The position numbers were made by a program, and so were the translations under genes. From positions 1 to 47,041 of the forward strand of contig CANQXA010000013.1 in the NCBI GenBank assembly GCA_947627765.1: DNA of 47,041 nucleotides. Reading direction: 5' to 3'. The stretch comes from an uncultured Clostridia bacterium (GTDB taxonomy: Bacteria > Bacillota > Clostridia > Christensenellales > Borkfalkiaceae). Under the pieces are notes generated by a model. It searched no databases. It saw nothing but the letters and a program-made list of their open reading frames with translations, and had not been told where the DNA came from. Within the stretch, counting starts at the first letter, position 1. The number at the start of each line of letters is the position of its first letter. This document shows positions 1 to 47,041 of the stretch, in pieces.

Positions 1-449
1 GGCTCATCGAGAAGCCCAGAACGACCGTCATCACCGGTCTCGAGATGTTCCACAAACAGCTCGACGAAGCGATGGCAGGCGATAACGTCGGCGCGCTTCT
101 CCGCGGTATCAACCGCACCGATATCGAGAAGGGGCAGGTCATTGCGAAGCCCGGTACCGTTCCCACCGCGATGAAGTTTGAGGCGCAGGTCTACGTCCTC
201 ACCAAGGAAGAGGGCGGCCGTCACACCGCGTTCTTCAACCACTACCGTCCCCAGTTCTTCATCAGAACGACGGACGTCACCGGCGCCATCGAGCTCCCCG
301 AGGGAGTGGAAATGGTCATGCCCGGCGACCACGTCACCCTGAAGGTCGAGCTCATTAAGCCGGTCGCGATCGAAGAAGGTCTCCGCTTCGCGATCCGTGA
401 GGGCGGCAGAACGGTCGGCTCCGGCGCCGTCTCCAAGATCCTCAAGTAA
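1..449 (+). CDS. tuf: Elongation factor Tu, C-terminal part (cut by window start)
   Basis: EF-Tu is the GTPase that brings aminoacyl-tRNA to the ribosomal A site. Only the last 148 residues are present (reading frame begins at base 3), covering most of beta-barrel domain 2's end and domain 3. Diagnostic segments are [61 protein letters not shown] and the C-terminal [19 protein letters not shown], all near-identical to bacterial EF-Tu. The stop is TAA at 447-449 and an intrinsic terminator follows at once, so tuf is the last gene of its transcript. The G domain and start lie outside the window. Identity is certain. Confidence 0.98.
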
Positions 450-462
450 CGAAAAGGAATCA

Positions 463-489
463 AACCGCACCCTTCGGGGTGCGGTTTTT
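463..489 (+). terminator. Intrinsic terminator of tuf
   Basis: Perfect 10-bp stem AACCGCACCC/GGGTGCGGTT with a TTCG tetraloop followed by a T-run, starting 14 bases after the tuf stop codon. Confidence 0.95.
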
Positions 490-625
490 CTGTGCTCTTT
501 TTAAGCTCCTCAGAGCCGCTCATTTTCCGCCCGATTTTGTTTTTGAACGCTCTATCGCGGACACGGTATGCCCCGATTTGGTCTCAACGTACAACCTTTC
601 CCGAAAAACGGACATACTTTGCGGT

Positions 626-1414
626 ATGAAGAGGAGATTGGAGCGGATCCGCCGCGCCTACAGCGTCTTGGCGGAGCACAAGTTTACGACCATCGCGGGC
701 ACGCTCGTATTCTTTTTGATCACCTCCCTCGTGCCCTTTCTCTTTTGGCTGACCCTGCTCTTCGGGAACCGTCTCGTGGGCGTCGAGATCTTAGACCTCG
801 AGCTCTTCGGCTGGGCGAAGGATTTTTTGCTGCTCCTGCGCGAAAACGCGGCGGACGCGTCGCGGGGGGCGGGCGTCTTCTTCCTCGCGACGACCCTCTG
901 GTCGAGCACGGGATTTTTTTATCATTTGCGCAGGAGCGGTGAGATTTTGTACGGTTCCCCCCGTCCCAAACACGGCTGGCGGCTCCGTCTTTCCGCGCTC
1001 GCTCTCACCTTTCTCCTCTTTATCTTTTTCGCGTGCGCGGGCGCGTTGCTCTTCGCGGGCGCCCTCTCCCTCAGGTTCCTTTCGCCGTGGATCGCCTATC
1101 CCGCGGTGTACGCTCTTCTGCTCATCATGGGCTTTTTTGCGGCATGGATCCTCAACGCCTATGCCTGCCCGTACAGGATCTCGCCGGCGGATACGGCGCT
1201 CGGGAGTTTTTTCACGGCGCTCCTTTGGCTGGTCGCATCGGCGGCATTTACAATATATTTACGCTTTTCGGGCGCGGAAAAACTGTACGGCGCGCTCGCC
1301 CTTGCGATCGTATTTTTACTGTGGCTCTATTGGCTGATGATTTGTTTCACGGCGGGCGCAGTGTACAACCATGTCCGCTCGGAAAACAAGCGGATGGACC
1401 ATAAAATATTTTGA
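626..1414 (+). CDS. YihY/BrkB-family inner-membrane protein
   Basis: Polytopic membrane protein of the YihY/virulence-factor-BrkB family (about 262 aa, usual length). The molecular function of this family is not settled. Seen: a basic N-terminus (MKRRLERIRRAYSVL), a first hydrophobic helix containing the family-like segment FFLITSLVPFLFW near residue 30, the LWSSTGFFYHLRR segment near residue 95, and four further hydrophobic stretches up to the C-terminus. An in-frame GTG at 479 lies inside the tuf terminator and is rejected. ATG 626 begins the region resembling the family. No Shine-Dalgarno is visible; CATACT sits 7 bases upstream, so a leaderless transcript is possible but the -35 is poor. 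Family call good, start uncertain. Confidence 0.8.
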   Translation: MKRRLERIRRAYSVLAEHKFTTIAGTLVFFLITSLVPFLFWLTLLFGNRLVGVEILDLELFGWAKDFLLLLRENAADASRGAGVFFLATTLWSSTGFFYHLRRSGEILYGSPRPKHGWRLRLSALALTFLLFIFFACAGALLFAGALSLRFLSPWIAYPAVYALLLIMGFFAAWILNAYACPYRISPADTALGSFFTALLWLVASAAFTIYLRFSGAEKLYGALALAIVFLLWLYWLMICFTAGAVYNHVRSENKRMDHKIF

Positions 1415-1557
1415 AAAACGGCTGTCGGACAGCCCTTAGATCAAGACATGGTGCGCCCCTGCTCCCCAAAAAAGGCGTATTTTTTCCTATTTTTCCCTCG
1501 CAGGACGTCTTTGCGGAAAAAAATTCGGATTTTGACGAAAAATTTTTCATAAAAATA

Positions 1558-1586
1558 TTTACATTTGCGACGAATTGGTGTAGAAT
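1558..1586 (+). promoter_or_regulatory. Promoter of the 978-aa repeat protein
   Basis: TTTACA, 17-base spacer, TAGAAT. About 40 bases of leader follow, with GAGGTG placed 5 bases before ATG 1626. The rest of the gap 1415-1557 is AT-rich with a small hairpin near 1427-1443 (GGCTGTC...CAGCC). Confidence 0.75.
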
Positions 1587-1625
1587 AGTACATGAGTAAA
1601 AATAGCGCAAGCTGTGAGGTGAAAA

Positions 1626-4562
1626 ATGTCAGAGTTCAAAGGCAATGAACAACGGAACGCGGTCATGGAAGGGATGTACAAAGGCATCGCCGGAAAGATC
1701 GATGAGGTTCGCGCGCAGGTGAGCAAGGAATTGCAGTACAGTTCCGCGCAACAGGCGGCGTCCTACGAAGCTGTTACCGAGAGCGTCCGCCAGGGGATGG
1801 ATTCGGTTGTGCAGGAGCTCAGGTATCTCTCGCAGCAAAACAGCGCCATCTACGAATACAACCAGAATGAACGCGGGAACAACCAGAACGCGGTCATGGA
1901 AGCGGTCAACGCGCAGTCCCAAGCCGTGATCGCCGCCTTCAAGCAGGAGACGGTGGAATTGGCTCTCTATTTGGAGAAGCGCTTCAACAAGAAGTTCGAA
2001 GAGCTGAGAGGGGAACTGCTCGCCGAAAAGCAGGAGCTTCGCAAGTCCCTGAATACCGCCGCCCTCGAACAGCGCCTGACCCAGCGGCTCGACGCCCTCG
2101 AAGAAAAGTTCACCGAGTATGTGGACGACATCGAGGTCACGATCTCCGAAGGTCTCGAACAGGCAGAGGGCAGGATCAAGGATACGGTCACCGAAGAGTC
2201 CGAGAAGACGACCAAGGCCGTCGCACAGGCGGTCGCCTACAACGACGACAAGGTGGTCGAAGCCATCAACGAGCAGAACGAGAAGATGAACGACGCGCTC
2301 AACGTCTATGAGGAGCGCACTTCGGAGACGGTCACCGAGCTCCGCGAAGAGCTTCTCGATTCCTTCAACGCGGGCGTTCTCGCGGTGGAGGACCAGCTCC
2401 AGACCGACGGGACCGAAGCCGAAGAGACGGCTTCCGAAGGCACCGCCGCTCCCGAGATCGATTACGACCTGCTCGCCGAGAAGATCGCCGCTCTCCTTCC
2501 CGAGACCGATTACGACCTCCTTGCCGACAAAGTCGTCGCCGCCATCCCCGTTGTGGATCCCGACGAAGTCGCCGAGAAAGTTGTCGCCGCCATCCCCGTC
2601 ATGGACGAGACCGTCATCGCGGACAAGGTCGCCGAGACGATGTCCAAGGCGGAAGTCGACGCAACTGCGATCGCCGCAGAAGTCGCCAAGGCGCTCGAGC
2701 AGGAGTTCGACCTCTCGGTGGACGAAGAGGGCGTAGAAGCCATCGCGGGCAAGGTCGCCGAACTGATCAAGGCGGAGGAAGAGCCCGCCGCGGAGGAAGA
2801 AGAGACCGAAGCGGAGCCCGTCGAGATCCTCATCGATTACGATACCATGGCGCAGAAAGTCGCCGAGTACGTCGAGGCGAAGCGCTTGGAGACCGAGGAA
2901 GAGAATGCGAAGAAGGCCGCGGAAGAGGCGGCGGCGCATCCCGTTCCCGAATACGAACCCGTCGATTACGATACTCTCGCCGAGAAAGTCGTAGCCTGCA
3001 TCGAAGAGAGGTGCGCGGCGGCCGAAGAGGAAGACGCCGCAGAGGGCGAGGACGCCGAAGAGGAGTACGAGGATACATTCGATTACGACGGGCTTGCCGA
3101 AAAGATCGCCGCGATCATCGAGCAGAACCGTAAGGCCGCCGAGGAGGAGGCAAAGCGCCTCGCCGAGGAAGAAGCCGCCCGTCTCGCCGAAGAGGAAGCC
3201 GCAAAGAAGGCGGCAGAGGAAGAAGCGGCGCGCATCGCCGAAGAGGAAGAGAAGGCGGCGGCAGAAGAAGCCGCTAAGAAAGCCGCCGAAGAGGAAGCGG
3301 CGCGCGCGGCCATCGAGGAGCAGGTGAACGAGCTCGTCGACCAGCGCATTGCCGAGTTCCTTGAAGAGCAGAAGAAGGCGGCGGAAGAAGAGGCCGCCAA
3401 GAAAGCGGCGGAGGAAGAGGAAGCCGCACGTCTTGCCGCCGAGGAAGAGGCCGCACGTCACGCCGAAGAGGAGGCCGCAAAGAAGGCCGCAGAGGAAGAA
3501 GCCGCGCGTCTCGCCGAAGAGGAAGCCGCAAAGCAAGCCGCAGAGGAAGAAGCGGCACGTCTCGCCGAGGAAGAGGCCGCGAAGAAAGCCGCCGAAGAAG
3601 CCGCTCTCGAAGAGAAAGTCAACGAGCTCGTCGAGCAGAAAGTCGCCGAGCTGATGGAAGAGCAACGGAAAGCCGCCGAAGAGGAACCCGCCGAGGAGCC
3701 CGCTCCCGCCGAGGAACCTGCGGAAGAGCCCGCCGAGGAACCCGCTCCCGTTGAGGAGCCCGCGGAAGAGCCCGCTCCCATCGAAGAGGAGCCCGCCGAG
3801 GAGCCCGCTCCCATCGAAGAGGAGCCCGCCGAGGAGCCCGCTCCCATCGAGGAAACGGTAGAGGAGCCCGCTCCCGTCGAAGAAACGGTAGAGGAGCCCG
3901 CGCCCATCGAAGAAGAGCCCGCCGAGGAACCCGCTCCCGTTGAGGAAACGGTTGAGGAGCCCGCTCCCGAGACCCCTGTCGAAGAGGAACTCGCCGTCGC
4001 CGCGGCGCCCGCCGAAGAGCCCGCGCCCATCGAGGAGCCCGTCGCCGAGCCCATCCCCGAATCGGAAATGACCACCCGCTACAAGAGGAGCTTCACCGCG
4101 AAGATCATCGAGAGCGAGGAGACGATCAAGGAGTTTTACAGCATCCTGAAAAATTCCTTCCTCTCCTACACCAACATCACGTCGCAGTTGAATTGGTCGA
4201 ACGACCGTTTCGCCTACAACAACGAGACCATCGCGAAGATCGGCGTACGCGGGAAGACGCTCTGCGCCTACCTTGCCCTGAATCCCGAGGAGTTCCCCGA
4301 GACCGTCTATCACCAGAAGTTCGCGGGCGACACCAAGATGTATGAGAGGACCCCTCTCATGATGAAGATCAAGAGCAACGTCGCGCTCAAGCGCACCCTT
4401 CGCCTCATGGAGCTTCTGATGGAGCGTCTCGGCACGGTGAAGAGCGAAGAAGCGGAAACCATTGATTACGCGGCACAGTTCGCATATCGCAGCGAGGAAG
4501 AACTTCTCGCCGAAGGGCTGATCAAGACGGCGATCGTCGAGAAGTCCGATCTGGATTTCTGA
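1626..4562 (+). CDS. Large Glu/Ala/Pro-repeat coiled-coil protein of unknown function
   Basis: 978 aa, no signal peptide or membrane segment, so probably cytoplasmic. Layout by eye: residues 1-270, charged coiled coil; 275-500, repeats of the type DYD-LAEKI/V-A-I (near residues 278, 294, 404, 447, 486, plus degenerate copies such as DPDEVAEKVVAAIP); 500-680, Ala/Glu heptad-like EEEAARLAEEEAAKKAA blocks; 684-810, Pro/Glu blocks of the type EEPAPIEEEPAEEPAP; 814-978, a globular, basic, aromatic C-terminal domain (YKRSFTAKIIES..., KIGVRGKTLCAYLALNPEEF). Similar C-terminal domains occur, as I recall, on repeat proteins in Clostridia, with no assigned role. It is monocistronic, with its own promoter and GAGGTG ribosome site. 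A scaffold or cytoskeleton-like role is only a guess. Confidence 0.85.
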   Translation: MSEFKGNEQRNAVMEGMYKGIAGKIDEVRAQVSKELQYSSAQQAASYEAVTESVRQGMDSVVQELRYLSQQNSAIYEYNQNERGNNQNAVMEAVNAQSQAVIAAFKQETVELALYLEKRFNKKFEELRGELLAEKQELRKSLNTAALEQRLTQRLDALEEKFTEYVDDIEVTISEGLEQAEGRIKDTVTEESEKTTKAVAQAVAYNDDKVVEAINEQNEKMNDALNVYEERTSETVTELREELLDSFNAGVLAVEDQLQTDGTEAEETASEGTAAPEIDYDLLAEKIAALLPETDYDLLADKVVAAIPVVDPDEVAEKVVAAIPVMDETVIADKVAETMSKAEVDATAIAAEVAKALEQEFDLSVDEEGVEAIAGKVAELIKAEEEPAAEEEETEAEPVEILIDYDTMAQKVAEYVEAKRLETEEENAKKAAEEAAAHPVPEYEPVDYDTLAEKVVACIEERCAAAEEEDAAEGEDAEEEYEDTFDYDGLAEKIAAIIEQNRKAAEEEAKRLAEEEAARLAEEEAAKKAAEEEAARIAEEEEKAAAEEAAKKAAEEEAARAAIEEQVNELVDQRIAEFLEEQKKAAEEEAAKKAAEEEEAARLAAEEEAARHAEEEAAKKAAEEEAARLAEEEAAKQAAEEEAARLAEEEAAKKAAEEAALEEKVNELVEQKVAELMEEQRKAAEEEPAEEPAPAEEPAEEPAEEPAPVEEPAEEPAPIEEEPAEEPAPIEEEPAEEPAPIEETVEEPAPVEETVEEPAPIEEEPAEEPAPVEETVEEPAPETPVEEELAVAAAPAEEPAPIEEPVAEPIPESEMTTRYKRSFTAKIIESEETIKEFYSILKNSFLSYTNITSQLNWSNDRFAYNNETIAKIGVRGKTLCAYLALNPEEFPETVYHQKFAGDTKMYERTPLMMKIKSNVALKRTLRLMELLMERLGTVKSEEAETIDYAAQFAYRSEEELLAEGLIKTAIVEKSDLDF
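3120..4050 (+). repeat. Degenerate in-frame minisatellites encoding Glu/Ala and Pro/Glu blocks
   Basis: Within the 978-aa protein gene, units such as GAGGAAGAAGCCGC and GAGGAGCCCGCTCCC recur with synonymous variation. The 3120-3600 part encodes EEEAARLAEEEAAKKAA-type heptads and 3676-4050 encodes EEPAPxEE-type units. The lack of stops opposite this repetitive codon use creates a spurious long antisense frame. Copy number is likely to vary between strains. Confidence 0.8.
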
Positions 4563-4597
4563 CGGTTCTTCGTCGGTTACGATGGATAAACGGACGC

Positions 4598-4630
4598 GGA
4601 GAGTCGGAATACGGCTCTCCCGTTTTGTTT
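4598..4630 (+). terminator. Probable intrinsic terminator after the repeat protein
   Basis: GGAGAG / CTCTCC stem followed by CGTTTTGTTT, in the 103-base gap between the repeat-protein stop and the RNase J start. Confidence 0.6.
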
Positions 4631-4665
4631 ACAGCCCTCCATACATCAAGCAAGGAGCATAAAAT

Positions 4666-6552
4666 TTGAGCAATCCCACAAAAAGCGGCACAAAAGATAA
4701 GACGATCGAACTTGCAATTCTGAACGGGATCGAAGCATACAACCGCAAACACGGCGCTCCCCAAGCGGAGGCGTCCGCCCCTTCCCGCCCCCAAAGGTCT
4801 GAGAAGGCGCCCAAGAAGTCTATCCAACCCTCCCCCAAGCCCCGCGGCGGGAAACCGCATACGGAGCCCGCGGCAACGACCGGGAAGCCGTCCGACCGCG
4901 GTAGAAAGCGGGGGAAGCGCCCCGTCAAGATCTTATTCTTCGGCGGCGTGGGCGAGATCGGGAAGAACATGACCGCCATCGAGTACGGCAACGACCTCAT
5001 CGTGATCGACGCGGGGATCATCTTCCCCACCGAGGAAATGCCGGGGATCGATCTTGTCTTCCCCGACATCACCTACCTCGTCGCCAACCGCAACAAGATC
5101 CGCGGTGTGTTTTTGACCCACGGGCATGAGGACCATATCGGCGGCGTACCCTATCTCATGAAGGAACTGTTGCCCGATACGCCCGTCTACGGCACCAAGC
5201 TCACGCTCGCCCTTGTAGACAACAAGCTCCGCGAGCACCGCATGAACAACGTGAGAATGATCACCGTGAGCCCCAAGGACAGGATCAAGGCGGGGGCGTT
5301 TGCGGTGAACATCATCAACGTCAACCACTCCATCGCGGGCGCGACGGCGCTCGCCGTGGAGACGCCCTACGGGATCATCTTCCACAGCGGAGATTTCAAG
5401 ATCGACCTCACGCCCGTGGCGGGCAGTCCCATCGATCTTGCGGAGATCGCGGAGTACGGAAACCGCGGCGTCCTTCTCTATCTCGGCGAGTCTACCAACA
5501 TCGAGCGGCAGGGCTTTACGATGAGCGAGAAGGTGGTCGGGACGACGCTCGAACACCTCTTTTCCGAACACGCGGACAGGCGTCTCATCATCGCCACCTT
5601 CGCCTCCAACGTCCACCGTCTCCAACAGATCATCGATATCGCGGTCAAGTTCCGAAGGAAGGTCGCGCTGTCGGGCAGGAGTATGCTCAGCGTCGTCGAG
5701 GCGGCGGCGAAGATCGGGGAGATCAGCATTCCCGAGGGGATCTTGGTCGATGTCGAGAAGGCGAAAAATTACTTCGACCGCGAGATCGTGATCGTCTCGA
5801 CGGGCTCGCAGGGGGAACCCATGTCCGCGCTCACCCGTATGGCGGCGGGCGAATTCAACAAGGTGACCATCGGCGAAAACGATACCATCATCATCTCGGC
5901 GAGCCCCATCCCGGGCAATGAGCGGATGATCTACAGGGTCATCAACAACCTGACCAAGAAGGGCGCGAAGGTCGTCTATGAGAGTTTGGAGAAGATCCAC
6001 GTCTCGGGGCACGCCTGCCAAGAGGAGCATAAGATCCTCCATTCTCTTCTCCGCCCCAAGTTCTTTATCCCCATCCACGGGGAGTACCGCCACCTCTACC
6101 GCCATGTGCGGCTCGCGCAGGAGCTCGGCATGGATCCCGCCGCCACGCTCATTCCCGAGATCGGAATGTGTGCGGAAGTGACGGACGAAAGCCTCAAACG
6201 GGGAGAGAGTTTCCCCGCAGGCGCCCGCCTCATCGACGGAAGCGGCTTCGAGGACCTTTCGACGGGCGAAGTACTCAAAGACCGTATCAGAATGTCGGGC
6301 GAAGGGCTCTTCATCGTGTGCGTCGCGGCTTCAGGCGGCACCGTGCTCGGGGATCCCGTGATCGAGAGCAGGGGATTTGTCTTCCCCGACGGAAAAGACT
6401 ATCGGCGGGAGTTGAGAGAGGTCGTCGAGAAGGCGATCGAGGGGAGCGGCGGGCAGGATCTCGAAAGCGCCATCCGCCGCGCCATGAAGAATTATCTCTT
6501 CAAAAAGACGAAGCAGTCGCCGATGATCGTGCCCGTCGTCATCGAATTATAG
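4666..6552 (+). CDS. rnj: Ribonuclease J (metallo-beta-lactamase/beta-CASP RNase)
   Basis: RNase J carries out 5'-3' exonuclease and endonuclease cleavage in mRNA turnover and rRNA maturation. The Zn-binding motif HGHEDHIGG is at residues 152-160, followed by the beta-lactamase/beta-CASP core (HSGDFKIDLTPV, STGSQGEPMSALTR, HVSGHACQEEHK, PIHGEYRH) and the C-terminal domain. Length 628 aa against about 555 for typical RNase J. The excess is an N-terminal extension of roughly 85 residues rich in Lys, Pro and Arg before VKILFFGGVGEIGKNM. The start is TTG 4666 with AAGGAG 8 bases upstream. It is followed 9 bases later by a small membrane protein gene, probably in the same operon. J1 or J2 type cannot be decided from this window. 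Confidence 0.95.
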   Translation: MSNPTKSGTKDKTIELAILNGIEAYNRKHGAPQAEASAPSRPQRSEKAPKKSIQPSPKPRGGKPHTEPAATTGKPSDRGRKRGKRPVKILFFGGVGEIGKNMTAIEYGNDLIVIDAGIIFPTEEMPGIDLVFPDITYLVANRNKIRGVFLTHGHEDHIGGVPYLMKELLPDTPVYGTKLTLALVDNKLREHRMNNVRMITVSPKDRIKAGAFAVNIINVNHSIAGATALAVETPYGIIFHSGDFKIDLTPVAGSPIDLAEIAEYGNRGVLLYLGESTNIERQGFTMSEKVVGTTLEHLFSEHADRRLIIATFASNVHRLQQIIDIAVKFRRKVALSGRSMLSVVEAAAKIGEISIPEGILVDVEKAKNYFDREIVIVSTGSQGEPMSALTRMAAGEFNKVTIGENDTIIISASPIPGNERMIYRVINNLTKKGAKVVYESLEKIHVSGHACQEEHKILHSLLRPKFFIPIHGEYRHLYRHVRLAQELGMDPAATLIPEIGMCAEVTDESLKRGESFPAGARLIDGSGFEDLSTGEVLKDRIRMSGEGLFIVCVAASGGTVLGDPVIESRGFVFPDGKDYRRELREVVEKAIEGSGGQDLESAIRRAMKNYLFKKTKQSPMIVPVVIEL

Positions 6553-6561
6553 GAGGGGAGT

Positions 6562-7233
6562 ATGAAACGGCATATTTCGCTGTATTGGGGATTTTCCGTC
6601 TCCGCCGCGCTCTGTTTTGCGGGCGCGATCGCGGGATTCTGCGCGTACGCGATGGGCGTGAACGTGCTCTACGTGGGCGTGATCGGGATCGTGTTCGGCG
6701 TAGTCTCCCTTCTGGCGCTCGGCACCGTGATCGGGCAGGACAATCTCAATCTCCATTGCGGCAGACTGTGCGAAGAGAAGAAGTACGAGGAAGAGCGCGC
6801 GCTCATCGAGCGGAAGATGAAGAGCCCTTTCTTCTTCCTGTACCGTACCGTCGCGCTCAAACGGTATATCCGCGTCAATATGGCGCTCGACGATCTTCCC
6901 ACCGCCAAGCGCGCCATCGACATTCTCCGTCACGGCGGCGGCGCGGGCTGGAAGTACATGACGGCGTTCTTCTTTATCCTCATCAAGCTCGACGAGGGCG
7001 ACCGCGAGACGGCGCGCACCGAGTATGAAGAGTTCCGCACGCAGTGCGCCCATGCCGAGATCTACAAGGAGCAGATCGAGATCTTAACGGCGGTCTTTCG
7101 GCGCATTTTCGGGACGAACAACAACGAACCTTTGCCCGCGTCGGTCGTCGGGGCGCCCTTCCCCGTGATCGGAAGAGTGCTCGGGCGGGTCTACGAGGAG
7201 CGTGCGGCGGAAAATGCAAACGTTTGGGACTGA
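6562..7233 (+). CDS. Small membrane protein with cytoplasmic helical domain, unknown
   Basis: 223 aa. Two adjacent hydrophobic helices (about residues 5-30 and 35-55) are followed by a soluble, mostly helical part with a TPR-like look (CEEKKYEEERALIERKM, LDDLPTAKRAIDIL, DEGDRETARTEYEEF). I recognise no named family. A good ribosome site (GGAGGGGAG) precedes ATG 6562, 9 bases after RNase J. The 3' end overlaps the trmR-like gene, so it sits in an operon between RNA-processing and tRNA-modifying genes. Whether it serves either process is unknown. Confidence 0.75.
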   Translation: MKRHISLYWGFSVSAALCFAGAIAGFCAYAMGVNVLYVGVIGIVFGVVSLLALGTVIGQDNLNLHCGRLCEEKKYEEERALIERKMKSPFFFLYRTVALKRYIRVNMALDDLPTAKRAIDILRHGGGAGWKYMTAFFFILIKLDEGDRETARTEYEEFRTQCAHAEIYKEQIEILTAVFRRIFGTNNNEPLPASVVGAPFPVIGRVLGRVYEERAAENANVWD

Positions 7234-7801
7234 GGGACTCTCCGCGTTGCGGCGGGAGGCTCAAAAAGAACGGGACCCGACGGCGTCCGACGAAACGCTC
7301 GCCCTTCTCATCGGGGAGTGCGAGGCGGTCGGCGCGCGGCGGATCCTCGAGATCGGCGCGGGGGAATGTCTCACTTCCATCGCGCTGTTTTTGCATACAG
7401 GGGCGCAAATTACGGCGATCGAGCGGGACGAAGGGCGTATTTTGAGGGCGCGGGAACTGCTGTCGCGGTTCCGTGCGCAGGACGCAGTTTGTCTCATCGG
7501 GGGAGACGCGGGCGGGATCCTTCCCCGCTTGGAAGGGGAGTACGACGTCATTTTCCTCGACGGCCCCAAGGTGCAGTACCGAAGATATTTCGCCGATTGC
7601 AAGCGCCTGTTGCGGCAGGGCGGCTCGCTGGTCGCGGACGACGTCCTTCTGCACGGCTGGGTCCGCGGCGAATGTCCTCCCAAGCGGCATATGCTTGCCG
7701 CGCATTTGCGGGAATACCTCCGCCTCGTCACGGAAGATCCCGCGTTCCGCACCGAAATTTACGAAATCGGCGAGGGGGTCGCCGTCAGCAGAAAATTATG
7801 A
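7214..7801 (+). CDS. trmR: TrmR-like SAM-dependent O-methyltransferase (tRNA 5-hydroxyuridine methyltransferase)
   Basis: In Bacillus subtilis TrmR (YrrM) methylates 5-hydroxyuridine at wobble position 34 of tRNAs to give mo5U. Seen here: a class I SAM-binding core, ILEIGAGECLTSIALFL (motif I), TAIERDEGR (acidic end of strand 2), YDVIFLDGPKVQY (substrate/metal Asp) and LVADDVLLHGWV, as in the O-methyltransferase_3 family. The length of about 195 aa fits. It overlaps by four bases (ATGA) with a U32-peptidase-family gene, the same pairing as yrrM-yrrN/O, which strengthens the tRNA assignment. ATG 7214 is chosen because the upstream GTG 7202 sits directly on the GAGGAG motif. It overlaps the previous gene's end. 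Confidence 0.8.
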   Translation: MQTFGTEGLSALRREAQKERDPTASDETLALLIGECEAVGARRILEIGAGECLTSIALFLHTGAQITAIERDEGRILRARELLSRFRAQDAVCLIGGDAGGILPRLEGEYDVIFLDGPKVQYRRYFADCKRLLRQGGSLVADDVLLHGWVRGECPPKRHMLAAHLREYLRLVTEDPAFRTEIYEIGEGVAVSRKL

Positions 7802-8991
7802 GAGAGATACTTGCCCCGGCGGGGAATTTCGAAAAACTCAAGATCGCGCTCCTCTACGGCGCGGATGCCGTCTACCTCGGCGGCAAATCCTTTTCCCTCC
7901 GCTCCTTCGCGGATAATTTTACCGACGATGAGCTCCGTGAGGCGATCGCCTATACCCATGTCCGAGGGAAGAAGGTCTATGTTTGCGCAAACGTCTTTGC
8001 GAAGAACGCCGATTTTCCCGCGCTCGAAAGGTATTTTCGTCTCCTTTCCGTGCTCGGGGCGGACGGGGTTCTCGTCTCCGACCCCGGCGTCTTTCGTCTT
8101 TTGAGAAGGACGGCGCCCGAGCTTCCCGTGCACATTTCCACGCAGGCGAACACGATGAACGCGCGGGCGGCGGAGTTTTGGCGGGAACTCGGGGCAACGC
8201 GCGCAGTGCTTGCCCGCGAACTCTCGCTCAAAGAGATCGCCGAGATCCACGCCGCCGTTCCCGACATGGAGCTCGAGGCGTTCGTCCACGGCGCGATGTG
8301 CGTCTCTTACAGCGGACGGTGCTACCTTTCGGACTACCTCGACGGCAGGAGCTCCAACCGCGGCGCTTGTTCCCAGCCCTGCCGCGGCCGCTACGAACTG
8401 CGCACGGAGTCGGGCGCGGTCCTCTCCGCCGAGGAAGACGGGCGGGGCAGTTATCTTTTGAACAGCAAGGATCTCAATATGGCGGCGCACCTTGAAGATC
8501 TTGCCGCGGCGGGCGTGAGCTCCTTCAAGATCGAAGGGCGCATGAAGAGCGAATACTATTTGGCGACCGTCGTCAATACCTACCGTCGGATCGCGGACAT
8601 GGGTGCCTCCGACGCGCTCTTATCCGAACTCGAAACGCTCACCCACCGCGAGTACACCGCGGCTTATGCGTTCGGGGACAACCGCGGGACGATGTCCTTC
8701 GGCGGCTCCCAGAAGATCGGAACGTGCGACTTTATCGCCGTCGTGAAGGATTGGAGAGGGGGACGGGCGGAAGTCGAGATGCGCGGAAGATTCCGCGAGG
8801 GGGACGTCTTGGAGATCCTCTCTCCCTGCGAGACGTTCGCGAAAGAGTTCACCGGCTCCTCGCTCCGCGCGCCCGACGGTTCCGCCTGCGCCGACGCCAA
8901 GCTCGTGCAGGGACGGTATACGTTCGCCTGCCCGTATCCCCTGCGCGGCGGGGACATTCTCAGGAGGAGGCGCCCCGCGGAGGGGAATTGA
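7798..8991 (+). CDS. U32-family protein, probable tRNA uridine-34 hydroxylation factor TrhP-like
   Basis: U32 'peptidases' of this clade (B. subtilis YrrN/YrrO, E. coli TrhP) are required for prephenate-dependent hydroxylation of tRNA U34. 397 aa. The N-terminus MREILAPAGNFEKLKIALLYGADAVYLGG is a typical TIM-barrel start. The family signature with four Cys lies around residues 166-195 (FVHGAMCVSYSGRC, then GRSSNRGACSQPCRGRY) and probably holds an Fe-S cluster. A C-terminal beta-barrel segment follows (GDVLEILSP). It directly overlaps the trmR-like gene, so the two would act in succession: hydroxylation here, methylation by TrmR. YrrN and YrrO are separate genes in B. subtilis; only one U32 gene is seen here. 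Confidence 0.85.
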   Translation: MREILAPAGNFEKLKIALLYGADAVYLGGKSFSLRSFADNFTDDELREAIAYTHVRGKKVYVCANVFAKNADFPALERYFRLLSVLGADGVLVSDPGVFRLLRRTAPELPVHISTQANTMNARAAEFWRELGATRAVLARELSLKEIAEIHAAVPDMELEAFVHGAMCVSYSGRCYLSDYLDGRSSNRGACSQPCRGRYELRTESGAVLSAEEDGRGSYLLNSKDLNMAAHLEDLAAAGVSSFKIEGRMKSEYYLATVVNTYRRIADMGASDALLSELETLTHREYTAAYAFGDNRGTMSFGGSQKIGTCDFIAVVKDWRGGRAEVEMRGRFREGDVLEILSPCETFAKEFTGSSLRAPDGSACADAKLVQGRYTFACPYPLRGGDILRRRRPAEGN

Positions 8992-9018
8992 CAGCAAGCG
9001 CATCGCATATAATGCAAT

Positions 9019-9711
9019 ATGAGAATGCGCTTTCCACGCGGCGGGGCGGTGTTCGTCTCCGCCGTCTTTCTATTTTTGCTGACCGTCTGCATCTTCGTCG
9101 GTGTCTTCCGTTGGAGCGGGCGCGCCCGTTCTACGGTAAAACTCGACCTCGAATACTATCTTCTGGTCCGCGAAGCGACGGCTTCCACGGCGGGCTCCGT
9201 CGCGGGAGACAGTTATCTCGCGGGCGGCGCGGGGTATCTCTATGACGTCGGCGGTGAGACGGTCGTCGTCCTCTCCTGCTACTATACGGAGCGGGACGCC
9301 ACCGTCGTACAGGCTACCATGTCCGAAAGAGGGGTGCAGACAACCGTCTTGAAGCGGACGCGGGGGAACTTTTCCGTGGACGGCGGAGGCGGAAAGAGCG
9401 CCCGCATCGCGGCGAACGCCAAGACGCTCGATTCCTGTGCCCGCCTGCTCTACGACACGGCGAACGGGCTGGAGCGGACACAGCTCGGGCAGGACGACGC
9501 GCGCGCCGCGCTCGGCGGGGTCGTGCAGTCGCTCGGCGGGCTCGCCGAGGGCAACGGCGAGAGCTTTTACGGGCTGTGGAACGTCGAATTGCAACGGGTA
9601 CAGCGGCGGGCGCGGGAGACGGGCGAGGGAATCGTCTTCGCGCGGGATCTGAGGTATCTGCAAGTCGCATTGTGCGTGCTGAATTTGGAAATCGAGCGTT
9701 ATTTCGCGTAA
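9019..9711 (+). CDS. Membrane-anchored extracytoplasmic protein, SPOR-like segment, unknown
   Basis: 230 aa. One N-terminal transmembrane helix (about residues 9-31, FVSAVFLFLLTVCIFVGVF) follows a basic start (MRMRFPRGG), so the rest is probably outside the cell. Residues 45-115 (YYLLVREATAS...VVVLSCYYTERDATVVQATMSERGVQTTVL) have the beta-alpha-beta look of SPOR or sporulation-related domains, but this is weak. The remainder is helical. TATAAT lies at 9008-9013, only 5 bases before the ATG, with no Shine-Dalgarno: a leaderless candidate. TTGACA at 8988 is only 14 bases away, an unusually short spacer. ATG 9025 is an alternative start. It carries one ACCATGTCCG motif (9316). Confidence 0.65.
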   Translation: MRMRFPRGGAVFVSAVFLFLLTVCIFVGVFRWSGRARSTVKLDLEYYLLVREATASTAGSVAGDSYLAGGAGYLYDVGGETVVVLSCYYTERDATVVQATMSERGVQTTVLKRTRGNFSVDGGGGKSARIAANAKTLDSCARLLYDTANGLERTQLGQDDARAALGGVVQSLGGLAEGNGESFYGLWNVELQRVQRRARETGEGIVFARDLRYLQVALCVLNLEIERYFA

Positions 9712-9715
9712 AAAC

Positions 9716-9744
9716 TTGTCAAACGGGCGACAAACGTGTATAAT
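9716..9744 (+). promoter_or_regulatory. Strong promoter immediately before the lipid kinase gene
   Basis: TTGTCA, 17-base spacer, TATAAT. The start ATG 9752 begins 7 bases after the -10, where transcription should start, and there is no Shine-Dalgarno, so the mRNA is probably leaderless. Confidence 0.85.
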
Positions 9745-9751
9745 AAAACGC

Positions 9752-10657
9752 ATGAAATGCCTGTTTCTCTACAATCCGAACAGCGGGCGGGGGAAGATCG
9801 CAAAGAAATTGAACCTGATCCGCAGCCGCCTCGGGCAATGCTACGAGTGCGTGGACGTCGTCGCCACCGCGAGCAGTGAGGACCTCGAGGAGCGGGTGAG
9901 AAAGGGCGCGGACGAATACGACGCCATCGTGTTTTCGGGCGGGGACGGCACGTTCAACAACGTCTTGCAGGGGCTGGGGGACAAGCGCGTGCGGCTCGGC
10001 TACCTTCCCGCGGGCACGGCGAACGACGTCGCGCACTCGCTCGGGATCCCGCGGAGCGTGAAGGGCGCCCTCAAAGTCGTCACCCGCGGGCACAGCGAGC
10101 GGCTGGATTGTATGCTCGCCAACAAGAGCCGATATGTGCTTTACGTCGCCGCGGCGGGATCGCTGACGAGCGTTACATACGAGACCGAACAGCGCACAAA
10201 ACGCCGCTTCGGCTGGCTGGCGTACTTCTTCCGCGGGCTGAAAAACAATATGCGGCTTACCGTTCTGCCCTTTGCGGGGGAGTGCGGGGCACAGCCGTTC
10301 GAGATGAACGGCGTCCTTGCGTTTGTGCTCAACGGCAGGTCGGTCGCAGGCTTCCCCGTCAACCGCAAGGGGAGTATGCAGGACGGCTTGATCGAGCTCG
10401 CCGTCGTACGGCAGGCGCAAAAGCCCAACCTGCTCCGCAAGATCGGCGTGTTCTTTTCGATCGCAACGATGATGGTCTTCGGGATCAGGGTCAAAAAGAG
10501 AGACATAGAGATGATACAGGGGGACCATGTCCGCATCAGGACCGCAGAAAACGTCGTTTGGGACTTCGACGGCGAACGAGGCTTGCAGGGCGATCTCGAC
10601 CTCGAGATCCTTCGCGGACATTTCGAACTTTTCGTGCCGTCAGACCATAAGAGGTAG
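9752..10657 (+). CDS. Diacylglycerol/lipid kinase, DgkB/YegS family
   Basis: ATP-dependent lipid kinase of the DAGK catalytic family; in Gram-positives DgkB returns diacylglycerol to phosphatidate. 301 aa. Seen: the N-terminal FLYNPNSGRGK, the nucleotide motif SGGDGTFNNV (about residues 63-72), the LPAGTANDVAHSLGIP segment, AAGSLTSVTYET and the C-terminal beta-sandwich ending in EILRGHFELFVP. An earlier in-frame GTG at 9716 lies inside the -35 box and is rejected; ATG 9752 gives the family-like start MKCLFLYNPNSG. It is followed 9 bases later by the phosphopantetheinyl transferase gene, probably co-transcribed. Substrate (DgkB or another lipid) is not certain. Confidence 0.88.
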   Translation: MKCLFLYNPNSGRGKIAKKLNLIRSRLGQCYECVDVVATASSEDLEERVRKGADEYDAIVFSGGDGTFNNVLQGLGDKRVRLGYLPAGTANDVAHSLGIPRSVKGALKVVTRGHSERLDCMLANKSRYVLYVAAAGSLTSVTYETEQRTKRRFGWLAYFFRGLKNNMRLTVLPFAGECGAQPFEMNGVLAFVLNGRSVAGFPVNRKGSMQDGLIELAVVRQAQKPNLLRKIGVFFSIATMMVFGIRVKKRDIEMIQGDHVRIRTAENVVWDFDGERGLQGDLDLEILRGHFELFVPSDHKR

Positions 10658-10666
10658 GAGGAGCGC

Positions 10667-11344
10667 ATGAAACTCGTCGTGACCCGTGCGGACGGGTTGG
10701 AGTCAAGCGAGATCGGGCGTCTCATCGAAACCTTCCCCCCCGCGCGCAGGGAACAGATCGTAAGGATCCGCGACGGGCGCCGTCTCGCGGAGAGCGCAGT
10801 GGGGGAGGCGTGCGTCCGCCTCGGGATCGCCGAAAGGTTGGGGCTTGCCCCCGCGGAGATTGCGCTCGCCCGCGGAGAGAGGGGGAAACCCTTTTTGGAA
10901 GGGGATTTCTCTTTGCATTTCAATCTCTCCCATTCGGGTGGGTTGGTCGTCTGCGCGTTCGGCGGGGCTCCCGTCGGCGTAGATGTGGAAGAGGTACGAA
11001 AAATCGAGTTCCGTTCCATCGCCGAACGCTGTTTTACCGACGGCGAACGGGAGGAACTCGGGCGTGCCGACGATCCGCTCCCCGTCTTTTTCCGTCTGTG
11101 GACGGCACGGGAGAGCGGCGCAAAGTTGGGCGGAGGGGGGATCTTCGCCGCTCTGCGCGGCGGGGTGAGCGCGGGCTACGTCCGTTCGTTCGGCGTTACG
11201 CGGGAGGGCGAGCTCGCCGATTGGAGAACGGCCCCCTATGTGCTCTCCGTGTCTTCTCCGTCGCCCGTCGGTTGTACCGCCGAATTCCGCTCTGCGGAAG
11301 AGATCCTGCGCGCATGGACTTCCCTTTGCTCCGCGCGGACTTGA
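10667..11344 (+). CDS. 4'-phosphopantetheinyl transferase, Sfp type
   Basis: Transfers phosphopantetheine from CoA to a carrier-protein serine. 225 aa, the Sfp/AcpT two-domain size. Seen: GKPFLEGDFSLHFNLSHSGG (about residues 64-88), the Mg-binding GVDVEEV near residue 104, and FRLWTARESGAKLGGGG near residue 142, matching the W-x3-E-S/A-x2-K pattern with Ala-Arg in place of the usual Lys. AGGAGG precedes ATG 10667. Its last codons run into the tandem array behind tRNA-Thr: the sequence encoding R-T-stop is the array's GGACTTGA, so the present C-terminus may have been set by the array. Physiological carrier-protein substrate unknown. Confidence 0.85.
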   Translation: MKLVVTRADGLESSEIGRLIETFPPARREQIVRIRDGRRLAESAVGEACVRLGIAERLGLAPAEIALARGERGKPFLEGDFSLHFNLSHSGGLVVCAFGGAPVGVDVEEVRKIEFRSIAERCFTDGEREELGRADDPLPVFFRLWTARESGAKLGGGGIFAALRGGVSAGYVRSFGVTREGELADWRTAPYVLSVSSPSPVGCTAEFRSAEEILRAWTSLCSART

Positions 11345-11707
11345 ACCGGCGACCTATTGTCTTCCCCAAAAAACGATCGGGCGATTTCATGTTGCCGAGC
11401 GGGTCTTAGCGATCGTTTTTCGGGGACCCCATATCTTTAATCAGCAGGTCTTACGGTTCCAAGTCAACCGAGTAATTGCAAAAAATGAGACGAGAAAAAC
11501 CTCGTCTCATTTTTTGGAGCTACTGGCCGGACTTGAACCGGCGACCTATTGTCTTCCCCCAAAAACGATCGGGCGGTTTTATGTTTCCGAACGGATCTTA
11601 GCGATCGTTTTTTCGGGGACCCCATATCTTTAATCAGCAGGTCTTACGGTTCCAAGTCAACCGAGTAATTGCAAAAAATGAGACGAGAAAAACCTCGTCT
11701 CATTTTT
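11337..11707 (-). repeat. Tandem array of 192/193-bp units behind tRNA-Thr, each with a copy of the tRNA 3' end
   Basis: Two near-identical units (11337-11528 and 11529-11721, the second running into the tRNA). Reading in the tRNA sense (minus strand), each unit contains: the terminator (11673-11708, copy 11480-11515); an inverted, diverged copy of the tRNA 3' half (11631-11673, copy 11438-11480); GGGGTCCCCGAAAAA (11608-11623, copy 11416-11430); a hairpin closed by CGATCG...CGATCG and ending TTTTTTGGGG; then a direct tRNA 3' copy. The copy at 11515-11547 repeats 33 bases of the tRNA 3' end including CCA; the outermost, 11337-11355, keeps only 19. No coding capacity. The interiors of the two hairpins differ at several positions, so the duplication is not brand new. 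Confidence 0.9.
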
Positions 11708-11708
11708 T
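11673..11708 (-). terminator. tRNA-Thr terminator (copy at 11480-11515)
   Basis: Symmetrical 15-bp stem AAAAAATGAGACGAG / CTCGTCTCATTTTTT with a 6-base loop. It works in principle on both strands. An identical copy in the second array unit lies at 11480-11515. Confidence 0.9.
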
Positions 11709-11783
11709 GGAGCTACTGGCCGGACTTGAACCGGCGACCTGCTGATTACGAATCAGCTGCTCTACCGACTGAGCCACAGTAGC
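11708..11783 (-). tRNA. tRNA-Thr (anticodon CGU), CCA encoded
   Basis: On the minus strand a complete cloverleaf of 76 nt including CCA: acceptor GCTACTG/CAGTAGC with discriminator U, D-arm with AGTCGGTAGA, anticodon stem GCTGA/TCAGC with loop TTCGTAA (anticodon CGT at 11748-11750, reading ACG), T-arm GCCGG/CCGGC with loop TTCAAGT. It has its own promoter upstream (11818-11846) and a terminator immediately after the CCA. This is the only intact copy; two partial 3' copies lie behind it. Confidence 0.97.
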
Positions 11784-11817
11784 GATGAAATTGCGCGCAT
11801 TTCCCACGCGCTTTTTT

Positions 11818-11846
11818 ATTATATGGGAATCCCGCAAAAAAAGCAA
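11818..11846 (-). promoter_or_regulatory. Promoter of tRNA-Thr
   Basis: Reading the minus strand: TTGCTT (11841-11846), 17-base spacer, TATAAT (11818-11823), about 35 bases before the tRNA 5' end. The remaining gap 11847-12013 holds no gene I can recognise. Confidence 0.85.
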
Positions 11847-12013
11847 GCGATTTTACACGAAAAAACAAATTTTTCTCCCGCGGGGGAAAGACGTGCCCCG
11901 TCGATCCCGTCTTGGGCGGCATGATGGGTCTTCCCGCCGAAGATCTCGGGTCTTGGAAGACGCGGAAATAGACGGCCCGAGCAGACGGTCCATCCCCGCG
12001 GGAGTGGAATTTC

Positions 12014-12982
12014 TCAGAGATATTTTTTGTAGAACGCTTCGATCTTATCGAAGGGGATGACGTCCATCCGGTCGTAGAGGTCGGTGTGAACGGCGCCGGG
12101 GATTAGGAGCAGTTCCTTGTTTTCGCCTTTTAAGCGGGGGAAAAGGTCCTTGGAAAAATACGCGGAGTGCGCTTTTTTCCCGTGGACCAAAAGCACGGCG
12201 CTCTCGATCTCCTCCGCATATTGCAAGATGGGGAAATTGTAAAAGGAGAGCGAGGAAGTCGTGTTCCAACCCAAATTGGAGTTCAGACTTCGGACATGGT
12301 ACCCCCGTTTCGTCTTATAGTAATCATAATAGTCCTTGACGAAGAAGGGCGCGTCCGCGGGAAGGGGATCGACGACCCCGCCCGCGCGGGCATACGATTT
12401 CGCCGCGTAATCCGCCGTCCGCTGTGCGCAGAGCGCCCGCTTTGCCGCAAGACGTTCCTCTTTGCTGTCGGCGGCGTCGAAGTAGCCCTTCGCGGTGACG
12501 CGGCTCATATCGTACATCGTGGAGGCGACGGTCGCCTTGATACGGGTGTCCGCGGCGGCGGCGTTGACCGCCATTCCGCCCCAACCGCAGATGCCGAGGA
12601 TACCGATCCGTTCGGGATCTACTTCGGGCGTGACGGATAAAAGATCCACGCAAGCCGAGAAGTCCTCGGTGTTGATGTCGGGGGAGGCGACGTAGCGGGG
12701 CGTCCCGCCGCTCTCGCCCGTAAAGGAGGGATCGAAGGCGACGGTATAGAAGCCGCGCGCGGCGAGTTCCTGCGCGTACAGCCCCGAAGACTGTTCTTTC
12801 ACCGCGCCGAAGGGACCGCAGACGGCGATCGCAGGGAGTTTTCCGCGGGCGTTTTTGGGGCGGTAGACGTCGGCGGCGAGGGTGATCCCGTAGCGGTTGA
12901 AGAAAGTCGTCTTACTGTGTAAGACGCGCCCGTCCTGCGGGAATACTTTGTCCCATTCTTCTGTCAAATGCAGTTGTTCCAT
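12014..12982 (-). CDS. Alpha/beta hydrolase (dienelactone-hydrolase-like) with Cys nucleophile elbow
   Basis: 322 aa, alpha/beta-hydrolase fold. Seen: an N-terminal strand region NRYGITLAADVYRP, oxyanion-region AVCGPFGAVKEQSSGLYAQ, FDPSFTGESGG, the nucleophile elbow GICGWGG near residue 150 (Cys where most hydrolases have Ser), an inserted helical lid (residues 165-225) and a C-terminal GAVHTDLYDR carrying the likely catalytic His. Proteins of this type are widespread in Firmicutes; natural substrates are not established. AGGAGG precedes ATG 12982. It is the last gene of a five-gene minus-strand operon. It contains one ACCATGTCCG motif (12291). Confidence 0.85.
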   Translation of the reverse strand: MEQLHLTEEWDKVFPQDGRVLHSKTTFFNRYGITLAADVYRPKNARGKLPAIAVCGPFGAVKEQSSGLYAQELAARGFYTVAFDPSFTGESGGTPRYVASPDINTEDFSACVDLLSVTPEVDPERIGILGICGWGGMAVNAAAADTRIKATVASTMYDMSRVTAKGYFDAADSKEERLAAKRALCAQRTADYAAKSYARAGGVVDPLPADAPFFVKDYYDYYKTKRGYHVRSLNSNLGWNTTSSLSFYNFPILQYAEEIESAVLLVHGKKAHSAYFSKDLFPRLKGENKELLLIPGAVHTDLYDRMDVIPFDKIEAFYKKYL

Positions 12983-13008
12983 ACTATCCTCCTATTCCGA
13001 ATCAAAAT

Positions 13009-13605
13009 TTAGAAGTCTTCCCGCCGTTCGGCGAAGTACATCCCGCGCTCGCGGTAGAGCGAGGGAAGGTCGTAGACCGTTTTGCCGCAGATACGATAGG
13101 GTTCCGCCGTCCCGCAGGCGTTCTCCGTGAAGGTATCCCACGCGGTGACGAGGTTCTCCGTGCGCGGGATCTCATGCGCGTTGAGCAGTTCTTGCAGGGA
13201 GAACGGATCTTTGCCGTACAGCGTGACGACGTTGTACTTCCCGCTCATGATCTCGTCGTGGGAGAAGTGCCCGCCGAAGCCGAACGACGAGAGCCCGTCC
13301 GAAGCGAGCAACCCGCCCTCGCTATGTAAGAGCGCGAGCGCATCGGCCTGCCGCAAGCCGTCGATATAATAGACGTCTTTATGAAAGCGTTCCGCCGCAA
13401 TGTCTTCTTCCGTTTCGTCGCGGCGGTTAGAGGGAAGTTCTAAAATAAAGAAGAAGGGCTCGTCGCGGCGGCGGAGAAAACTCTCCATGAGCGGAACGAT
13501 CTTCTTCGTCCCGACATTGGCAACGATGCAATTTTTTTGCGGCTCGTATCCCTCTTTCAGCAGTTCGGGGAAGGGGACCGAGCAGGACGGTTTCAAATCC
13601 AACAA
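13009..13605 (-). CDS. Conserved hypothetical protein in the yhhQ operon
   Basis: 198 aa, soluble, no signal peptide. Not recognised. Visible: an N-terminal LDLKPSCSVPFPELLKEG, a segment NVGTKKIVPLMESFLRRR that looks like a strand-helix unit, a Gly-rich GGLLASDGLSSFGFGGHFSHDEI near residue 105, and a basic C-terminus. The start is TTG 13605 with AAGGA about 9 bases upstream. It lies 22 bases after the DUF3737 gene and 26 bases before the hydrolase gene, so it is co-transcribed with both. Function unknown. Confidence 0.7.
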   Translation of the reverse strand: MLDLKPSCSVPFPELLKEGYEPQKNCIVANVGTKKIVPLMESFLRRRDEPFFFILELPSNRRDETEEDIAAERFHKDVYYIDGLRQADALALLHSEGGLLASDGLSSFGFGGHFSHDEIMSGKYNVVTLYGKDPFSLQELLNAHEIPRTENLVTAWDTFTENACGTAEPYRICGKTVYDLPSLYRERGMYFAERREDF

Positions 13606-13627
13606 AACGTTATCCTTTCCCTGCGGC

Positions 13628-14470
13628 TTACGCCTTTTTGACGATTTGCGCGCGGCAGGGGTATTTGGGATCTTTGAGAATGATCTCGCCGAAATTTTGG
13701 GCGGCGATGCGTCCCGAGAGGGGATTTTTTACCGAGAGGATCCCGCCCTCGATCTCCGCATCCACGTCGCTGTACTCGAAGGCGAGATCGCAGTTCTCCG
13801 TCGTACAACCGATGAGGCGGAGCCGCTTGCAATAGCACAGCGGCTGGGTGCCCTTGATGTGGCAGTTGACGAGCGTGAGCCCGTCCGAATACCAGCCGAG
13901 ATATTCGCCGTCGATCACGCTGTCGCGCACGGTGACGTTCTCGGCGTGCCAGAAGGCGTCCTTGGTGGTAAGGTACGAGTTTGCGATCTCCACGTCCTTC
14001 GTGTATTGGAAGCTGTACTTCCCGTGCAGGGTGAAGTTCTTTGCGCGGATGCCGCGGCTCTCGAAAAAGGCGTATTCGGAGGTGATGTCAACGTTTTCGG
14101 CATCGACCGATCCACACCGCCAGCCGAATTCGGGGGAGACCGCCTTCAAGTTGCGAAGGGTGACCTTTTTACACTCTCTGAGCGCCTTGATCCCGTACAT
14201 GGTACAGCCCTCGACGGTGATGTCCGTCCCGTACCAGATCGCGGCGCGGCATTTCTCCGTCATCTCTCCGCCCTCGATGCGTAGCCTTTCGTTGTGCCAG
14301 AGGGGATAGCGAAGGTCCATATAGCAGTCCTTCACCGTGACGTCGCTGCACTCCTTCAAGAAGGATTCCCCATCCTCCTCGCCCGCAAAACGGCAGGAGA
14401 CGACGTTTACGCCGTGCACGTTGTAGAGCGCGCGCTCTTCGGAAAATGTCTCGTGTTCAATCGTCTTCAT
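13628..14470 (-). CDS. DUF3737 family protein (right-handed beta-helix)
   Basis: About 280 aa made of short strand repeats of the form x-V-x-V-x-x-C/N-x-(F/Y) (VKDCYMDLRYPLWHNERLRIEGG, VTVRDSVIDGEYLGWYSDGL), as in parallel beta-helix proteins. The family has no assigned function; pectate-lyase-like folds often bind or cut polysaccharide, but no secretion signal is visible, so this copy is probably cytoplasmic. MKTIEHETFSEERALYNV at 14470 matches the usual family N-terminus; an in-frame ATG at 14491 is possible but neither start has a strong ribosome site. It sits between the SDR and hypothetical genes of the operon. Confidence 0.82.
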   Translation of the reverse strand: MKTIEHETFSEERALYNVHGVNVVSCRFAGEEDGESFLKECSDVTVKDCYMDLRYPLWHNERLRIEGGEMTEKCRAAIWYGTDITVEGCTMYGIKALRECKKVTLRNLKAVSPEFGWRCGSVDAENVDITSEYAFFESRGIRAKNFTLHGKYSFQYTKDVEIANSYLTTKDAFWHAENVTVRDSVIDGEYLGWYSDGLTLVNCHIKGTQPLCYCKRLRLIGCTTENCDLAFEYSDVDAEIEGGILSVKNPLSGRIAAQNFGEIILKDPKYPCRAQIVKKA

Positions 14471-14495
14471 ATCTCGGTCTTTCGGGGTCATTGGG

Positions 14496-15143
14496 TCACC
14501 AAACGAAGTTGGCGCGGGCGCTCTCGCCGTTGTCCACGAGGACGTCCTGCGCCGTCATGGAGCGGTTGACCGCGGTGAGAAAGTAGGCGAATTCCGCGAT
14601 CTCTTCGGGCTCCGCCCACTTTTTGAGGGGGGTTTCCGCCATGATCTGCGCCCACAGCGCGGGATCTTCCATGACATGGCGGTTGAGCTCCGTCGTCACG
14701 CCGCCGGGCGAGAGGCTGTTCGCCGTGGCGTTGAGCGGCGCGAGGCGCAGGGCGACGTTCTTCATATACGCGACCATGCCCCCCTTGCTTGCGGCGTATT
14801 CGGGAAATTCCGCGCCCGTCGATGCGCTCGCCGAGGCGATAAAGAGCACGCTCTTGATCCCTTCGCGCACGCCGTACTGTTCGGTGACGCGGATGGTCCC
14901 TTTGAGGTTGACGTCGATGTCCCGCCCGCTGTTTTGTACGCCCGCGTTGTTGATCAGGATCTCCACCCCGCCGACGGAGGGAAGGGGGGAGGAGGCGATG
15001 TCGGCAAGATAGTGGCGGTAACGGGGATGGCGGAAGGCCGAAGGAAGCACGTCGATCCCCGCGACGTCGTGTCCGCACGCCGTGAATTTTTTTACGATGG
15101 CGAGCCCGATCCCTTGGCTCGCTCCCGTTACGAGAACGTTCAT
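14496..15143 (-). CDS. Short-chain dehydrogenase/reductase (SDR)
   Basis: NAD(P)-dependent oxidoreductase, 215 aa, classical SDR. Seen: the N-terminal cofactor motif TGASQGIG (residues 6-13), NNAGV, the catalytic Ser region ASASASTG and the Tyr-x3-Lys pair YAASKGG, and a C-terminal LKKWAEPEEIAEFAYFL typical of fabG-like enzymes. The length is slightly short of 240-250 aa. ATG 15143 overlaps the yhhQ stop (ATGA), indicating translational coupling. Substrate unknown; association with the queuosine-precursor transporter is by position only. Confidence 0.88.
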   Translation of the reverse strand: MNVLVTGASQGIGLAIVKKFTACGHDVAGIDVLPSAFRHPRYRHYLADIASSPLPSVGGVEILINNAGVQNSGRDIDVNLKGTIRVTEQYGVREGIKSVLFIASASASTGAEFPEYAASKGGMVAYMKNVALRLAPLNATANSLSPGGVTTELNRHVMEDPALWAQIMAETPLKKWAEPEEIAEFAYFLTAVNRSMTAQDVLVDNGESARANFVW

Positions 15144-15892
15144 GACGATTTGCTCCGTTGTACGGCTTCGAGATAGGCGCTCCCCACGCCCCGCCGCTTC
15201 CACCGGGCGAGGACGCGGTATCCGATGGGAGAGAAGAGCGCTTCGACCAAGAGTTCCGCGATCATGCCCGTCGCGGCGCAGGTGAGGCACTGGACGACCG
15301 TCCACCCGAAGAAGAAATGGCTGACGAGAAAGGCGAAGATGAGATTATCGACAAATTGCCCGATCGCCGTAGAGATATAGGTGCGGCAGGCATAGGCGGC
15401 AAAGCCGTCGGGCTTTTTGCGGAAGAGCTTCCCGACTCCCCAATTCGAGAAATTGTTGACCGCCGCCGAGACGACGAACGCCGTCGTACTGCCGATGAGC
15501 ACATACCATGTCCCGCCGAAGGTGGAATCGAGCGCGTCGTTGACGACTTGCGCCATGCCGAAATCGAAGAACGCCCCCCATGTCCCCGGGATGAGGCTCG
15601 CGAGGAACAGGATCAGACAGAAGAAGAGATCGAGCAGGATCGCAAACCATGAGAGCAGGGTCGCCGCCTTCGGACCGTAATACTTGGTCAGCACGTCCAT
15701 ACAGAGGAAGGAGACCCAAGAGACGATGATCCCGCAGTCGAGGGCGAGCCAATCCAAATTGAGGTCGATGCTCTTGTTCGCGAGCAAGTTCATCGCGAAG
15801 ACGGAGAGGAGAAAGAGGGAAAACGTGATCGGGGGGACGGACCCCAAGAGAAGGCGCAAATCCGAAAAAAACGCGCCGATCTTCTGCTTCAT
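15140..15892 (-). CDS. yhhQ: Queuosine precursor transporter, YhhQ/VUT family
   Basis: Imports queuine or preQ0/preQ1-type precursors for tRNA queuosine. 250 aa, about six hydrophobic helices. Family marks: DVLTKYYGPKAATLLSW near residue 65 (usual form NLLTExYGKKxA) and the CRTYISTAIGQFVDNLIFAF segment near residue 168, where Arg, Gln and Asp are conserved. AAGGAGG lies 6 bases before ATG 15892 and is part of a structured leader (see the regulatory entry). First gene of the operon yhhQ-SDR-DUF3737-unknown-hydrolase. The substrate is inferred from family and leader, not shown. Confidence 0.88.
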   Translation of the reverse strand: MKQKIGAFFSDLRLLLGSVPPITFSLFLLSVFAMNLLANKSIDLNLDWLALDCGIIVSWVSFLCMDVLTKYYGPKAATLLSWFAILLDLFFCLILFLASLIPGTWGAFFDFGMAQVVNDALDSTFGGTWYVLIGSTTAFVVSAAVNNFSNWGVGKLFRKKPDGFAAYACRTYISTAIGQFVDNLIFAFLVSHFFFGWTVVQCLTCAATGMIAELLVEALFSPIGYRVLARWKRRGVGSAYLEAVQRSKSS

Positions 15893-15898
15893 ACGAAG

Positions 15899-15985
15899 CC
15901 TCCTTGTTTTTTATCGCACATTGCGTGCAGTTCCGCATTGCGGAAGCGCGGCTCGGATGGTTGTGCAAGGAACATCCCGCCGCAA
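15899..15985 (-). promoter_or_regulatory. Structured leader before yhhQ, possible preQ1-type riboswitch
   Basis: On the minus strand the untranslated leader ends in ATAAAAAACAAGGAGG, very like the A-rich tail plus Shine-Dalgarno of class I preQ1 riboswitches. Upstream, GGATG-TTCCTTGCACAAC-CATCC resembles a preQ1-I P1 stem with its UUC...GCAC loop, enclosed by GCGGC/GCCGC. Unlike known preQ1-I aptamers, about 38 bases with two extra hairpins separate this stem from the A-rich tail; CGCGC/GTGCG could instead close directly onto the tail. Regulation would be by hiding the ribosome site. Class assignment is uncertain. Confidence 0.45.
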
Positions 15986-15991
15986 CATGGT

Positions 15992-16020
15992 ATTATACTC
16001 TTTTCTTCCCGCCTTGTAAA
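15992..16020 (-). promoter_or_regulatory. Promoter of the yhhQ operon
   Basis: Minus strand: TTTACA (16015-16020), 17-base spacer, TATAAT (15992-15997). It diverges from the mutT promoter only about 20 bases away. Confidence 0.88.
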
Positions 16021-16039
16021 GCATTTTTTGTTTACAGAG

Positions 16040-16068
16040 TTGACCTTCTGCCCCACAGAAGTTATAAT
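16040..16068 (+). promoter_or_regulatory. Promoter of the mutT-like gene
   Basis: TTGACC, 17-base spacer, TATAAT, then AAAGGAGA before ATG 16087. Confidence 0.88.
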
Positions 16069-16086
16069 AGAGAAAGGAGAATCGTC

Positions 16087-16476
16087 ATGACAGCATTTAC
16101 GGACGTCGTCGCCGCGCTCATCGTGCGGGGGGACAAATTTCTGATCTGCAAGAGACCCGCCCACAAGGCGCGGGGCGGGCTCTGGGAATTCGCCGGCGGC
16201 AAGACCGAGCCCGGCGAGACCAAAGAGGAGGCGCTCGTGCGGGAGTGCCGCGAGGAGCTCGGCGTCTTTCTCACGGTCGGAGAAGTCTTTGCCGAGGTCG
16301 AGCACGTCTATCCCGACCTCAAAGTGCGGCTGACCGTCTTTCGGGCGGAGACGGCGGACGAACCCAAGCGGATCGAGCACGAAGAGCTCCGCTTCATCAC
16401 GCCCGCGGAGATCCCGCTCTACGAATTCTGCCCCGCCGACCGTCCCATCCTCGAAAAATTGCAAAGGGAGCTGTAG
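16087..16476 (+). CDS. Nudix hydrolase, MutT/8-oxo-dGTP diphosphatase-like
   Basis: 129 aa, the size of MutT. The Nudix box is complete at residues 37-60: GGKTEPGETKEEALVRECREELGV fits G-x5-E-x7-R-E-U-x-E-E-x-G-U. The N-terminal VVAALIVRGDKFLICKRP and GLWEFAGGK are typical of MutT enzymes that hydrolyse 8-oxo-dGTP and prevent A-to-C errors, but CTP- or other NTP-specific paralogues look alike. It has its own promoter and terminator, so it is monocistronic. An in-frame upstream GTG is rejected because ATG 16087 has an ideal AAAGGAGA. Confidence 0.85.
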   Translation: MTAFTDVVAALIVRGDKFLICKRPAHKARGGLWEFAGGKTEPGETKEEALVRECREELGVFLTVGEVFAEVEHVYPDLKVRLTVFRAETADEPKRIEHEELRFITPAEIPLYEFCPADRPILEKLQREL

Positions 16477-16490
16477 ATCCGCTCCCTTTT
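16466..16490 (+). terminator. Terminator overlapping the mutT stop
   Basis: GGGAGC / GCTCCC stem with a 9-base loop followed by TTTT. The left arm includes the last codons of the mutT-like gene. It lies between convergent mutT and rqcH. Confidence 0.75.
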
Positions 16491-16491
16491 C

Positions 16492-18132
16492 TCATTCGGC
16501 TTTTTGCGGGTCGCCCGCAAGCGTGACGGACTGCGTATAGGTGACGAAGCCCGCCTTGCACCCCTTCGGCTTTTTGACGTATTTGACCCGCGTACAGCTC
16601 ACGGGTACGACGTCGCCGTGGGCGTCCGAGTAGCGCGCCGCAATCGCGGCGGCGAAGGCGAGCACGTCCTCGGGGGGCTCCTTTCCCTCCGTCTTGACGA
16701 TGACGTGGCAGGAATGATACCGCTCGGCGTGTAGCCAGAGGTCGTCGGGCGAGGCGGAGCGGACGAGACGGTCGTTCTGCAAGTTGTTCCGCCCCGCGAA
16801 GATGCGGAACCCCTGCCGTTCGAAGGCGCGGTAGGGGATCTCGGGCTTTTGGCGCTTGCCCCGTCCCTTTTCCGCGGGTTTGATGAGTTGCGCTTCGCCC
16901 AGTTCCTCTTCGAGCGCGGCGAGGTCGTCCGCCGTCTCCGCCGAGAGGACCGCCGCGTTCAAACTTCCGAGGTAGTCGAGTTCGGCGCGCGTCTCCTCCT
17001 CCTGCGGGGCGATCGTCTCGAGCGTGCGCTTCTGTTTCCGGTACCGTTTGAAGTAGCTCTGCGCGTTCTCGGCGGGGGTGAGACGCTCGTCGAGGGCGAT
17101 TTTAATTGTCGTGCCGTCGTACCAATTCTCGAGCTCGGCGCCCTTCATGCCCCGCGTGAGCGCATAGAGATTGGCGGTGAGGAGCTCTCCCTTGATCCGG
17201 TTTTGCTCGCACCCTTCGCATTCCTTGCGCTTTTGGAGGACGGCGGAAAGCCGCTTCTCGTGCTTTTTGACGGAGGCGGAGACGGCGGCAAGGAGCTTCC
17301 TCTTCCGCCCCTCGAAAGACTTCTGCGCCCGCCGCTCCCCATAGAAATAGGTCTGCGCTTCCGAGAGCGTTTCAAAGGGGATCCCTTGGTCTCCCCGCGC
17401 ACAGAAATCGACCGCGGCGCCGTCCCGTATGACCACGCGCGGGCATACCATGTCCGAGAACAGGTATGCAAGAAGGTGGTCACGAAGGTCTCCGCCCGCA
17501 AAGGAGGAGGCGATCTCCTCCGCGGTGGAAGGCGCGAGCCCGGAGACGCGCGTAAAGAGGAAATGCCCGAGATCGCCCGAGGCGTTTTGAAGGACTTCCC
17601 CGAGCGAAGGGTCGAGCGGGGAGACTTTGCCCTCCTGCGGCGCGGGCGGCGCGTAGGGGACGCCCGGGAAGATCATGCGCTTGGCGTTGGTATCGAGAGA
17701 GGTCGTTTTGAGGGCGCCGAGGATGACGCCCTTCTCGTCGAGCAGGATGAGATTGGAGTATTTGCCCATGATCTCGGCATAGAGATCGCGTTCGGCGGCG
17801 GAGAAATCGCTCCCCGAAAAGAAGCGGAAGCGGAGGATCCGTTCGAACCCGACGAGCTCCACGCCCGTGATCTCCGCGCCCTGCAAGTGCTTCCTGAGCA
17901 GCATACAGAAATTGGGCGCGACGAGGGGGACGGGCGTCTCCGTCCGCTCGAAATAGGCGCCGCAATCGGAGGCGTTTGTGTTGAGCGTGAGTTTGACGGT
18001 GCGCCGTCCGGTGTATATAAGAAGAGAGACTTCGTCCTTGGAGGGTTGTACGATCTTGTTGACGTGCCCCCCGCGGAGCTCTTCGTTCAGTTCTTTTGCG
18101 ATCAATCGCAGGGTAAAGGCGTCTTGCGGCAT
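16492..18132 (-). CDS. rqcH: RqcH (Rqc2 homologue, NFACT protein of ribosome quality control)
   Basis: RqcH binds stalled 50S-peptidyl-tRNA complexes and recruits tRNA-Ala to add C-terminal Ala tails that mark the peptide for ClpXP and other proteases; clpP and clpX lie just downstream on the other strand. 546 aa, usual length. NFACT-N (MPQDAFTLRLIAKELNEEL..., NFCMLLRKHLQGA), central coiled coil (about 270-420), and NFACT-R (DDLWLHAERYHSCHVIVK). The key Asp97-Arg98 pair of RqcH/Rqc2 is Glu97-Arg98 here (VGFERILRF). ATG 18132 chosen for the family-like MPQDAFTLR start. Promoter TTTACA-17-TATAAT at 18157-18185. Confidence 0.93.
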   Translation of the reverse strand: MPQDAFTLRLIAKELNEELRGGHVNKIVQPSKDEVSLLIYTGRRTVKLTLNTNASDCGAYFERTETPVPLVAPNFCMLLRKHLQGAEITGVELVGFERILRFRFFSGSDFSAAERDLYAEIMGKYSNLILLDEKGVILGALKTTSLDTNAKRMIFPGVPYAPPAPQEGKVSPLDPSLGEVLQNASGDLGHFLFTRVSGLAPSTAEEIASSFAGGDLRDHLLAYLFSDMVCPRVVIRDGAAVDFCARGDQGIPFETLSEAQTYFYGERRAQKSFEGRKRKLLAAVSASVKKHEKRLSAVLQKRKECEGCEQNRIKGELLTANLYALTRGMKGAELENWYDGTTIKIALDERLTPAENAQSYFKRYRKQKRTLETIAPQEEETRAELDYLGSLNAAVLSAETADDLAALEEELGEAQLIKPAEKGRGKRQKPEIPYRAFERQGFRIFAGRNNLQNDRLVRSASPDDLWLHAERYHSCHVIVKTEGKEPPEDVLAFAAAIAARYSDAHGDVVPVSCTRVKYVKKPKGCKAGFVTYTQSVTLAGDPQKAE

Positions 18133-18156
18133 ATACGGACCTCGTGATTCGCCCCC

Positions 18157-18185
18157 ATTATACCGCAAAATCCGAAAATTGTAAA
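18157..18185 (-). promoter_or_regulatory. Promoter of rqcH
   Basis: Minus strand TTTACA (18180-18185), 17-base spacer, TATAAT (18157-18162). The -10 is 25 bases before ATG 18132. On the plus strand the neighbouring tig promoter uses an extended -10, TGGTAAAAT, ending at 18223. Confidence 0.85.
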
Positions 18186-18263
18186 CAAAAACGCTTTCCT
18201 TTTATCCGCGGGTATGGTAAAATAGATAGAACGAAATCAACCGATCAGGAGTGAACGATCATC

Positions 18264-19565
18264 ATGAAGTATGAAACAGCAACCGCCGAGAAGAGTACCG
18301 TAAAGGTCACCATGAAGTTCGACGCCGAAGAATGGACCGCGGCGAACGACCGCGCGTACCGCGAGAACCGCCATAAGTACGCCGTCAACGGCTTCCGCAA
18401 GGGCAAGGCGCCCAAGTATATCCTCGAGATGTACTACGGGAAGGGCTTATTCTATGAAGCCGCCCTCAACCTGCTCTTTCAGGACCACTACGGCGAGATC
18501 CTCGAAAAGGAGCATGAGAATTTTACCGCGGTGGGCGATCCCGAAGTCGCGCTCGGCGAGGACTTCTCGGAGGAGAACATCGTCCTCGTGGCGACGGTGC
18601 CCGTAAAGCCCGACGTCACCCTCGGCGCTTACAAGGGTATAAAAATTCCCAAGTATGAGTATAATGTTACGGACGCCGACGTAGACGCCGAGCTCGACCG
18701 CATCCGTTCCCGCTTTTCCAAGAGCGAAGAGGTTTCGGACCGTCCCGCACAGCTCAACGATACCGTCACGATCGACTTCGTCGGCAAGGCAGACGGCAAG
18801 GAGTTCGAGGGCGGCACGGCGTACGGCTACGACCTCAAACTCGGCTCGGGGCAGTTCATCCCCGGCTTCGAGGAGAAAGTCGTGGGCATGACGGTCGGCG
18901 AGACGAAGGATCTCGACGTCGTCTTCCCCGAGGACTATCAGGCGGAAAACCTCAAAGGCAAGCCCGCCGTCTTCACCGTCACCCTTCACAAGATCACCGA
19001 GCAGAAATTGCCCGAATGGAATCAGGAGCTCTTGGACAAGCTGAAAGCGGAGAGCCTCGAAGAGTACACCGCCAAAGTGCGCGCAAGATTGGAAGAAACC
19101 GCCAAGATGCGCTCCCGCGACGCGACCGAGAACGCCATTCTCAACGAGATCGCGAAGACTTCCTCCGCCGAGATCCCCGACGCGATGATCGACATGGAGG
19201 AGGAGATGTCCCTCCGCCGTCTCGAGCAGAATCTCATGAACCAGGGGATCGGTCTGAACGATTATCTCAACTATCTCGGCACCACCCGCGAGGAGTATAA
19301 GAAGAATTTCGAGGAAGACGCCAAGCTCTCCGTTTTGAAACAGCTCATCGTCGGCAAGATCATCGAGACGGAAGGCATCGCGGCGACCGAAGAGGAGATC
19401 GACGCACGGATCGCGGAGCAAGCCGCCTCGATCGGCAAGGAAGCCGCGGGCTATAAGGAAACGCTCGACCCCCGCCAGCTCGAGTATATCGAAAACGACA
19501 TCAAGGTGGTCAAACTGTTCGACTTCCTCATGGCGAACAACGAAATGGTCAAACCGGAGGAATAA
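18264..19565 (+). CDS. tig: Trigger factor (ribosome-associated chaperone/prolyl isomerase)
   Basis: Binds at the ribosomal exit tunnel and folds nascent chains. 433 aa, full length. The N-terminal ribosome-binding signature GFRKGKAPKYI is at residues 43-53 (family GFRxGKxP). The PPIase domain lies at about 165-245 (NDTVTIDFVGKADGKEFEGG, GSGQFIPGFEEKVVGMTVGETKDL) and the helical C-terminal chaperone arms follow. AGGAG precedes ATG 18264. It is the first gene of tig-clpP-clpX, a common bacterial order; clpP starts 3 bases after the tig stop. Confidence 0.97.
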   Translation: MKYETATAEKSTVKVTMKFDAEEWTAANDRAYRENRHKYAVNGFRKGKAPKYILEMYYGKGLFYEAALNLLFQDHYGEILEKEHENFTAVGDPEVALGEDFSEENIVLVATVPVKPDVTLGAYKGIKIPKYEYNVTDADVDAELDRIRSRFSKSEEVSDRPAQLNDTVTIDFVGKADGKEFEGGTAYGYDLKLGSGQFIPGFEEKVVGMTVGETKDLDVVFPEDYQAENLKGKPAVFTVTLHKITEQKLPEWNQELLDKLKAESLEEYTAKVRARLEETAKMRSRDATENAILNEIAKTSSAEIPDAMIDMEEEMSLRRLEQNLMNQGIGLNDYLNYLGTTREEYKKNFEEDAKLSVLKQLIVGKIIETEGIAATEEEIDARIAEQAASIGKEAAGYKETLDPRQLEYIENDIKVVKLFDFLMANNEMVKPEE

Positions 19566-19568
19566 TCC

Positions 19569-20159
19569 ATGGAAAGAAACGTGCTCATCCCCTATGTCGT
19601 CGAGAGGACCTCGGGCGGCGAGAGAAGTTACGATCTCTATTCCCGTCTCTTGGAGGACCGCATCATCTTCCTCTCGGGGGAGATCGACGACGCGACGGCG
19701 AACACCGTCGTGGCACAGCTCATCTATCTTGAAGGGAAGGATCCCACGAAGGACGTCTGTCTCTACATCAACAGCCCGGGCGGTTCGGTCACCGCGGGGA
19801 TGGCGATCTACGACACGATGAACTATATCAAGTGCGACGTCTCCACGATCTGCATCGGCATGGCGGCGTCGATGGGCGCATTCCTGCTCGCCGCAGGGGC
19901 GAAAGGGAAGCGCTACGCCCTCAAAAACAGCGAGATCATGATCCACCAGCCGCTCGGCGGGGCACAGGGTCAGGCGAGCGACATCAAGATCCAGGCGGAG
20001 CACATCCTCCGTATCAAGGATAAGATGACCCGCATTCTCGCGGAGAACACGGGGAAGCCCTACGAGACCATCGCCCGCGATACCGACCGCGACAATTATC
20101 TCACCGCGGACGAGGCGAGGGAATACGGCTTGATCGACCGCGTGTATATCAAACGCTAA
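19569..20159 (+). CDS. clpP: ATP-dependent Clp protease proteolytic subunit
   Basis: Serine protease that forms the two-ring 14-mer chamber served by ClpX and other ATPases. 196 aa. The catalytic triad is visible: Ser101 in GMAASMGAF, His126 in [11 protein letters not shown], Asp about 175 in [19 protein letters not shown] and the N-terminal IPYVVERT are standard. It starts 3 bases after tig, and the GGAGG used for initiation lies within the end of tig. clpX follows after an 86-base gap that contains an ACCATGTCCG motif on the minus strand (20195) and no terminator. Confidence 0.98.
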
Positions 20160-20245
20160 ACTGAGGTTTCAATCGGCTTCCGAGCCCTATGTTTCGGACA
20201 TGGTATGGGGGAAAACGCCCGCCGTACCTTTCAGGGAGAACGATC

Positions 20246-21478
20246 ATGGCAAAATACGAACAGCGCTGTTCCTTCTGTGGGAAGGAAAAAGCGAAGACCA
20301 AAAAGCTCATTTCGGGGCCCGACGGCGTCGCCATCTGCGACGAGTGCGTCGAACTTTGCCGCGACATGATGGCAAAGGCGCCCTCCAATTCCGCCGCCGA
20401 AAAAGTGGAACTCAAAAAGCCCGCGGAGATCAAGCGCGAGCTCGACGAGTATATCATCGGGCAGGATAAGGCGAAGCGCGTGCTTTCCGTTGCCGTCTAC
20501 AACCATTATAAGCGCATCAACGCGATGGCGGAATCCAAGGGCGACGACACGGTGGAGATCGAAAAGAGCAACATTCTTCTGCTCGGTCCCACGGGCAGCG
20601 GGAAGACGCTTCTCGCGCGCACGCTTGCGAAAATTCTGAACGTCCCCTTTGCGACGAGCGACGCTACGACGCTCACCGAGGCGGGATATGTCGGCGAAGA
20701 CGTCGAAAACATCCTCTTGAAGCTCATCCAGAACGCCGACTACGACATCGAGAAGGCGCAGAGGGGCATCATCTATATCGATGAGATCGATAAGATCGCG
20801 CGGAAGGGGGAGAACGTCTCGATCACGCGCGACGTATCTGGCGAGGGCGTCCAGCAGGCGCTCCTTAAAATCATCGAGAGCACCGTCGCCAACGTCCCCC
20901 CGCAGGGCGGCAGAAAGCACCCCCAGCAGGACTGTATGCGCATCGACACCACCAATATCCTCTTCATCTGCGGCGGCGCGTTCGTCGGGCTGGACCGCAT
21001 CGTCGGCGCGCGCAAGGATGATTCGGCGCTCGGCTTCGGCGGCAAGGTGAAGATGGGCGAGAACGAAGTGGATTACTCCCTCCTCGACGACGTAAAGCCG
21101 CAGGATCTGACCAAGTTCGGGCTGATCCCCGAATTCGTGGGGCGCATTCCCATCGTCGTCTCCCTTCAGGCGCTCGACGAGGACGCCCTCGTCAGCATTC
21201 TGACCCAACCCCGCAACGCCATCATCAAGCAGTACCAAAAATTGGTCGGATTGGACGGCGTCAAGCTCACCGTGGAGGACGGCGCCGTGCGCGAGATCGC
21301 CGATACCGCCATCCGCCTGAAAACGGGCGCCCGCGGGCTCCGCACCATCATCGAAGGGATCATGACGGACGTCATGTTCGATATCCCCACGGAGAAGAAC
21401 GTGGAGGAAGTGATCATCACGCGCGAATGCGTATCGGACGGAGCGAAGCCCCGCCTCGTCTACAAGAAGAGCGCATAA
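20246..21478 (+). CDS. clpX: ATP-dependent Clp protease ATP-binding subunit ClpX
   Basis: AAA+ unfoldase that feeds substrates to ClpP. 410 aa. N-terminal zinc finger CSFCGKEK...CDECVELC (residues 8-37), Walker A GPTGSGKT (about 115), Walker [13 protein letters not shown], the RKHPQQDC region, and the [12 protein letters not shown] sensor segment. ATG 20246 has AGGGAG 9 bases upstream and gives the usual [12 protein letters not shown] start; an earlier in-frame ATG at 20189 would add an unrelated 19-residue leader. A strong terminator follows. Confidence 0.97.
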
Positions 21479-21490
21479 AAAATACAAAAA

Positions 21491-21525
21491 AAGCCGCTCC
21501 GCGACCTCGTCGCGGAGCGGCTTTC
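21491..21525 (+). terminator. Terminator of tig-clpP-clpX
   Basis: 15-bp perfect stem AAGCCGCTCCGCGAC / GTCGCGGAGCGGCTT with a 3-base loop, preceded by an A-run and followed by T, so it may serve ung from the other side too. An ACCATGTCCG motif begins 16 bases later (21541). Confidence 0.9.
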
Positions 21526-21573
21526 ACGTTGTACGGCACTACCATGTCCGAAAGAGAGGGCTATAAACGTCTC

Positions 21574-22242
21574 TCAATCGGAGAGATCCCAGTCGATGGG
21601 GGAGATCCCCGCGCCGCCGAGATAGGCGTTGGCCTTGGAGAAGTGGCGGCAGCCGAAAAATCCGTTGTACGCCGAGAGGGGAGAGGGGTGCGCGCATTCG
21701 AGAACGAGGTGCTTCGTCCCATCGATGAGGGACTTCTTCCTGCGCGCGTTCCCGCCCCAGAGGAGGAAGACGAGATGTTCCTTTTCGCGGGATAGAAGTT
21801 CGATCACGCTGTCCGTAAACCAGCTCCACCCGCAGTTCGCGTGCGAATTCGCGCGGTGTTCCCGCACCGAAAGGGAGGCGTTGAGAAGGAGCACGCCCTC
21901 CCGCGCCCATTTTGTGAGGTCGCCCGAACGGGGCGGGGGAAATCCGAGGTCGTCTTTGAGCTCTTTGAACATATTTTGCAGAGAGGGCGGAATGGGAACG
22001 CCCGCCTTCACCGAGAAGCAGAGCCCGTGCGCCTGCCCCGGTTCGTGATAGGGATCCTGCCCGAGGAGCACCGCCTTCACGCAACTGTACGGCGTATAGC
22101 GGAAGCAGTTATAGAGGTCGTACATATCGGGGTAGACGACGTAGTGCGAGTATTCGTATTTCAGAAATTCGCGGATCTTTTTGTACCGTTCGTCGCCGAA
22201 GAGGGGCGCGAGAACTTCGTTCCAATCGCCGAGATCGATCAT
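21574..22242 (-). CDS. ung: Uracil-DNA glycosylase, family 1
   Basis: Removes uracil from DNA at the first step of base excision repair. 222 aa. Motif A GQDPYHEPGQAHGLCFSV (about residues 61-78, catalytic Asp) and motif B HPSPLSAYNGFFGCRHF with the catalytic His, plus LLLNASLSVREH, are all canonical. ATG 22242 overlaps the luxS stop as ATGA, so translation is coupled; the long upstream in-frame extension lies inside luxS and is rejected. Confidence 0.97.
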   Translation of the reverse strand: MIDLGDWNEVLAPLFGDERYKKIREFLKYEYSHYVVYPDMYDLYNCFRYTPYSCVKAVLLGQDPYHEPGQAHGLCFSVKAGVPIPPSLQNMFKELKDDLGFPPPRSGDLTKWAREGVLLLNASLSVREHRANSHANCGWSWFTDSVIELLSREKEHLVFLLWGGNARRKKSLIDGTKHLVLECAHPSPLSAYNGFFGCRHFSKANAYLGGAGISPIDWDLSD

Positions 22243-22667
22243 AAATTCTCCAATATTGTAAGATATTTCCGCAGTTCCTCTTTTGCGCCCGCGAGGTCGT
22301 GTTCGAGGTAGTTTCCGCACTCCTCCCGTTTGGCGCCCGGCACCTCTTCGAGCGAGAGGGCTACGGGAATGCACGCTTTGAGGAGCGCGAGCACGTCGTC
22401 ATAGTCCAAACGGACGGTGAGAAGATAAAATCCCGTGCGGCAACCCATCGGCCCGAAGTAGACGATGTTCTCCTTTTCGCGGCTGTTGCGGAGGACGGTC
22501 GCCATCATATGCTCTACCGAATGGAGGGCGGCGGGAGAGATGAAATCCCCCGCGTTGGGCTTTTTGAAGCGGAGATCGAAGGTCGTCACTCCGTTTGCGG
22601 GAGGGAAGGGATGCAACCCCGGTTGAAGCGCGTCGTGATTTTTTTGAAAGGAAGCGATCTTTTCCAT
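22239..22667 (-). CDS. luxS: S-ribosylhomocysteine lyase LuxS
   Basis: Cleaves S-ribosylhomocysteine to homocysteine and DPD, the AI-2 precursor. 142 aa, about 10-15 shorter than many LuxS proteins. Metal ligands His49 and His53 (ALHSVEHMMA), Cys117 (KREECGNYLEHDL) and the catalytic Cys76 (GPMGCRTGFY) are present; the usual H-T-x-E-H is H-S-V-E-H here. With mtnN 148 bases upstream on the same strand it completes the two-step SAH detoxification route. No promoter is evident between them, so luxS-ung is probably read through from mtnN. Confidence 0.95.
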   Translation of the reverse strand: MEKIASFQKNHDALQPGLHPFPPANGVTTFDLRFKKPNAGDFISPAALHSVEHMMATVLRNSREKENIVYFGPMGCRTGFYLLTVRLDYDDVLALLKACIPVALSLEEVPGAKREECGNYLEHDLAGAKEELRKYLTILENL

Positions 22668-22689
22668 ATGGTTTGGTCCTTTGATTGAA

Positions 22690-22800
22690 GAAGGGCGCCC
22701 ACCCCCTTAGTCCCCCTCCCGAGGAGGGGGTTCTGTTTTACCCTCTCCTGTGGGAAGGGGCATCTTTTTACCCTCTCCGTGGGAGAGGGGTAGGGGTGTG
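22690..22800. repeat. REP-like cluster of three GC-rich hairpins between mtnN and luxS
   Basis: Three successive short hairpins: CCCTCCCGAGGAGGG, CCCTCTCCTGTGGGAAGGGG and CCCTCTCCGTGGGAGAGGG, each followed by T-rich spacers. The whole block is roughly an inverted repeat (left CCCACCCCCTTAGTCCCCC, right GGGGTAGGGGTGTGGGG), as in BIME-type paired REP sequences. No coding capacity. It may modulate read-through from mtnN to luxS. Confidence 0.6.
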
Positions 22801-22814
22801 GGGCGGGTTCCGAT

Positions 22815-23471
22815 TTACTCCAAACTGTCCAAGATTTCTTGCAGGCGGGATTTTAGTTCGAGCAGGGCGCGCTTGCAGTTCATGCGGAACTGTTCGGTCG
22901 TCGAACCCAAACCGTACACGTCGGAGACCGCCTTCACCGCGGCAAAGGGTACGCCCGCATACTTGCAGACCTCGGCGATCGCCCCTCCTTCCATCTCGCG
23001 GATGTCGCACCCGAGCGAGAGAAGAAGAGAATGGTCGGCGGGGGAGTCGTTGAAGCGGTCCCCCGTTCCGAGCGCACGGCGGGGATAGGGGAGCGGGGGG
23101 CAGAAGAGGGGCAGAAAGTTCTCCGTCTCGCCGTCGAGCGTGCCGATGGGAAGCCCGTTGAGCTGGGTGCAATCGAAATCGTATTGCACCGCTTTTTCGA
23201 TGAGATAGACGTCGCCGACCTCGGTCGTCTCGGGGTTTAAGCCTCCCGCCGCGCCGAAGTTCAAAAGGACGTCTGCGCCCGTTTGAATGGCGGCGCATGC
23301 GCCCGCCGCGGCATTGACTTTCCCCACGCCGCAGGTGACGAGGACGACGTCATGCCCGAACGCCTTGCCGAAATGCACCGTCTTTCCGAATACCGTCTTA
23401 CTGTTTTCGATCTCCATTTGATCGAGCAAAATTTCCGCTTCGCTGTCCGTGGCAATGACGCAACCGATCAT
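22815..23471 (-). CDS. mtnN: 5'-methylthioadenosine/S-adenosylhomocysteine nucleosidase
   Basis: Hydrolyses SAH and MTA, giving S-ribosylhomocysteine for LuxS. 218 aa. PNP/UDP-phosphorylase fold: CVIATDSEAEIL start, VTCGVGKVNAAAGACAAI, LLNFGAAGGLNP, the substrate-binding DIREMEGGAIAEVCKYAGVPFAAVKAVSD with its catalytic Asp in AVSD. It has a promoter -10 TATAAT about 25 bases before ATG and AAAGAGGTG as ribosome site. Next to luxS in the same direction. Confidence 0.93.
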   Translation of the reverse strand: MIGCVIATDSEAEILLDQMEIENSKTVFGKTVHFGKAFGHDVVLVTCGVGKVNAAAGACAAIQTGADVLLNFGAAGGLNPETTEVGDVYLIEKAVQYDFDCTQLNGLPIGTLDGETENFLPLFCPPLPYPRRALGTGDRFNDSPADHSLLLSLGCDIREMEGGAIAEVCKYAGVPFAAVKAVSDVYGLGSTTEQFRMNCKRALLELKSRLQEILDSLE

Positions 23472-23572
23472 AATACACCTCTTTTTCTATTATAACAGCT
23501 TTTGGCGGATTTGGCAATCAAACGAATACTTCTTTTTGCGAATGGCAAAACTTTCCGCACAAGGAGGATCCG

Positions 23573-24820
23573 ATGAATCCGTTTGAATTGAAGCCGCAGA
23601 AGGCGGAAAAGATTTTTACTTCGTGGAACAAAGTTTTGGTCAAGCCCTACGATAAGAATACCGTCGATCCCTACACCCGTACCCGCGTGATCCTCATGTC
23701 GGGCACGGAATTCGAGAGCGTCCGCCTCTCCAATTCCTTTACGAGGATGTGCGCGAACAACGACGTCAGGCGGCGGCTCGCCGTAATGCGCCGCGGGGAA
23801 CAGATCCAGCAGAAGCGGGTGGCGAGCCTCAAACCCGCCAACGAGAGCATTTTGGAGCATACGATCGGCTACGAACAGCTCGCCGTCGATCTCACCGCCA
23901 ATCTCGCCGTGACCGAGAAGAATTCCTACGTCAAGAAACAGCTCGACTTCGCGCTCCTCGAGGACTTCGACCACCTCTACCGCTATGCCGACCTCATGGA
24001 GCTCGAAAAGGGCGGCGATCCCAAGCGGCTTGTCGGAAGTTACACCGAGATCATGCCGGGGCGCCCCACGGTCGCCGAGTACCGCCATCCCGCCGACGAC
24101 GTCAATTTCTATATCAACTGCTACCTCAACGACCTCAAAACCAAGCTCAACATCAACATCATCACGGGCGCCGAACAGCAGACGATGAACTTCTATATGA
24201 ACGTCGCCAACCTGTACGCGTCCCCCCTCGGAAGGAAGCTCTACAACGAGATCGCGATGATCGAAGAACAGCACGTCACGGGCTACGGGAGCTTAAAGGA
24301 CCCTACCATGTCCGAATGGGAGAGCTTGCTGATGAATGAGTACACCGAATGCTACCTCTACTATTCCTGCTATGAAGACGAGAAGGACGAGCGCATCAAG
24401 GCGATCTGGGAACAGCACTTCGAGGAGGAAGTTTCCCACCTTCACGAGGCGGCGGCGATGCTCGAAACGTACTACGGAAAAGTTTGGCAGCAGGTCCTGC
24501 CCGAGGGTGGAGAATTCCCCGAACTGCTGAAATTCCGCCCGCAGAAGGAGTATATCCGCGAGATCTTGAAGAGCGTGCGGCTCACGGGCGTCGAGGAGGG
24601 CTGGGAACAGCTCGACAAAGTCCCCGATACCTTCCGCTACTTCGGCTACAACTCCAAGATCAACGGAAAACCCGCGCAGGTGGGGACGCATACCGTCATC
24701 GAAAAGGCGATTTTGAGCCTCGGGCAGGACTACCGCATCCAAAACGCCGACCATCCCATCAAGGCGCTTGCCGACCGCAAGAAGGACAACATCGACGTCG
24801 CCCGCGTCAAGGGGAAATAA
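23573..24820 (+). CDS. Ferritin-like diiron protein of unknown role
   Basis: 415 aa, all-helical. Three Glu-x-x-His pairs are visible: LEHTIGYEQLAVDL (about residue 93), AMIEEQHVTGYG (about 228) and FEEEVSHLHEAA (about 284), the spacing of a four-helix diiron site in the ferritin/rubrerythrin superfamily; MNEYTECYLYYSC supplies a further Glu. It is much longer than rubrerythrin (about 190 aa) and has no CxxC rubredoxin domain. The N-terminal 85 and C-terminal 110 residues are extra. AAGGAGG precedes ATG 23573. Monocistronic with a strong terminator. Possible peroxide or iron handling is inference only. It carries one ACCATGTCCG motif (24305). Confidence 0.75.
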   Translation: MNPFELKPQKAEKIFTSWNKVLVKPYDKNTVDPYTRTRVILMSGTEFESVRLSNSFTRMCANNDVRRRLAVMRRGEQIQQKRVASLKPANESILEHTIGYEQLAVDLTANLAVTEKNSYVKKQLDFALLEDFDHLYRYADLMELEKGGDPKRLVGSYTEIMPGRPTVAEYRHPADDVNFYINCYLNDLKTKLNINIITGAEQQTMNFYMNVANLYASPLGRKLYNEIAMIEEQHVTGYGSLKDPTMSEWESLLMNEYTECYLYYSCYEDEKDERIKAIWEQHFEEEVSHLHEAAAMLETYYGKVWQQVLPEGGEFPELLKFRPQKEYIREILKSVRLTGVEEGWEQLDKVPDTFRYFGYNSKINGKPAQVGTHTVIEKAILSLGQDYRIQNADHPIKALADRKKDNIDVARVKGK

Positions 24821-24833
24821 CGATCAAAAAAGA

Positions 24834-24867
24834 TCCGCGCCGCACGGCTTGCCGTGCGGCGCGGAAT
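24834..24867. terminator. Bidirectional terminator between the ferritin-like gene and pdxK
   Basis: 14-bp stem TCCGCGCCGCACGG / CCGTGCGGCGCGGA with a short loop, A-run upstream and T-rich end, between convergent genes. Confidence 0.88.
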
Positions 24868-24875
24868 TTATCGGT

Positions 24876-25673
24876 CTAACTTTCCTTAAAGGCGTCGGTG
24901 AGGACGGAGAGCTCTTTCTCGTAGTTGATCCCGAAGCGGCGGTCGGGAACTTCCTTTTGGGTCCGCAGAATGGAGCGGTAGCAGAACTCGACCGTGAGCG
25001 CGAGGGACTCTCGGAAGGACATCCCGCTCGCGATACAGCCCGCAAACGCCGCCGCGAAGACGTCGCCCGCGCCGTGATAACTTCCCTCCACTTTGCGAAG
25101 GGGCAGTTTGTGCGCGCCGCCGTCGAAGTAGTGGAGGGAATAGCCGTCCGCATCGTCCGCGCCCGTGATCACGGGATGGGGGCAAAGTTTAGAAAGGCGC
25201 AAGAGCGCGCGTTCGGGGTCCCGTTCTCCCGTCAGAAGAAATGCCTCCGTATCGTTGGGGAGAATGTAGTCCGCGAGCGCACAGAGGCTACCCATGTCCG
25301 CGGCGAACCCTTCGTCGAAGCCCTTATAGAAGGTAAAATTGTCACCGAGGACGGGATCGACCACAAAGACGCCGTCCTTCTTCAAAAAGCGCCGTTTGAC
25401 GTCTTTCACGAAGTCGATCTGGGCGCGGCTGCCGAGGTAGCCGCTCACGATCACGTCGTAGGAGAGCCCCAAGGTCTCCCAATGGCGGCAGATCTTCTCC
25501 ATCTCCCCGTCGAGGGGGAGGAAGGTGTAGCCCGTAAATCCGCCCGTATGGGTGGAAAGGAGGGCGGTGGGAAGGATGTCTACCGTGGCGCCGCACGCCG
25601 AGAGAACGGGCAATGCGACGGTCAGGGAACACTTCCCCACGCAGGAAATATCGTTGATCGCAAGCGCACGCAT
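24876..25673 (-). CDS. pdxK: Pyridoxal/pyridoxamine kinase
   Basis: PfkB-like (ribokinase superfamily) vitamin B6 kinase making pyridoxal phosphate by salvage. 265 aa. Seen: NDISCVGKCSLTVALPVL start, the PTALLSTHTGGFTGY substrate segment, SGYLGSRAQ, DPVLGDNFTFY, ILPNDTEAFLLTG and the anion-hole/catalytic GSYHGAGDVFAAAFAG with the catalytic Asp. This is the PdxY-like clade common in Firmicutes. GGAGGT lies before ATG 25673 and a TATCAT -10 farther upstream. Confidence 0.9.
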   Translation of the reverse strand: MRALAINDISCVGKCSLTVALPVLSACGATVDILPTALLSTHTGGFTGYTFLPLDGEMEKICRHWETLGLSYDVIVSGYLGSRAQIDFVKDVKRRFLKKDGVFVVDPVLGDNFTFYKGFDEGFAADMGSLCALADYILPNDTEAFLLTGERDPERALLRLSKLCPHPVITGADDADGYSLHYFDGGAHKLPLRKVEGSYHGAGDVFAAAFAGCIASGMSFRESLALTVEFCYRSILRTQKEVPDRRFGINYEKELSVLTDAFKES

Positions 25674-25784
25674 TACGAAGGACCTCCGTATCCGAAATTT
25701 TCCTCTATGATAGCACGCGCAAAAAAATTAGGCAAGTGAAATGAAAAGATTTTGATTTTTTTCTGCCGCGGGGCGTAAACCGCT

Positions 25785-25812
25785 TTGCAAAAAGGCGCGG
25801 ATGTGGTATCAT
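25785..25812 (+). promoter_or_regulatory. Promoter of the small metal-binding protein, leaderless type
   Basis: TTGCAA, 16-base spacer, TATCAT, then AGCGGGG and ATG 25820. Seven bases separate -10 and ATG, with no Shine-Dalgarno. Confidence 0.7.
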
Positions 25813-25819
25813 AGCGGGG

Positions 25820-26044
25820 ATGAAAAAAGTGATCGAGATGAGCGACCTGTGCTGTAAAAAGTGCGCGGAGCGGGCGGAGAAGAAACTGCTTCTCCTCGGC
25901 GGCGTGACGGGGGCGCGGGCGAACCTTCGGAAGAACGTGATCTACGTCGAGACGGAGCTCGAAGACGGCGCCCTTGAAGAATGTCTCGCCGCGGCGGGAT
26001 TCGAAGTGGTGTGCGTCCGCGAACGGCGAGGGATCTTCAGCTAA
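25820..26044 (+). CDS. Small heavy-metal-associated (HMA-like) protein
   Basis: 74 aa. Ferredoxin-like HMA features: a strand (KVIEMSDL), a metal loop CCKKC (residues 11-15), an amphipathic helix (AERAEKKLLLLGGV), strands around RANLRKNVIYVETEL and a second helix (ALEECLAAAGFEVV). Copper chaperones use M-x-C-x-x-C; here the loop is L-C-C-K-K-C, an extra Cys and no Met. It is probably a cytoplasmic Cu or other soft-metal carrier, but no transporter or regulator lies beside it. It is predicted to be translated from a leaderless mRNA. A weak hairpin with TCTTTT follows at 26047-26067. Confidence 0.65.
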   Translation: MKKVIEMSDLCCKKCAERAEKKLLLLGGVTGARANLRKNVIYVETELEDGALEECLAAAGFEVVCVRERRGIFS

Positions 26045-26086
26045 AAAGAGAAGCGTTTTGCTCTTTTGGAAATGTCCGCAAAACAC

Positions 26087-26115
26087 TTTACTTTTGCGCC
26101 GCCGCGCGGTATAAT
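26087..26115 (+). promoter_or_regulatory. Promoter of the ileS T-box leader
   Basis: TTTACT, 17-base spacer, TATAAT. Transcription would begin near 26122, giving a leader of about 315 bases. Confidence 0.8.
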
Positions 26116-26121
26116 AGAGAA

Positions 26122-26355
26122 AACTGCATAGAAGAGGCGTTGACAGAGGACGCGTCCGCAGCGGTTTGCCGTATACAGAGAATCCCCGTAAGGTGAGAGG
26201 GGGAAACGGTGCGTTGCGGGTATCCCCTCCGAGCTTGCGGGGTGAACCGGCAGTAACTTCGCACGGCGTCGCGGACCGTGATCCCCGCGGCAAATGACGG
26301 TTTGTTTTGGTGGTTGATATGCCTTCGCGTATTCCAAAACGCGGAGGCTTTTTTT
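26122..26355 (+). promoter_or_regulatory. T-box leader of ileS (specifier AUC)
   Basis: Senses uncharged tRNA-Ile and controls ileS by terminator/antiterminator choice. Stem I is recognisable: AGAGA, distal loop GTAAGGTGAGAGG, then GGGTATCCCCTCCGAGC with specifier ATC at 26222-26224. The terminator is GCCTTCGCG / CGCGGAGGC plus T-run (26321-26355). The competing antiterminator pairs GTTTTGG with CCAAAAC and exposes TGGT, which would pair with the tRNA 3' end ACCA (discriminator A, right for tRNA-Ile). The T-box sequence itself (GGTGGTTGATATGCC) departs strongly from the usual GGGTGGNACCGCG. Confidence 0.78.
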
Positions 26356-26438
26356 ACGGGATCTTCGCTTTGGCAACGATCCGTGAAAAAAAGTCCGAGC
26401 CCGAAAGATTTCTAAGGTAGACAGAAAAGGAGGCACCC

Positions 26439-29400
26439 ATGTACAAGAAGGTAGACACATCTTTGAATTTTGTGGAGCGGGAAAAGGAGATCATCGGCTT
26501 CTGGAAGGAGAATCGTATCTTCGAGAGATCGGTGGAAAAAAACGAGGGCGGAGAGGAGTTTTCCTTCTTCGACGGTCCTCCTACGGCGAACGGTAAGCCG
26601 CACATCGGGCACGTCTTAACGCGCTCCATTAAGGACGCCATCCCCCGCTACCGCACGATGAAGGGCTATCACGTCCTCAGAAAGGCGGGGTGGGATACGC
26701 ACGGTCTGCCCGTCGAGCTCGAAGTGGAGAAATCCTTGGGGCTCGACGGCAAGAAACAGATCGAGACGTACGGCATCGAGCCCTTCAACAAGAAGTGCAA
26801 GGAATCGGTGTGGAAATATCAGGGCGAGTGGGAGAAGATGTCCGACCGCGTCGGCTATTGGGTCGATATGGAGCATCCCTACGTCACCTATCACGACGAC
26901 TACATCGAATCGGTCTGGTGGGCGCTCAAAGAGATCCACAAGAAGGGGCTCCTCTACAAGGGGCACAAGATCGTTCCCTACTGCCCGCGTTGCGGCACCG
27001 CCCTCTCCTCGCACGAAGTCGCGCAGGGGTATAAAGACGTCAAGGAGACCTCCGTCGTCGCCCGTTTTGCGGTACAGGGGCGGGAAAACACCTACATTTT
27101 GGCGTGGACGACCACCCCGTGGACCCTTCCCTCCAACGTCGCGCTCTGCATGAATCCCGATGAGGACTATGCGGAGATCCGTACGGAGGACGGCGCGCGG
27201 TACATTCTCGCCGAGGCGCTCGTCCCCAAATTCTTCGAAAAGTACGAGGTCCTCTCCCGCCGCAAGGGGAAGGAGTACGAGGGCACGGAATACGAGCCTC
27301 TCTTCGGCTGGGCGAAGGGGAGTTTCCGCGAGAAGGCGTATTATGTCGTCTGCGACGGCTATGTCACCCTCACGGAGGGGACGGGCGTCGTACACATCGC
27401 CCCCGCGTTCGGCGAGGACGACTACAAGGTCGGCAAACGCTACGGGCTCCCCGTCGTACAGCTCGTCAACGAGCGCGGCTGTTTCGACGAGCGTTGCCCC
27501 GAGCTCAACGGGCTCTTTGCGAAGAAGGCGGATAAGATCATCATGGAAATGCTCGAAGAGCGGGGACTTTTGTTCCGCAAACTGCTCTTCGAACACAGCT
27601 ATCCCCACTGCTGGCGGTGCGATACGCCCCTCCTCTACTACGCCCGCTCGAGCTGGTTCATCGAGGTCACCAAAGTGAAGGACCGCCTCATCGCCGCCAA
27701 CCGTTCGGTGAATTGGATGCCCGAGACCATCAAAGAGGGCAGAATGGGCAACTTCCTCGAAAACGTCATCGATTGGGGGCTCTCCCGCGACCGCTATTGG
27801 GGTACCCCCCTTCCCGTGTGGGTATGCCCCGGCTGCGGAGCGATCGAGGTCATCGGCTCCCGCAAGGAACTTCATGAAAAGACGGGCGCGCCGGAGGATA
27901 CCGAACTGCACCGCCCCTATGTCGACGAGTTGCATTGCACCTGCCCCAAGTGCGGCAAAACGATGTCCCGCACGCCCGAGGTCATCGACTGTTGGTTCGA
28001 CTCGGGCTCCATGCCCTTCGCGCAGTACCACTATCCCTTCGAGAACAAGGAGCTCTTCGAGGAGACCTTCCCCGCCGACTTCATCTCGGAGGCGGTGGAC
28101 CAGACGCGCGGCTGGTTCTACGTTCTTCTCGTCATCTCGACCATTCTCTTCGACAGGGCGCCCTTTGAGAACTGTATCAGTTTGGGGCTCGTCGCCGACA
28201 AGAACGGCGTCAAGATGAGCAAGCACAAGGGCAACGTCGTCGATCCGTGGACGGTGCTCGAAAAGCAGGGCGCCGACGCCGTACGGTGGTACTTCTACAC
28301 GGCAAGCGCGCCGTGGCTCCCTTCCCGTTTCAGCGCGGAGGCGGTCTCGGAGGTCCAGCGTAAATTTCAGGGCACCCTGTGGAACAGCTACGCCTTCTTT
28401 ACCCTCTATGCCGAGATCGACGGCTACGATCCGAGCCGCTACGATTTAAGATCGTGCAAACTCTCCCTGCTCGACCGCTGGGTGCTCTCCAAACTCAACA
28501 CGCTTGTGGGCGAGGTGGACAAAATGCTCGCCGCATACAACATCACGGACAGCGCGCGCGCCATCCAAGACTTCTCGGACCAACTCTCGAATTGGTATGT
28601 ACGGAGGGGGAGGGACCGCTATTGGGGCGCGGAGATGACCGAGGACAAGGCGGCGGCGTATACGACGCTCTACACCGTGCTCGTCACGCTCTCCAAACTG
28701 CTCGCCCCCTACACGCCCTTTATGGCGGAGATGATCTACCGCAATCTCGTGCCCGCTTTCTTCCCCGAAGAGCCGATCTCCGTCCACCTTGCGAAGTACC
28801 CTTCCGCGGACATGGTATGGGTAGACGAGGCGTTGGAGCACGGAATGGAGGAGGCGATGCGCATCGTCGAGCTCGGCAGGAGCGCGCGGAATGCGAGCGG
28901 GATCAAGAACCGCCAGCCCCTTTCGGAAATGCTCGTCGCGAGCGACCGCGACCTCGGCGTTAAGGGCGAACTCGAAGCGATCGTACTCGACGAGCTCAAC
29001 GTCAAACGCATGAAGCGGGTGAGCGGCGGGGAGGACCTCGTACGCTACACCCTCAAACCGCAACTGCGCACGCTCGGCCCGAAGTACGGCAAAAAGCTCC
29101 GCCTCATCACGCAGTTTTTGAACGAATGCAACGCGGGCGAGGTCGTCGAAGCGGTGCGGACGAAGGGCTCCTACACCGTCGATCTCGAGGGTGAGGTCGA
29201 ACTGCTCGAAGAAGATCTGCAAATTTTCACCTCCTCCGCCGAGGGCTATGCCGCCGCGCAGGGGTACGGGATCACCGTCGCGCTCGAGACCGAACTCACC
29301 GAAGAACTGCTGCTCGAAGGGGCGGAACGGGAGCTCGTCTCCAAGATCCAGCTCATGCGCAAAGAGGCGGGTTTGGAAGTGACAGACCGCATTGCCATCA

Positions 29401-29558
29401 CCCATGTCTCAAAGGGACGCGCCAAAACGGTGCTCACCCGTGGCGATTTCAAAGCCGACGTTTTGGCTGAGACCGTAACCGAAGGGCAGGGCGAAGGGTT
29501 CACCAAGACGCTCGACATCAACGGCGACGAGGCGATCGTGACGATCTCGAAACTTTGA
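26439..29558 (+). CDS. ileS: Isoleucyl-tRNA synthetase, type 2 (eukaryote-like)
   Basis: Charges tRNA-Ile. 1039 aa. HIGH motif at about residue 54 (GKPHIGHVLTR), CP1 editing domain (AWTTTPWTLPSNVALC) at about 230, and KMSKHKGNVVDPW at about 592; type 1 enzymes have KMSKSLGN. Length and motif, with no C-terminal Cys4 zinc finger, place it in the type 2 class, which is often naturally mupirocin-tolerant. Internal Cys pairs (CPRCGTA, CPGCGA, CPKCGK) lie in CP regions. AAAGGAGG precedes ATG 26439. Controlled by the T-box leader. It carries one reversed ACCATGTCCG motif (28807). Confidence 0.96.
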   Translation: MYKKVDTSLNFVEREKEIIGFWKENRIFERSVEKNEGGEEFSFFDGPPTANGKPHIGHVLTRSIKDAIPRYRTMKGYHVLRKAGWDTHGLPVELEVEKSLGLDGKKQIETYGIEPFNKKCKESVWKYQGEWEKMSDRVGYWVDMEHPYVTYHDDYIESVWWALKEIHKKGLLYKGHKIVPYCPRCGTALSSHEVAQGYKDVKETSVVARFAVQGRENTYILAWTTTPWTLPSNVALCMNPDEDYAEIRTEDGARYILAEALVPKFFEKYEVLSRRKGKEYEGTEYEPLFGWAKGSFREKAYYVVCDGYVTLTEGTGVVHIAPAFGEDDYKVGKRYGLPVVQLVNERGCFDERCPELNGLFAKKADKIIMEMLEERGLLFRKLLFEHSYPHCWRCDTPLLYYARSSWFIEVTKVKDRLIAANRSVNWMPETIKEGRMGNFLENVIDWGLSRDRYWGTPLPVWVCPGCGAIEVIGSRKELHEKTGAPEDTELHRPYVDELHCTCPKCGKTMSRTPEVIDCWFDSGSMPFAQYHYPFENKELFEETFPADFISEAVDQTRGWFYVLLVISTILFDRAPFENCISLGLVADKNGVKMSKHKGNVVDPWTVLEKQGADAVRWYFYTASAPWLPSRFSAEAVSEVQRKFQGTLWNSYAFFTLYAEIDGYDPSRYDLRSCKLSLLDRWVLSKLNTLVGEVDKMLAAYNITDSARAIQDFSDQLSNWYVRRGRDRYWGAEMTEDKAAAYTTLYTVLVTLSKLLAPYTPFMAEMIYRNLVPAFFPEEPISVHLAKYPSADMVWVDEALEHGMEEAMRIVELGRSARNASGIKNRQPLSEMLVASDRDLGVKGELEAIVLDELNVKRMKRVSGGEDLVRYTLKPQLRTLGPKYGKKLRLITQFLNECNAGEVVEAVRTKGSYTVDLEGEVELLEEDLQIFTSSAEGYAAAQGYGITVALETELTEELLLEGAERELVSKIQLMRKEAGLEVTDRIAITHVSKGRAKTVLTRGDFKADVLAETVTEGQGEGFTKTLDINGDEAIVTISKL

Positions 29559-29574
29559 TTTTTGAAAGACGCAA

Positions 29575-29607
29575 GGCGCCGCCCCCGTCAAGAGGGCGGC
29601 GCTTTCT
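29575..29607 (+). terminator. Terminator of ileS
   Basis: GCGCCGCCC / GGGCGGCGC stem with a 9-base loop followed by TTTCTATT, between convergent ileS and the DUF4363 gene. Confidence 0.85.
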
Positions 29608-29614
29608 ATTAAGC

Positions 29615-29992
29615 CTAAAAGACGTTTTCGAGGGCGGGGCGGTAGGTCGCGGGGAGACATTCGGTGAGGTGGAGCAAGATCTCGAGCTTGGGGAGCGCAA
29701 GATCGTATTTCCCCTCGGCGACGAATTTGACCGTCTCCGAGACGTAGTCGTCGATGCGGGAGATGTCGTTGTGGGGGATCCAGATGTGGAGCCTGCTCTT
29801 CCGCTTCTCCCACGAGACGCGCACCGCCTTGGCGTCCTCCCCGTTGGCTTCCGCCCGCTCCGCCTTGTCGTACAGCGTTTGGAGCTCCTCCCCGAAGCCC
29901 GAAAACTCCCGTTTGACGTACCGCCATTCGAAGATCCCGAGGCCCGCGAGCAGCGCCGCCGCCACCAAAATTGCCGTGAGCGATTTGACCAT
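29615..29992 (-). CDS. DUF4363 family membrane-anchored protein
   Basis: 125 aa. One N-terminal hydrophobic helix (SLTAILVAAALLAGLGIFEW, residues 4-23), then a helical extracytoplasmic part with KREFSGFGEELQTLYDKAERAE and PHNDISRIDDYVSETVKFV, the hallmark region of DUF4363. The gene follows a DUF421 gene by a few bases (ribosome site GAGGTGG overlaps the spacer); the same pair is common in spore-forming Firmicutes. Function not established; a role as partner of the DUF421 protein is inferred from this pairing. Confidence 0.85.
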   Translation of the reverse strand: MVKSLTAILVAAALLAGLGIFEWRYVKREFSGFGEELQTLYDKAERAEANGEDAKAVRVSWEKRKSRLHIWIPHNDISRIDDYVSETVKFVAEGKYDLALPKLEILLHLTECLPATYRPALENVF

Positions 29993-30001
29993 GCGTCCAC
30001 C

Positions 30002-30691
30002 TCACCACGTCTTGCCGTCCGGGTAGGTCACGCGGAGGGTGCGGAATTTCTCCCGCTTCACTTGCAGGTACATCTTCCCGAGCCCGTCCGCCGTGAGGAC
30101 GAGCACCTTTTTGATCTTGCCGACTCCCTCCCGCTTCAAAATTCCGTCGAAATAGGACTGCCCGAGCCCGGTGAGCGCGAGGTTGGTCTTGTCGTATTTC
30201 CCGTTGTCGATGATGACGAGGGGTAGGGAATCCTGCATTTGTTCGTAGTTCTCTTTGGGCAGGGCGGAGAACTGACCGTTGGATTCGTAGAGGGCGTAAT
30301 CGACGCAGTCGAGCGAGAAATAGCCCGCCGTGCGGAGGGATTCGATGAGATCGGAGACGTCGAGATTGTTCTTTTTGAGCTGGTAGTCGTCGATGCCGTT
30401 TTTGTTGATGACGAGGCTGGGCTTCCCGCTGATAAGCCCTTTGAGCGGTTTGACTTTGAGGTCCAAGAGGGTGACTACCTCATGCAGGACGTAGATGGTC
30501 ACCACCGAAACGATGCCGTAGAGGAGGGGAATGGAGGCGTCCGCCATGGGAATGCAGGCGAGTTCGGCGATAAGAAGAGTTATGACGAGTTCGAAGGGTT
30601 GCATCTCGCCGATCTGGCGCTTCCCCATAAGACGCATGATGATGAGCAGGGTCACAAACAGAATGGCGGTGCGGATGATGATGAGGACCAT
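30002..30691 (-). CDS. DUF421 (YetF-like) membrane protein
   Basis: 229 aa. Three N-terminal membrane helices (VLIIIRTAILFVTLLIIMRLMG, LVITLLIAELACIPMA, LLYGIVSVVTIYVLHEVVTLL) are followed by a cytoplasmic domain with SGKPSLVINKNGIDDYQLKKNNLDVSDLIESLR, the typical DUF421 repeat-fold segment. GKRQIGEMQPFELVI is the family signature. ATG 30691 fits the family start; no close Shine-Dalgarno is visible. Divergent from the THF riboswitch-folT unit, whose promoter lies within 60 bases. B. subtilis YetF-type proteins are linked to spore or envelope properties, but the function here is unknown. Confidence 0.88.
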   Translation of the reverse strand: MVLIIIRTAILFVTLLIIMRLMGKRQIGEMQPFELVITLLIAELACIPMADASIPLLYGIVSVVTIYVLHEVVTLLDLKVKPLKGLISGKPSLVINKNGIDDYQLKKNNLDVSDLIESLRTAGYFSLDCVDYALYESNGQFSALPKENYEQMQDSLPLVIIDNGKYDKTNLALTGLGQSYFDGILKREGVGKIKKVLVLTADGLGKMYLQVKREKFRTLRVTYPDGKTW

Positions 30692-30733
30692 GGAATTACT
30701 GTGTGAAATCTCCCGAAAACTATGTGCGTTCGC

Positions 30734-30762
30734 TTGCGCTTTTCCCGCCGCCGTGATAGAAT
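30734..30762 (+). promoter_or_regulatory. Promoter of the THF riboswitch-folT unit
   Basis: TTGCGC, 17-base spacer, TAGAAT. The riboswitch aptamer begins a few bases downstream. Confidence 0.75.
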
Positions 30763-30868
30763 GGGAAGGAAGAGTAGCCAAGGCGCGTAAAGTGTTGCGA
30801 AACGGGACGTTGTTCGCAAACGAAAGGGCGGGGAGATCCCTTTGAGGGAGATTGCCCCAAGCTCTGCG
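30763..30868 (+). promoter_or_regulatory. Tetrahydrofolate (THF) riboswitch, class I
   Basis: Conserved class I THF aptamer blocks occur in order: GGAAGAGTAG, GGCGCGTAAAGTG, AACGGGACGTTG, AACGAAAGG and the closing GATTGCCCC...AAGCTCT. They match the known folT-leader aptamer (GAGUAG, GCGUUAAGUG, GGGAUGUCG, AACGAAG). It precedes a folate-type ECF S-component gene, the usual target. The aptamer is separated from the gene by about 170 bases that end in a hairpin (31038-31062) whose right arm AGGAGGT is the ribosome site. Confidence 0.9.
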
Positions 30869-31037
30869 GTGCCGCGGCGCGTCCGCTCTCGTCGTCACTC
30901 GCCGCCTTTTTACGCTTTTCTTGCGAAAAGCTCTGTTTGGCGGCGGTGCCTCCTTTCGCAAAAAATCTTTCCACGAAATCTTTTTTGCGATAAAAGAGGT
31001 GGGGCAAATGCCCCCGCATTCAGACGGCGAAATCACG

Positions 31038-31062
31038 GACCTCCTCGAAAGGAGGTTTTTTT
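31038..31062 (+). promoter_or_regulatory. Shine-Dalgarno-sequestering hairpin/terminator before folT
   Basis: ACCTCCT-CGAA-AGGAGGT followed by TTTTTT and then ATG. The same stem hides the ribosome site and, with its T-run, could also terminate, so it is the likely expression platform of the THF riboswitch. The 30869-31037 spacer contains further hairpins (GGGGCAAATGCCCC near 31003) but no gene. Confidence 0.75.
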
Positions 31063-31812
31063 ATGCTCAACAAGACACAGCGCATCCTGTTTCTCCTAAT
31101 GATCGCGGTCATTTTGGTCTTATCCGCCGCGCTCGCCCTTCTCGTCGTCCGCCTCAAACGGGGCAAAAAGAAGCGGGAGGGCAGTCCTTCCCGCCTCGCA
31201 AAGATCTTCCTTTCCGACGTTCTTCTCGGCAAATCGGGCTCGGCGCGCGTCGCCTACGTCGGGGTGATGACGGCGCTCTGCGTGGCGGTGAATATGTTCG
31301 AACTGCGGTTCGCCGACGTACAATTCTCCTTCACGGTCTTCATGAGTGTCCTCACGGGGATCCTCATCGGGCCCGCCTTCGGCGCCGCCGCGGTCTTTTT
31401 GGGAGATCTCATCGGCTACGTCGTCAACAGTTGGGGCTACCTCTATATGCCGTGGGTGGGGCTCTCCTGCGCGATGATGGCGTTTCTCGGGGGGCTCCTC
31501 ATGAAGATCCCCCTCGGCTTCCGCGGGAGCGGCTATTTGAAGCTCGGGATCGTCTGCGCCGCCGTGCTCGCCGTCTGCTCGGTGGGGATCAATACGACGG
31601 GCTTCTACTTCTACTATACGCGGGTCGGTTTTTCGGGCAGGGCGCTCGGGCTGATGGAGGAGCACTTCGGCGTGAACGGCTACCTCGCCTATGCGCTCGT
31701 GCGGCTGGTCTTCATGGGTCAGCTGTGGAACAATCTCTTCAATTTCGCCCTGCTCTTCGTCGCCGTACCCGTCCTCAACGCCGTAAAACCGTTGAAGATC
31801 AAGATCCGCTGA
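31063..31812 (+). CDS. folT: Folate-type ECF transporter S-component
   Basis: Substrate-binding membrane subunit of an energy-coupling factor transporter for folates; the shared EcfA/EcfT module is not in this window. 249 aa: an N-terminal extra helix and basic linker (residues 1-60, LVVRLKRGKKKREG), then the six-helix S-component core beginning VAYVGVMTALCVAVNMFELRF, with the GPAFGAAAVFLGDLIGY segment typical of FolT-like proteins. Assignment to folate rests mainly on the THF riboswitch upstream. The N-terminal extension is longer than usual for FolT. Confidence 0.87.
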   Translation: MLNKTQRILFLLMIAVILVLSAALALLVVRLKRGKKKREGSPSRLAKIFLSDVLLGKSGSARVAYVGVMTALCVAVNMFELRFADVQFSFTVFMSVLTGILIGPAFGAAAVFLGDLIGYVVNSWGYLYMPWVGLSCAMMAFLGGLLMKIPLGFRGSGYLKLGIVCAAVLAVCSVGINTTGFYFYYTRVGFSGRALGLMEEHFGVNGYLAYALVRLVFMGQLWNNLFNFALLFVAVPVLNAVKPLKIKIR

Positions 31813-31844
31813 GCCAAAATTTTCCCGCCGGTATGCCGATGTAT

Positions 31845-31874
31845 TTGACTTTTTTTGCGCGGCGGTGGTATAAT
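31845..31874 (+). promoter_or_regulatory. Promoter of lgt-pncB-lspA-rlu
   Basis: TTGACT, 18-base spacer, TATAAT, followed by AAGGAG before ATG 31903. No terminator is evident after folT, so some read-through is possible. Confidence 0.85.
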
Positions 31875-31902
31875 AAGGATAATTCGGTATAAGGAGCTGC
31901 CT

Positions 31903-32898
31903 ATGCAATCTCTCCTGCTTGCAAATCCCATGTTCGGCACTTACGACGAGGGCGTGTACATCTTCACGCTCGCGGTGCAGTACTATGCGATCTTCATCGT
32001 CTGCGGGATGATCCTCGCGGCGGCGCTCTCCGCTCTCCTCATGAAGCGGAGGAACATGGACCCCGCCTTTATCTTTACGCTGTTTATCATCTGCATTCCC
32101 TCGGCGATCGTGGGGGCGCGGCTGTTCTCCTGCCTCACCGACGGCAGTCTGCGCACCCATTCCTTCGGGGCATGGCTCAAATACCTTGTCGTCCCGCCGT
32201 GGCGGGGGCTCTCCATCGTGGGCGGCGTCATCGGCGGCGTCCTCTCGGGGTTCCTCGTCTGCCTCGGCTTCAAAGTCAATTTCCTGCGGGCGGCGGACTG
32301 CGTCGTCATCAATATCCTCTTTGCGCAAGCCCTCGGGCGGTGGGGGAATTATTTCAACGGCGAGGTGTACGGCGGCGTCGTCACCAATCCCGCCCTCCAA
32401 TTCTTCCCCTTTGCCGTCTTCGAGGGGGGAGAATGGCACTACGCCTTTTTCTTCTACGAAATGGTCATCAACCTCATCGGCTGGGCGCTCCTCTTCACCT
32501 TTACTTGGTACAGGAAGAGCAAGCCGAACGGGATCTCCACCTGCCTCTATTTCGTGTGGTACGGCACCGTGCGCACGATCATGGAGCCCTTCCGCGAGGC
32601 GCAGTATCAGCTCGGCATTTGGAGCGAACTCTTCGCCATTCTCATGATGGGGCTGGGGATCATTGCGATCGAGATCCTGCTCATCGTCAACTTCCGCCGC
32701 GAGGGGGCATTCATCGGGAGCCGCAACGGCGACCCGTGCGGGATCTCGCGGTATCTCTCCGCCGATAAAAAGAGCAAGCCCTATTATTCCAAGATCAACA
32801 TCTTCGGGAAGGAGTATCCCCCCAAGCCCGAAAAGAAGAAGGACCGCGCAAAGGGCGGCTCTTCGGGACCTTCCTCCGATGAGGGAAAAGAGGAATAG
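31903..32898 (+). CDS. lgt: Prolipoprotein diacylglyceryl transferase
   Basis: Transfers diacylglycerol from phosphatidylglycerol to the lipobox Cys, the first step of lipoprotein maturation. 331 aa, about seven membrane helices. Signature GRWGNYFNGEVYGG at about residues 145-158, RGLSIVGGVIGG near 105 and YFVWYGTVRTIMEPFR near 215, as in Lgt. The last 50 residues are a charged cytoplasmic tail (KPEKKKDRAKGG). lspA, the second enzyme of the same pathway, is two genes downstream. The start at ATG 31903 follows AAGGAG; the earlier in-frame start overlaps the promoter and is rejected. Confidence 0.94.
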   Translation: MQSLLLANPMFGTYDEGVYIFTLAVQYYAIFIVCGMILAAALSALLMKRRNMDPAFIFTLFIICIPSAIVGARLFSCLTDGSLRTHSFGAWLKYLVVPPWRGLSIVGGVIGGVLSGFLVCLGFKVNFLRAADCVVINILFAQALGRWGNYFNGEVYGGVVTNPALQFFPFAVFEGGEWHYAFFFYEMVINLIGWALLFTFTWYRKSKPNGISTCLYFVWYGTVRTIMEPFREAQYQLGIWSELFAILMMGLGIIAIEILLIVNFRREGAFIGSRNGDPCGISRYLSADKKSKPYYSKINIFGKEYPPKPEKKKDRAKGGSSGPSSDEGKEE

Positions 32899-32900
32899 AT

Positions 32901-34349
32901 ATGAGAAATCTTACACTGCTTACCGATCTCTACCAACTTACGATGGGGCAGGGATATTTCAACGAGAACCGTCACGAGGAGACGGCGGTGTTCGACGTCT
33001 TTTTCCGTCCCAACGCGCTCATCACCTATTCGGTCGCCGCGGGGATGGAACAGGTCGCCGAATACCTCGAAGGGCTCTCCTTCGGCGAAGAGGACATCGC
33101 CTATCTCCGCTCGCTCGGCTGTTTTTCGGAGGACTATCTCGCCTATCTCTCCCGTCTCCGCTTTACGGGCGACGTCACGGCGGTGCGCGAGGGGGAAGTG
33201 GTCTTCCCCTATGAACCCATTCTCACGGTGAAGGCGCCCATGATACAGGCACAGCTGGTCGAGACGGCGATCCTCACCTTCGTCAACCATCAGACGCTGA
33301 TCGCGACCAAGGCGGCGAAGATCGTAGACGCCGCGGGCGGCGGCGTGATGGAGTTCGGTCTGCGCAGGGCGCAGAGTGCGGACGCGGGGATCTACGGCGC
33401 GCGGGCGGCCATGATCGGCGGCTGTGTGGGGACTTCCAACGTGTACGCGGGCAAGCTTTTCCATGTTCCCGTCTCGGGGACGATGGCGCACAGCTGGGTG
33501 ATGAATTTCCCCTCCGAGCTCGAGGCGTTCCGCGCCTACGCGAGGAGCTTTCCCGACGGATGTCTTCTCCTCGTCGATACCTACGATACCCTGCGGAGCG
33601 GCGTTCCCCACGCGATCGAAGTCTTCCGCGAACTGCGGGCGGCGGGACATGAGCCCAAGGGGATCCGTCTCGACTCGGGCGACCTCGCCTATCTCTCCAA
33701 GGCGGCGCGGAAAATGCTCGACGAAGCGGGCTTCCCCGATGCGATCATCTGCGCTTCGGGCGACCTCGACGAGAACTCCATCGTCTCTTTGAAGGAACAG
33801 GGGGCGAAAATCGACAGTTGGGGCGTGGGGACCAAGCTCATCACGAGCGCCGATCTTCCCGCGCTCGGCGGCGTCTACAAACTTGCCGCCGTCTTCGAAA
33901 AGGGCAGGGAGATCCCCAAGATCAAGCTCTCGGATACCACCGAAAAGATCACAAACCCGGGCGTCAAAGAGCTTTACAGGATCTACGACGGTTCCACGGG
34001 TATGGCGATCGCCGACTATATCGCGCGGGCGGGGGAACAGATCCGCGAGGATGAGCCGCTCGAGCTCTTCCACCCCGTGGAGACGTGGAAACGCCAGACG
34101 GTGACGGGATTCCGCGTGCGCAACCTGCGGGCGCCCTTGATCGAGAAGGGGAAGCGGGTCTCGGCGCCCAAGCCGCTCGCCGAACTCTCCGCCTACTTCC
34201 GTGCGGAGAAGGCGCGTTTTTGGGAAGAGTACACCCGCCGCGATATGCCGCACATCTATAAAGTCGATCTCTCGCCCGCTCTCTACCGCTTGAAGTCGGA
34301 CATGGTACGCTCGGGCAAGACGAACTTCAACGGCGAGGAGGACGCATGA
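32901..34349 (+). CDS. pncB: Nicotinate phosphoribosyltransferase
   Basis: Makes nicotinate mononucleotide from nicotinate and PRPP in NAD salvage. 482 aa. Seen: LLTDLYQLTMGQGYF start, FDVFFRP, the EFGLRRAQSADAG segment (about residue 152), the catalytic-loop SGTMAHSW with His at about 196, RLDSGDLAYLSKAAR and WGVGTKLITS. It starts 2 bases after lgt and overlaps lspA by four bases, so it is part of the lgt operon despite an unrelated role. It carries one reversed ACCATGTCCG motif (34297). Confidence 0.95.
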   Translation: MRNLTLLTDLYQLTMGQGYFNENRHEETAVFDVFFRPNALITYSVAAGMEQVAEYLEGLSFGEEDIAYLRSLGCFSEDYLAYLSRLRFTGDVTAVREGEVVFPYEPILTVKAPMIQAQLVETAILTFVNHQTLIATKAAKIVDAAGGGVMEFGLRRAQSADAGIYGARAAMIGGCVGTSNVYAGKLFHVPVSGTMAHSWVMNFPSELEAFRAYARSFPDGCLLLVDTYDTLRSGVPHAIEVFRELRAAGHEPKGIRLDSGDLAYLSKAARKMLDEAGFPDAIICASGDLDENSIVSLKEQGAKIDSWGVGTKLITSADLPALGGVYKLAAVFEKGREIPKIKLSDTTEKITNPGVKELYRIYDGSTGMAIADYIARAGEQIREDEPLELFHPVETWKRQTVTGFRVRNLRAPLIEKGKRVSAPKPLAELSAYFRAEKARFWEEYTRRDMPHIYKVDLSPALYRLKSDMVRSGKTNFNGEEDA

Positions 34350-34927
34350 GGCTTCAAACCGCAAAGCGCACCGTGGGCGTATTGCTCGTCGCGGCAGTCG
34401 CGCTCTTCATCGACCAGCTCACAAAACTGCTCGCCCAATACTTTCTCGCGGGCGGTACGGCCGTGCCCATCATCCCCAAGTGGGTCTGGCTCTCGTATAC
34501 CGAAAACGACGCGATCGCATTCGGCTTCGGGAGCGGGAACCGTCCCTTTATGATCGCAGTCATGGCGGTGACCGCCGTTCTGATGATCGTCATTCCCGCC
34601 GTCGCAGTGACGGCGTTCAAGCGCAACCGCGCCGCCCGCATCGCCCTTGCCTTCATCGAGGGCGGCGCGATCGGAAACTTTATCGACCGTCTCGCCGTCT
34701 ACAATGCCGAAGGCGTGGGCGTGGTGCGCGACTTTGTCAATCTTCAACGCTTCGGATTCGCCGTCTGCAACGTCGCCGACTTCTTCATTACCTTCGGCGC
34801 GGTCGCCCTTGTCATTATCATTCTCTTCATCGGCCCGCAGGCGGTGATCCCCCTCAAAAAGTCGTGGCGGGAGCAAGCCAAGGCGGAGGAAGCGGAGCGC
34901 GAGCGCAAAAAGAATGCAAAGAGTTAA
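34346..34927 (+). CDS. lspA: Lipoprotein signal peptidase (signal peptidase II)
   Basis: Cleaves the signal peptide of lipid-modified prolipoproteins. 193 aa, four membrane helices. Active-site blocks: FIDQLTKL (about 22), IEGGAIGNFIDRLA (about 108-121, first catalytic Asp) and VCNVADFFITFG (about 143, second catalytic Asp). The C-terminus has a basic/acidic tail (KAEEAERERKKNAKS) longer than usual. It overlaps pncB by ATGA and its end overlaps the pseudouridine synthase gene by 14 bases. Confidence 0.95.
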   Translation: MRLQTAKRTVGVLLVAAVALFIDQLTKLLAQYFLAGGTAVPIIPKWVWLSYTENDAIAFGFGSGNRPFMIAVMAVTAVLMIVIPAVAVTAFKRNRAARIALAFIEGGAIGNFIDRLAVYNAEGVGVVRDFVNLQRFGFAVCNVADFFITFGAVALVIIILFIGPQAVIPLKKSWREQAKAEEAERERKKNAKS

Positions 34928-35837
34928 GCTGACGGCGGAAGAGGCACAGCGGGCGGACGTCTTCCTCAGCGCGGGCGCGGGATTGACGCGTTCGATGGTC
35001 AAGAAGCTCGCCGATCGCGGCATGGTATGGGTCAACGGTGTCAACGCCAAGGCGGGAGCCCAATTAAAGGCGGGCGACGTCGCCGAAATCCTCATTCCCG
35101 ATCCCGTCCCCGTCGCCGCAAGAGCGGAGGATATCCCCATCGACATCGTCTATGAGGACGACGAGATCGCCGTGGTCAACAAGCCGCAGGGCATGACGGT
35201 CCACGCCGGCGCGGGCAACTACGAGGGGACGCTCGTCAACGCTCTTTTGTACCGTCTCAAAAATCTCAGCGGCGTGGGCGGCGAGCTCCGCCCGGGCATC
35301 GTGCACAGGATCGATAAGGATACCTCGGGGCTTCTCGTCGTCGCCAAGACCGACCGCGCCCACCTCTCCTTACAGGCGCAGATCGCCCAAAAGACCGCAA
35401 AACGCGAGTACCTCGCCCTGTTGGAGGGCGTTTTGCGGGCAGACGAGGGGCAGATCGTCACTCAGATGGGGCGGGACAAGCACGACCGTCTCAAACAAGC
35501 CGTACTGCCCGCGGGCGAGGGGAGAAGGGCGGAGACCGAGTACTTCGTGGTCGAGCGGTTTCCCGCCAACACTCTCGCGCGCTTTTCCCTCAAAACGGGC
35601 AGGACCCATCAGATCCGCGTCCACGCGCGCTATCTCGGGCACCCCGTGGTCGGCGATCCTCTCTACGGCTATAAGAACCAACGGTTTCATTTAGAGGGGC
35701 AGCTCCTCCATGCCTACCGTCTCACGCTGACCCATCCCGTAACGGGCGAGGTGATGACGTTTGAGGCACCCATGCCCGAATACTTTGCCCGCATTCTCAC
35801 GATATTGAGAAACGAGGCCGCGCGCAAAGGGGAATGA
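34914..35837 (+). CDS. RluA/RluD-family 23S rRNA pseudouridine synthase
   Basis: Converts specific uridines to pseudouridine in large-subunit rRNA. 307 aa. N-terminal S4 RNA-binding domain (residues 1-70, RADVFLSAGAGLTRSMVKKLADRGMVWVNG), then the catalytic RluA core: DIVYEDDEIAVVNKPQGMTVH, the active-site HRIDKDTSGLLVVAKT (about residue 131, catalytic Asp) and KTGRTHQIRVHARYLGHPVVGDPLYG. The S4-plus-core layout is as in RluD. Usually next to lspA in Firmicutes, as here. The exact target uridines are not deducible. Confidence 0.93.
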   Translation: MQRVKLTAEEAQRADVFLSAGAGLTRSMVKKLADRGMVWVNGVNAKAGAQLKAGDVAEILIPDPVPVAARAEDIPIDIVYEDDEIAVVNKPQGMTVHAGAGNYEGTLVNALLYRLKNLSGVGGELRPGIVHRIDKDTSGLLVVAKTDRAHLSLQAQIAQKTAKREYLALLEGVLRADEGQIVTQMGRDKHDRLKQAVLPAGEGRRAETEYFVVERFPANTLARFSLKTGRTHQIRVHARYLGHPVVGDPLYGYKNQRFHLEGQLLHAYRLTLTHPVTGEVMTFEAPMPEYFARILTILRNEAARKGE

Positions 35838-35947
35838 TCTTCCGTTTTGGGCGGCGAAGAAAGACCCTGCTTTGCCGCATTGTCCGCGGGGCGGAAGAGA
35901 TTTGCGGGAAGGAAAGGGGAGAATTTGGATCTTTCCCCCCGTTTTTC

Positions 35948-35976
35948 TTTACAAGATCCGAAAAATTTCTTATAAT
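35948..35976 (+). promoter_or_regulatory. Promoter of der-plsY, leaderless type
   Basis: TTTACA, 17-base spacer, TATAAT, then GGACGCAT and ATG 35985. No Shine-Dalgarno; transcription should begin at or next to the ATG. Just upstream (about 35922-35947) a GGGGA/TCCCC hairpin and GTTTTTC may terminate the lgt operon. Confidence 0.85.
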
Positions 35977-35984
35977 GGACGCAT

Positions 35985-37298
35985 ATGGTACCGGTCATAG
36001 CGATCGTTGGCAGACCCAACGTCGGCAAAAGCACATTTTTCAATAAGGTCGCGGGGCGCAAGATCTCCATCACGGAGAACCGCCCGGGCGTCACGCGGGA
36101 TCGGATCACCGCCGACTGCGAGTGGCGGGGCAGACCGTTCACCCTCATCGATACGGGCGGGTTGGAGACCAAGAGCGACGATTTCATGTGGAAGCAGATC
36201 GCGCTCCAAGCGAACGCCGCCATCGATTCCGCCGACGTCATTTTGTTCTTCACGGACGGGCGCGAGGGTCTGACCTCCTCCGATCACGACGTCGCCGAGC
36301 TCCTCCGCCGTTCGGGGAAGCCCGTCGTCCTCGCCGTCAACAAGGTGGACGACTATTCTCCCGATCAGGTTTTCGAGTACTACTCTTTGGGCTTGGGTGA
36401 GCCCTATCCCGTCTCCGCCGAGCATTCCCGCGGCATCGGCGACGTATTGGACGCCGCCGTCGCCTATTTCCCCAAGGGGGAAAATCCGCAGAGCGAGTCT
36501 CTCAAGATCGCCGTCGTCGGCAAGCCCAATGCGGGCAAGAGCTCGCTCGTCAACCGCATTCTCGGGCAGGAACGCACCATCGTCACGCCCATCGCGGGCA
36601 CCACGCGGGACGCGGTCGATACCCGTTTCGAGCAGGGCGGGAAATCCTACACCCTCATCGATACGGCGGGCATCCGCAGGAAGCGCTCCGTGGAGGACGA
36701 CGTGGAGTACTACTCGGTGCTCCGCGCCTTCGACGCGGTGCGGCGGGCAGACGTTGTGCTTCTCGTCGTGGACTGTGCGGAGGGGCTGACCGAGCAGGAC
36801 GTGCGTATCATCGGCTATGTCCACGAACAGGGCAAGCCCTCCGTCGTCGTCATGAACAAGTGGGATACCATCGAGAAGGACACGAACACCGTGCTTGCCT
36901 TCGAGAAGAAGCTCAAAGAGGACCTGAAATTCATGGGTTACTTCCGCTCGGTGTACGTCTCCGCCAAGACGGGACAGCGGGTCGATAAGATCTTGCCGCT
37001 CGCGGGGGAAGTATACGCCCACGCCTGTTTCCGCGTGCCGACGGGCGCCCTCAACGACCTTCTTCTCGACGCGATGCGCGTCTCGGAGCCGCCGAGCTAC
37101 AACGGAAAGCGCATGAAGATGTACTTCTGCACACAACCGTCCGTCTGCCCGCCGCTCTTCGTGCTCATGGTCAACGACGAGACGCTCCTGCACTTTTCCT
37201 ATGAGCGCTATCTCGAAAACGTGATCCGCGAGGCGTACGATTTTTCGGGTACGCCCATCCGCATCGCCGTAAGATCGCAAAAGGAGAACGGAGTATGA
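35985..37298 (+). CDS. der: Ribosome-assembly GTPase Der (EngA)
   Basis: Essential double-domain GTPase for 50S maturation. 437 aa. First P-loop GRPNVGKS (residues 9-16), DTGG switch and NKVD; second P-loop GKPNAGKSS (about 179), DTAG and MNKWD; then a KH-like C-terminal domain (YFCTQPSVCPPLFVLMVNDETLLHFSYERYLENVIREAYDF). Predicted leaderless start. It overlaps plsY by four bases (ATGA), so the two are translationally coupled. Confidence 0.97.
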   Translation: MVPVIAIVGRPNVGKSTFFNKVAGRKISITENRPGVTRDRITADCEWRGRPFTLIDTGGLETKSDDFMWKQIALQANAAIDSADVILFFTDGREGLTSSDHDVAELLRRSGKPVVLAVNKVDDYSPDQVFEYYSLGLGEPYPVSAEHSRGIGDVLDAAVAYFPKGENPQSESLKIAVVGKPNAGKSSLVNRILGQERTIVTPIAGTTRDAVDTRFEQGGKSYTLIDTAGIRRKRSVEDDVEYYSVLRAFDAVRRADVVLLVVDCAEGLTEQDVRIIGYVHEQGKPSVVVMNKWDTIEKDTNTVLAFEKKLKEDLKFMGYFRSVYVSAKTGQRVDKILPLAGEVYAHACFRVPTGALNDLLLDAMRVSEPPSYNGKRMKMYFCTQPSVCPPLFVLMVNDETLLHFSYERYLENVIREAYDFSGTPIRIAVRSQKENGV

Positions 37299-38071
37299 GC
37301 TCTGCCTTCGCCGCCGCGCGCCTATCCGCCGTAAGATCCCTCCCGTTTTCGGGACTGTGGTATTGGTTTTTGCTGATGGCGGTCCTTTGCTATTTCATCG
37401 GCTGTTTCAATTTCGCCGTCCTCATCGCGAAAGTCCGCCATAAGGACATCCACCGCATCGGGAGCGGCAACCCGGGGACGATGAACGTCAGCCGCGAGTT
37501 CGGGCTCAAGATCGGGCTCATGAACTTCTTGCTCGACGCCTGCAAGGGGGGGCTTCCCGCGCTCGCCAGCTATTTCATCTTCCGCGGCTATGTGTTCGAG
37601 GGGACCAACGTCGCCGTCTCCGACTTTACGCGGTACTTTTGCGGCATTTTCGTGATCATCGGGCATATTTGGCCCGTAACGATGAAATTCCGCGGCGGCA
37701 AGGGGATCGCCTCCTCGCTCGGGCTCTATTGGATCAGCATCTCCTGCGAAAACCCGTGGTACATCCTCGTCTCCGTCGCCGTTCTCCTCTTCGGCATCGT
37801 GGGCTTCATCGCGCTCACCGAGCTCGGCTCGATGGGCTCTCTGCTCGGCGTGACGGCGTTCTCCATTTGGCAGGCGGTCATCTTCTTCGTCCGCTACGAG
37901 GGCGGGCTCGCGCAGACTTGGGCGGTCCTCTGCTTTATGAATCTCCTTGTTTTGAACTTTTTGACGTGGTTTGCCCACCGCAAGAACCTCATCCGCCTGT
38001 TTGCGGGCGAGGAGCACCGCACTTCGGTGAAGAAGCTCTACAAGGGCAAGCGCGGCATGAAAAATATGTAG
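37295..38071 (+). CDS. plsY: Acyl-phosphate glycerol-3-phosphate acyltransferase
   Basis: First acylation step of phospholipid synthesis, using acyl phosphate. 258 aa, five or so membrane helices. The three PlsY motifs are visible: RIGSGNPGTMNVSREFG (about residues 54-70), the KGG of DACKGGLPALASY (about 90), and GHIWPVTMKFRGGKGIASS (about 120-138). It is longer than typical PlsY (about 200 aa) with an N-terminal extension of about 20 residues and a basic C-terminal tail. der-plsY pairing is common. Followed by a strong terminator. Confidence 0.95.
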   Translation: MSSAFAAARLSAVRSLPFSGLWYWFLLMAVLCYFIGCFNFAVLIAKVRHKDIHRIGSGNPGTMNVSREFGLKIGLMNFLLDACKGGLPALASYFIFRGYVFEGTNVAVSDFTRYFCGIFVIIGHIWPVTMKFRGGKGIASSLGLYWISISCENPWYILVSVAVLLFGIVGFIALTELGSMGSLLGVTAFSIWQAVIFFVRYEGGLAQTWAVLCFMNLLVLNFLTWFAHRKNLIRLFAGEEHRTSVKKLYKGKRGMKNM

Positions 38072-38092
38072 CCCGTAAAATTCAAAGTAATG

Positions 38093-38133
38093 AAAACGCG
38101 GCGCCCATGTCTCGGACATGGGCGCCGCGTTTT
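38093..38133 (+). terminator. Terminator of der-plsY built from two inverted CATGTCC motifs
   Basis: Nearly perfect 41-base palindrome: AAAACGCGGCGCCCATGTC, 3-base loop region, GACATGGGCGCCGCGTTTT. The inner arms are CCATGTC/GGACATGG, i.e. two head-to-head copies of the dispersed motif (one position off ACCATGTCCG). It works on both strands in principle; gpmI converges and has its own terminator beside it. Confidence 0.92.
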
Positions 38134-38145
38134 CTGTCAAACAGC

Positions 38146-38187
38146 AAAAAGATCCCCCGATTTCCGCGCGGCGGAGGGGGATCCTTC
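38146..38187 (-). terminator. Terminator of gpmI
   Basis: Reading the minus strand: GGATCCCCC, 17-base loop, GGGGGATC then TTTTT. It lies 7 bases downstream of the gpmI stop. Confidence 0.82.
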
Positions 38188-38193
38188 TTACTT

Positions 38194-39750
38194 TTATGCC
38201 TTTTCGATGAGGCTTCTGCCCGTCATTTCGGGAGGGATGGGGAGCCCCATCACTTCGAGAAGGGTGGGGGCGAGGTCGGCGAGGATACCGTCCTTGCGGA
38301 GGGTGGCGTCTTGATACTTTTCGGAAATGAGCACGACGGGCACGGGGTTGGTGGTATGCGCCGTGAAGGGGGAACCGTCGGTATCGAGCATACGGTCGGC
38401 GTTGCCGTGGTCGGCGGTGAGGAGGGCGCTTCCGCCCATGGAGAGGATCTTATCGATCACCTTCTTCACGCATTCGTCTACGGTATGCACCGCCTTCACC
38501 GCGGCGGGGATGACGCCCGTATGCCCGACCATGTCGCAGTTGGCGAAGTTCAGGATCATCACGTCGTATTCGCCCGTGGAGAGCTCCGCAAGCGCCCGCT
38601 CGGTGACTTCGGGCGCCGACATTTCGGGCTGGAGGTCGTACGTTGCGACCTTGGGCGAGTTGATGAGCACCCGCACCTCGTTTTCGTTGGGCGCCTCCAC
38701 GCCGCCGTTGAAGAAGAAAGTGACGTGGGCGTATTTTTCGGTCTCGGCGATGCGCAGTTGCTTTTTGCCCATCTTGGCGAGATATTCCCCGAGCGTGTTG
38801 TCTAAACTCTGTTTGGGGAAGGCGATCTCCACGCCTTCGAACGCGGCGTCGTACACCGTAAAGCAGACGTAGACGGGATGCAAAAAGCCCGTCTTCCGCA
38901 CGAACGCGGTGCCCTTGGGGACGACAAATTCCTCCTGCGAGAAGGCGCGCGTGATCTCCCGCGCGCGGTCGGGACGGAAGTTGAAGAAGATGATGGAATC
39001 GCCCTCTTCGACGAGCGCGACCGGCTTCCCGTTTTCGACGATGTTGGTGGGGATGACGAACTCGTCCGTCACGCCCGCCGCATAGCTCTCTTCGAGCGCC
39101 TTCACGGGGTCCTCCGCGTGGATGCCCGTGCCGACCGTCAGCATATCGTAGGACTTCTCTTCGCGGTCCCAATTATTGTCGCGGTCCATCGAGTAATACC
39201 TGCCCGAGAGGGAGGCGAGCTTGCCGTAGCCGAGCTCCTCCGTCTTCGCGAGCAGTTCCTTCACATATTCTACGCCCGAGGTGGGGGAGACGTCCCTGCC
39301 GTCGAGGAAGGCGTGGACGTACGCCTGCGGCACGCCCCGCTCCTTCGCCATTTTGAGGAGGGCGAAGAGATGGGTGATGTGGCTGTGGACGCCGCCGTCG
39401 GAGAGCAGACCCCAAAGGTGCAGTTTCTTGTGATGATCCCTCGCGCTGTCCATCGCCTTGATGAGGGCGGGATTGCGGAAGAAATCGCCGTCGCCGATCG
39501 CCTTGGTGATCTTGGTGAGATCTTGGTAGACGATGCGCCCCGCGCCGATGTTGAGGTGCCCGACTTCGGAATTTCCCATCTGCCCGTCGGGAAGCCCCAC
39601 GCTGAGCCCGCTCGCGCCCAACGTCGCCGAGGGATAGGTGTTGCGCAGGGCGGTGACGTTTTTGCTCCCGTCCATATAGATCGCGTTGCCGTTGTGCTCG
39701 GGATTCAGCCCGTAGCCGTCCATAATGATGATCGCATAGGGTGTTTTCAT
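38194..39750 (-). CDS. gpmI: 2,3-bisphosphoglycerate-independent phosphoglycerate mutase
   Basis: Interconverts 3- and 2-phosphoglycerate in glycolysis, using Mn and a phospho-Ser intermediate. 518 aa. The phosphatase-like metal site is clear: IIMDGYGLNPEHNGNAI (Asp), then GQMGNSEVGHLNIGAGRIVYQD with the catalytic Ser, HAFLDGRDVSP, FFNFRPDRAREITRAF and the C-terminal metal ligands in FANCDMVGHTG and LTADHGNAD. ATG 39750 chosen (MKTPYAIIIMDGYG); GAGG lies 11 bases upstream. Promoter TTGCGA-17-TATAAT at 39779-39807. Confidence 0.97.
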   Translation of the reverse strand: MKTPYAIIIMDGYGLNPEHNGNAIYMDGSKNVTALRNTYPSATLGASGLSVGLPDGQMGNSEVGHLNIGAGRIVYQDLTKITKAIGDGDFFRNPALIKAMDSARDHHKKLHLWGLLSDGGVHSHITHLFALLKMAKERGVPQAYVHAFLDGRDVSPTSGVEYVKELLAKTEELGYGKLASLSGRYYSMDRDNNWDREEKSYDMLTVGTGIHAEDPVKALEESYAAGVTDEFVIPTNIVENGKPVALVEEGDSIIFFNFRPDRAREITRAFSQEEFVVPKGTAFVRKTGFLHPVYVCFTVYDAAFEGVEIAFPKQSLDNTLGEYLAKMGKKQLRIAETEKYAHVTFFFNGGVEAPNENEVRVLINSPKVATYDLQPEMSAPEVTERALAELSTGEYDVMILNFANCDMVGHTGVIPAAVKAVHTVDECVKKVIDKILSMGGSALLTADHGNADRMLDTDGSPFTAHTTNPVPVVLISEKYQDATLRKDGILADLAPTLLEVMGLPIPPEMTGRSLIEKA

Positions 39751-39778
39751 ATTGAAACCTCGCTTGATTCTCCCGATC

Positions 39779-39807
39779 ATTATACATCATCCCGCCGGGA
39801 TTCGCAA
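39779..39807 (-). promoter_or_regulatory. Promoter of gpmI
   Basis: Minus strand TTGCGA (39802-39807), 17-base spacer, TATAAT (39779-39784). Confidence 0.85.
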
Positions 39808-39838
39808 GCGGTGAGAGGACGTTTCGGAAAATTTTTCG

Positions 39839-39881
39839 GCGCCCCGCCGTCCGTCCCCCGAAGAGACGGACGGCGGGGCGC
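39839..39881. other. Large orphan hairpin between divergent gpmI and the lipoprotein gene
   Basis: Perfect 17-bp stem GCGCCCCGCCGTCCGTC / GACGGACGGCGGGGCGC around a 9-base loop. There is no T-run on the plus strand, and on the minus strand it is followed by CGAAAAATTTT. It lies upstream of both genes, so there is no transcript here that obviously needs terminating. Confidence 0.7.
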
Positions 39882-39944
39882 TCCCGCTTCCCCGAAAATA
39901 AAGGATCTTCGCATAAGCCGCGCTACGGCGGGCAAACTGAGAAT

Positions 39945-40346
39945 ATGTGGAAATTGTTTGCCGCGATCGCGACGGTCTTTTCGGTCTGCACCATGGCGGG
40001 CTGTGAGGTCGCAGGGATGAGCCGCCTCGAGGATCTCTCCAAGCCCTATACGGGCGTGTACGAATGCAAAAAGCTCCGCCTCGGCGAACGCGATCTCACC
40101 GCCGAGTATTCCGTCCTGCTCGAGCTCGACACAAAGGGGACGTATACGCTCTCCTACACGACGCCCTACGGCGCCCGCGAGGAATGGGAGGGTACTTATG
40201 AAGTGGATGTGACGCGCGGCGAGATAACCATGTCCGCGGTCAAGGGTTCAAGAAGCGTTTCACGGACCTATTCCATGCGCGACGGTAGCATCGTCATCGA
40301 CGAGAATTTTCTCGGGAAACCGCTCCGCGCGGAGTTTACGATGTAG
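39945..40346 (+). CDS. Small lipoprotein, unknown
   Basis: 133 aa. Signal peptide with lipobox: MWKLFAAIATVFSVCTMAGC, the likely lipidated Cys being residue 20, so it would be processed by Lgt and LspA encoded in this window. The mature part (residues 30-133) looks all-beta, lipocalin/META-like: GVYECKKLRLGERDLTAEYSVLLELDTKGTYTLSYTT and EWEGTYEVDVTRGEITM. No named family recognised. No Shine-Dalgarno is visible; CAAACT 6 bases upstream is a poor -10. It carries one ACCATGTCCG motif (40227). Confidence 0.72.
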   Translation: MWKLFAAIATVFSVCTMAGCEVAGMSRLEDLSKPYTGVYECKKLRLGERDLTAEYSVLLELDTKGTYTLSYTTPYGAREEWEGTYEVDVTRGEITMSAVKGSRSVSRTYSMRDGSIVIDENFLGKPLRAEFTM

Positions 40347-40423
40347 GGGGGAAGCCGTCTTCCGCAAAGCGCTTTCAGGCTCCCTTGTCCCGCCTTGTCC
40401 CGCATAGAACATACAAAAACCGT

Positions 40424-40460
40424 ACAAAAAAACCGCGCCCGCCGTTTGAGCGGGCGCGGT
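40424..40460 (-). terminator. Terminator of pepV
   Basis: Minus strand CCGCGCCCGC / GCGGGCGCGG stem then TTTTTTTG. It lies 14 bases past the pepV stop and may also stop the lipoprotein transcript coming from the other side. Confidence 0.88.
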
Positions 40461-40473
40461 CCGTATGCGTTTT

Positions 40474-41745
40474 TTATGCGGTGAGGCGTTCGATCGCTTT
40501 CTTGTAGAGGTTGAGAAGGAGCTCGACGCGCTCGATGGAGATGTGCTCGTTGGCGCGGTGGACGAGGGATTCGTCGCCGGGGAATTCGGGCCCGAACCCG
40601 ACGCCGTATTTGAGGGCGCGGGCATAGGTGCCGCCGCCGATGGCGATGGGCTCCGCATGGGTCCCCGTGCACTCCTCATAGACGGAGAGGAGGGTGGTGA
40701 TCAGCTCGCTGTCCTTGGGCGCCATGAGGGGCGCCTGATGGTGGACCGTCTCATACAGAACGCCGAACTTTTTCAGCACGCTGTGGATCTCCTGTACGGG
40801 CACGGTGGCGGGATAGCGGATGTCGCAGGTGATTTGAAGGTCGCTCTTGCGGTACTTTACGATGTTGGGGGAGATGGTCAGATCGCCCGTTTCGTCCTTA
40901 AACTTTTTAAGCCCGTAGATGTCGTCGAAGAGGCAGGCGATGGCGTGGCGGACGGCTTCGCTCTTGTCCTCGAAGAAGCGGAGGATGGGCAGCATGGCGT
41001 TCTCGCCCTTTTCGGGGGTGGAGCCGTGCGCGCTCTTTCCGTAGGAGAGGATCTTCTTACCCGCGATCTCCAGCCCGAGCGCTCTCGCCTTGGTGACGGT
41101 GAGGGTGCGGGGGGTCGCCTCGCAGAAATCGCAGACCATATTGGCGCTCGAACCGCCTTCGAGGAAGAGGAAGGGCGCCTTGTTGAGACGGAAGTGGAAG
41201 CGGACCTGCAAGATCCCCTTCTCCGCGTAGATGACGGGGAAATCGGCGTCGGGCGAGAAACCCGTTTCGGGCAGGTCGGCGACCTCGTTGTAGTGGTCGA
41301 TGCAAGCCCAGCCGCTCTCTTCGTTACAGCCGACGATGAGCTTGATCTTTTTGGAGGGGACGAACCCTTCGTCTTTCAGCGCCTTCATGGCGTAGAGACA
41401 ACAAATGGCGGGACCTTTATCGTCCACGGCGCCGCGCCCCCAGATTTTGTTGTCCTCGATGGCGCCGCCGAAGGGATCCTTCGTCCAACCGCTCCCGGCG
41501 GGGACGACGTCGAGATGGCAGAGGATCGCAAAGTCCTCGGGACCGGTACCGTACTCCACATCGCCGATGAAACCGTCGTAGTTGTGGGTGACGAATCCCA
41601 TGCTCTCCGCGAGGGAGAGGAAGTGCATGAGACAATCGAGCGCGCCCTGCCCGAAGGGGGCGGTATGCGTGTGCTTTTGGCGCGACGAGTCGAAGCGGAT
41701 GCTTTCGGAAATGCTGTTGACAGTCGATGCAAGGTAGTCTTTCAT
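40474..41745 (-). CDS. pepV: Dipeptidase PepV (M20 family metallopeptidase)
   Basis: Zn-dependent dipeptidase/aminoacylase of broad specificity. 423 aa. Metal-site and catalytic blocks: AILCHLDVVPAGSGW (about residue 76), IWGRGAVDDKGPAICCLYAMKAL (bridging Asp), LIVGCNEESGWACIDHY (catalytic Glu-Glu), PDADFPVIYAEKGI, the lid-domain His in YGKSAHGSTPEKGENA and a C-terminal FPGDESLVHRANEHIS. ATG 41745 has TTGGAGTG upstream; the earlier in-frame ATG 41784 is rejected. Promoter TTGACA-17-TAGAAT at 41831-41859. Confidence 0.93.
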   Translation of the reverse strand: MKDYLASTVNSISESIRFDSSRQKHTHTAPFGQGALDCLMHFLSLAESMGFVTHNYDGFIGDVEYGTGPEDFAILCHLDVVPAGSGWTKDPFGGAIEDNKIWGRGAVDDKGPAICCLYAMKALKDEGFVPSKKIKLIVGCNEESGWACIDHYNEVADLPETGFSPDADFPVIYAEKGILQVRFHFRLNKAPFLFLEGGSSANMVCDFCEATPRTLTVTKARALGLEIAGKKILSYGKSAHGSTPEKGENAMLPILRFFEDKSEAVRHAIACLFDDIYGLKKFKDETGDLTISPNIVKYRKSDLQITCDIRYPATVPVQEIHSVLKKFGVLYETVHHQAPLMAPKDSELITTLLSVYEECTGTHAEPIAIGGGTYARALKYGVGFGPEFPGDESLVHRANEHISIERVELLLNLYKKAIERLTA

Positions 41746-41830
41746 GGTAGTACACTCCAAAGGGTCATTGCCGGGGTCCGGCATAGAGCCGCAAAATCGG
41801 GGATAGTTGGGAATCCTCGGCTACGCTAAC

Positions 41831-41859
41831 ATTCTAACAGAGAATTTTTATTCTGTCAA
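41831..41859 (-). promoter_or_regulatory. Promoter of pepV
   Basis: Minus strand TTGACA (41854-41859), 17-base spacer, TAGAAT (41831-41836). Confidence 0.9.
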
Positions 41860-41966
41860 GTGTTCTTATTAAAAAGGAAAAAAAGGAAAAATATTATCAA
41901 ACCTTGGTCGATTTTCGTGCAAAATTACGAAAAATATGCTACAATAAGTGCAAAGAGGACGAAAAA

Positions 41967-42683
41967 ATGCACGAAGGTCACAGAAAACGGATCTTGGAGC
42001 GTCTCAAAGACGGCGCCGCAGGAATGCAGGATCACGAGCTTTTGGAGATCCTGCTCTTCAATGTGATCCCGCGCTGTAACACAAATCCGCTCGCGCACAG
42101 TCTTCTTTCGGCGTTCGGCAGTCTCTCGGGCGTGCTGAATGCGAGTTACAGCCAGCTCTGCGGCGTAGAGGGCGTCGGAAGTTCGACCGCGGCGTACCTC
42201 AAAGCCGTTTCGGAGACGTTTGAGCGCGTCCGTCTTGCGGAGAACCGGCCCCGCCGCTTCGAAAACGCCTCCTCGTTCGCCCGCTATCTGCTCGGGCGGC
42301 TTGCGGGGATCGTCGAGGAGCGCATTTTCCTCTTCTGCGTGGGGGAGGACGGCGCCGTCGCCTCCGAGCGGCAGTATACCGCCTTCCGCAGGGATTCCTC
42401 CTACCTCGATTCGGACGAGGTCACCCGCTTTCTCCTCTCACAGCGTCCGAAGGGGCTCGTCGTCGCGCACAACCATCCCGGCGCGCCTTGTCATCCCTCG
42501 AATGAAGACAATAAATTCACCGCGCAGTTGCAAATGATCTGTTCGGCGGTAGGGGTGGAGTTTTACGACCATATCGTGATCGGGGACGACGGGTACTTCA
42601 GCTATTTCGCCGAGGGACAGCTCCAAGAGATCAAGAACGAATACAACATCGACCACATCATCGGGGGGATCGGCAAATCTTGA
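41967..42683 (+). CDS. radC: RadC-family JAMM/MPN+ protein
   Basis: RadC/YkfG-type protein; despite the name its role is unsettled, with the JAMM domain predicted to be a metalloprotease or nuclease. 238 aa. N-terminal helix-hairpin-helix region (QLCGVEGVGSSTAAYL, about 70-85) and C-terminal JAMM motif HNHPGAPCHPSNED at about residues 168-181 with both His, Ser and Asp present. ATG 41967 preceded by AGAGGA; TACAAT at 41940-41945 is a likely -10. It is followed with a four-base overlap by a sensor kinase, an unusual neighbour for radC. Confidence 0.93.
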   Translation: MHEGHRKRILERLKDGAAGMQDHELLEILLFNVIPRCNTNPLAHSLLSAFGSLSGVLNASYSQLCGVEGVGSSTAAYLKAVSETFERVRLAENRPRRFENASSFARYLLGRLAGIVEERIFLFCVGEDGAVASERQYTAFRRDSSYLDSDEVTRFLLSQRPKGLVVAHNHPGAPCHPSNEDNKFTAQLQMICSAVGVEFYDHIVIGDDGYFSYFAEGQLQEIKNEYNIDHIIGGIGKS

Positions 42684-43909
42684 AAAAATTCACGATACGC
42701 AATCTATCCACGGAGCTCTTGCGCTATCACCGCCTCATCATCTTCGTGCTCCTCATCTTCATGGAATTCGTCTTTGTGGCGAATAATTGGGGGAGCGCTT
42801 ACTATGCGGGGATCCCCGCATGGTACGTCATTCTGCCCGTATGCATCTTCTTCACGGCGGAGAACGCGGTCAAGCTGTGGGCGCTCAAAAAGTTCTCGGA
42901 GAAGATCGCATTCTATGTGATCGACGTCTTGTGCCTGCTCGTTCTGACCATGTTTTCGGACGGCTCCCTCATCTCGACGCTGTACATCATCATTCTCACG
43001 GAGTTCTATTTCAGCCAGCCGAAACTTGCGGCGAGCATCGCGATGTGGAGCGCGTCCATGGTGCTCTTCCTCGTCACCTTCGCCCTCACGAATACGTTGA
43101 AGGGGATCGGGTTCAACGTCATATCGCTGGTCTCCGCCATGCTGAACGACCTGCTCCTGATCGCCCTCCACTTCTTCATCTTCAACTTTGCCCTCCGCCT
43201 CAGCGCCAAGAACCGCGAGATCGCCAAGACGCTCGAAGAACTCAACGAGAGCAACGAAAAACTCCGCATCGCCTACCGCGAGTTGCAGGAGATCACCGTG
43301 CTCGAAGAGCGCCAGCGCATCGCGAAGGACATTCACGACACCGCGGGGCATTCCATCACCACCGTTATCATGCAGACGGAGGCGGCGCGGCTGGTCATCG
43401 ACAGCGACCCCGAGGACGCAAAGCGCAAGATCTCGGCTGCCAACCTTCAGGCGAAGCACGCCCTCGAAGAGCTCAGGGAGAGCGTGCACCTGCTCTCGGG
43501 CACGAGAGGGGAACAGACCCTCCGCGACCTGCTCCTCGAGATCGTCCACGACTCTACCGACGGCACGGGCATCGCCGTCCGCACGGAGATCGACGACGTC
43601 CGCCTGTGCGACGCCAAGCGCCGTCTCATCCTCAACACCCTCAAAGAGGGGATCTCCAACGGGCTCCGCCACGGCAACGCGACGGCGTTCTGGTTTGAAC
43701 TCAAAGAGGAGGACGGGCACGTCAATTTCCTGCTCTCCGACAACGGGACGGGCATGGAGATCGGCCGTCTCAAAGAGGGGTTCGGGCTCACGGGGATGCA
43801 CAGGCGCGCGGAATCCCTCGGGGGAGACGTTTGGTTCGAAACGGAGCCCGGCGAGGGCTTTGAGATCCATATGACACTGCCGCTCGACGGCAGACAGGAG
43901 GCTTTATGA
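42680..43909 (+). CDS. Sensor histidine kinase, NarL/HisKA_3 type
   Basis: 409 aa. About six N-terminal membrane helices (residues 18-175) with very short loops, so the stimulus is probably sensed in or near the membrane; a coiled-coil (RLSAKNREIAKTLEELNESNEKLR), the HisKA_3 phospho-acceptor His at about residue 219 (ERQRIAKDIHDTAGHSITT), and a HATPase domain with LRHGNATAFWF and SDNGTGMEIGRLKEGFGLTGM. The start is TTG 42680 overlapping the radC stop; the GGGGGGAT stretch lies about 10 bases upstream. Partner regulator follows with a four-base overlap. Resembles DesK/LiaS-type kinases; signal unknown. Confidence 0.9.
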   Translation: MKKFTIRNLSTELLRYHRLIIFVLLIFMEFVFVANNWGSAYYAGIPAWYVILPVCIFFTAENAVKLWALKKFSEKIAFYVIDVLCLLVLTMFSDGSLISTLYIIILTEFYFSQPKLAASIAMWSASMVLFLVTFALTNTLKGIGFNVISLVSAMLNDLLLIALHFFIFNFALRLSAKNREIAKTLEELNESNEKLRIAYRELQEITVLEERQRIAKDIHDTAGHSITTVIMQTEAARLVIDSDPEDAKRKISAANLQAKHALEELRESVHLLSGTRGEQTLRDLLLEIVHDSTDGTGIAVRTEIDDVRLCDAKRRLILNTLKEGISNGLRHGNATAFWFELKEEDGHVNFLLSDNGTGMEIGRLKEGFGLTGMHRRAESLGGDVWFETEPGEGFEIHMTLPLDGRQEAL

Positions 43910-44550
43910 TCAAGGTTTTGATTGCAGACGACCAGGCGATCCTTGCGGACGGGATCCGCAGTGTGCTCTCTTCCTGCCCCGACCTCGAGGTGGTCGGGAT
44001 CGCGCAGGACGGGTTTTCCGCGCTCGAAGCGACGGAGAAGCTCGCCCCCGACGTCGTCCTGATGGACATCCGTATGCCCAATATGAACGGCGTGATCGCC
44101 ACGCAGGAGATCAAGCGGCGCCGTCCCGAGACCAAGGTGCTCATCCTCACGACGTTCGACGACAGCGATTACATCCTCAACGCCATCAATTACGGCGCGA
44201 GCGGGTATCTTTTGAAGGACGTCTCCGCCTCCATGCTCATCGACGCGATCAAAAACGCCTACGCGGGGGATACCATTCTCCCCGCGAAGATCGCCCGCAG
44301 GATCGCAGACGCGGCGAAGATGGTCAGTTCCGACCGCGAGATCAAGCTCAAACGGCGGTTTGCCCTCTCCGACCGTGAAGTGGAGATCGCGCTGATGATC
44401 TACGAGGGATTCACGAACAAACAGATCGCCTCCGCGCTCAAACTCTCGGACGGCACGGCGCGCAATTACAGCTCGACGATCTACGAAAAGATCGGCGCCA
44501 AGAGCAGGTTAGACGCCATGGAGAAGATGCGGCAAGCGATCCTCGAATAA
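43906..44550 (+). CDS. Response regulator, NarL/LuxR type
   Basis: 214 aa. Receiver domain with acidic pair DD at residues 8-9, phospho-acceptor Asp54 (VVLMDIRMP), Thr in LILTTFDDSDY and Lys in GYLLKDVSA; C-terminal LuxR helix-turn-helix (LSDREVEIALMIYEGFTNKQIASALKLSDGTARNYSSTIYEKIGAKSR). Overlaps the kinase gene by ATGA; the operon ends in a strong terminator. Target genes are not evident; no transporter or stress gene is attached. Confidence 0.95.
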   Translation: MIKVLIADDQAILADGIRSVLSSCPDLEVVGIAQDGFSALEATEKLAPDVVLMDIRMPNMNGVIATQEIKRRRPETKVLILTTFDDSDYILNAINYGASGYLLKDVSASMLIDAIKNAYAGDTILPAKIARRIADAAKMVSSDREIKLKRRFALSDREVEIALMIYEGFTNKQIASALKLSDGTARNYSSTIYEKIGAKSRLDAMEKMRQAILE

Positions 44551-44562
44551 AAAACGGCGAAA

Positions 44563-44593
44563 AAAGAGGTCTCCCGCGGGAGACCTCTTTTGG
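44563..44593. terminator. Terminator of radC-kinase-regulator operon
   Basis: Perfect palindrome AAAAGAGGTCTCCCG / CGGGAGACCTCTTTT, bidirectional in form. Confidence 0.92.
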
Positions 44594-44645
44594 TATTCTC
44601 TCATTTTTGAACGCCGCTCTTCGGGCATGGGTGCCCCGTTTGCGC

Positions 44646-44810
44646 TCATCCGTCGATTTTCGGTGTGACATTATGCTTGGACTTTAAGACTTTCGGAAGG
44701 ACGGGCGCGGCTACGCCGAAGAGCAGGAATGCGGCAGGCGCCGCCAAGAGCGCGGCCGCCGCGGTCCATTGCAGATACTTTGCACAGGTCTGTGCACGTT
44801 GCTTCGTCAG
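44646..44810 (-). CDS. Possible small membrane-protein reading frame downstream of pyk (doubtful)
   Basis: Immediately after the pyk stop on the same strand an open frame runs to TGA at 44646. It encodes a basic segment (LTKQRAQTCAKYLQW), a hydrophobic helix (TAAAALLAAPAAFLLFGVAAPVL) and a basic tail. It looks like a small single-pass protein, but there is no ATG, GTG or TTG at a sensible place (CTG 44810 is the first candidate) and no Shine-Dalgarno. It may be a decayed gene or chance. On the plus strand CGGACGGGGTCCG plus T6 (44811-44829) looks like a second terminator with no gene in front of it. The rest of 44594-44836 holds nothing I recognise. Confidence 0.22.
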   Translation of the reverse strand: MTKQRAQTCAKYLQWTAAAALLAAPAAFLLFGVAAPVLPKVLKSKHNVTPKIDG

Positions 44811-44836
44811 CGGACGGGGTCCGTTTTTTATGGACG

Positions 44837-46249
44837 TTACACCGTTTCCAAATTGATGAGGGAGGAGTTTCCGCTCTTGCCGTTGGGCGTGCCGCCCGTA
44901 ATGACGATGACGTCTCCCTTGCGGACGAGCCCGCTCTCCACGGCGGCGCGCTTTGCAAAGTGGAAGAGGACGTCTACCGAGAAGTACTCCTCGCTCCGCA
45001 CGGGGAGGACGCCCCACGAAAGGGCGAGTTTGCGGTAACTCTTTTCGTCGGTGGTCATGCCGATGATGTCGATGTTGGGACGGAAGCGGGAGACCATCTT
45101 CGCCGTGCCGCCCGTTCTCGTGCAGACGACGATCGCCTTCGCGTGGACGTCGTGCGCCAAGAGGCAGGCGGAATGGGAGAGGGCGTCGGAGAGCCCGCGG
45201 ATGAGGTACTCTTTGTCCTCCACATATTGGATGTATTCCGTCTTGGTCTCCGCTTGTTCGGCGATGCGCGCCATGGCGGCGACCGCCTGTACGGGGTATT
45301 CGCCCGCGGCAGTCTCGCCCGAAAGCATGATGGCGGAGGAACCGTCGTAGACGGCGTTTGCGACGTCCGAGATCTCGGCACGGGTGGGACGGGGCTGGTG
45401 GATCATACTCTCGAGCATCTCCGTCGCCGTGATACAGCGCTTGCCCGCTTTGCGGCAGGCGGTGATGATGTGCTTCTGGATATCGGGGAGCTCCTCGTAG
45501 GGGATCTCCACGCCCATGTCGCCGCGGCCGATCATGATGCCGTCCGAGACGTTCAGGATCTCGTCGAGATTGTTCACGCCCGCGCGGTTTTCGATCTTGG
45601 CGATGAGGTCGATGTCGGTCGATCCGTGTTCGCGGAGGAAGGTCCTGACGTCGAGAATGTCCTGCGCCTTGGAGACGAAAGAGCAGGCGACGAAATCCAC
45701 CCCGTGTTCGATGCCGAAGAGCAGGTCGGACTTATCCTGCTCGGAGAGATAGACGAGGTCGAGCTGTTTTTCGGGGAAGAACATACTCTTGCGGTTGGAG
45801 AGTTCCCCGCCGATGACGACTTTGCAGAGGACTTCGGGCGCCTTCACTTCGGTGACTTCGAAGACCATCAGCCCGTTGTTGAGGAGGATCCTGTCGCCGG
45901 GATTCATTTCGGCGCAGATATTCTTGTAGGAGACGGAGACTTTGGTCTCGTCGCCCTCGATCTCCTCGGTCGTGAAGGCGAAGGGATCTCCCTCTTTCAA
46001 GAAGACCTTGCCGTCTTTGAACGTCTTGATACGGAATTCGGGACCCTTCGTGTCGAGCAGAATGGGAAGCGGAATGTTCTTCTCCTGCCGCACTTTCTTG
46101 ATGACAGCGATCTTCTTCGCGTGATCCTCATGGGTGCCGTGCGAGAAATTGATCCGCGCCACGTTCATGCCCGCGTCCGCCATTGCGGAGATGATCTCTT
46201 CCGTCTCGGAAGCGGGGCCGAGCGTACATACGATCTTTGTCTTTTTCAT
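44837..46249 (-). CDS. pyk: Pyruvate kinase
   Basis: Final glycolytic step, PEP plus ADP to pyruvate plus ATP. 470 aa. Seen: MKKTKIVCTLGPAS start, NVARINFSHGTHEDH, ILLDTKGPEFR, the catalytic Lys region LIAKIENRAGVNNLDEIL, metal-binding GIMIGRGDMGVEIP, ITATEMLESMIHQPRPTRAEISDVANAV, SGETAAGEYPV, and a C-terminal domain with the allosteric-type VCTRTGGTAKMVSRFRP and ending TGGTPNGKSGNSSLINLETV. It lacks the extra PEP-utiliser C-terminal domain of B. subtilis Pyk. Promoter TTGTTT-16-TAAAAT at 46282-46309, overlapping the region upstream of rnpB. Confidence 0.97.
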   Translation of the reverse strand: MKKTKIVCTLGPASETEEIISAMADAGMNVARINFSHGTHEDHAKKIAVIKKVRQEKNIPLPILLDTKGPEFRIKTFKDGKVFLKEGDPFAFTTEEIEGDETKVSVSYKNICAEMNPGDRILLNNGLMVFEVTEVKAPEVLCKVVIGGELSNRKSMFFPEKQLDLVYLSEQDKSDLLFGIEHGVDFVACSFVSKAQDILDVRTFLREHGSTDIDLIAKIENRAGVNNLDEILNVSDGIMIGRGDMGVEIPYEELPDIQKHIITACRKAGKRCITATEMLESMIHQPRPTRAEISDVANAVYDGSSAIMLSGETAAGEYPVQAVAAMARIAEQAETKTEYIQYVEDKEYLIRGLSDALSHSACLLAHDVHAKAIVVCTRTGGTAKMVSRFRPNIDIIGMTTDEKSYRKLALSWGVLPVRSEEYFSVDVLFHFAKRAAVESGLVRKGDVIVITGGTPNGKSGNSSLINLETV

Positions 46250-46281
46250 AATTCCCCCCTATGAAAAAAATGTACGGTAAT

Positions 46282-46336
46282 ATTTTATCATAAATCCCCG
46301 AAAAAACAAGTACTTTTCGGAAATTTGTGCTATAAT
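46282..46336. promoter_or_regulatory. Back-to-back promoters of pyk (minus) and rnpB (plus)
   Basis: Minus: TTGTTT (46304-46309), 16-base spacer, TAAAAT (46282-46287). Plus: extended -10 TGCTATAAT with TATAAT at 46331-46336 and a poor -35 region overlapping the pyk -35, so the two may compete. Confidence 0.75.
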
Positions 46337-46343
46337 AATTGCG

Positions 46344-46740
46344 ATCCGAGCGGACTGCGCGGTCGCGGCGCGCAAGTGCGCGATGAGGAAAGTCCGGGCA
46401 TCGCAGGGCAGGACGCCTGATAACGTCAGGTGGGGGTGACCCTAAGGAAAGTGCAACAGAAATAGACCGCCCCGCATCTTCTTTTCAGGGAAGGGGAAGC
46501 GATCGAACGGAAGTGAGATCGGCTTCGGCGGGGCAAGGGTGGAAAGGCGAGGTAAGAGCTCACCGACGGGACGGTAACGCCCCGTGCCATGTAAACCCCG
46601 TCCGATGCAAGTTTGGGACTTTTTCACATAGGGTTGCCCGCCCGAAAAAGTCCGTGAACAACGCTGGAGCCTATCGGCGACGGTAGGCGTAGATAAATGA
46701 CCGCGCTCGACAGAACCCGGCTTACAGGTCCGGCTCGGAT
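46344..46740 (+). ncRNA. rnpB: RNase P RNA (bacterial type A)
   Basis: Catalytic RNA that matures tRNA 5' ends. Conserved blocks in order: P1 strand CCGAGCGGAC (46346-46355), GAGGAAAGTCCGGGC (46385-46399), CAACAGAAATA, GGTAAGAGCTCACCG, the GCCCGTGCCATGTAAACC region, AGATAAATGACCGC and ACAGAACCCGGCTTAC, closing with P1 strand GTCCGGCTCGG (46728-46738). Complementarity of the two P1 strands fixes both ends. Type A layout is inferred from size (about 395 nt) and blocks; a terminator follows immediately. Confidence 0.97.
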
Positions 46741-47041
46741 CCCAAGCCCGCCCCGCATTTTTGCGGGGCGGGCTTGGGTTTTGAAAAGCGGGTTCTGTCG
46801 AGCAAAAGGGGGTCCCCGAAAAAAGGCGGAGCATTTTTTTGGGGAGAGGAGGGACAACGGAGCAAAAGTTCCCTTTCCGCGGAGCGGGAAGGGAGGGAAA
46901 GCGCAGTTTGTCCCGACGAAGAACCCGGCTTACAGGTCCGGCTCGGATCCCAAGCCCGCCCCGCATTTTTGCGGGGCGGGCTTGGGTTTTGAAAGGGGGT
47001 TCTGTCGAGCAAAAGGGGGTCCCCGAAAAAAGGCGGAGCAT
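46712..47041 (+). repeat. Tandem array (period 208 bp) behind rnpB, with copies of the rnpB 3' end
   Basis: Starting at AGAACCC inside rnpB (46712) the sequence repeats at 46920 with a 208-base period and runs off the window end. Each unit: rnpB 3' end, terminator, inverted rnpB piece GGGTTCTGTCGAGC (46790-46803; complementary to 46705-46718), GGGGTCCCCGAAAAAA (46809-46824, again 47017-47032), GGCGGAGCA, TTTTTTTGGGG, then about 80 bases with a CCCTTTCCGC/GCGGGAAGGG hairpin before the next direct rnpB 3' copy. No coding capacity. Same plan as the array behind tRNA-Thr. Confidence 0.9.
46741..46782 (+). terminator. rnpB terminator (copy at 46949-46990)
   Basis: Perfect 16-bp stem CCCAAGCCCGCCCCGC / GCGGGGCGGGCTTGGG, loop ATTTTT, then TTTT. 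Repeated identically in the next array unit. Confidence 0.95.

Follow-up and report, generated by a model that had tools for sequence, protein, structure and literature searches.

The two arrays found in the 47,041 nucleotides analysed here (the window, a complete contig of an uncultured Clostridia bacterium), one at a tRNA-Thr gene and one at rnpB, are tandem units of one family of tiny, protein-less and probably mobile DNA elements. This is in agreement with the earlier note on this DNA, which had proposed a single element family at two unrelated RNA genes, and copies at RNA genes were indeed found. With the target written as X/Y, the slash marking the junction, each unit consists of Y to the gene end, a terminator or spacer, an inverted copy Y'X' over the junction, hairpin P2, AGGAG, hairpin P3 and the right end CGACGA, followed by Y (Table 1).

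Table 1. Features of the two arrays and of a further scaffold copy in the window.
Feature	Position	Strand	Basis or score
tRNA-Thr(CGT), intact target	11708..11783	-	ARAGORN
Thr unit 1, 193 nt: tRNA 3' part, terminator, inverted copy, hairpin, right end	11548..11740	-	
Thr unit 1 inverted copy, guide-like; complements 11736-11748 across the junction	11631..11643	-	13/13
Thr unit 1 hairpin P2, short form (GGGGTCCCCGAAAAA...TTTTTGGGG)	11557..11623	-	
Thr unit 2, 192 nt	11356..11547	-	
Thr unit 2 inverted copy	11438..11450	-	13/13
Thr unit 2 hairpin P2	11364..11430	-	
Third (last), partial direct copy of tRNA-Thr 3' part	11337..11355	-	repeat comparison
rnpB	46347..46741	+	Rfam RF00010, 280 bits
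rnpB unit 1, 208 nt	46712..46919	+	
Terminator hairpin, rnpB unit 1	46741..46778	+	17-nt perfect arms
rnpB unit 1 inverted copy, guide-like; complements 46705-46726 across the junction	46782..46803	+	22 nt, 86%
rnpB unit 1 hairpin P2 (GGGGTCCCCGAAAAAA-GGCGGAGCA-TTTTTTTGGGG)	46809..46844	+	pattern search; compensatory changes
AGAGGAG, hairpin P3 and exact right end CGACGA, rnpB unit 1	46845..46919	+	
rnpB unit 2, cut by contig end	46920..47041	+	repeat comparison
Weaker long-scaffold copy, adjoining a THF riboswitch on the opposite strand	30889..30992	-	R1 26.3 bits, E 1.3e-5

Inspection of both arrays confirmed the same order of parts at the two loci. The direct copies place the tRNA-Thr junction between 11741 and 11740, after tRNA nucleotide 43 at the 3' end of the anticodon stem, and the rnpB junction lies between 46711 and 46712. 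The inverted copy is TAATCAGCAGGTC in the Thr array, matching at 13 of 13 positions, and at rnpB it is exact over 15 nt, from -7 to +8 about the junction. The Thr units are identical over 132 nt, and the rnpB units share 80 nt at 98%, the second of these being incomplete because the window is the whole contig. The 16-mer reported as common to both loci is complete in three of the four units only, Thr unit 2 matching it at 15 letters. Where Thr unit 1 reads TTTTTGGGGG, unit 2 reads TTTTTTGGGG. A genome-wide 16-mer unrelated to RNA genes had been named as grounds for giving up the proposal. The exact 15-mer occurs four times in the 1.46 Mb assembly, every time in the two arrays (reversed control, 0), whereas the wider scaffold is found also away from RNA genes. 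The rnpB region is more stably folded than shuffled versions of it, both as RNA (46698-46960, z -6.9) and as ssDNA (46783-46935, z -5.2).

A covariance model of the long form, R1, was built on 26 copies with strong compensatory changes, and it scores 95.6 bits on rnpB unit 1 over 46811-46919. Compensatory changes in P2 and P3 show the structure to be conserved; one pair-type measure was not above shuffles (22 vs 23.0). The copy statistics are based on 63 distinct, de-duplicated copies, and they are limited by the copies being mutually related and the sites few. A direct copy was present upstream in 38 of the 63 (reversed control, 0/63) and lacking in 25. It begins exactly after CGACGA (+0) in 36 of the 38, and its extent varies between copies. 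An inverted copy spanning the junction, as one continuous stretch of one strand, accompanied 25 of these 38, compared to 3/120 control windows. The remaining 13 lacked it, and by target it was seen in 0/4 copies at tRNA-Arg, 1/5 at tRNA-Pro (GGGACC/AGGGACC) and 0/1 at groEL. Two junctions are used inside rnpB and they carry two different inverted copies, that is, the inverted copy shifts with the junction. It also fits each genome's own tRNA-Thr variant in 18/18 cases, in addition to which there were 31 tRNA-Thr places without a recognisable guide, many of these without any array. The left copy is not always an intact gene: in some genomes (G002, G044, G134) it is no more than a tRNA 3' fragment starting at the anticodon loop, and ARAGORN found no intact tRNA at the left of a further locus (L336) in the present genome. 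GACG[AC] lies near 92 of 101 scaffold starts. The DNA of the other nine was examined for an ORF-bearing scaffold form, and within the stretches examined none has a later GACG[AC] followed by a target copy. An automatic repeat finder, run without a control, was used for examples only.

The idea that the targets are RNA 3' ends is too narrow. Further targets are the 3' ends of the conserved genes rlmN, rpsI, rpsU and groEL, as well as the interior of rnpB, and in Firmicutes phages long forms lie in the gaps that separate structural genes. In tRNA-Leu and tRNA-Arg the antisense strand, too, serves as target, the duplicated block there being the tRNA 5' part. Targeting of RNA 3' ends only is not supported, given the protein-gene and antisense-tRNA copies. 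A terminator-recognising enzyme, also suggested in the earlier note, is not favoured, since by eye no terminator stands between direct copy and hairpin in the antisense-tRNA and rlmN copies. Site-specific integration in which the gene end serves as identity block is the best fit; the specificity, however, shifts along with the inverted copy between targets, and a fixed-site integrase does not explain this.

The long form was found in 97/103 genomes of the genus, with up to at least 36 copies per genome, and in 7/398 genomes sampled across the phylum, this genome among them; related hairpins are present in other phyla. Copy number varies between genomes as had been anticipated, and empty sites exist in relatives: with the same downstream gene, the site is empty in G019 and G046 and filled in G029 and G127. 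The arrays are unlikely to be assembly artefacts, because their plan recurs at the same and at other genes in many genomes that were assembled separately. A search of a plasmid collection gave no match to the element, searches of phage records gave three and one weak, partial and unannotated matches, and the short-hairpin pattern was found in three stretches of viral contigs. At gathering score Rfam 15 matched only the host RNAs and not the element, and in E-value mode all matches were far below their gathering scores (best mir-627, E 1.5e-5, 32 of 86 bits). No published description of such an element was found in open-licence full texts searched with mostly broad terms.

The reading to which we would give about an even chance is that of a non-autonomous integrative element, in which a folded scaffold carries a target-matching guide at its 5' side and arrays grow between direct copies. 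At the level of sequence this is suggested by the exact right junction CGACGA/Y, the direct copy running from the junction on and the often junction-spanning inverted copy. Either as RNA or within folded ssDNA, the inverted copy would pair with the target and place a break at X/Y, and a putative trans-acting enzyme would join Y to the end of the scaffold. Insertion would rebuild the gene end together with a terminator or promoter, so that essential genes would stay unbroken, and ordinary recombination between direct copies may later expand the arrays. One may speculate further, and tentatively, on a natural insertion system that can be re-targeted. Its scaffold, about 110 nt of RNA or ssDNA, would have a guide over X/Y on the 5' side and the sequence Y at the 3' end, where Y might base-pair with the strand end set free, and the element would be written into essential genes together with a restored gene end. 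Its guide would be renewed at each site and its enzyme would act in trans, perhaps coming from scaffold-bearing phages. The arrangement of guide, scaffold and primer site would then resemble that of a prime-editing RNA.

Genome surveys rejected or weakened resident reverse transcriptase, IS110, TnpB and Y1/RAYT as explanations, and by-eye inspection of the 30 largest clusters of neighbour proteins at 120 loci revealed no common transposase, recombinase or reverse transcriptase. TnpB was over cut-off in 0/30 genomes (1/30 at E<=0.001). The Y1 enzymes are kept in consideration because 13/28 hairpin-bearing genomes have a family member. In an HUH/Y1 or folded-att ssDNA element, unlikely in our opinion, the hairpins would serve as protein-binding sites, the inverted copy would pair with a cleavage site located on its own strand, and the unit would move as a circle carrying the gene end. 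The stable ssDNA fold agrees with this, as do the C-GNA-G loops, very stable in DNA, of many P2 hairpins, and a related hairpin lies within about 1 kb of 2/33 Y1 loci (L281, L298). Against it, no such hairpin was seen at the other 31, and Y1_Tnp, present in 25/103 genus genomes, is lacking in this one and overlaps with the hairpin no more than expected (6/24, expected 5.8). Unguided target-primed reverse transcription as in non-LTR elements, with an exact 3' junction, a variable 5' boundary and a variable target duplication, would make the inverted copy a snap-back by-product. The exact right end and the variable extent of the direct copies are what this process would leave, and the reverse transcriptase may come from phage instead of being resident. 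We nevertheless find it rather improbable, as the inverted copy follows the species variants of the target and RVT_1 was found in 4/16 element-rich vs 5/14 element-poor genomes, and not in this one.

It is highly improbable that conventional tyrosine integrases, using attachment sites in tRNA or gene 3' ends, move the units as miniature islands. Such integrases would account for direct copies that rebuild gene ends, and larger insertions in the genus, inspected by eye, also break tRNA-Thr at the anticodon loop, next to a reading frame that resembles an integrase, but the junctions comprise at least seven unrelated sequences (AGAACCC, GCGTCTG, GGCGGCG, GGGACCA, GGTCGCG, AGGAGGG, GACCGCG), in which no common attachment core was seen. 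The phage form raises a different issue. It is intergenic with the order AGGAGG, P3, GACGACGA, and a start codon follows at +0 or +1 in 10/18 unrelated downstream genes. The DUF2800 RNA motif was considered because one copy precedes what we take to be a DUF2800-type phage gene, and it had no Rfam match. The layout is compatible with a conserved RNA element of operons or transcripts, a translation or processing signal that is not itself mobile and is copied with its neighbours by ordinary recombination. A precedent is found in T4 genes 38 and 25, where the spacing from Shine-Dalgarno to start codon is reduced by a hairpin that stands between them (PMC3014915). Those initiation regions are not dispersed elements, and here that layout is confined to the phage form. 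What the alternative leaves unexplained is that the ends of tRNA, rnpB and CDS are copied exactly and directly, and that the inverted copies are site-specific. We regard it as very unlikely.

Several known systems share features with the integrative element preferred here. REP sequences are short dispersed hairpins moved in trans by Y1 enzymes (IS200/IS605, RAYT), and a sequence at the hairpin foot reads the cleavage site. Unlike these, the present copies show no Y1 correlation and have a long direct target copy and a guide of up to 16 nt. The palindromic elements of Rickettsia and Wolbachia are small structured repeats found also inside genes and structured RNAs, and differ from the present family in its exact right end, gene-end direct copy and site-matched inverted copy. 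Retroelements such as group II introns and non-LTR-like elements share the exact 3' junction with variable target duplication. R2-type non-LTR retrotransposons (PMC3414825) have an exact 3' junction in an RNA gene and non-autonomous forms, and are eukaryotic, directed to one target gene and dependent on reverse transcriptase, whereas many targets and usually no resident reverse transcriptase are seen here. In IS110/IS1111 a non-coding segment of the element recognises the insertion site through base pairing and can be re-targeted; the bridge RNA pairs with both strands via split guides, one left and one right, and depends on the IS110 recombinase (PMC11208160). Here, by contrast, there is one continuous inverted copy together with long direct target copies, and the IS110 recombinase (DEDD) was over cut-off in 1/30 genomes, not this genome (5/30 at E<=0.001).

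If the proposed reading is true, bacteria harbour protein-less integrating elements that choose the target through a copy complementary to it and that lie outside the IS110, CRISPR-transposon and group II intron systems, and a way to insert beside essential genes without breaking them is suggested. The presence in 97/103 genus genomes, the two junctions in rnpB and the species-matched inverted copies make pairing-based target choice directly testable. The element would also help to account for the breaks that assemblies of these genomes show at the ends of tRNA-Thr and rnpB. Copy numbers in the arrays are assembly-based, and true numbers need long reads; 14 of 51 fetched tRNA-Thr stretches meet a contig end less than 200 nt from the tRNA start, which fits with arrays breaking assemblies.

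The arrays behind tRNA-Thr(CGT) and rnpB are, on re-examination of the sequence, laid out as the earlier note had claimed, and the genome-wide dispersal of the exact motif that would have spoken against its reading is not observed, since the 15-mer GGGGTCCCCGAAAAA occurs at four places in the 1.46 Mb assembly, every one within these arrays. The window is the entire contig and ends within the second rnpB unit, resembling the result of an assembler halted by a repeat. Each unit runs from Y, the right side of a target junction X|Y, to the gene end (the direct copy), and through a terminator or spacer, an inverted copy complementary to the target across X|Y and a scaffold to Y again.

The rnpB units carry the long form of the scaffold, in which P2, with a variable stem and often a C-GNA-G loop, A(G/A)AGGAG, P3 and CGACGA follow in order. 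The Thr units carry a short form, which has the GGGGTCCCC start in common with the long form and a longer P2, is devoid of AGGAG-P3 and has its right end about 6-9 nt past GGGG. In a MAFFT alignment of 26 copies compensatory change supports both P2 and P3: 95.2% of cells are paired (83.8 in shuffles), and 51 carry double changes (13.8 in shuffles, 7-21 in slid versions), 5 of the 7 P3 pairs being doubly changed, with some lean in these figures expected because the structure was drawn on this same alignment. Pairs with a double change number 9 against 6.3 in shuffles, a value as high being reached in 12 of 500, and further pair types (22) show no excess over shuffles (23.0).

The junction was examined in 67 matches of R1, the covariance model of the long form, a subset of all matches taken at the highest-scoring loci and in 20 selected regions; two were one place counted twice, and 63 distinct copies had sufficient flank. 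The sequence 3' of CGACGA is repeated upstream (at least 19 of 22) in 38 of the 63, which are many copies at few sites, and in 0 of 63 in the reversed control. This direct copy starts at the first base past CGACGA in 36 of the 38, and is absent from 25 of the 63, some of them within rnpB or intergenic. An exact inverted copy of at least 7 nt spans the junction in 25 of the 38, compared with 3 of 120 shifted windows. The unit plan is also present at rpsI, rpsU and several tRNAs of other lineages.

Direct-copy cases with an inverted copy spanning the junction, by site
Site	Junction	Spanning
rnpB	AGAACCC	7/7
rnpB	GGCCGCG/GACCGCG	2/2
antisense tRNA-Leu	GCGTCTG	10/11
rlmN	GGCGG	3/5
tRNA-Pro	GGTCGCG	2/2
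tRNA-Pro	GGGACC/AGGGACC	1/5
antisense tRNA-Arg		0/4
groEL		0/1
one additional site		0/1

The inverted copy differs with the junction at the two rnpB junctions (loci L252, L253 and L260 versus L013 and others). All 18 distinct tRNA-Thr sequences with a recognisable guide fit the anticodon-stem variant of their own genome (GC 11, AC 4, AT 3), while 31 have no recognisable guide and 12 occurrences too short for judgement are left out of the count. At tRNA-Leu the complementarity lies chiefly on the X side, often from -13 to +2, which argues that the inverted copy is not merely a stem with the right-hand copy. In G129 (L040) an antisense long form, behind sense arrays or replacing them, has its terminal CGACGA exactly at the tRNA-Thr 3' end (..CGACGA|TGGAGCTACTGG), and by eye so it does in G025, G138, G140, G043 and G024.

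The direct copy takes in the terminator in G009 (69 nt) and G131 (79 nt), and ends at most 1 nt from the gene end at tRNA-Leu (L312, 26 nt), tRNA-Arg (L319, 36 nt) and tRNA-Pro (L346, 43 nt). In G107 rnpB it stops after 55 nt, and the left terminator is unlike the right one, which is similar to that of G101, where no element is seen at the site. These ends and terminators suggest that the unit restores the gene end and can supply its own terminator; where a copy is antisense, its spacer would occupy the position expected of the tRNA promoter. The direct copy may be a long target duplication made at insertion or a captured gene end carried by the unit. The empty sites anticipated in relatives were found in G019 and G046, which have tRNA-Thr and a terminator, no units, and the downstream gene as in G029 and G127. 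Comparison at the sequence level establishes the structure, the exact right end, the direct copy and a junction-spanning inverted copy that tracks the target. In the proposed mechanism the inverted copy would pair with the target, a break would occur at X|Y, the scaffold end would be joined, and arrays would grow as direct copies recombine with one another; the form that acts may be RNA or ssDNA.

Arrays in G002, G044 and G134 open with a 3' piece of the tRNA that starts at the anticodon loop, while the exact sequence of the tRNA 5' part is located elsewhere, which points to a putative second, larger insertion of conventional type at tRNA-Thr. At L224, L231, L240 and L248, tRNA-Thr 5' halves reaching to the anticodon loop stand in tandem at 167-176 nt spacing, in two cases adjoining what by eye is an integrase-like reading frame; this would be an attachment site of conventional type in the tRNA that the elements also use.

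Within the window a weaker scaffold copy (26.3 bits) lies on the strand opposite to a THF riboswitch and abuts it, in the leader preceding the next gene, and no direct copy was recognised there by eye. Part of rnpB is similar to the 3' portion of a scaffold located inside rnpB of L347 (score 63, about 21 of the aligned letters being ordinary rnpB flank; highest of 300 shuffles, 24), and because of this resemblance RNase P RNA itself may include a decayed copy; R1 gives no match at this segment.

Additional features of the window
Feature	Position	Strand
Weaker long-scaffold copy	30889-30992	minus
THF riboswitch	30768-30890	plus
Segment resembling the L347 scaffold, presumably the P12 region of RNase P RNA	46497-46552	

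Of 101 genomes taken as relatives, 18 have the 15-mer, with that of the window among them, and matches at L008, L019 and L029, within coding sequence, are apparently chance (by eye). The hairpin with limited loop length occurs at 39 places in 24 of 103 genus genomes. In keeping with the expected copies at RNA genes, it stands mostly behind tRNA-Thr, the rest being located behind rnpB, next to antisense tRNA-Leu and elsewhere. R1 matches the long scaffold in 97 of the 103 (E≤0.001), with a maximum of at least 36 copies per genome and 12 in the genome of the window, and across the phylum in at least 7 of 398 genomes, that genome included (E≤1e-6), a lower bound because the filters were stricter and 9 candidates were scored in each genome. 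One genome per species yielded at least 120 stretches with the hairpin, mostly from MAGs; among the matches listed are many Clostridia, together with Bacteroidales, Nitrospirae, Desulfarculus, Gracilibacteria, Lentisphaeria, Alphaproteobacteria, Dehalococcoidales and the cultured Pullulanibacillus pueri. In many of these a simple hairpin stands with no target copy visible, and the full unit plan is present in some unrelated genomes. In P. pueri, a Bacillales species and a possible laboratory entry point, the simple hairpin recurs (L063, L083, L124, L130).

Y1_Tnp was found in 25 of the 103 genus genomes and not in that of the window, and its overlap with the hairpin genomes (6 of 24) is that expected (5.8). 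A Y1 match was present in 13 of 28 genomes reached via hairpin loci by other searches, and a related hairpin lies near 2 of 33 Y1 loci read. RVT_1 was present in 4 of 16 element-rich and in 5 of 14 element-poor genomes, while IS110 exceeded the cut-off in 1 of 30 and a TnpB-type protein in 0 of 30, which speaks against all three as resident enzymes; MAGs are incomplete, so that a single absence is weak and a lack across many genomes stronger. Comparison of neighbouring proteins at 120 loci, with the 30 largest clusters read by eye, found no recurrent transposase, recombinase or reverse transcriptase near hairpins.

The element has no match in Rfam, and no description of one was found in the literature compared, although the supplementary motifs of PMC8040213, a study of structured RNAs in human microbiomes, may include an unnamed model of it. 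The bridge RNAs of IS110, as described in PMC11208160, pair with both strands via split guides, which sets them apart from the element here. In its working the element resembles a guided integrative element, and it belongs to none of the tested families.

The long-form pattern also matched 44 stretches of viral contigs, six of them apparently by chance in coding sequence (by eye; L388, L399, L409, L410, L418, L422); 38 entries, including L409, were examined. Copies with recognisable neighbours are located between phage genes, and the single contig L383 (IMGVR_UViG_2563367172) carries three long-form scaffolds, each in a separate gap between structural genes, after those for major capsid, connector and tail. 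No target copy was found upstream in the 38 entries (best match 13/18). A downstream ORF of at least 60 aa is present in 30 entries; these ORFs sort into 18 unrelated groups, 10 of which have a start codon at +0 or +1 past GACGACGA. Folded P3 in the phage form would bring AGGAGG and the start codon to a distance of about 8-9 nt, spacing by structure for which T4 genes 38 and 25 are precedents (PMC3014915). Because of this start-codon placement and folded-P3 spacing, the scaffold may be built for harmlessness between genes.
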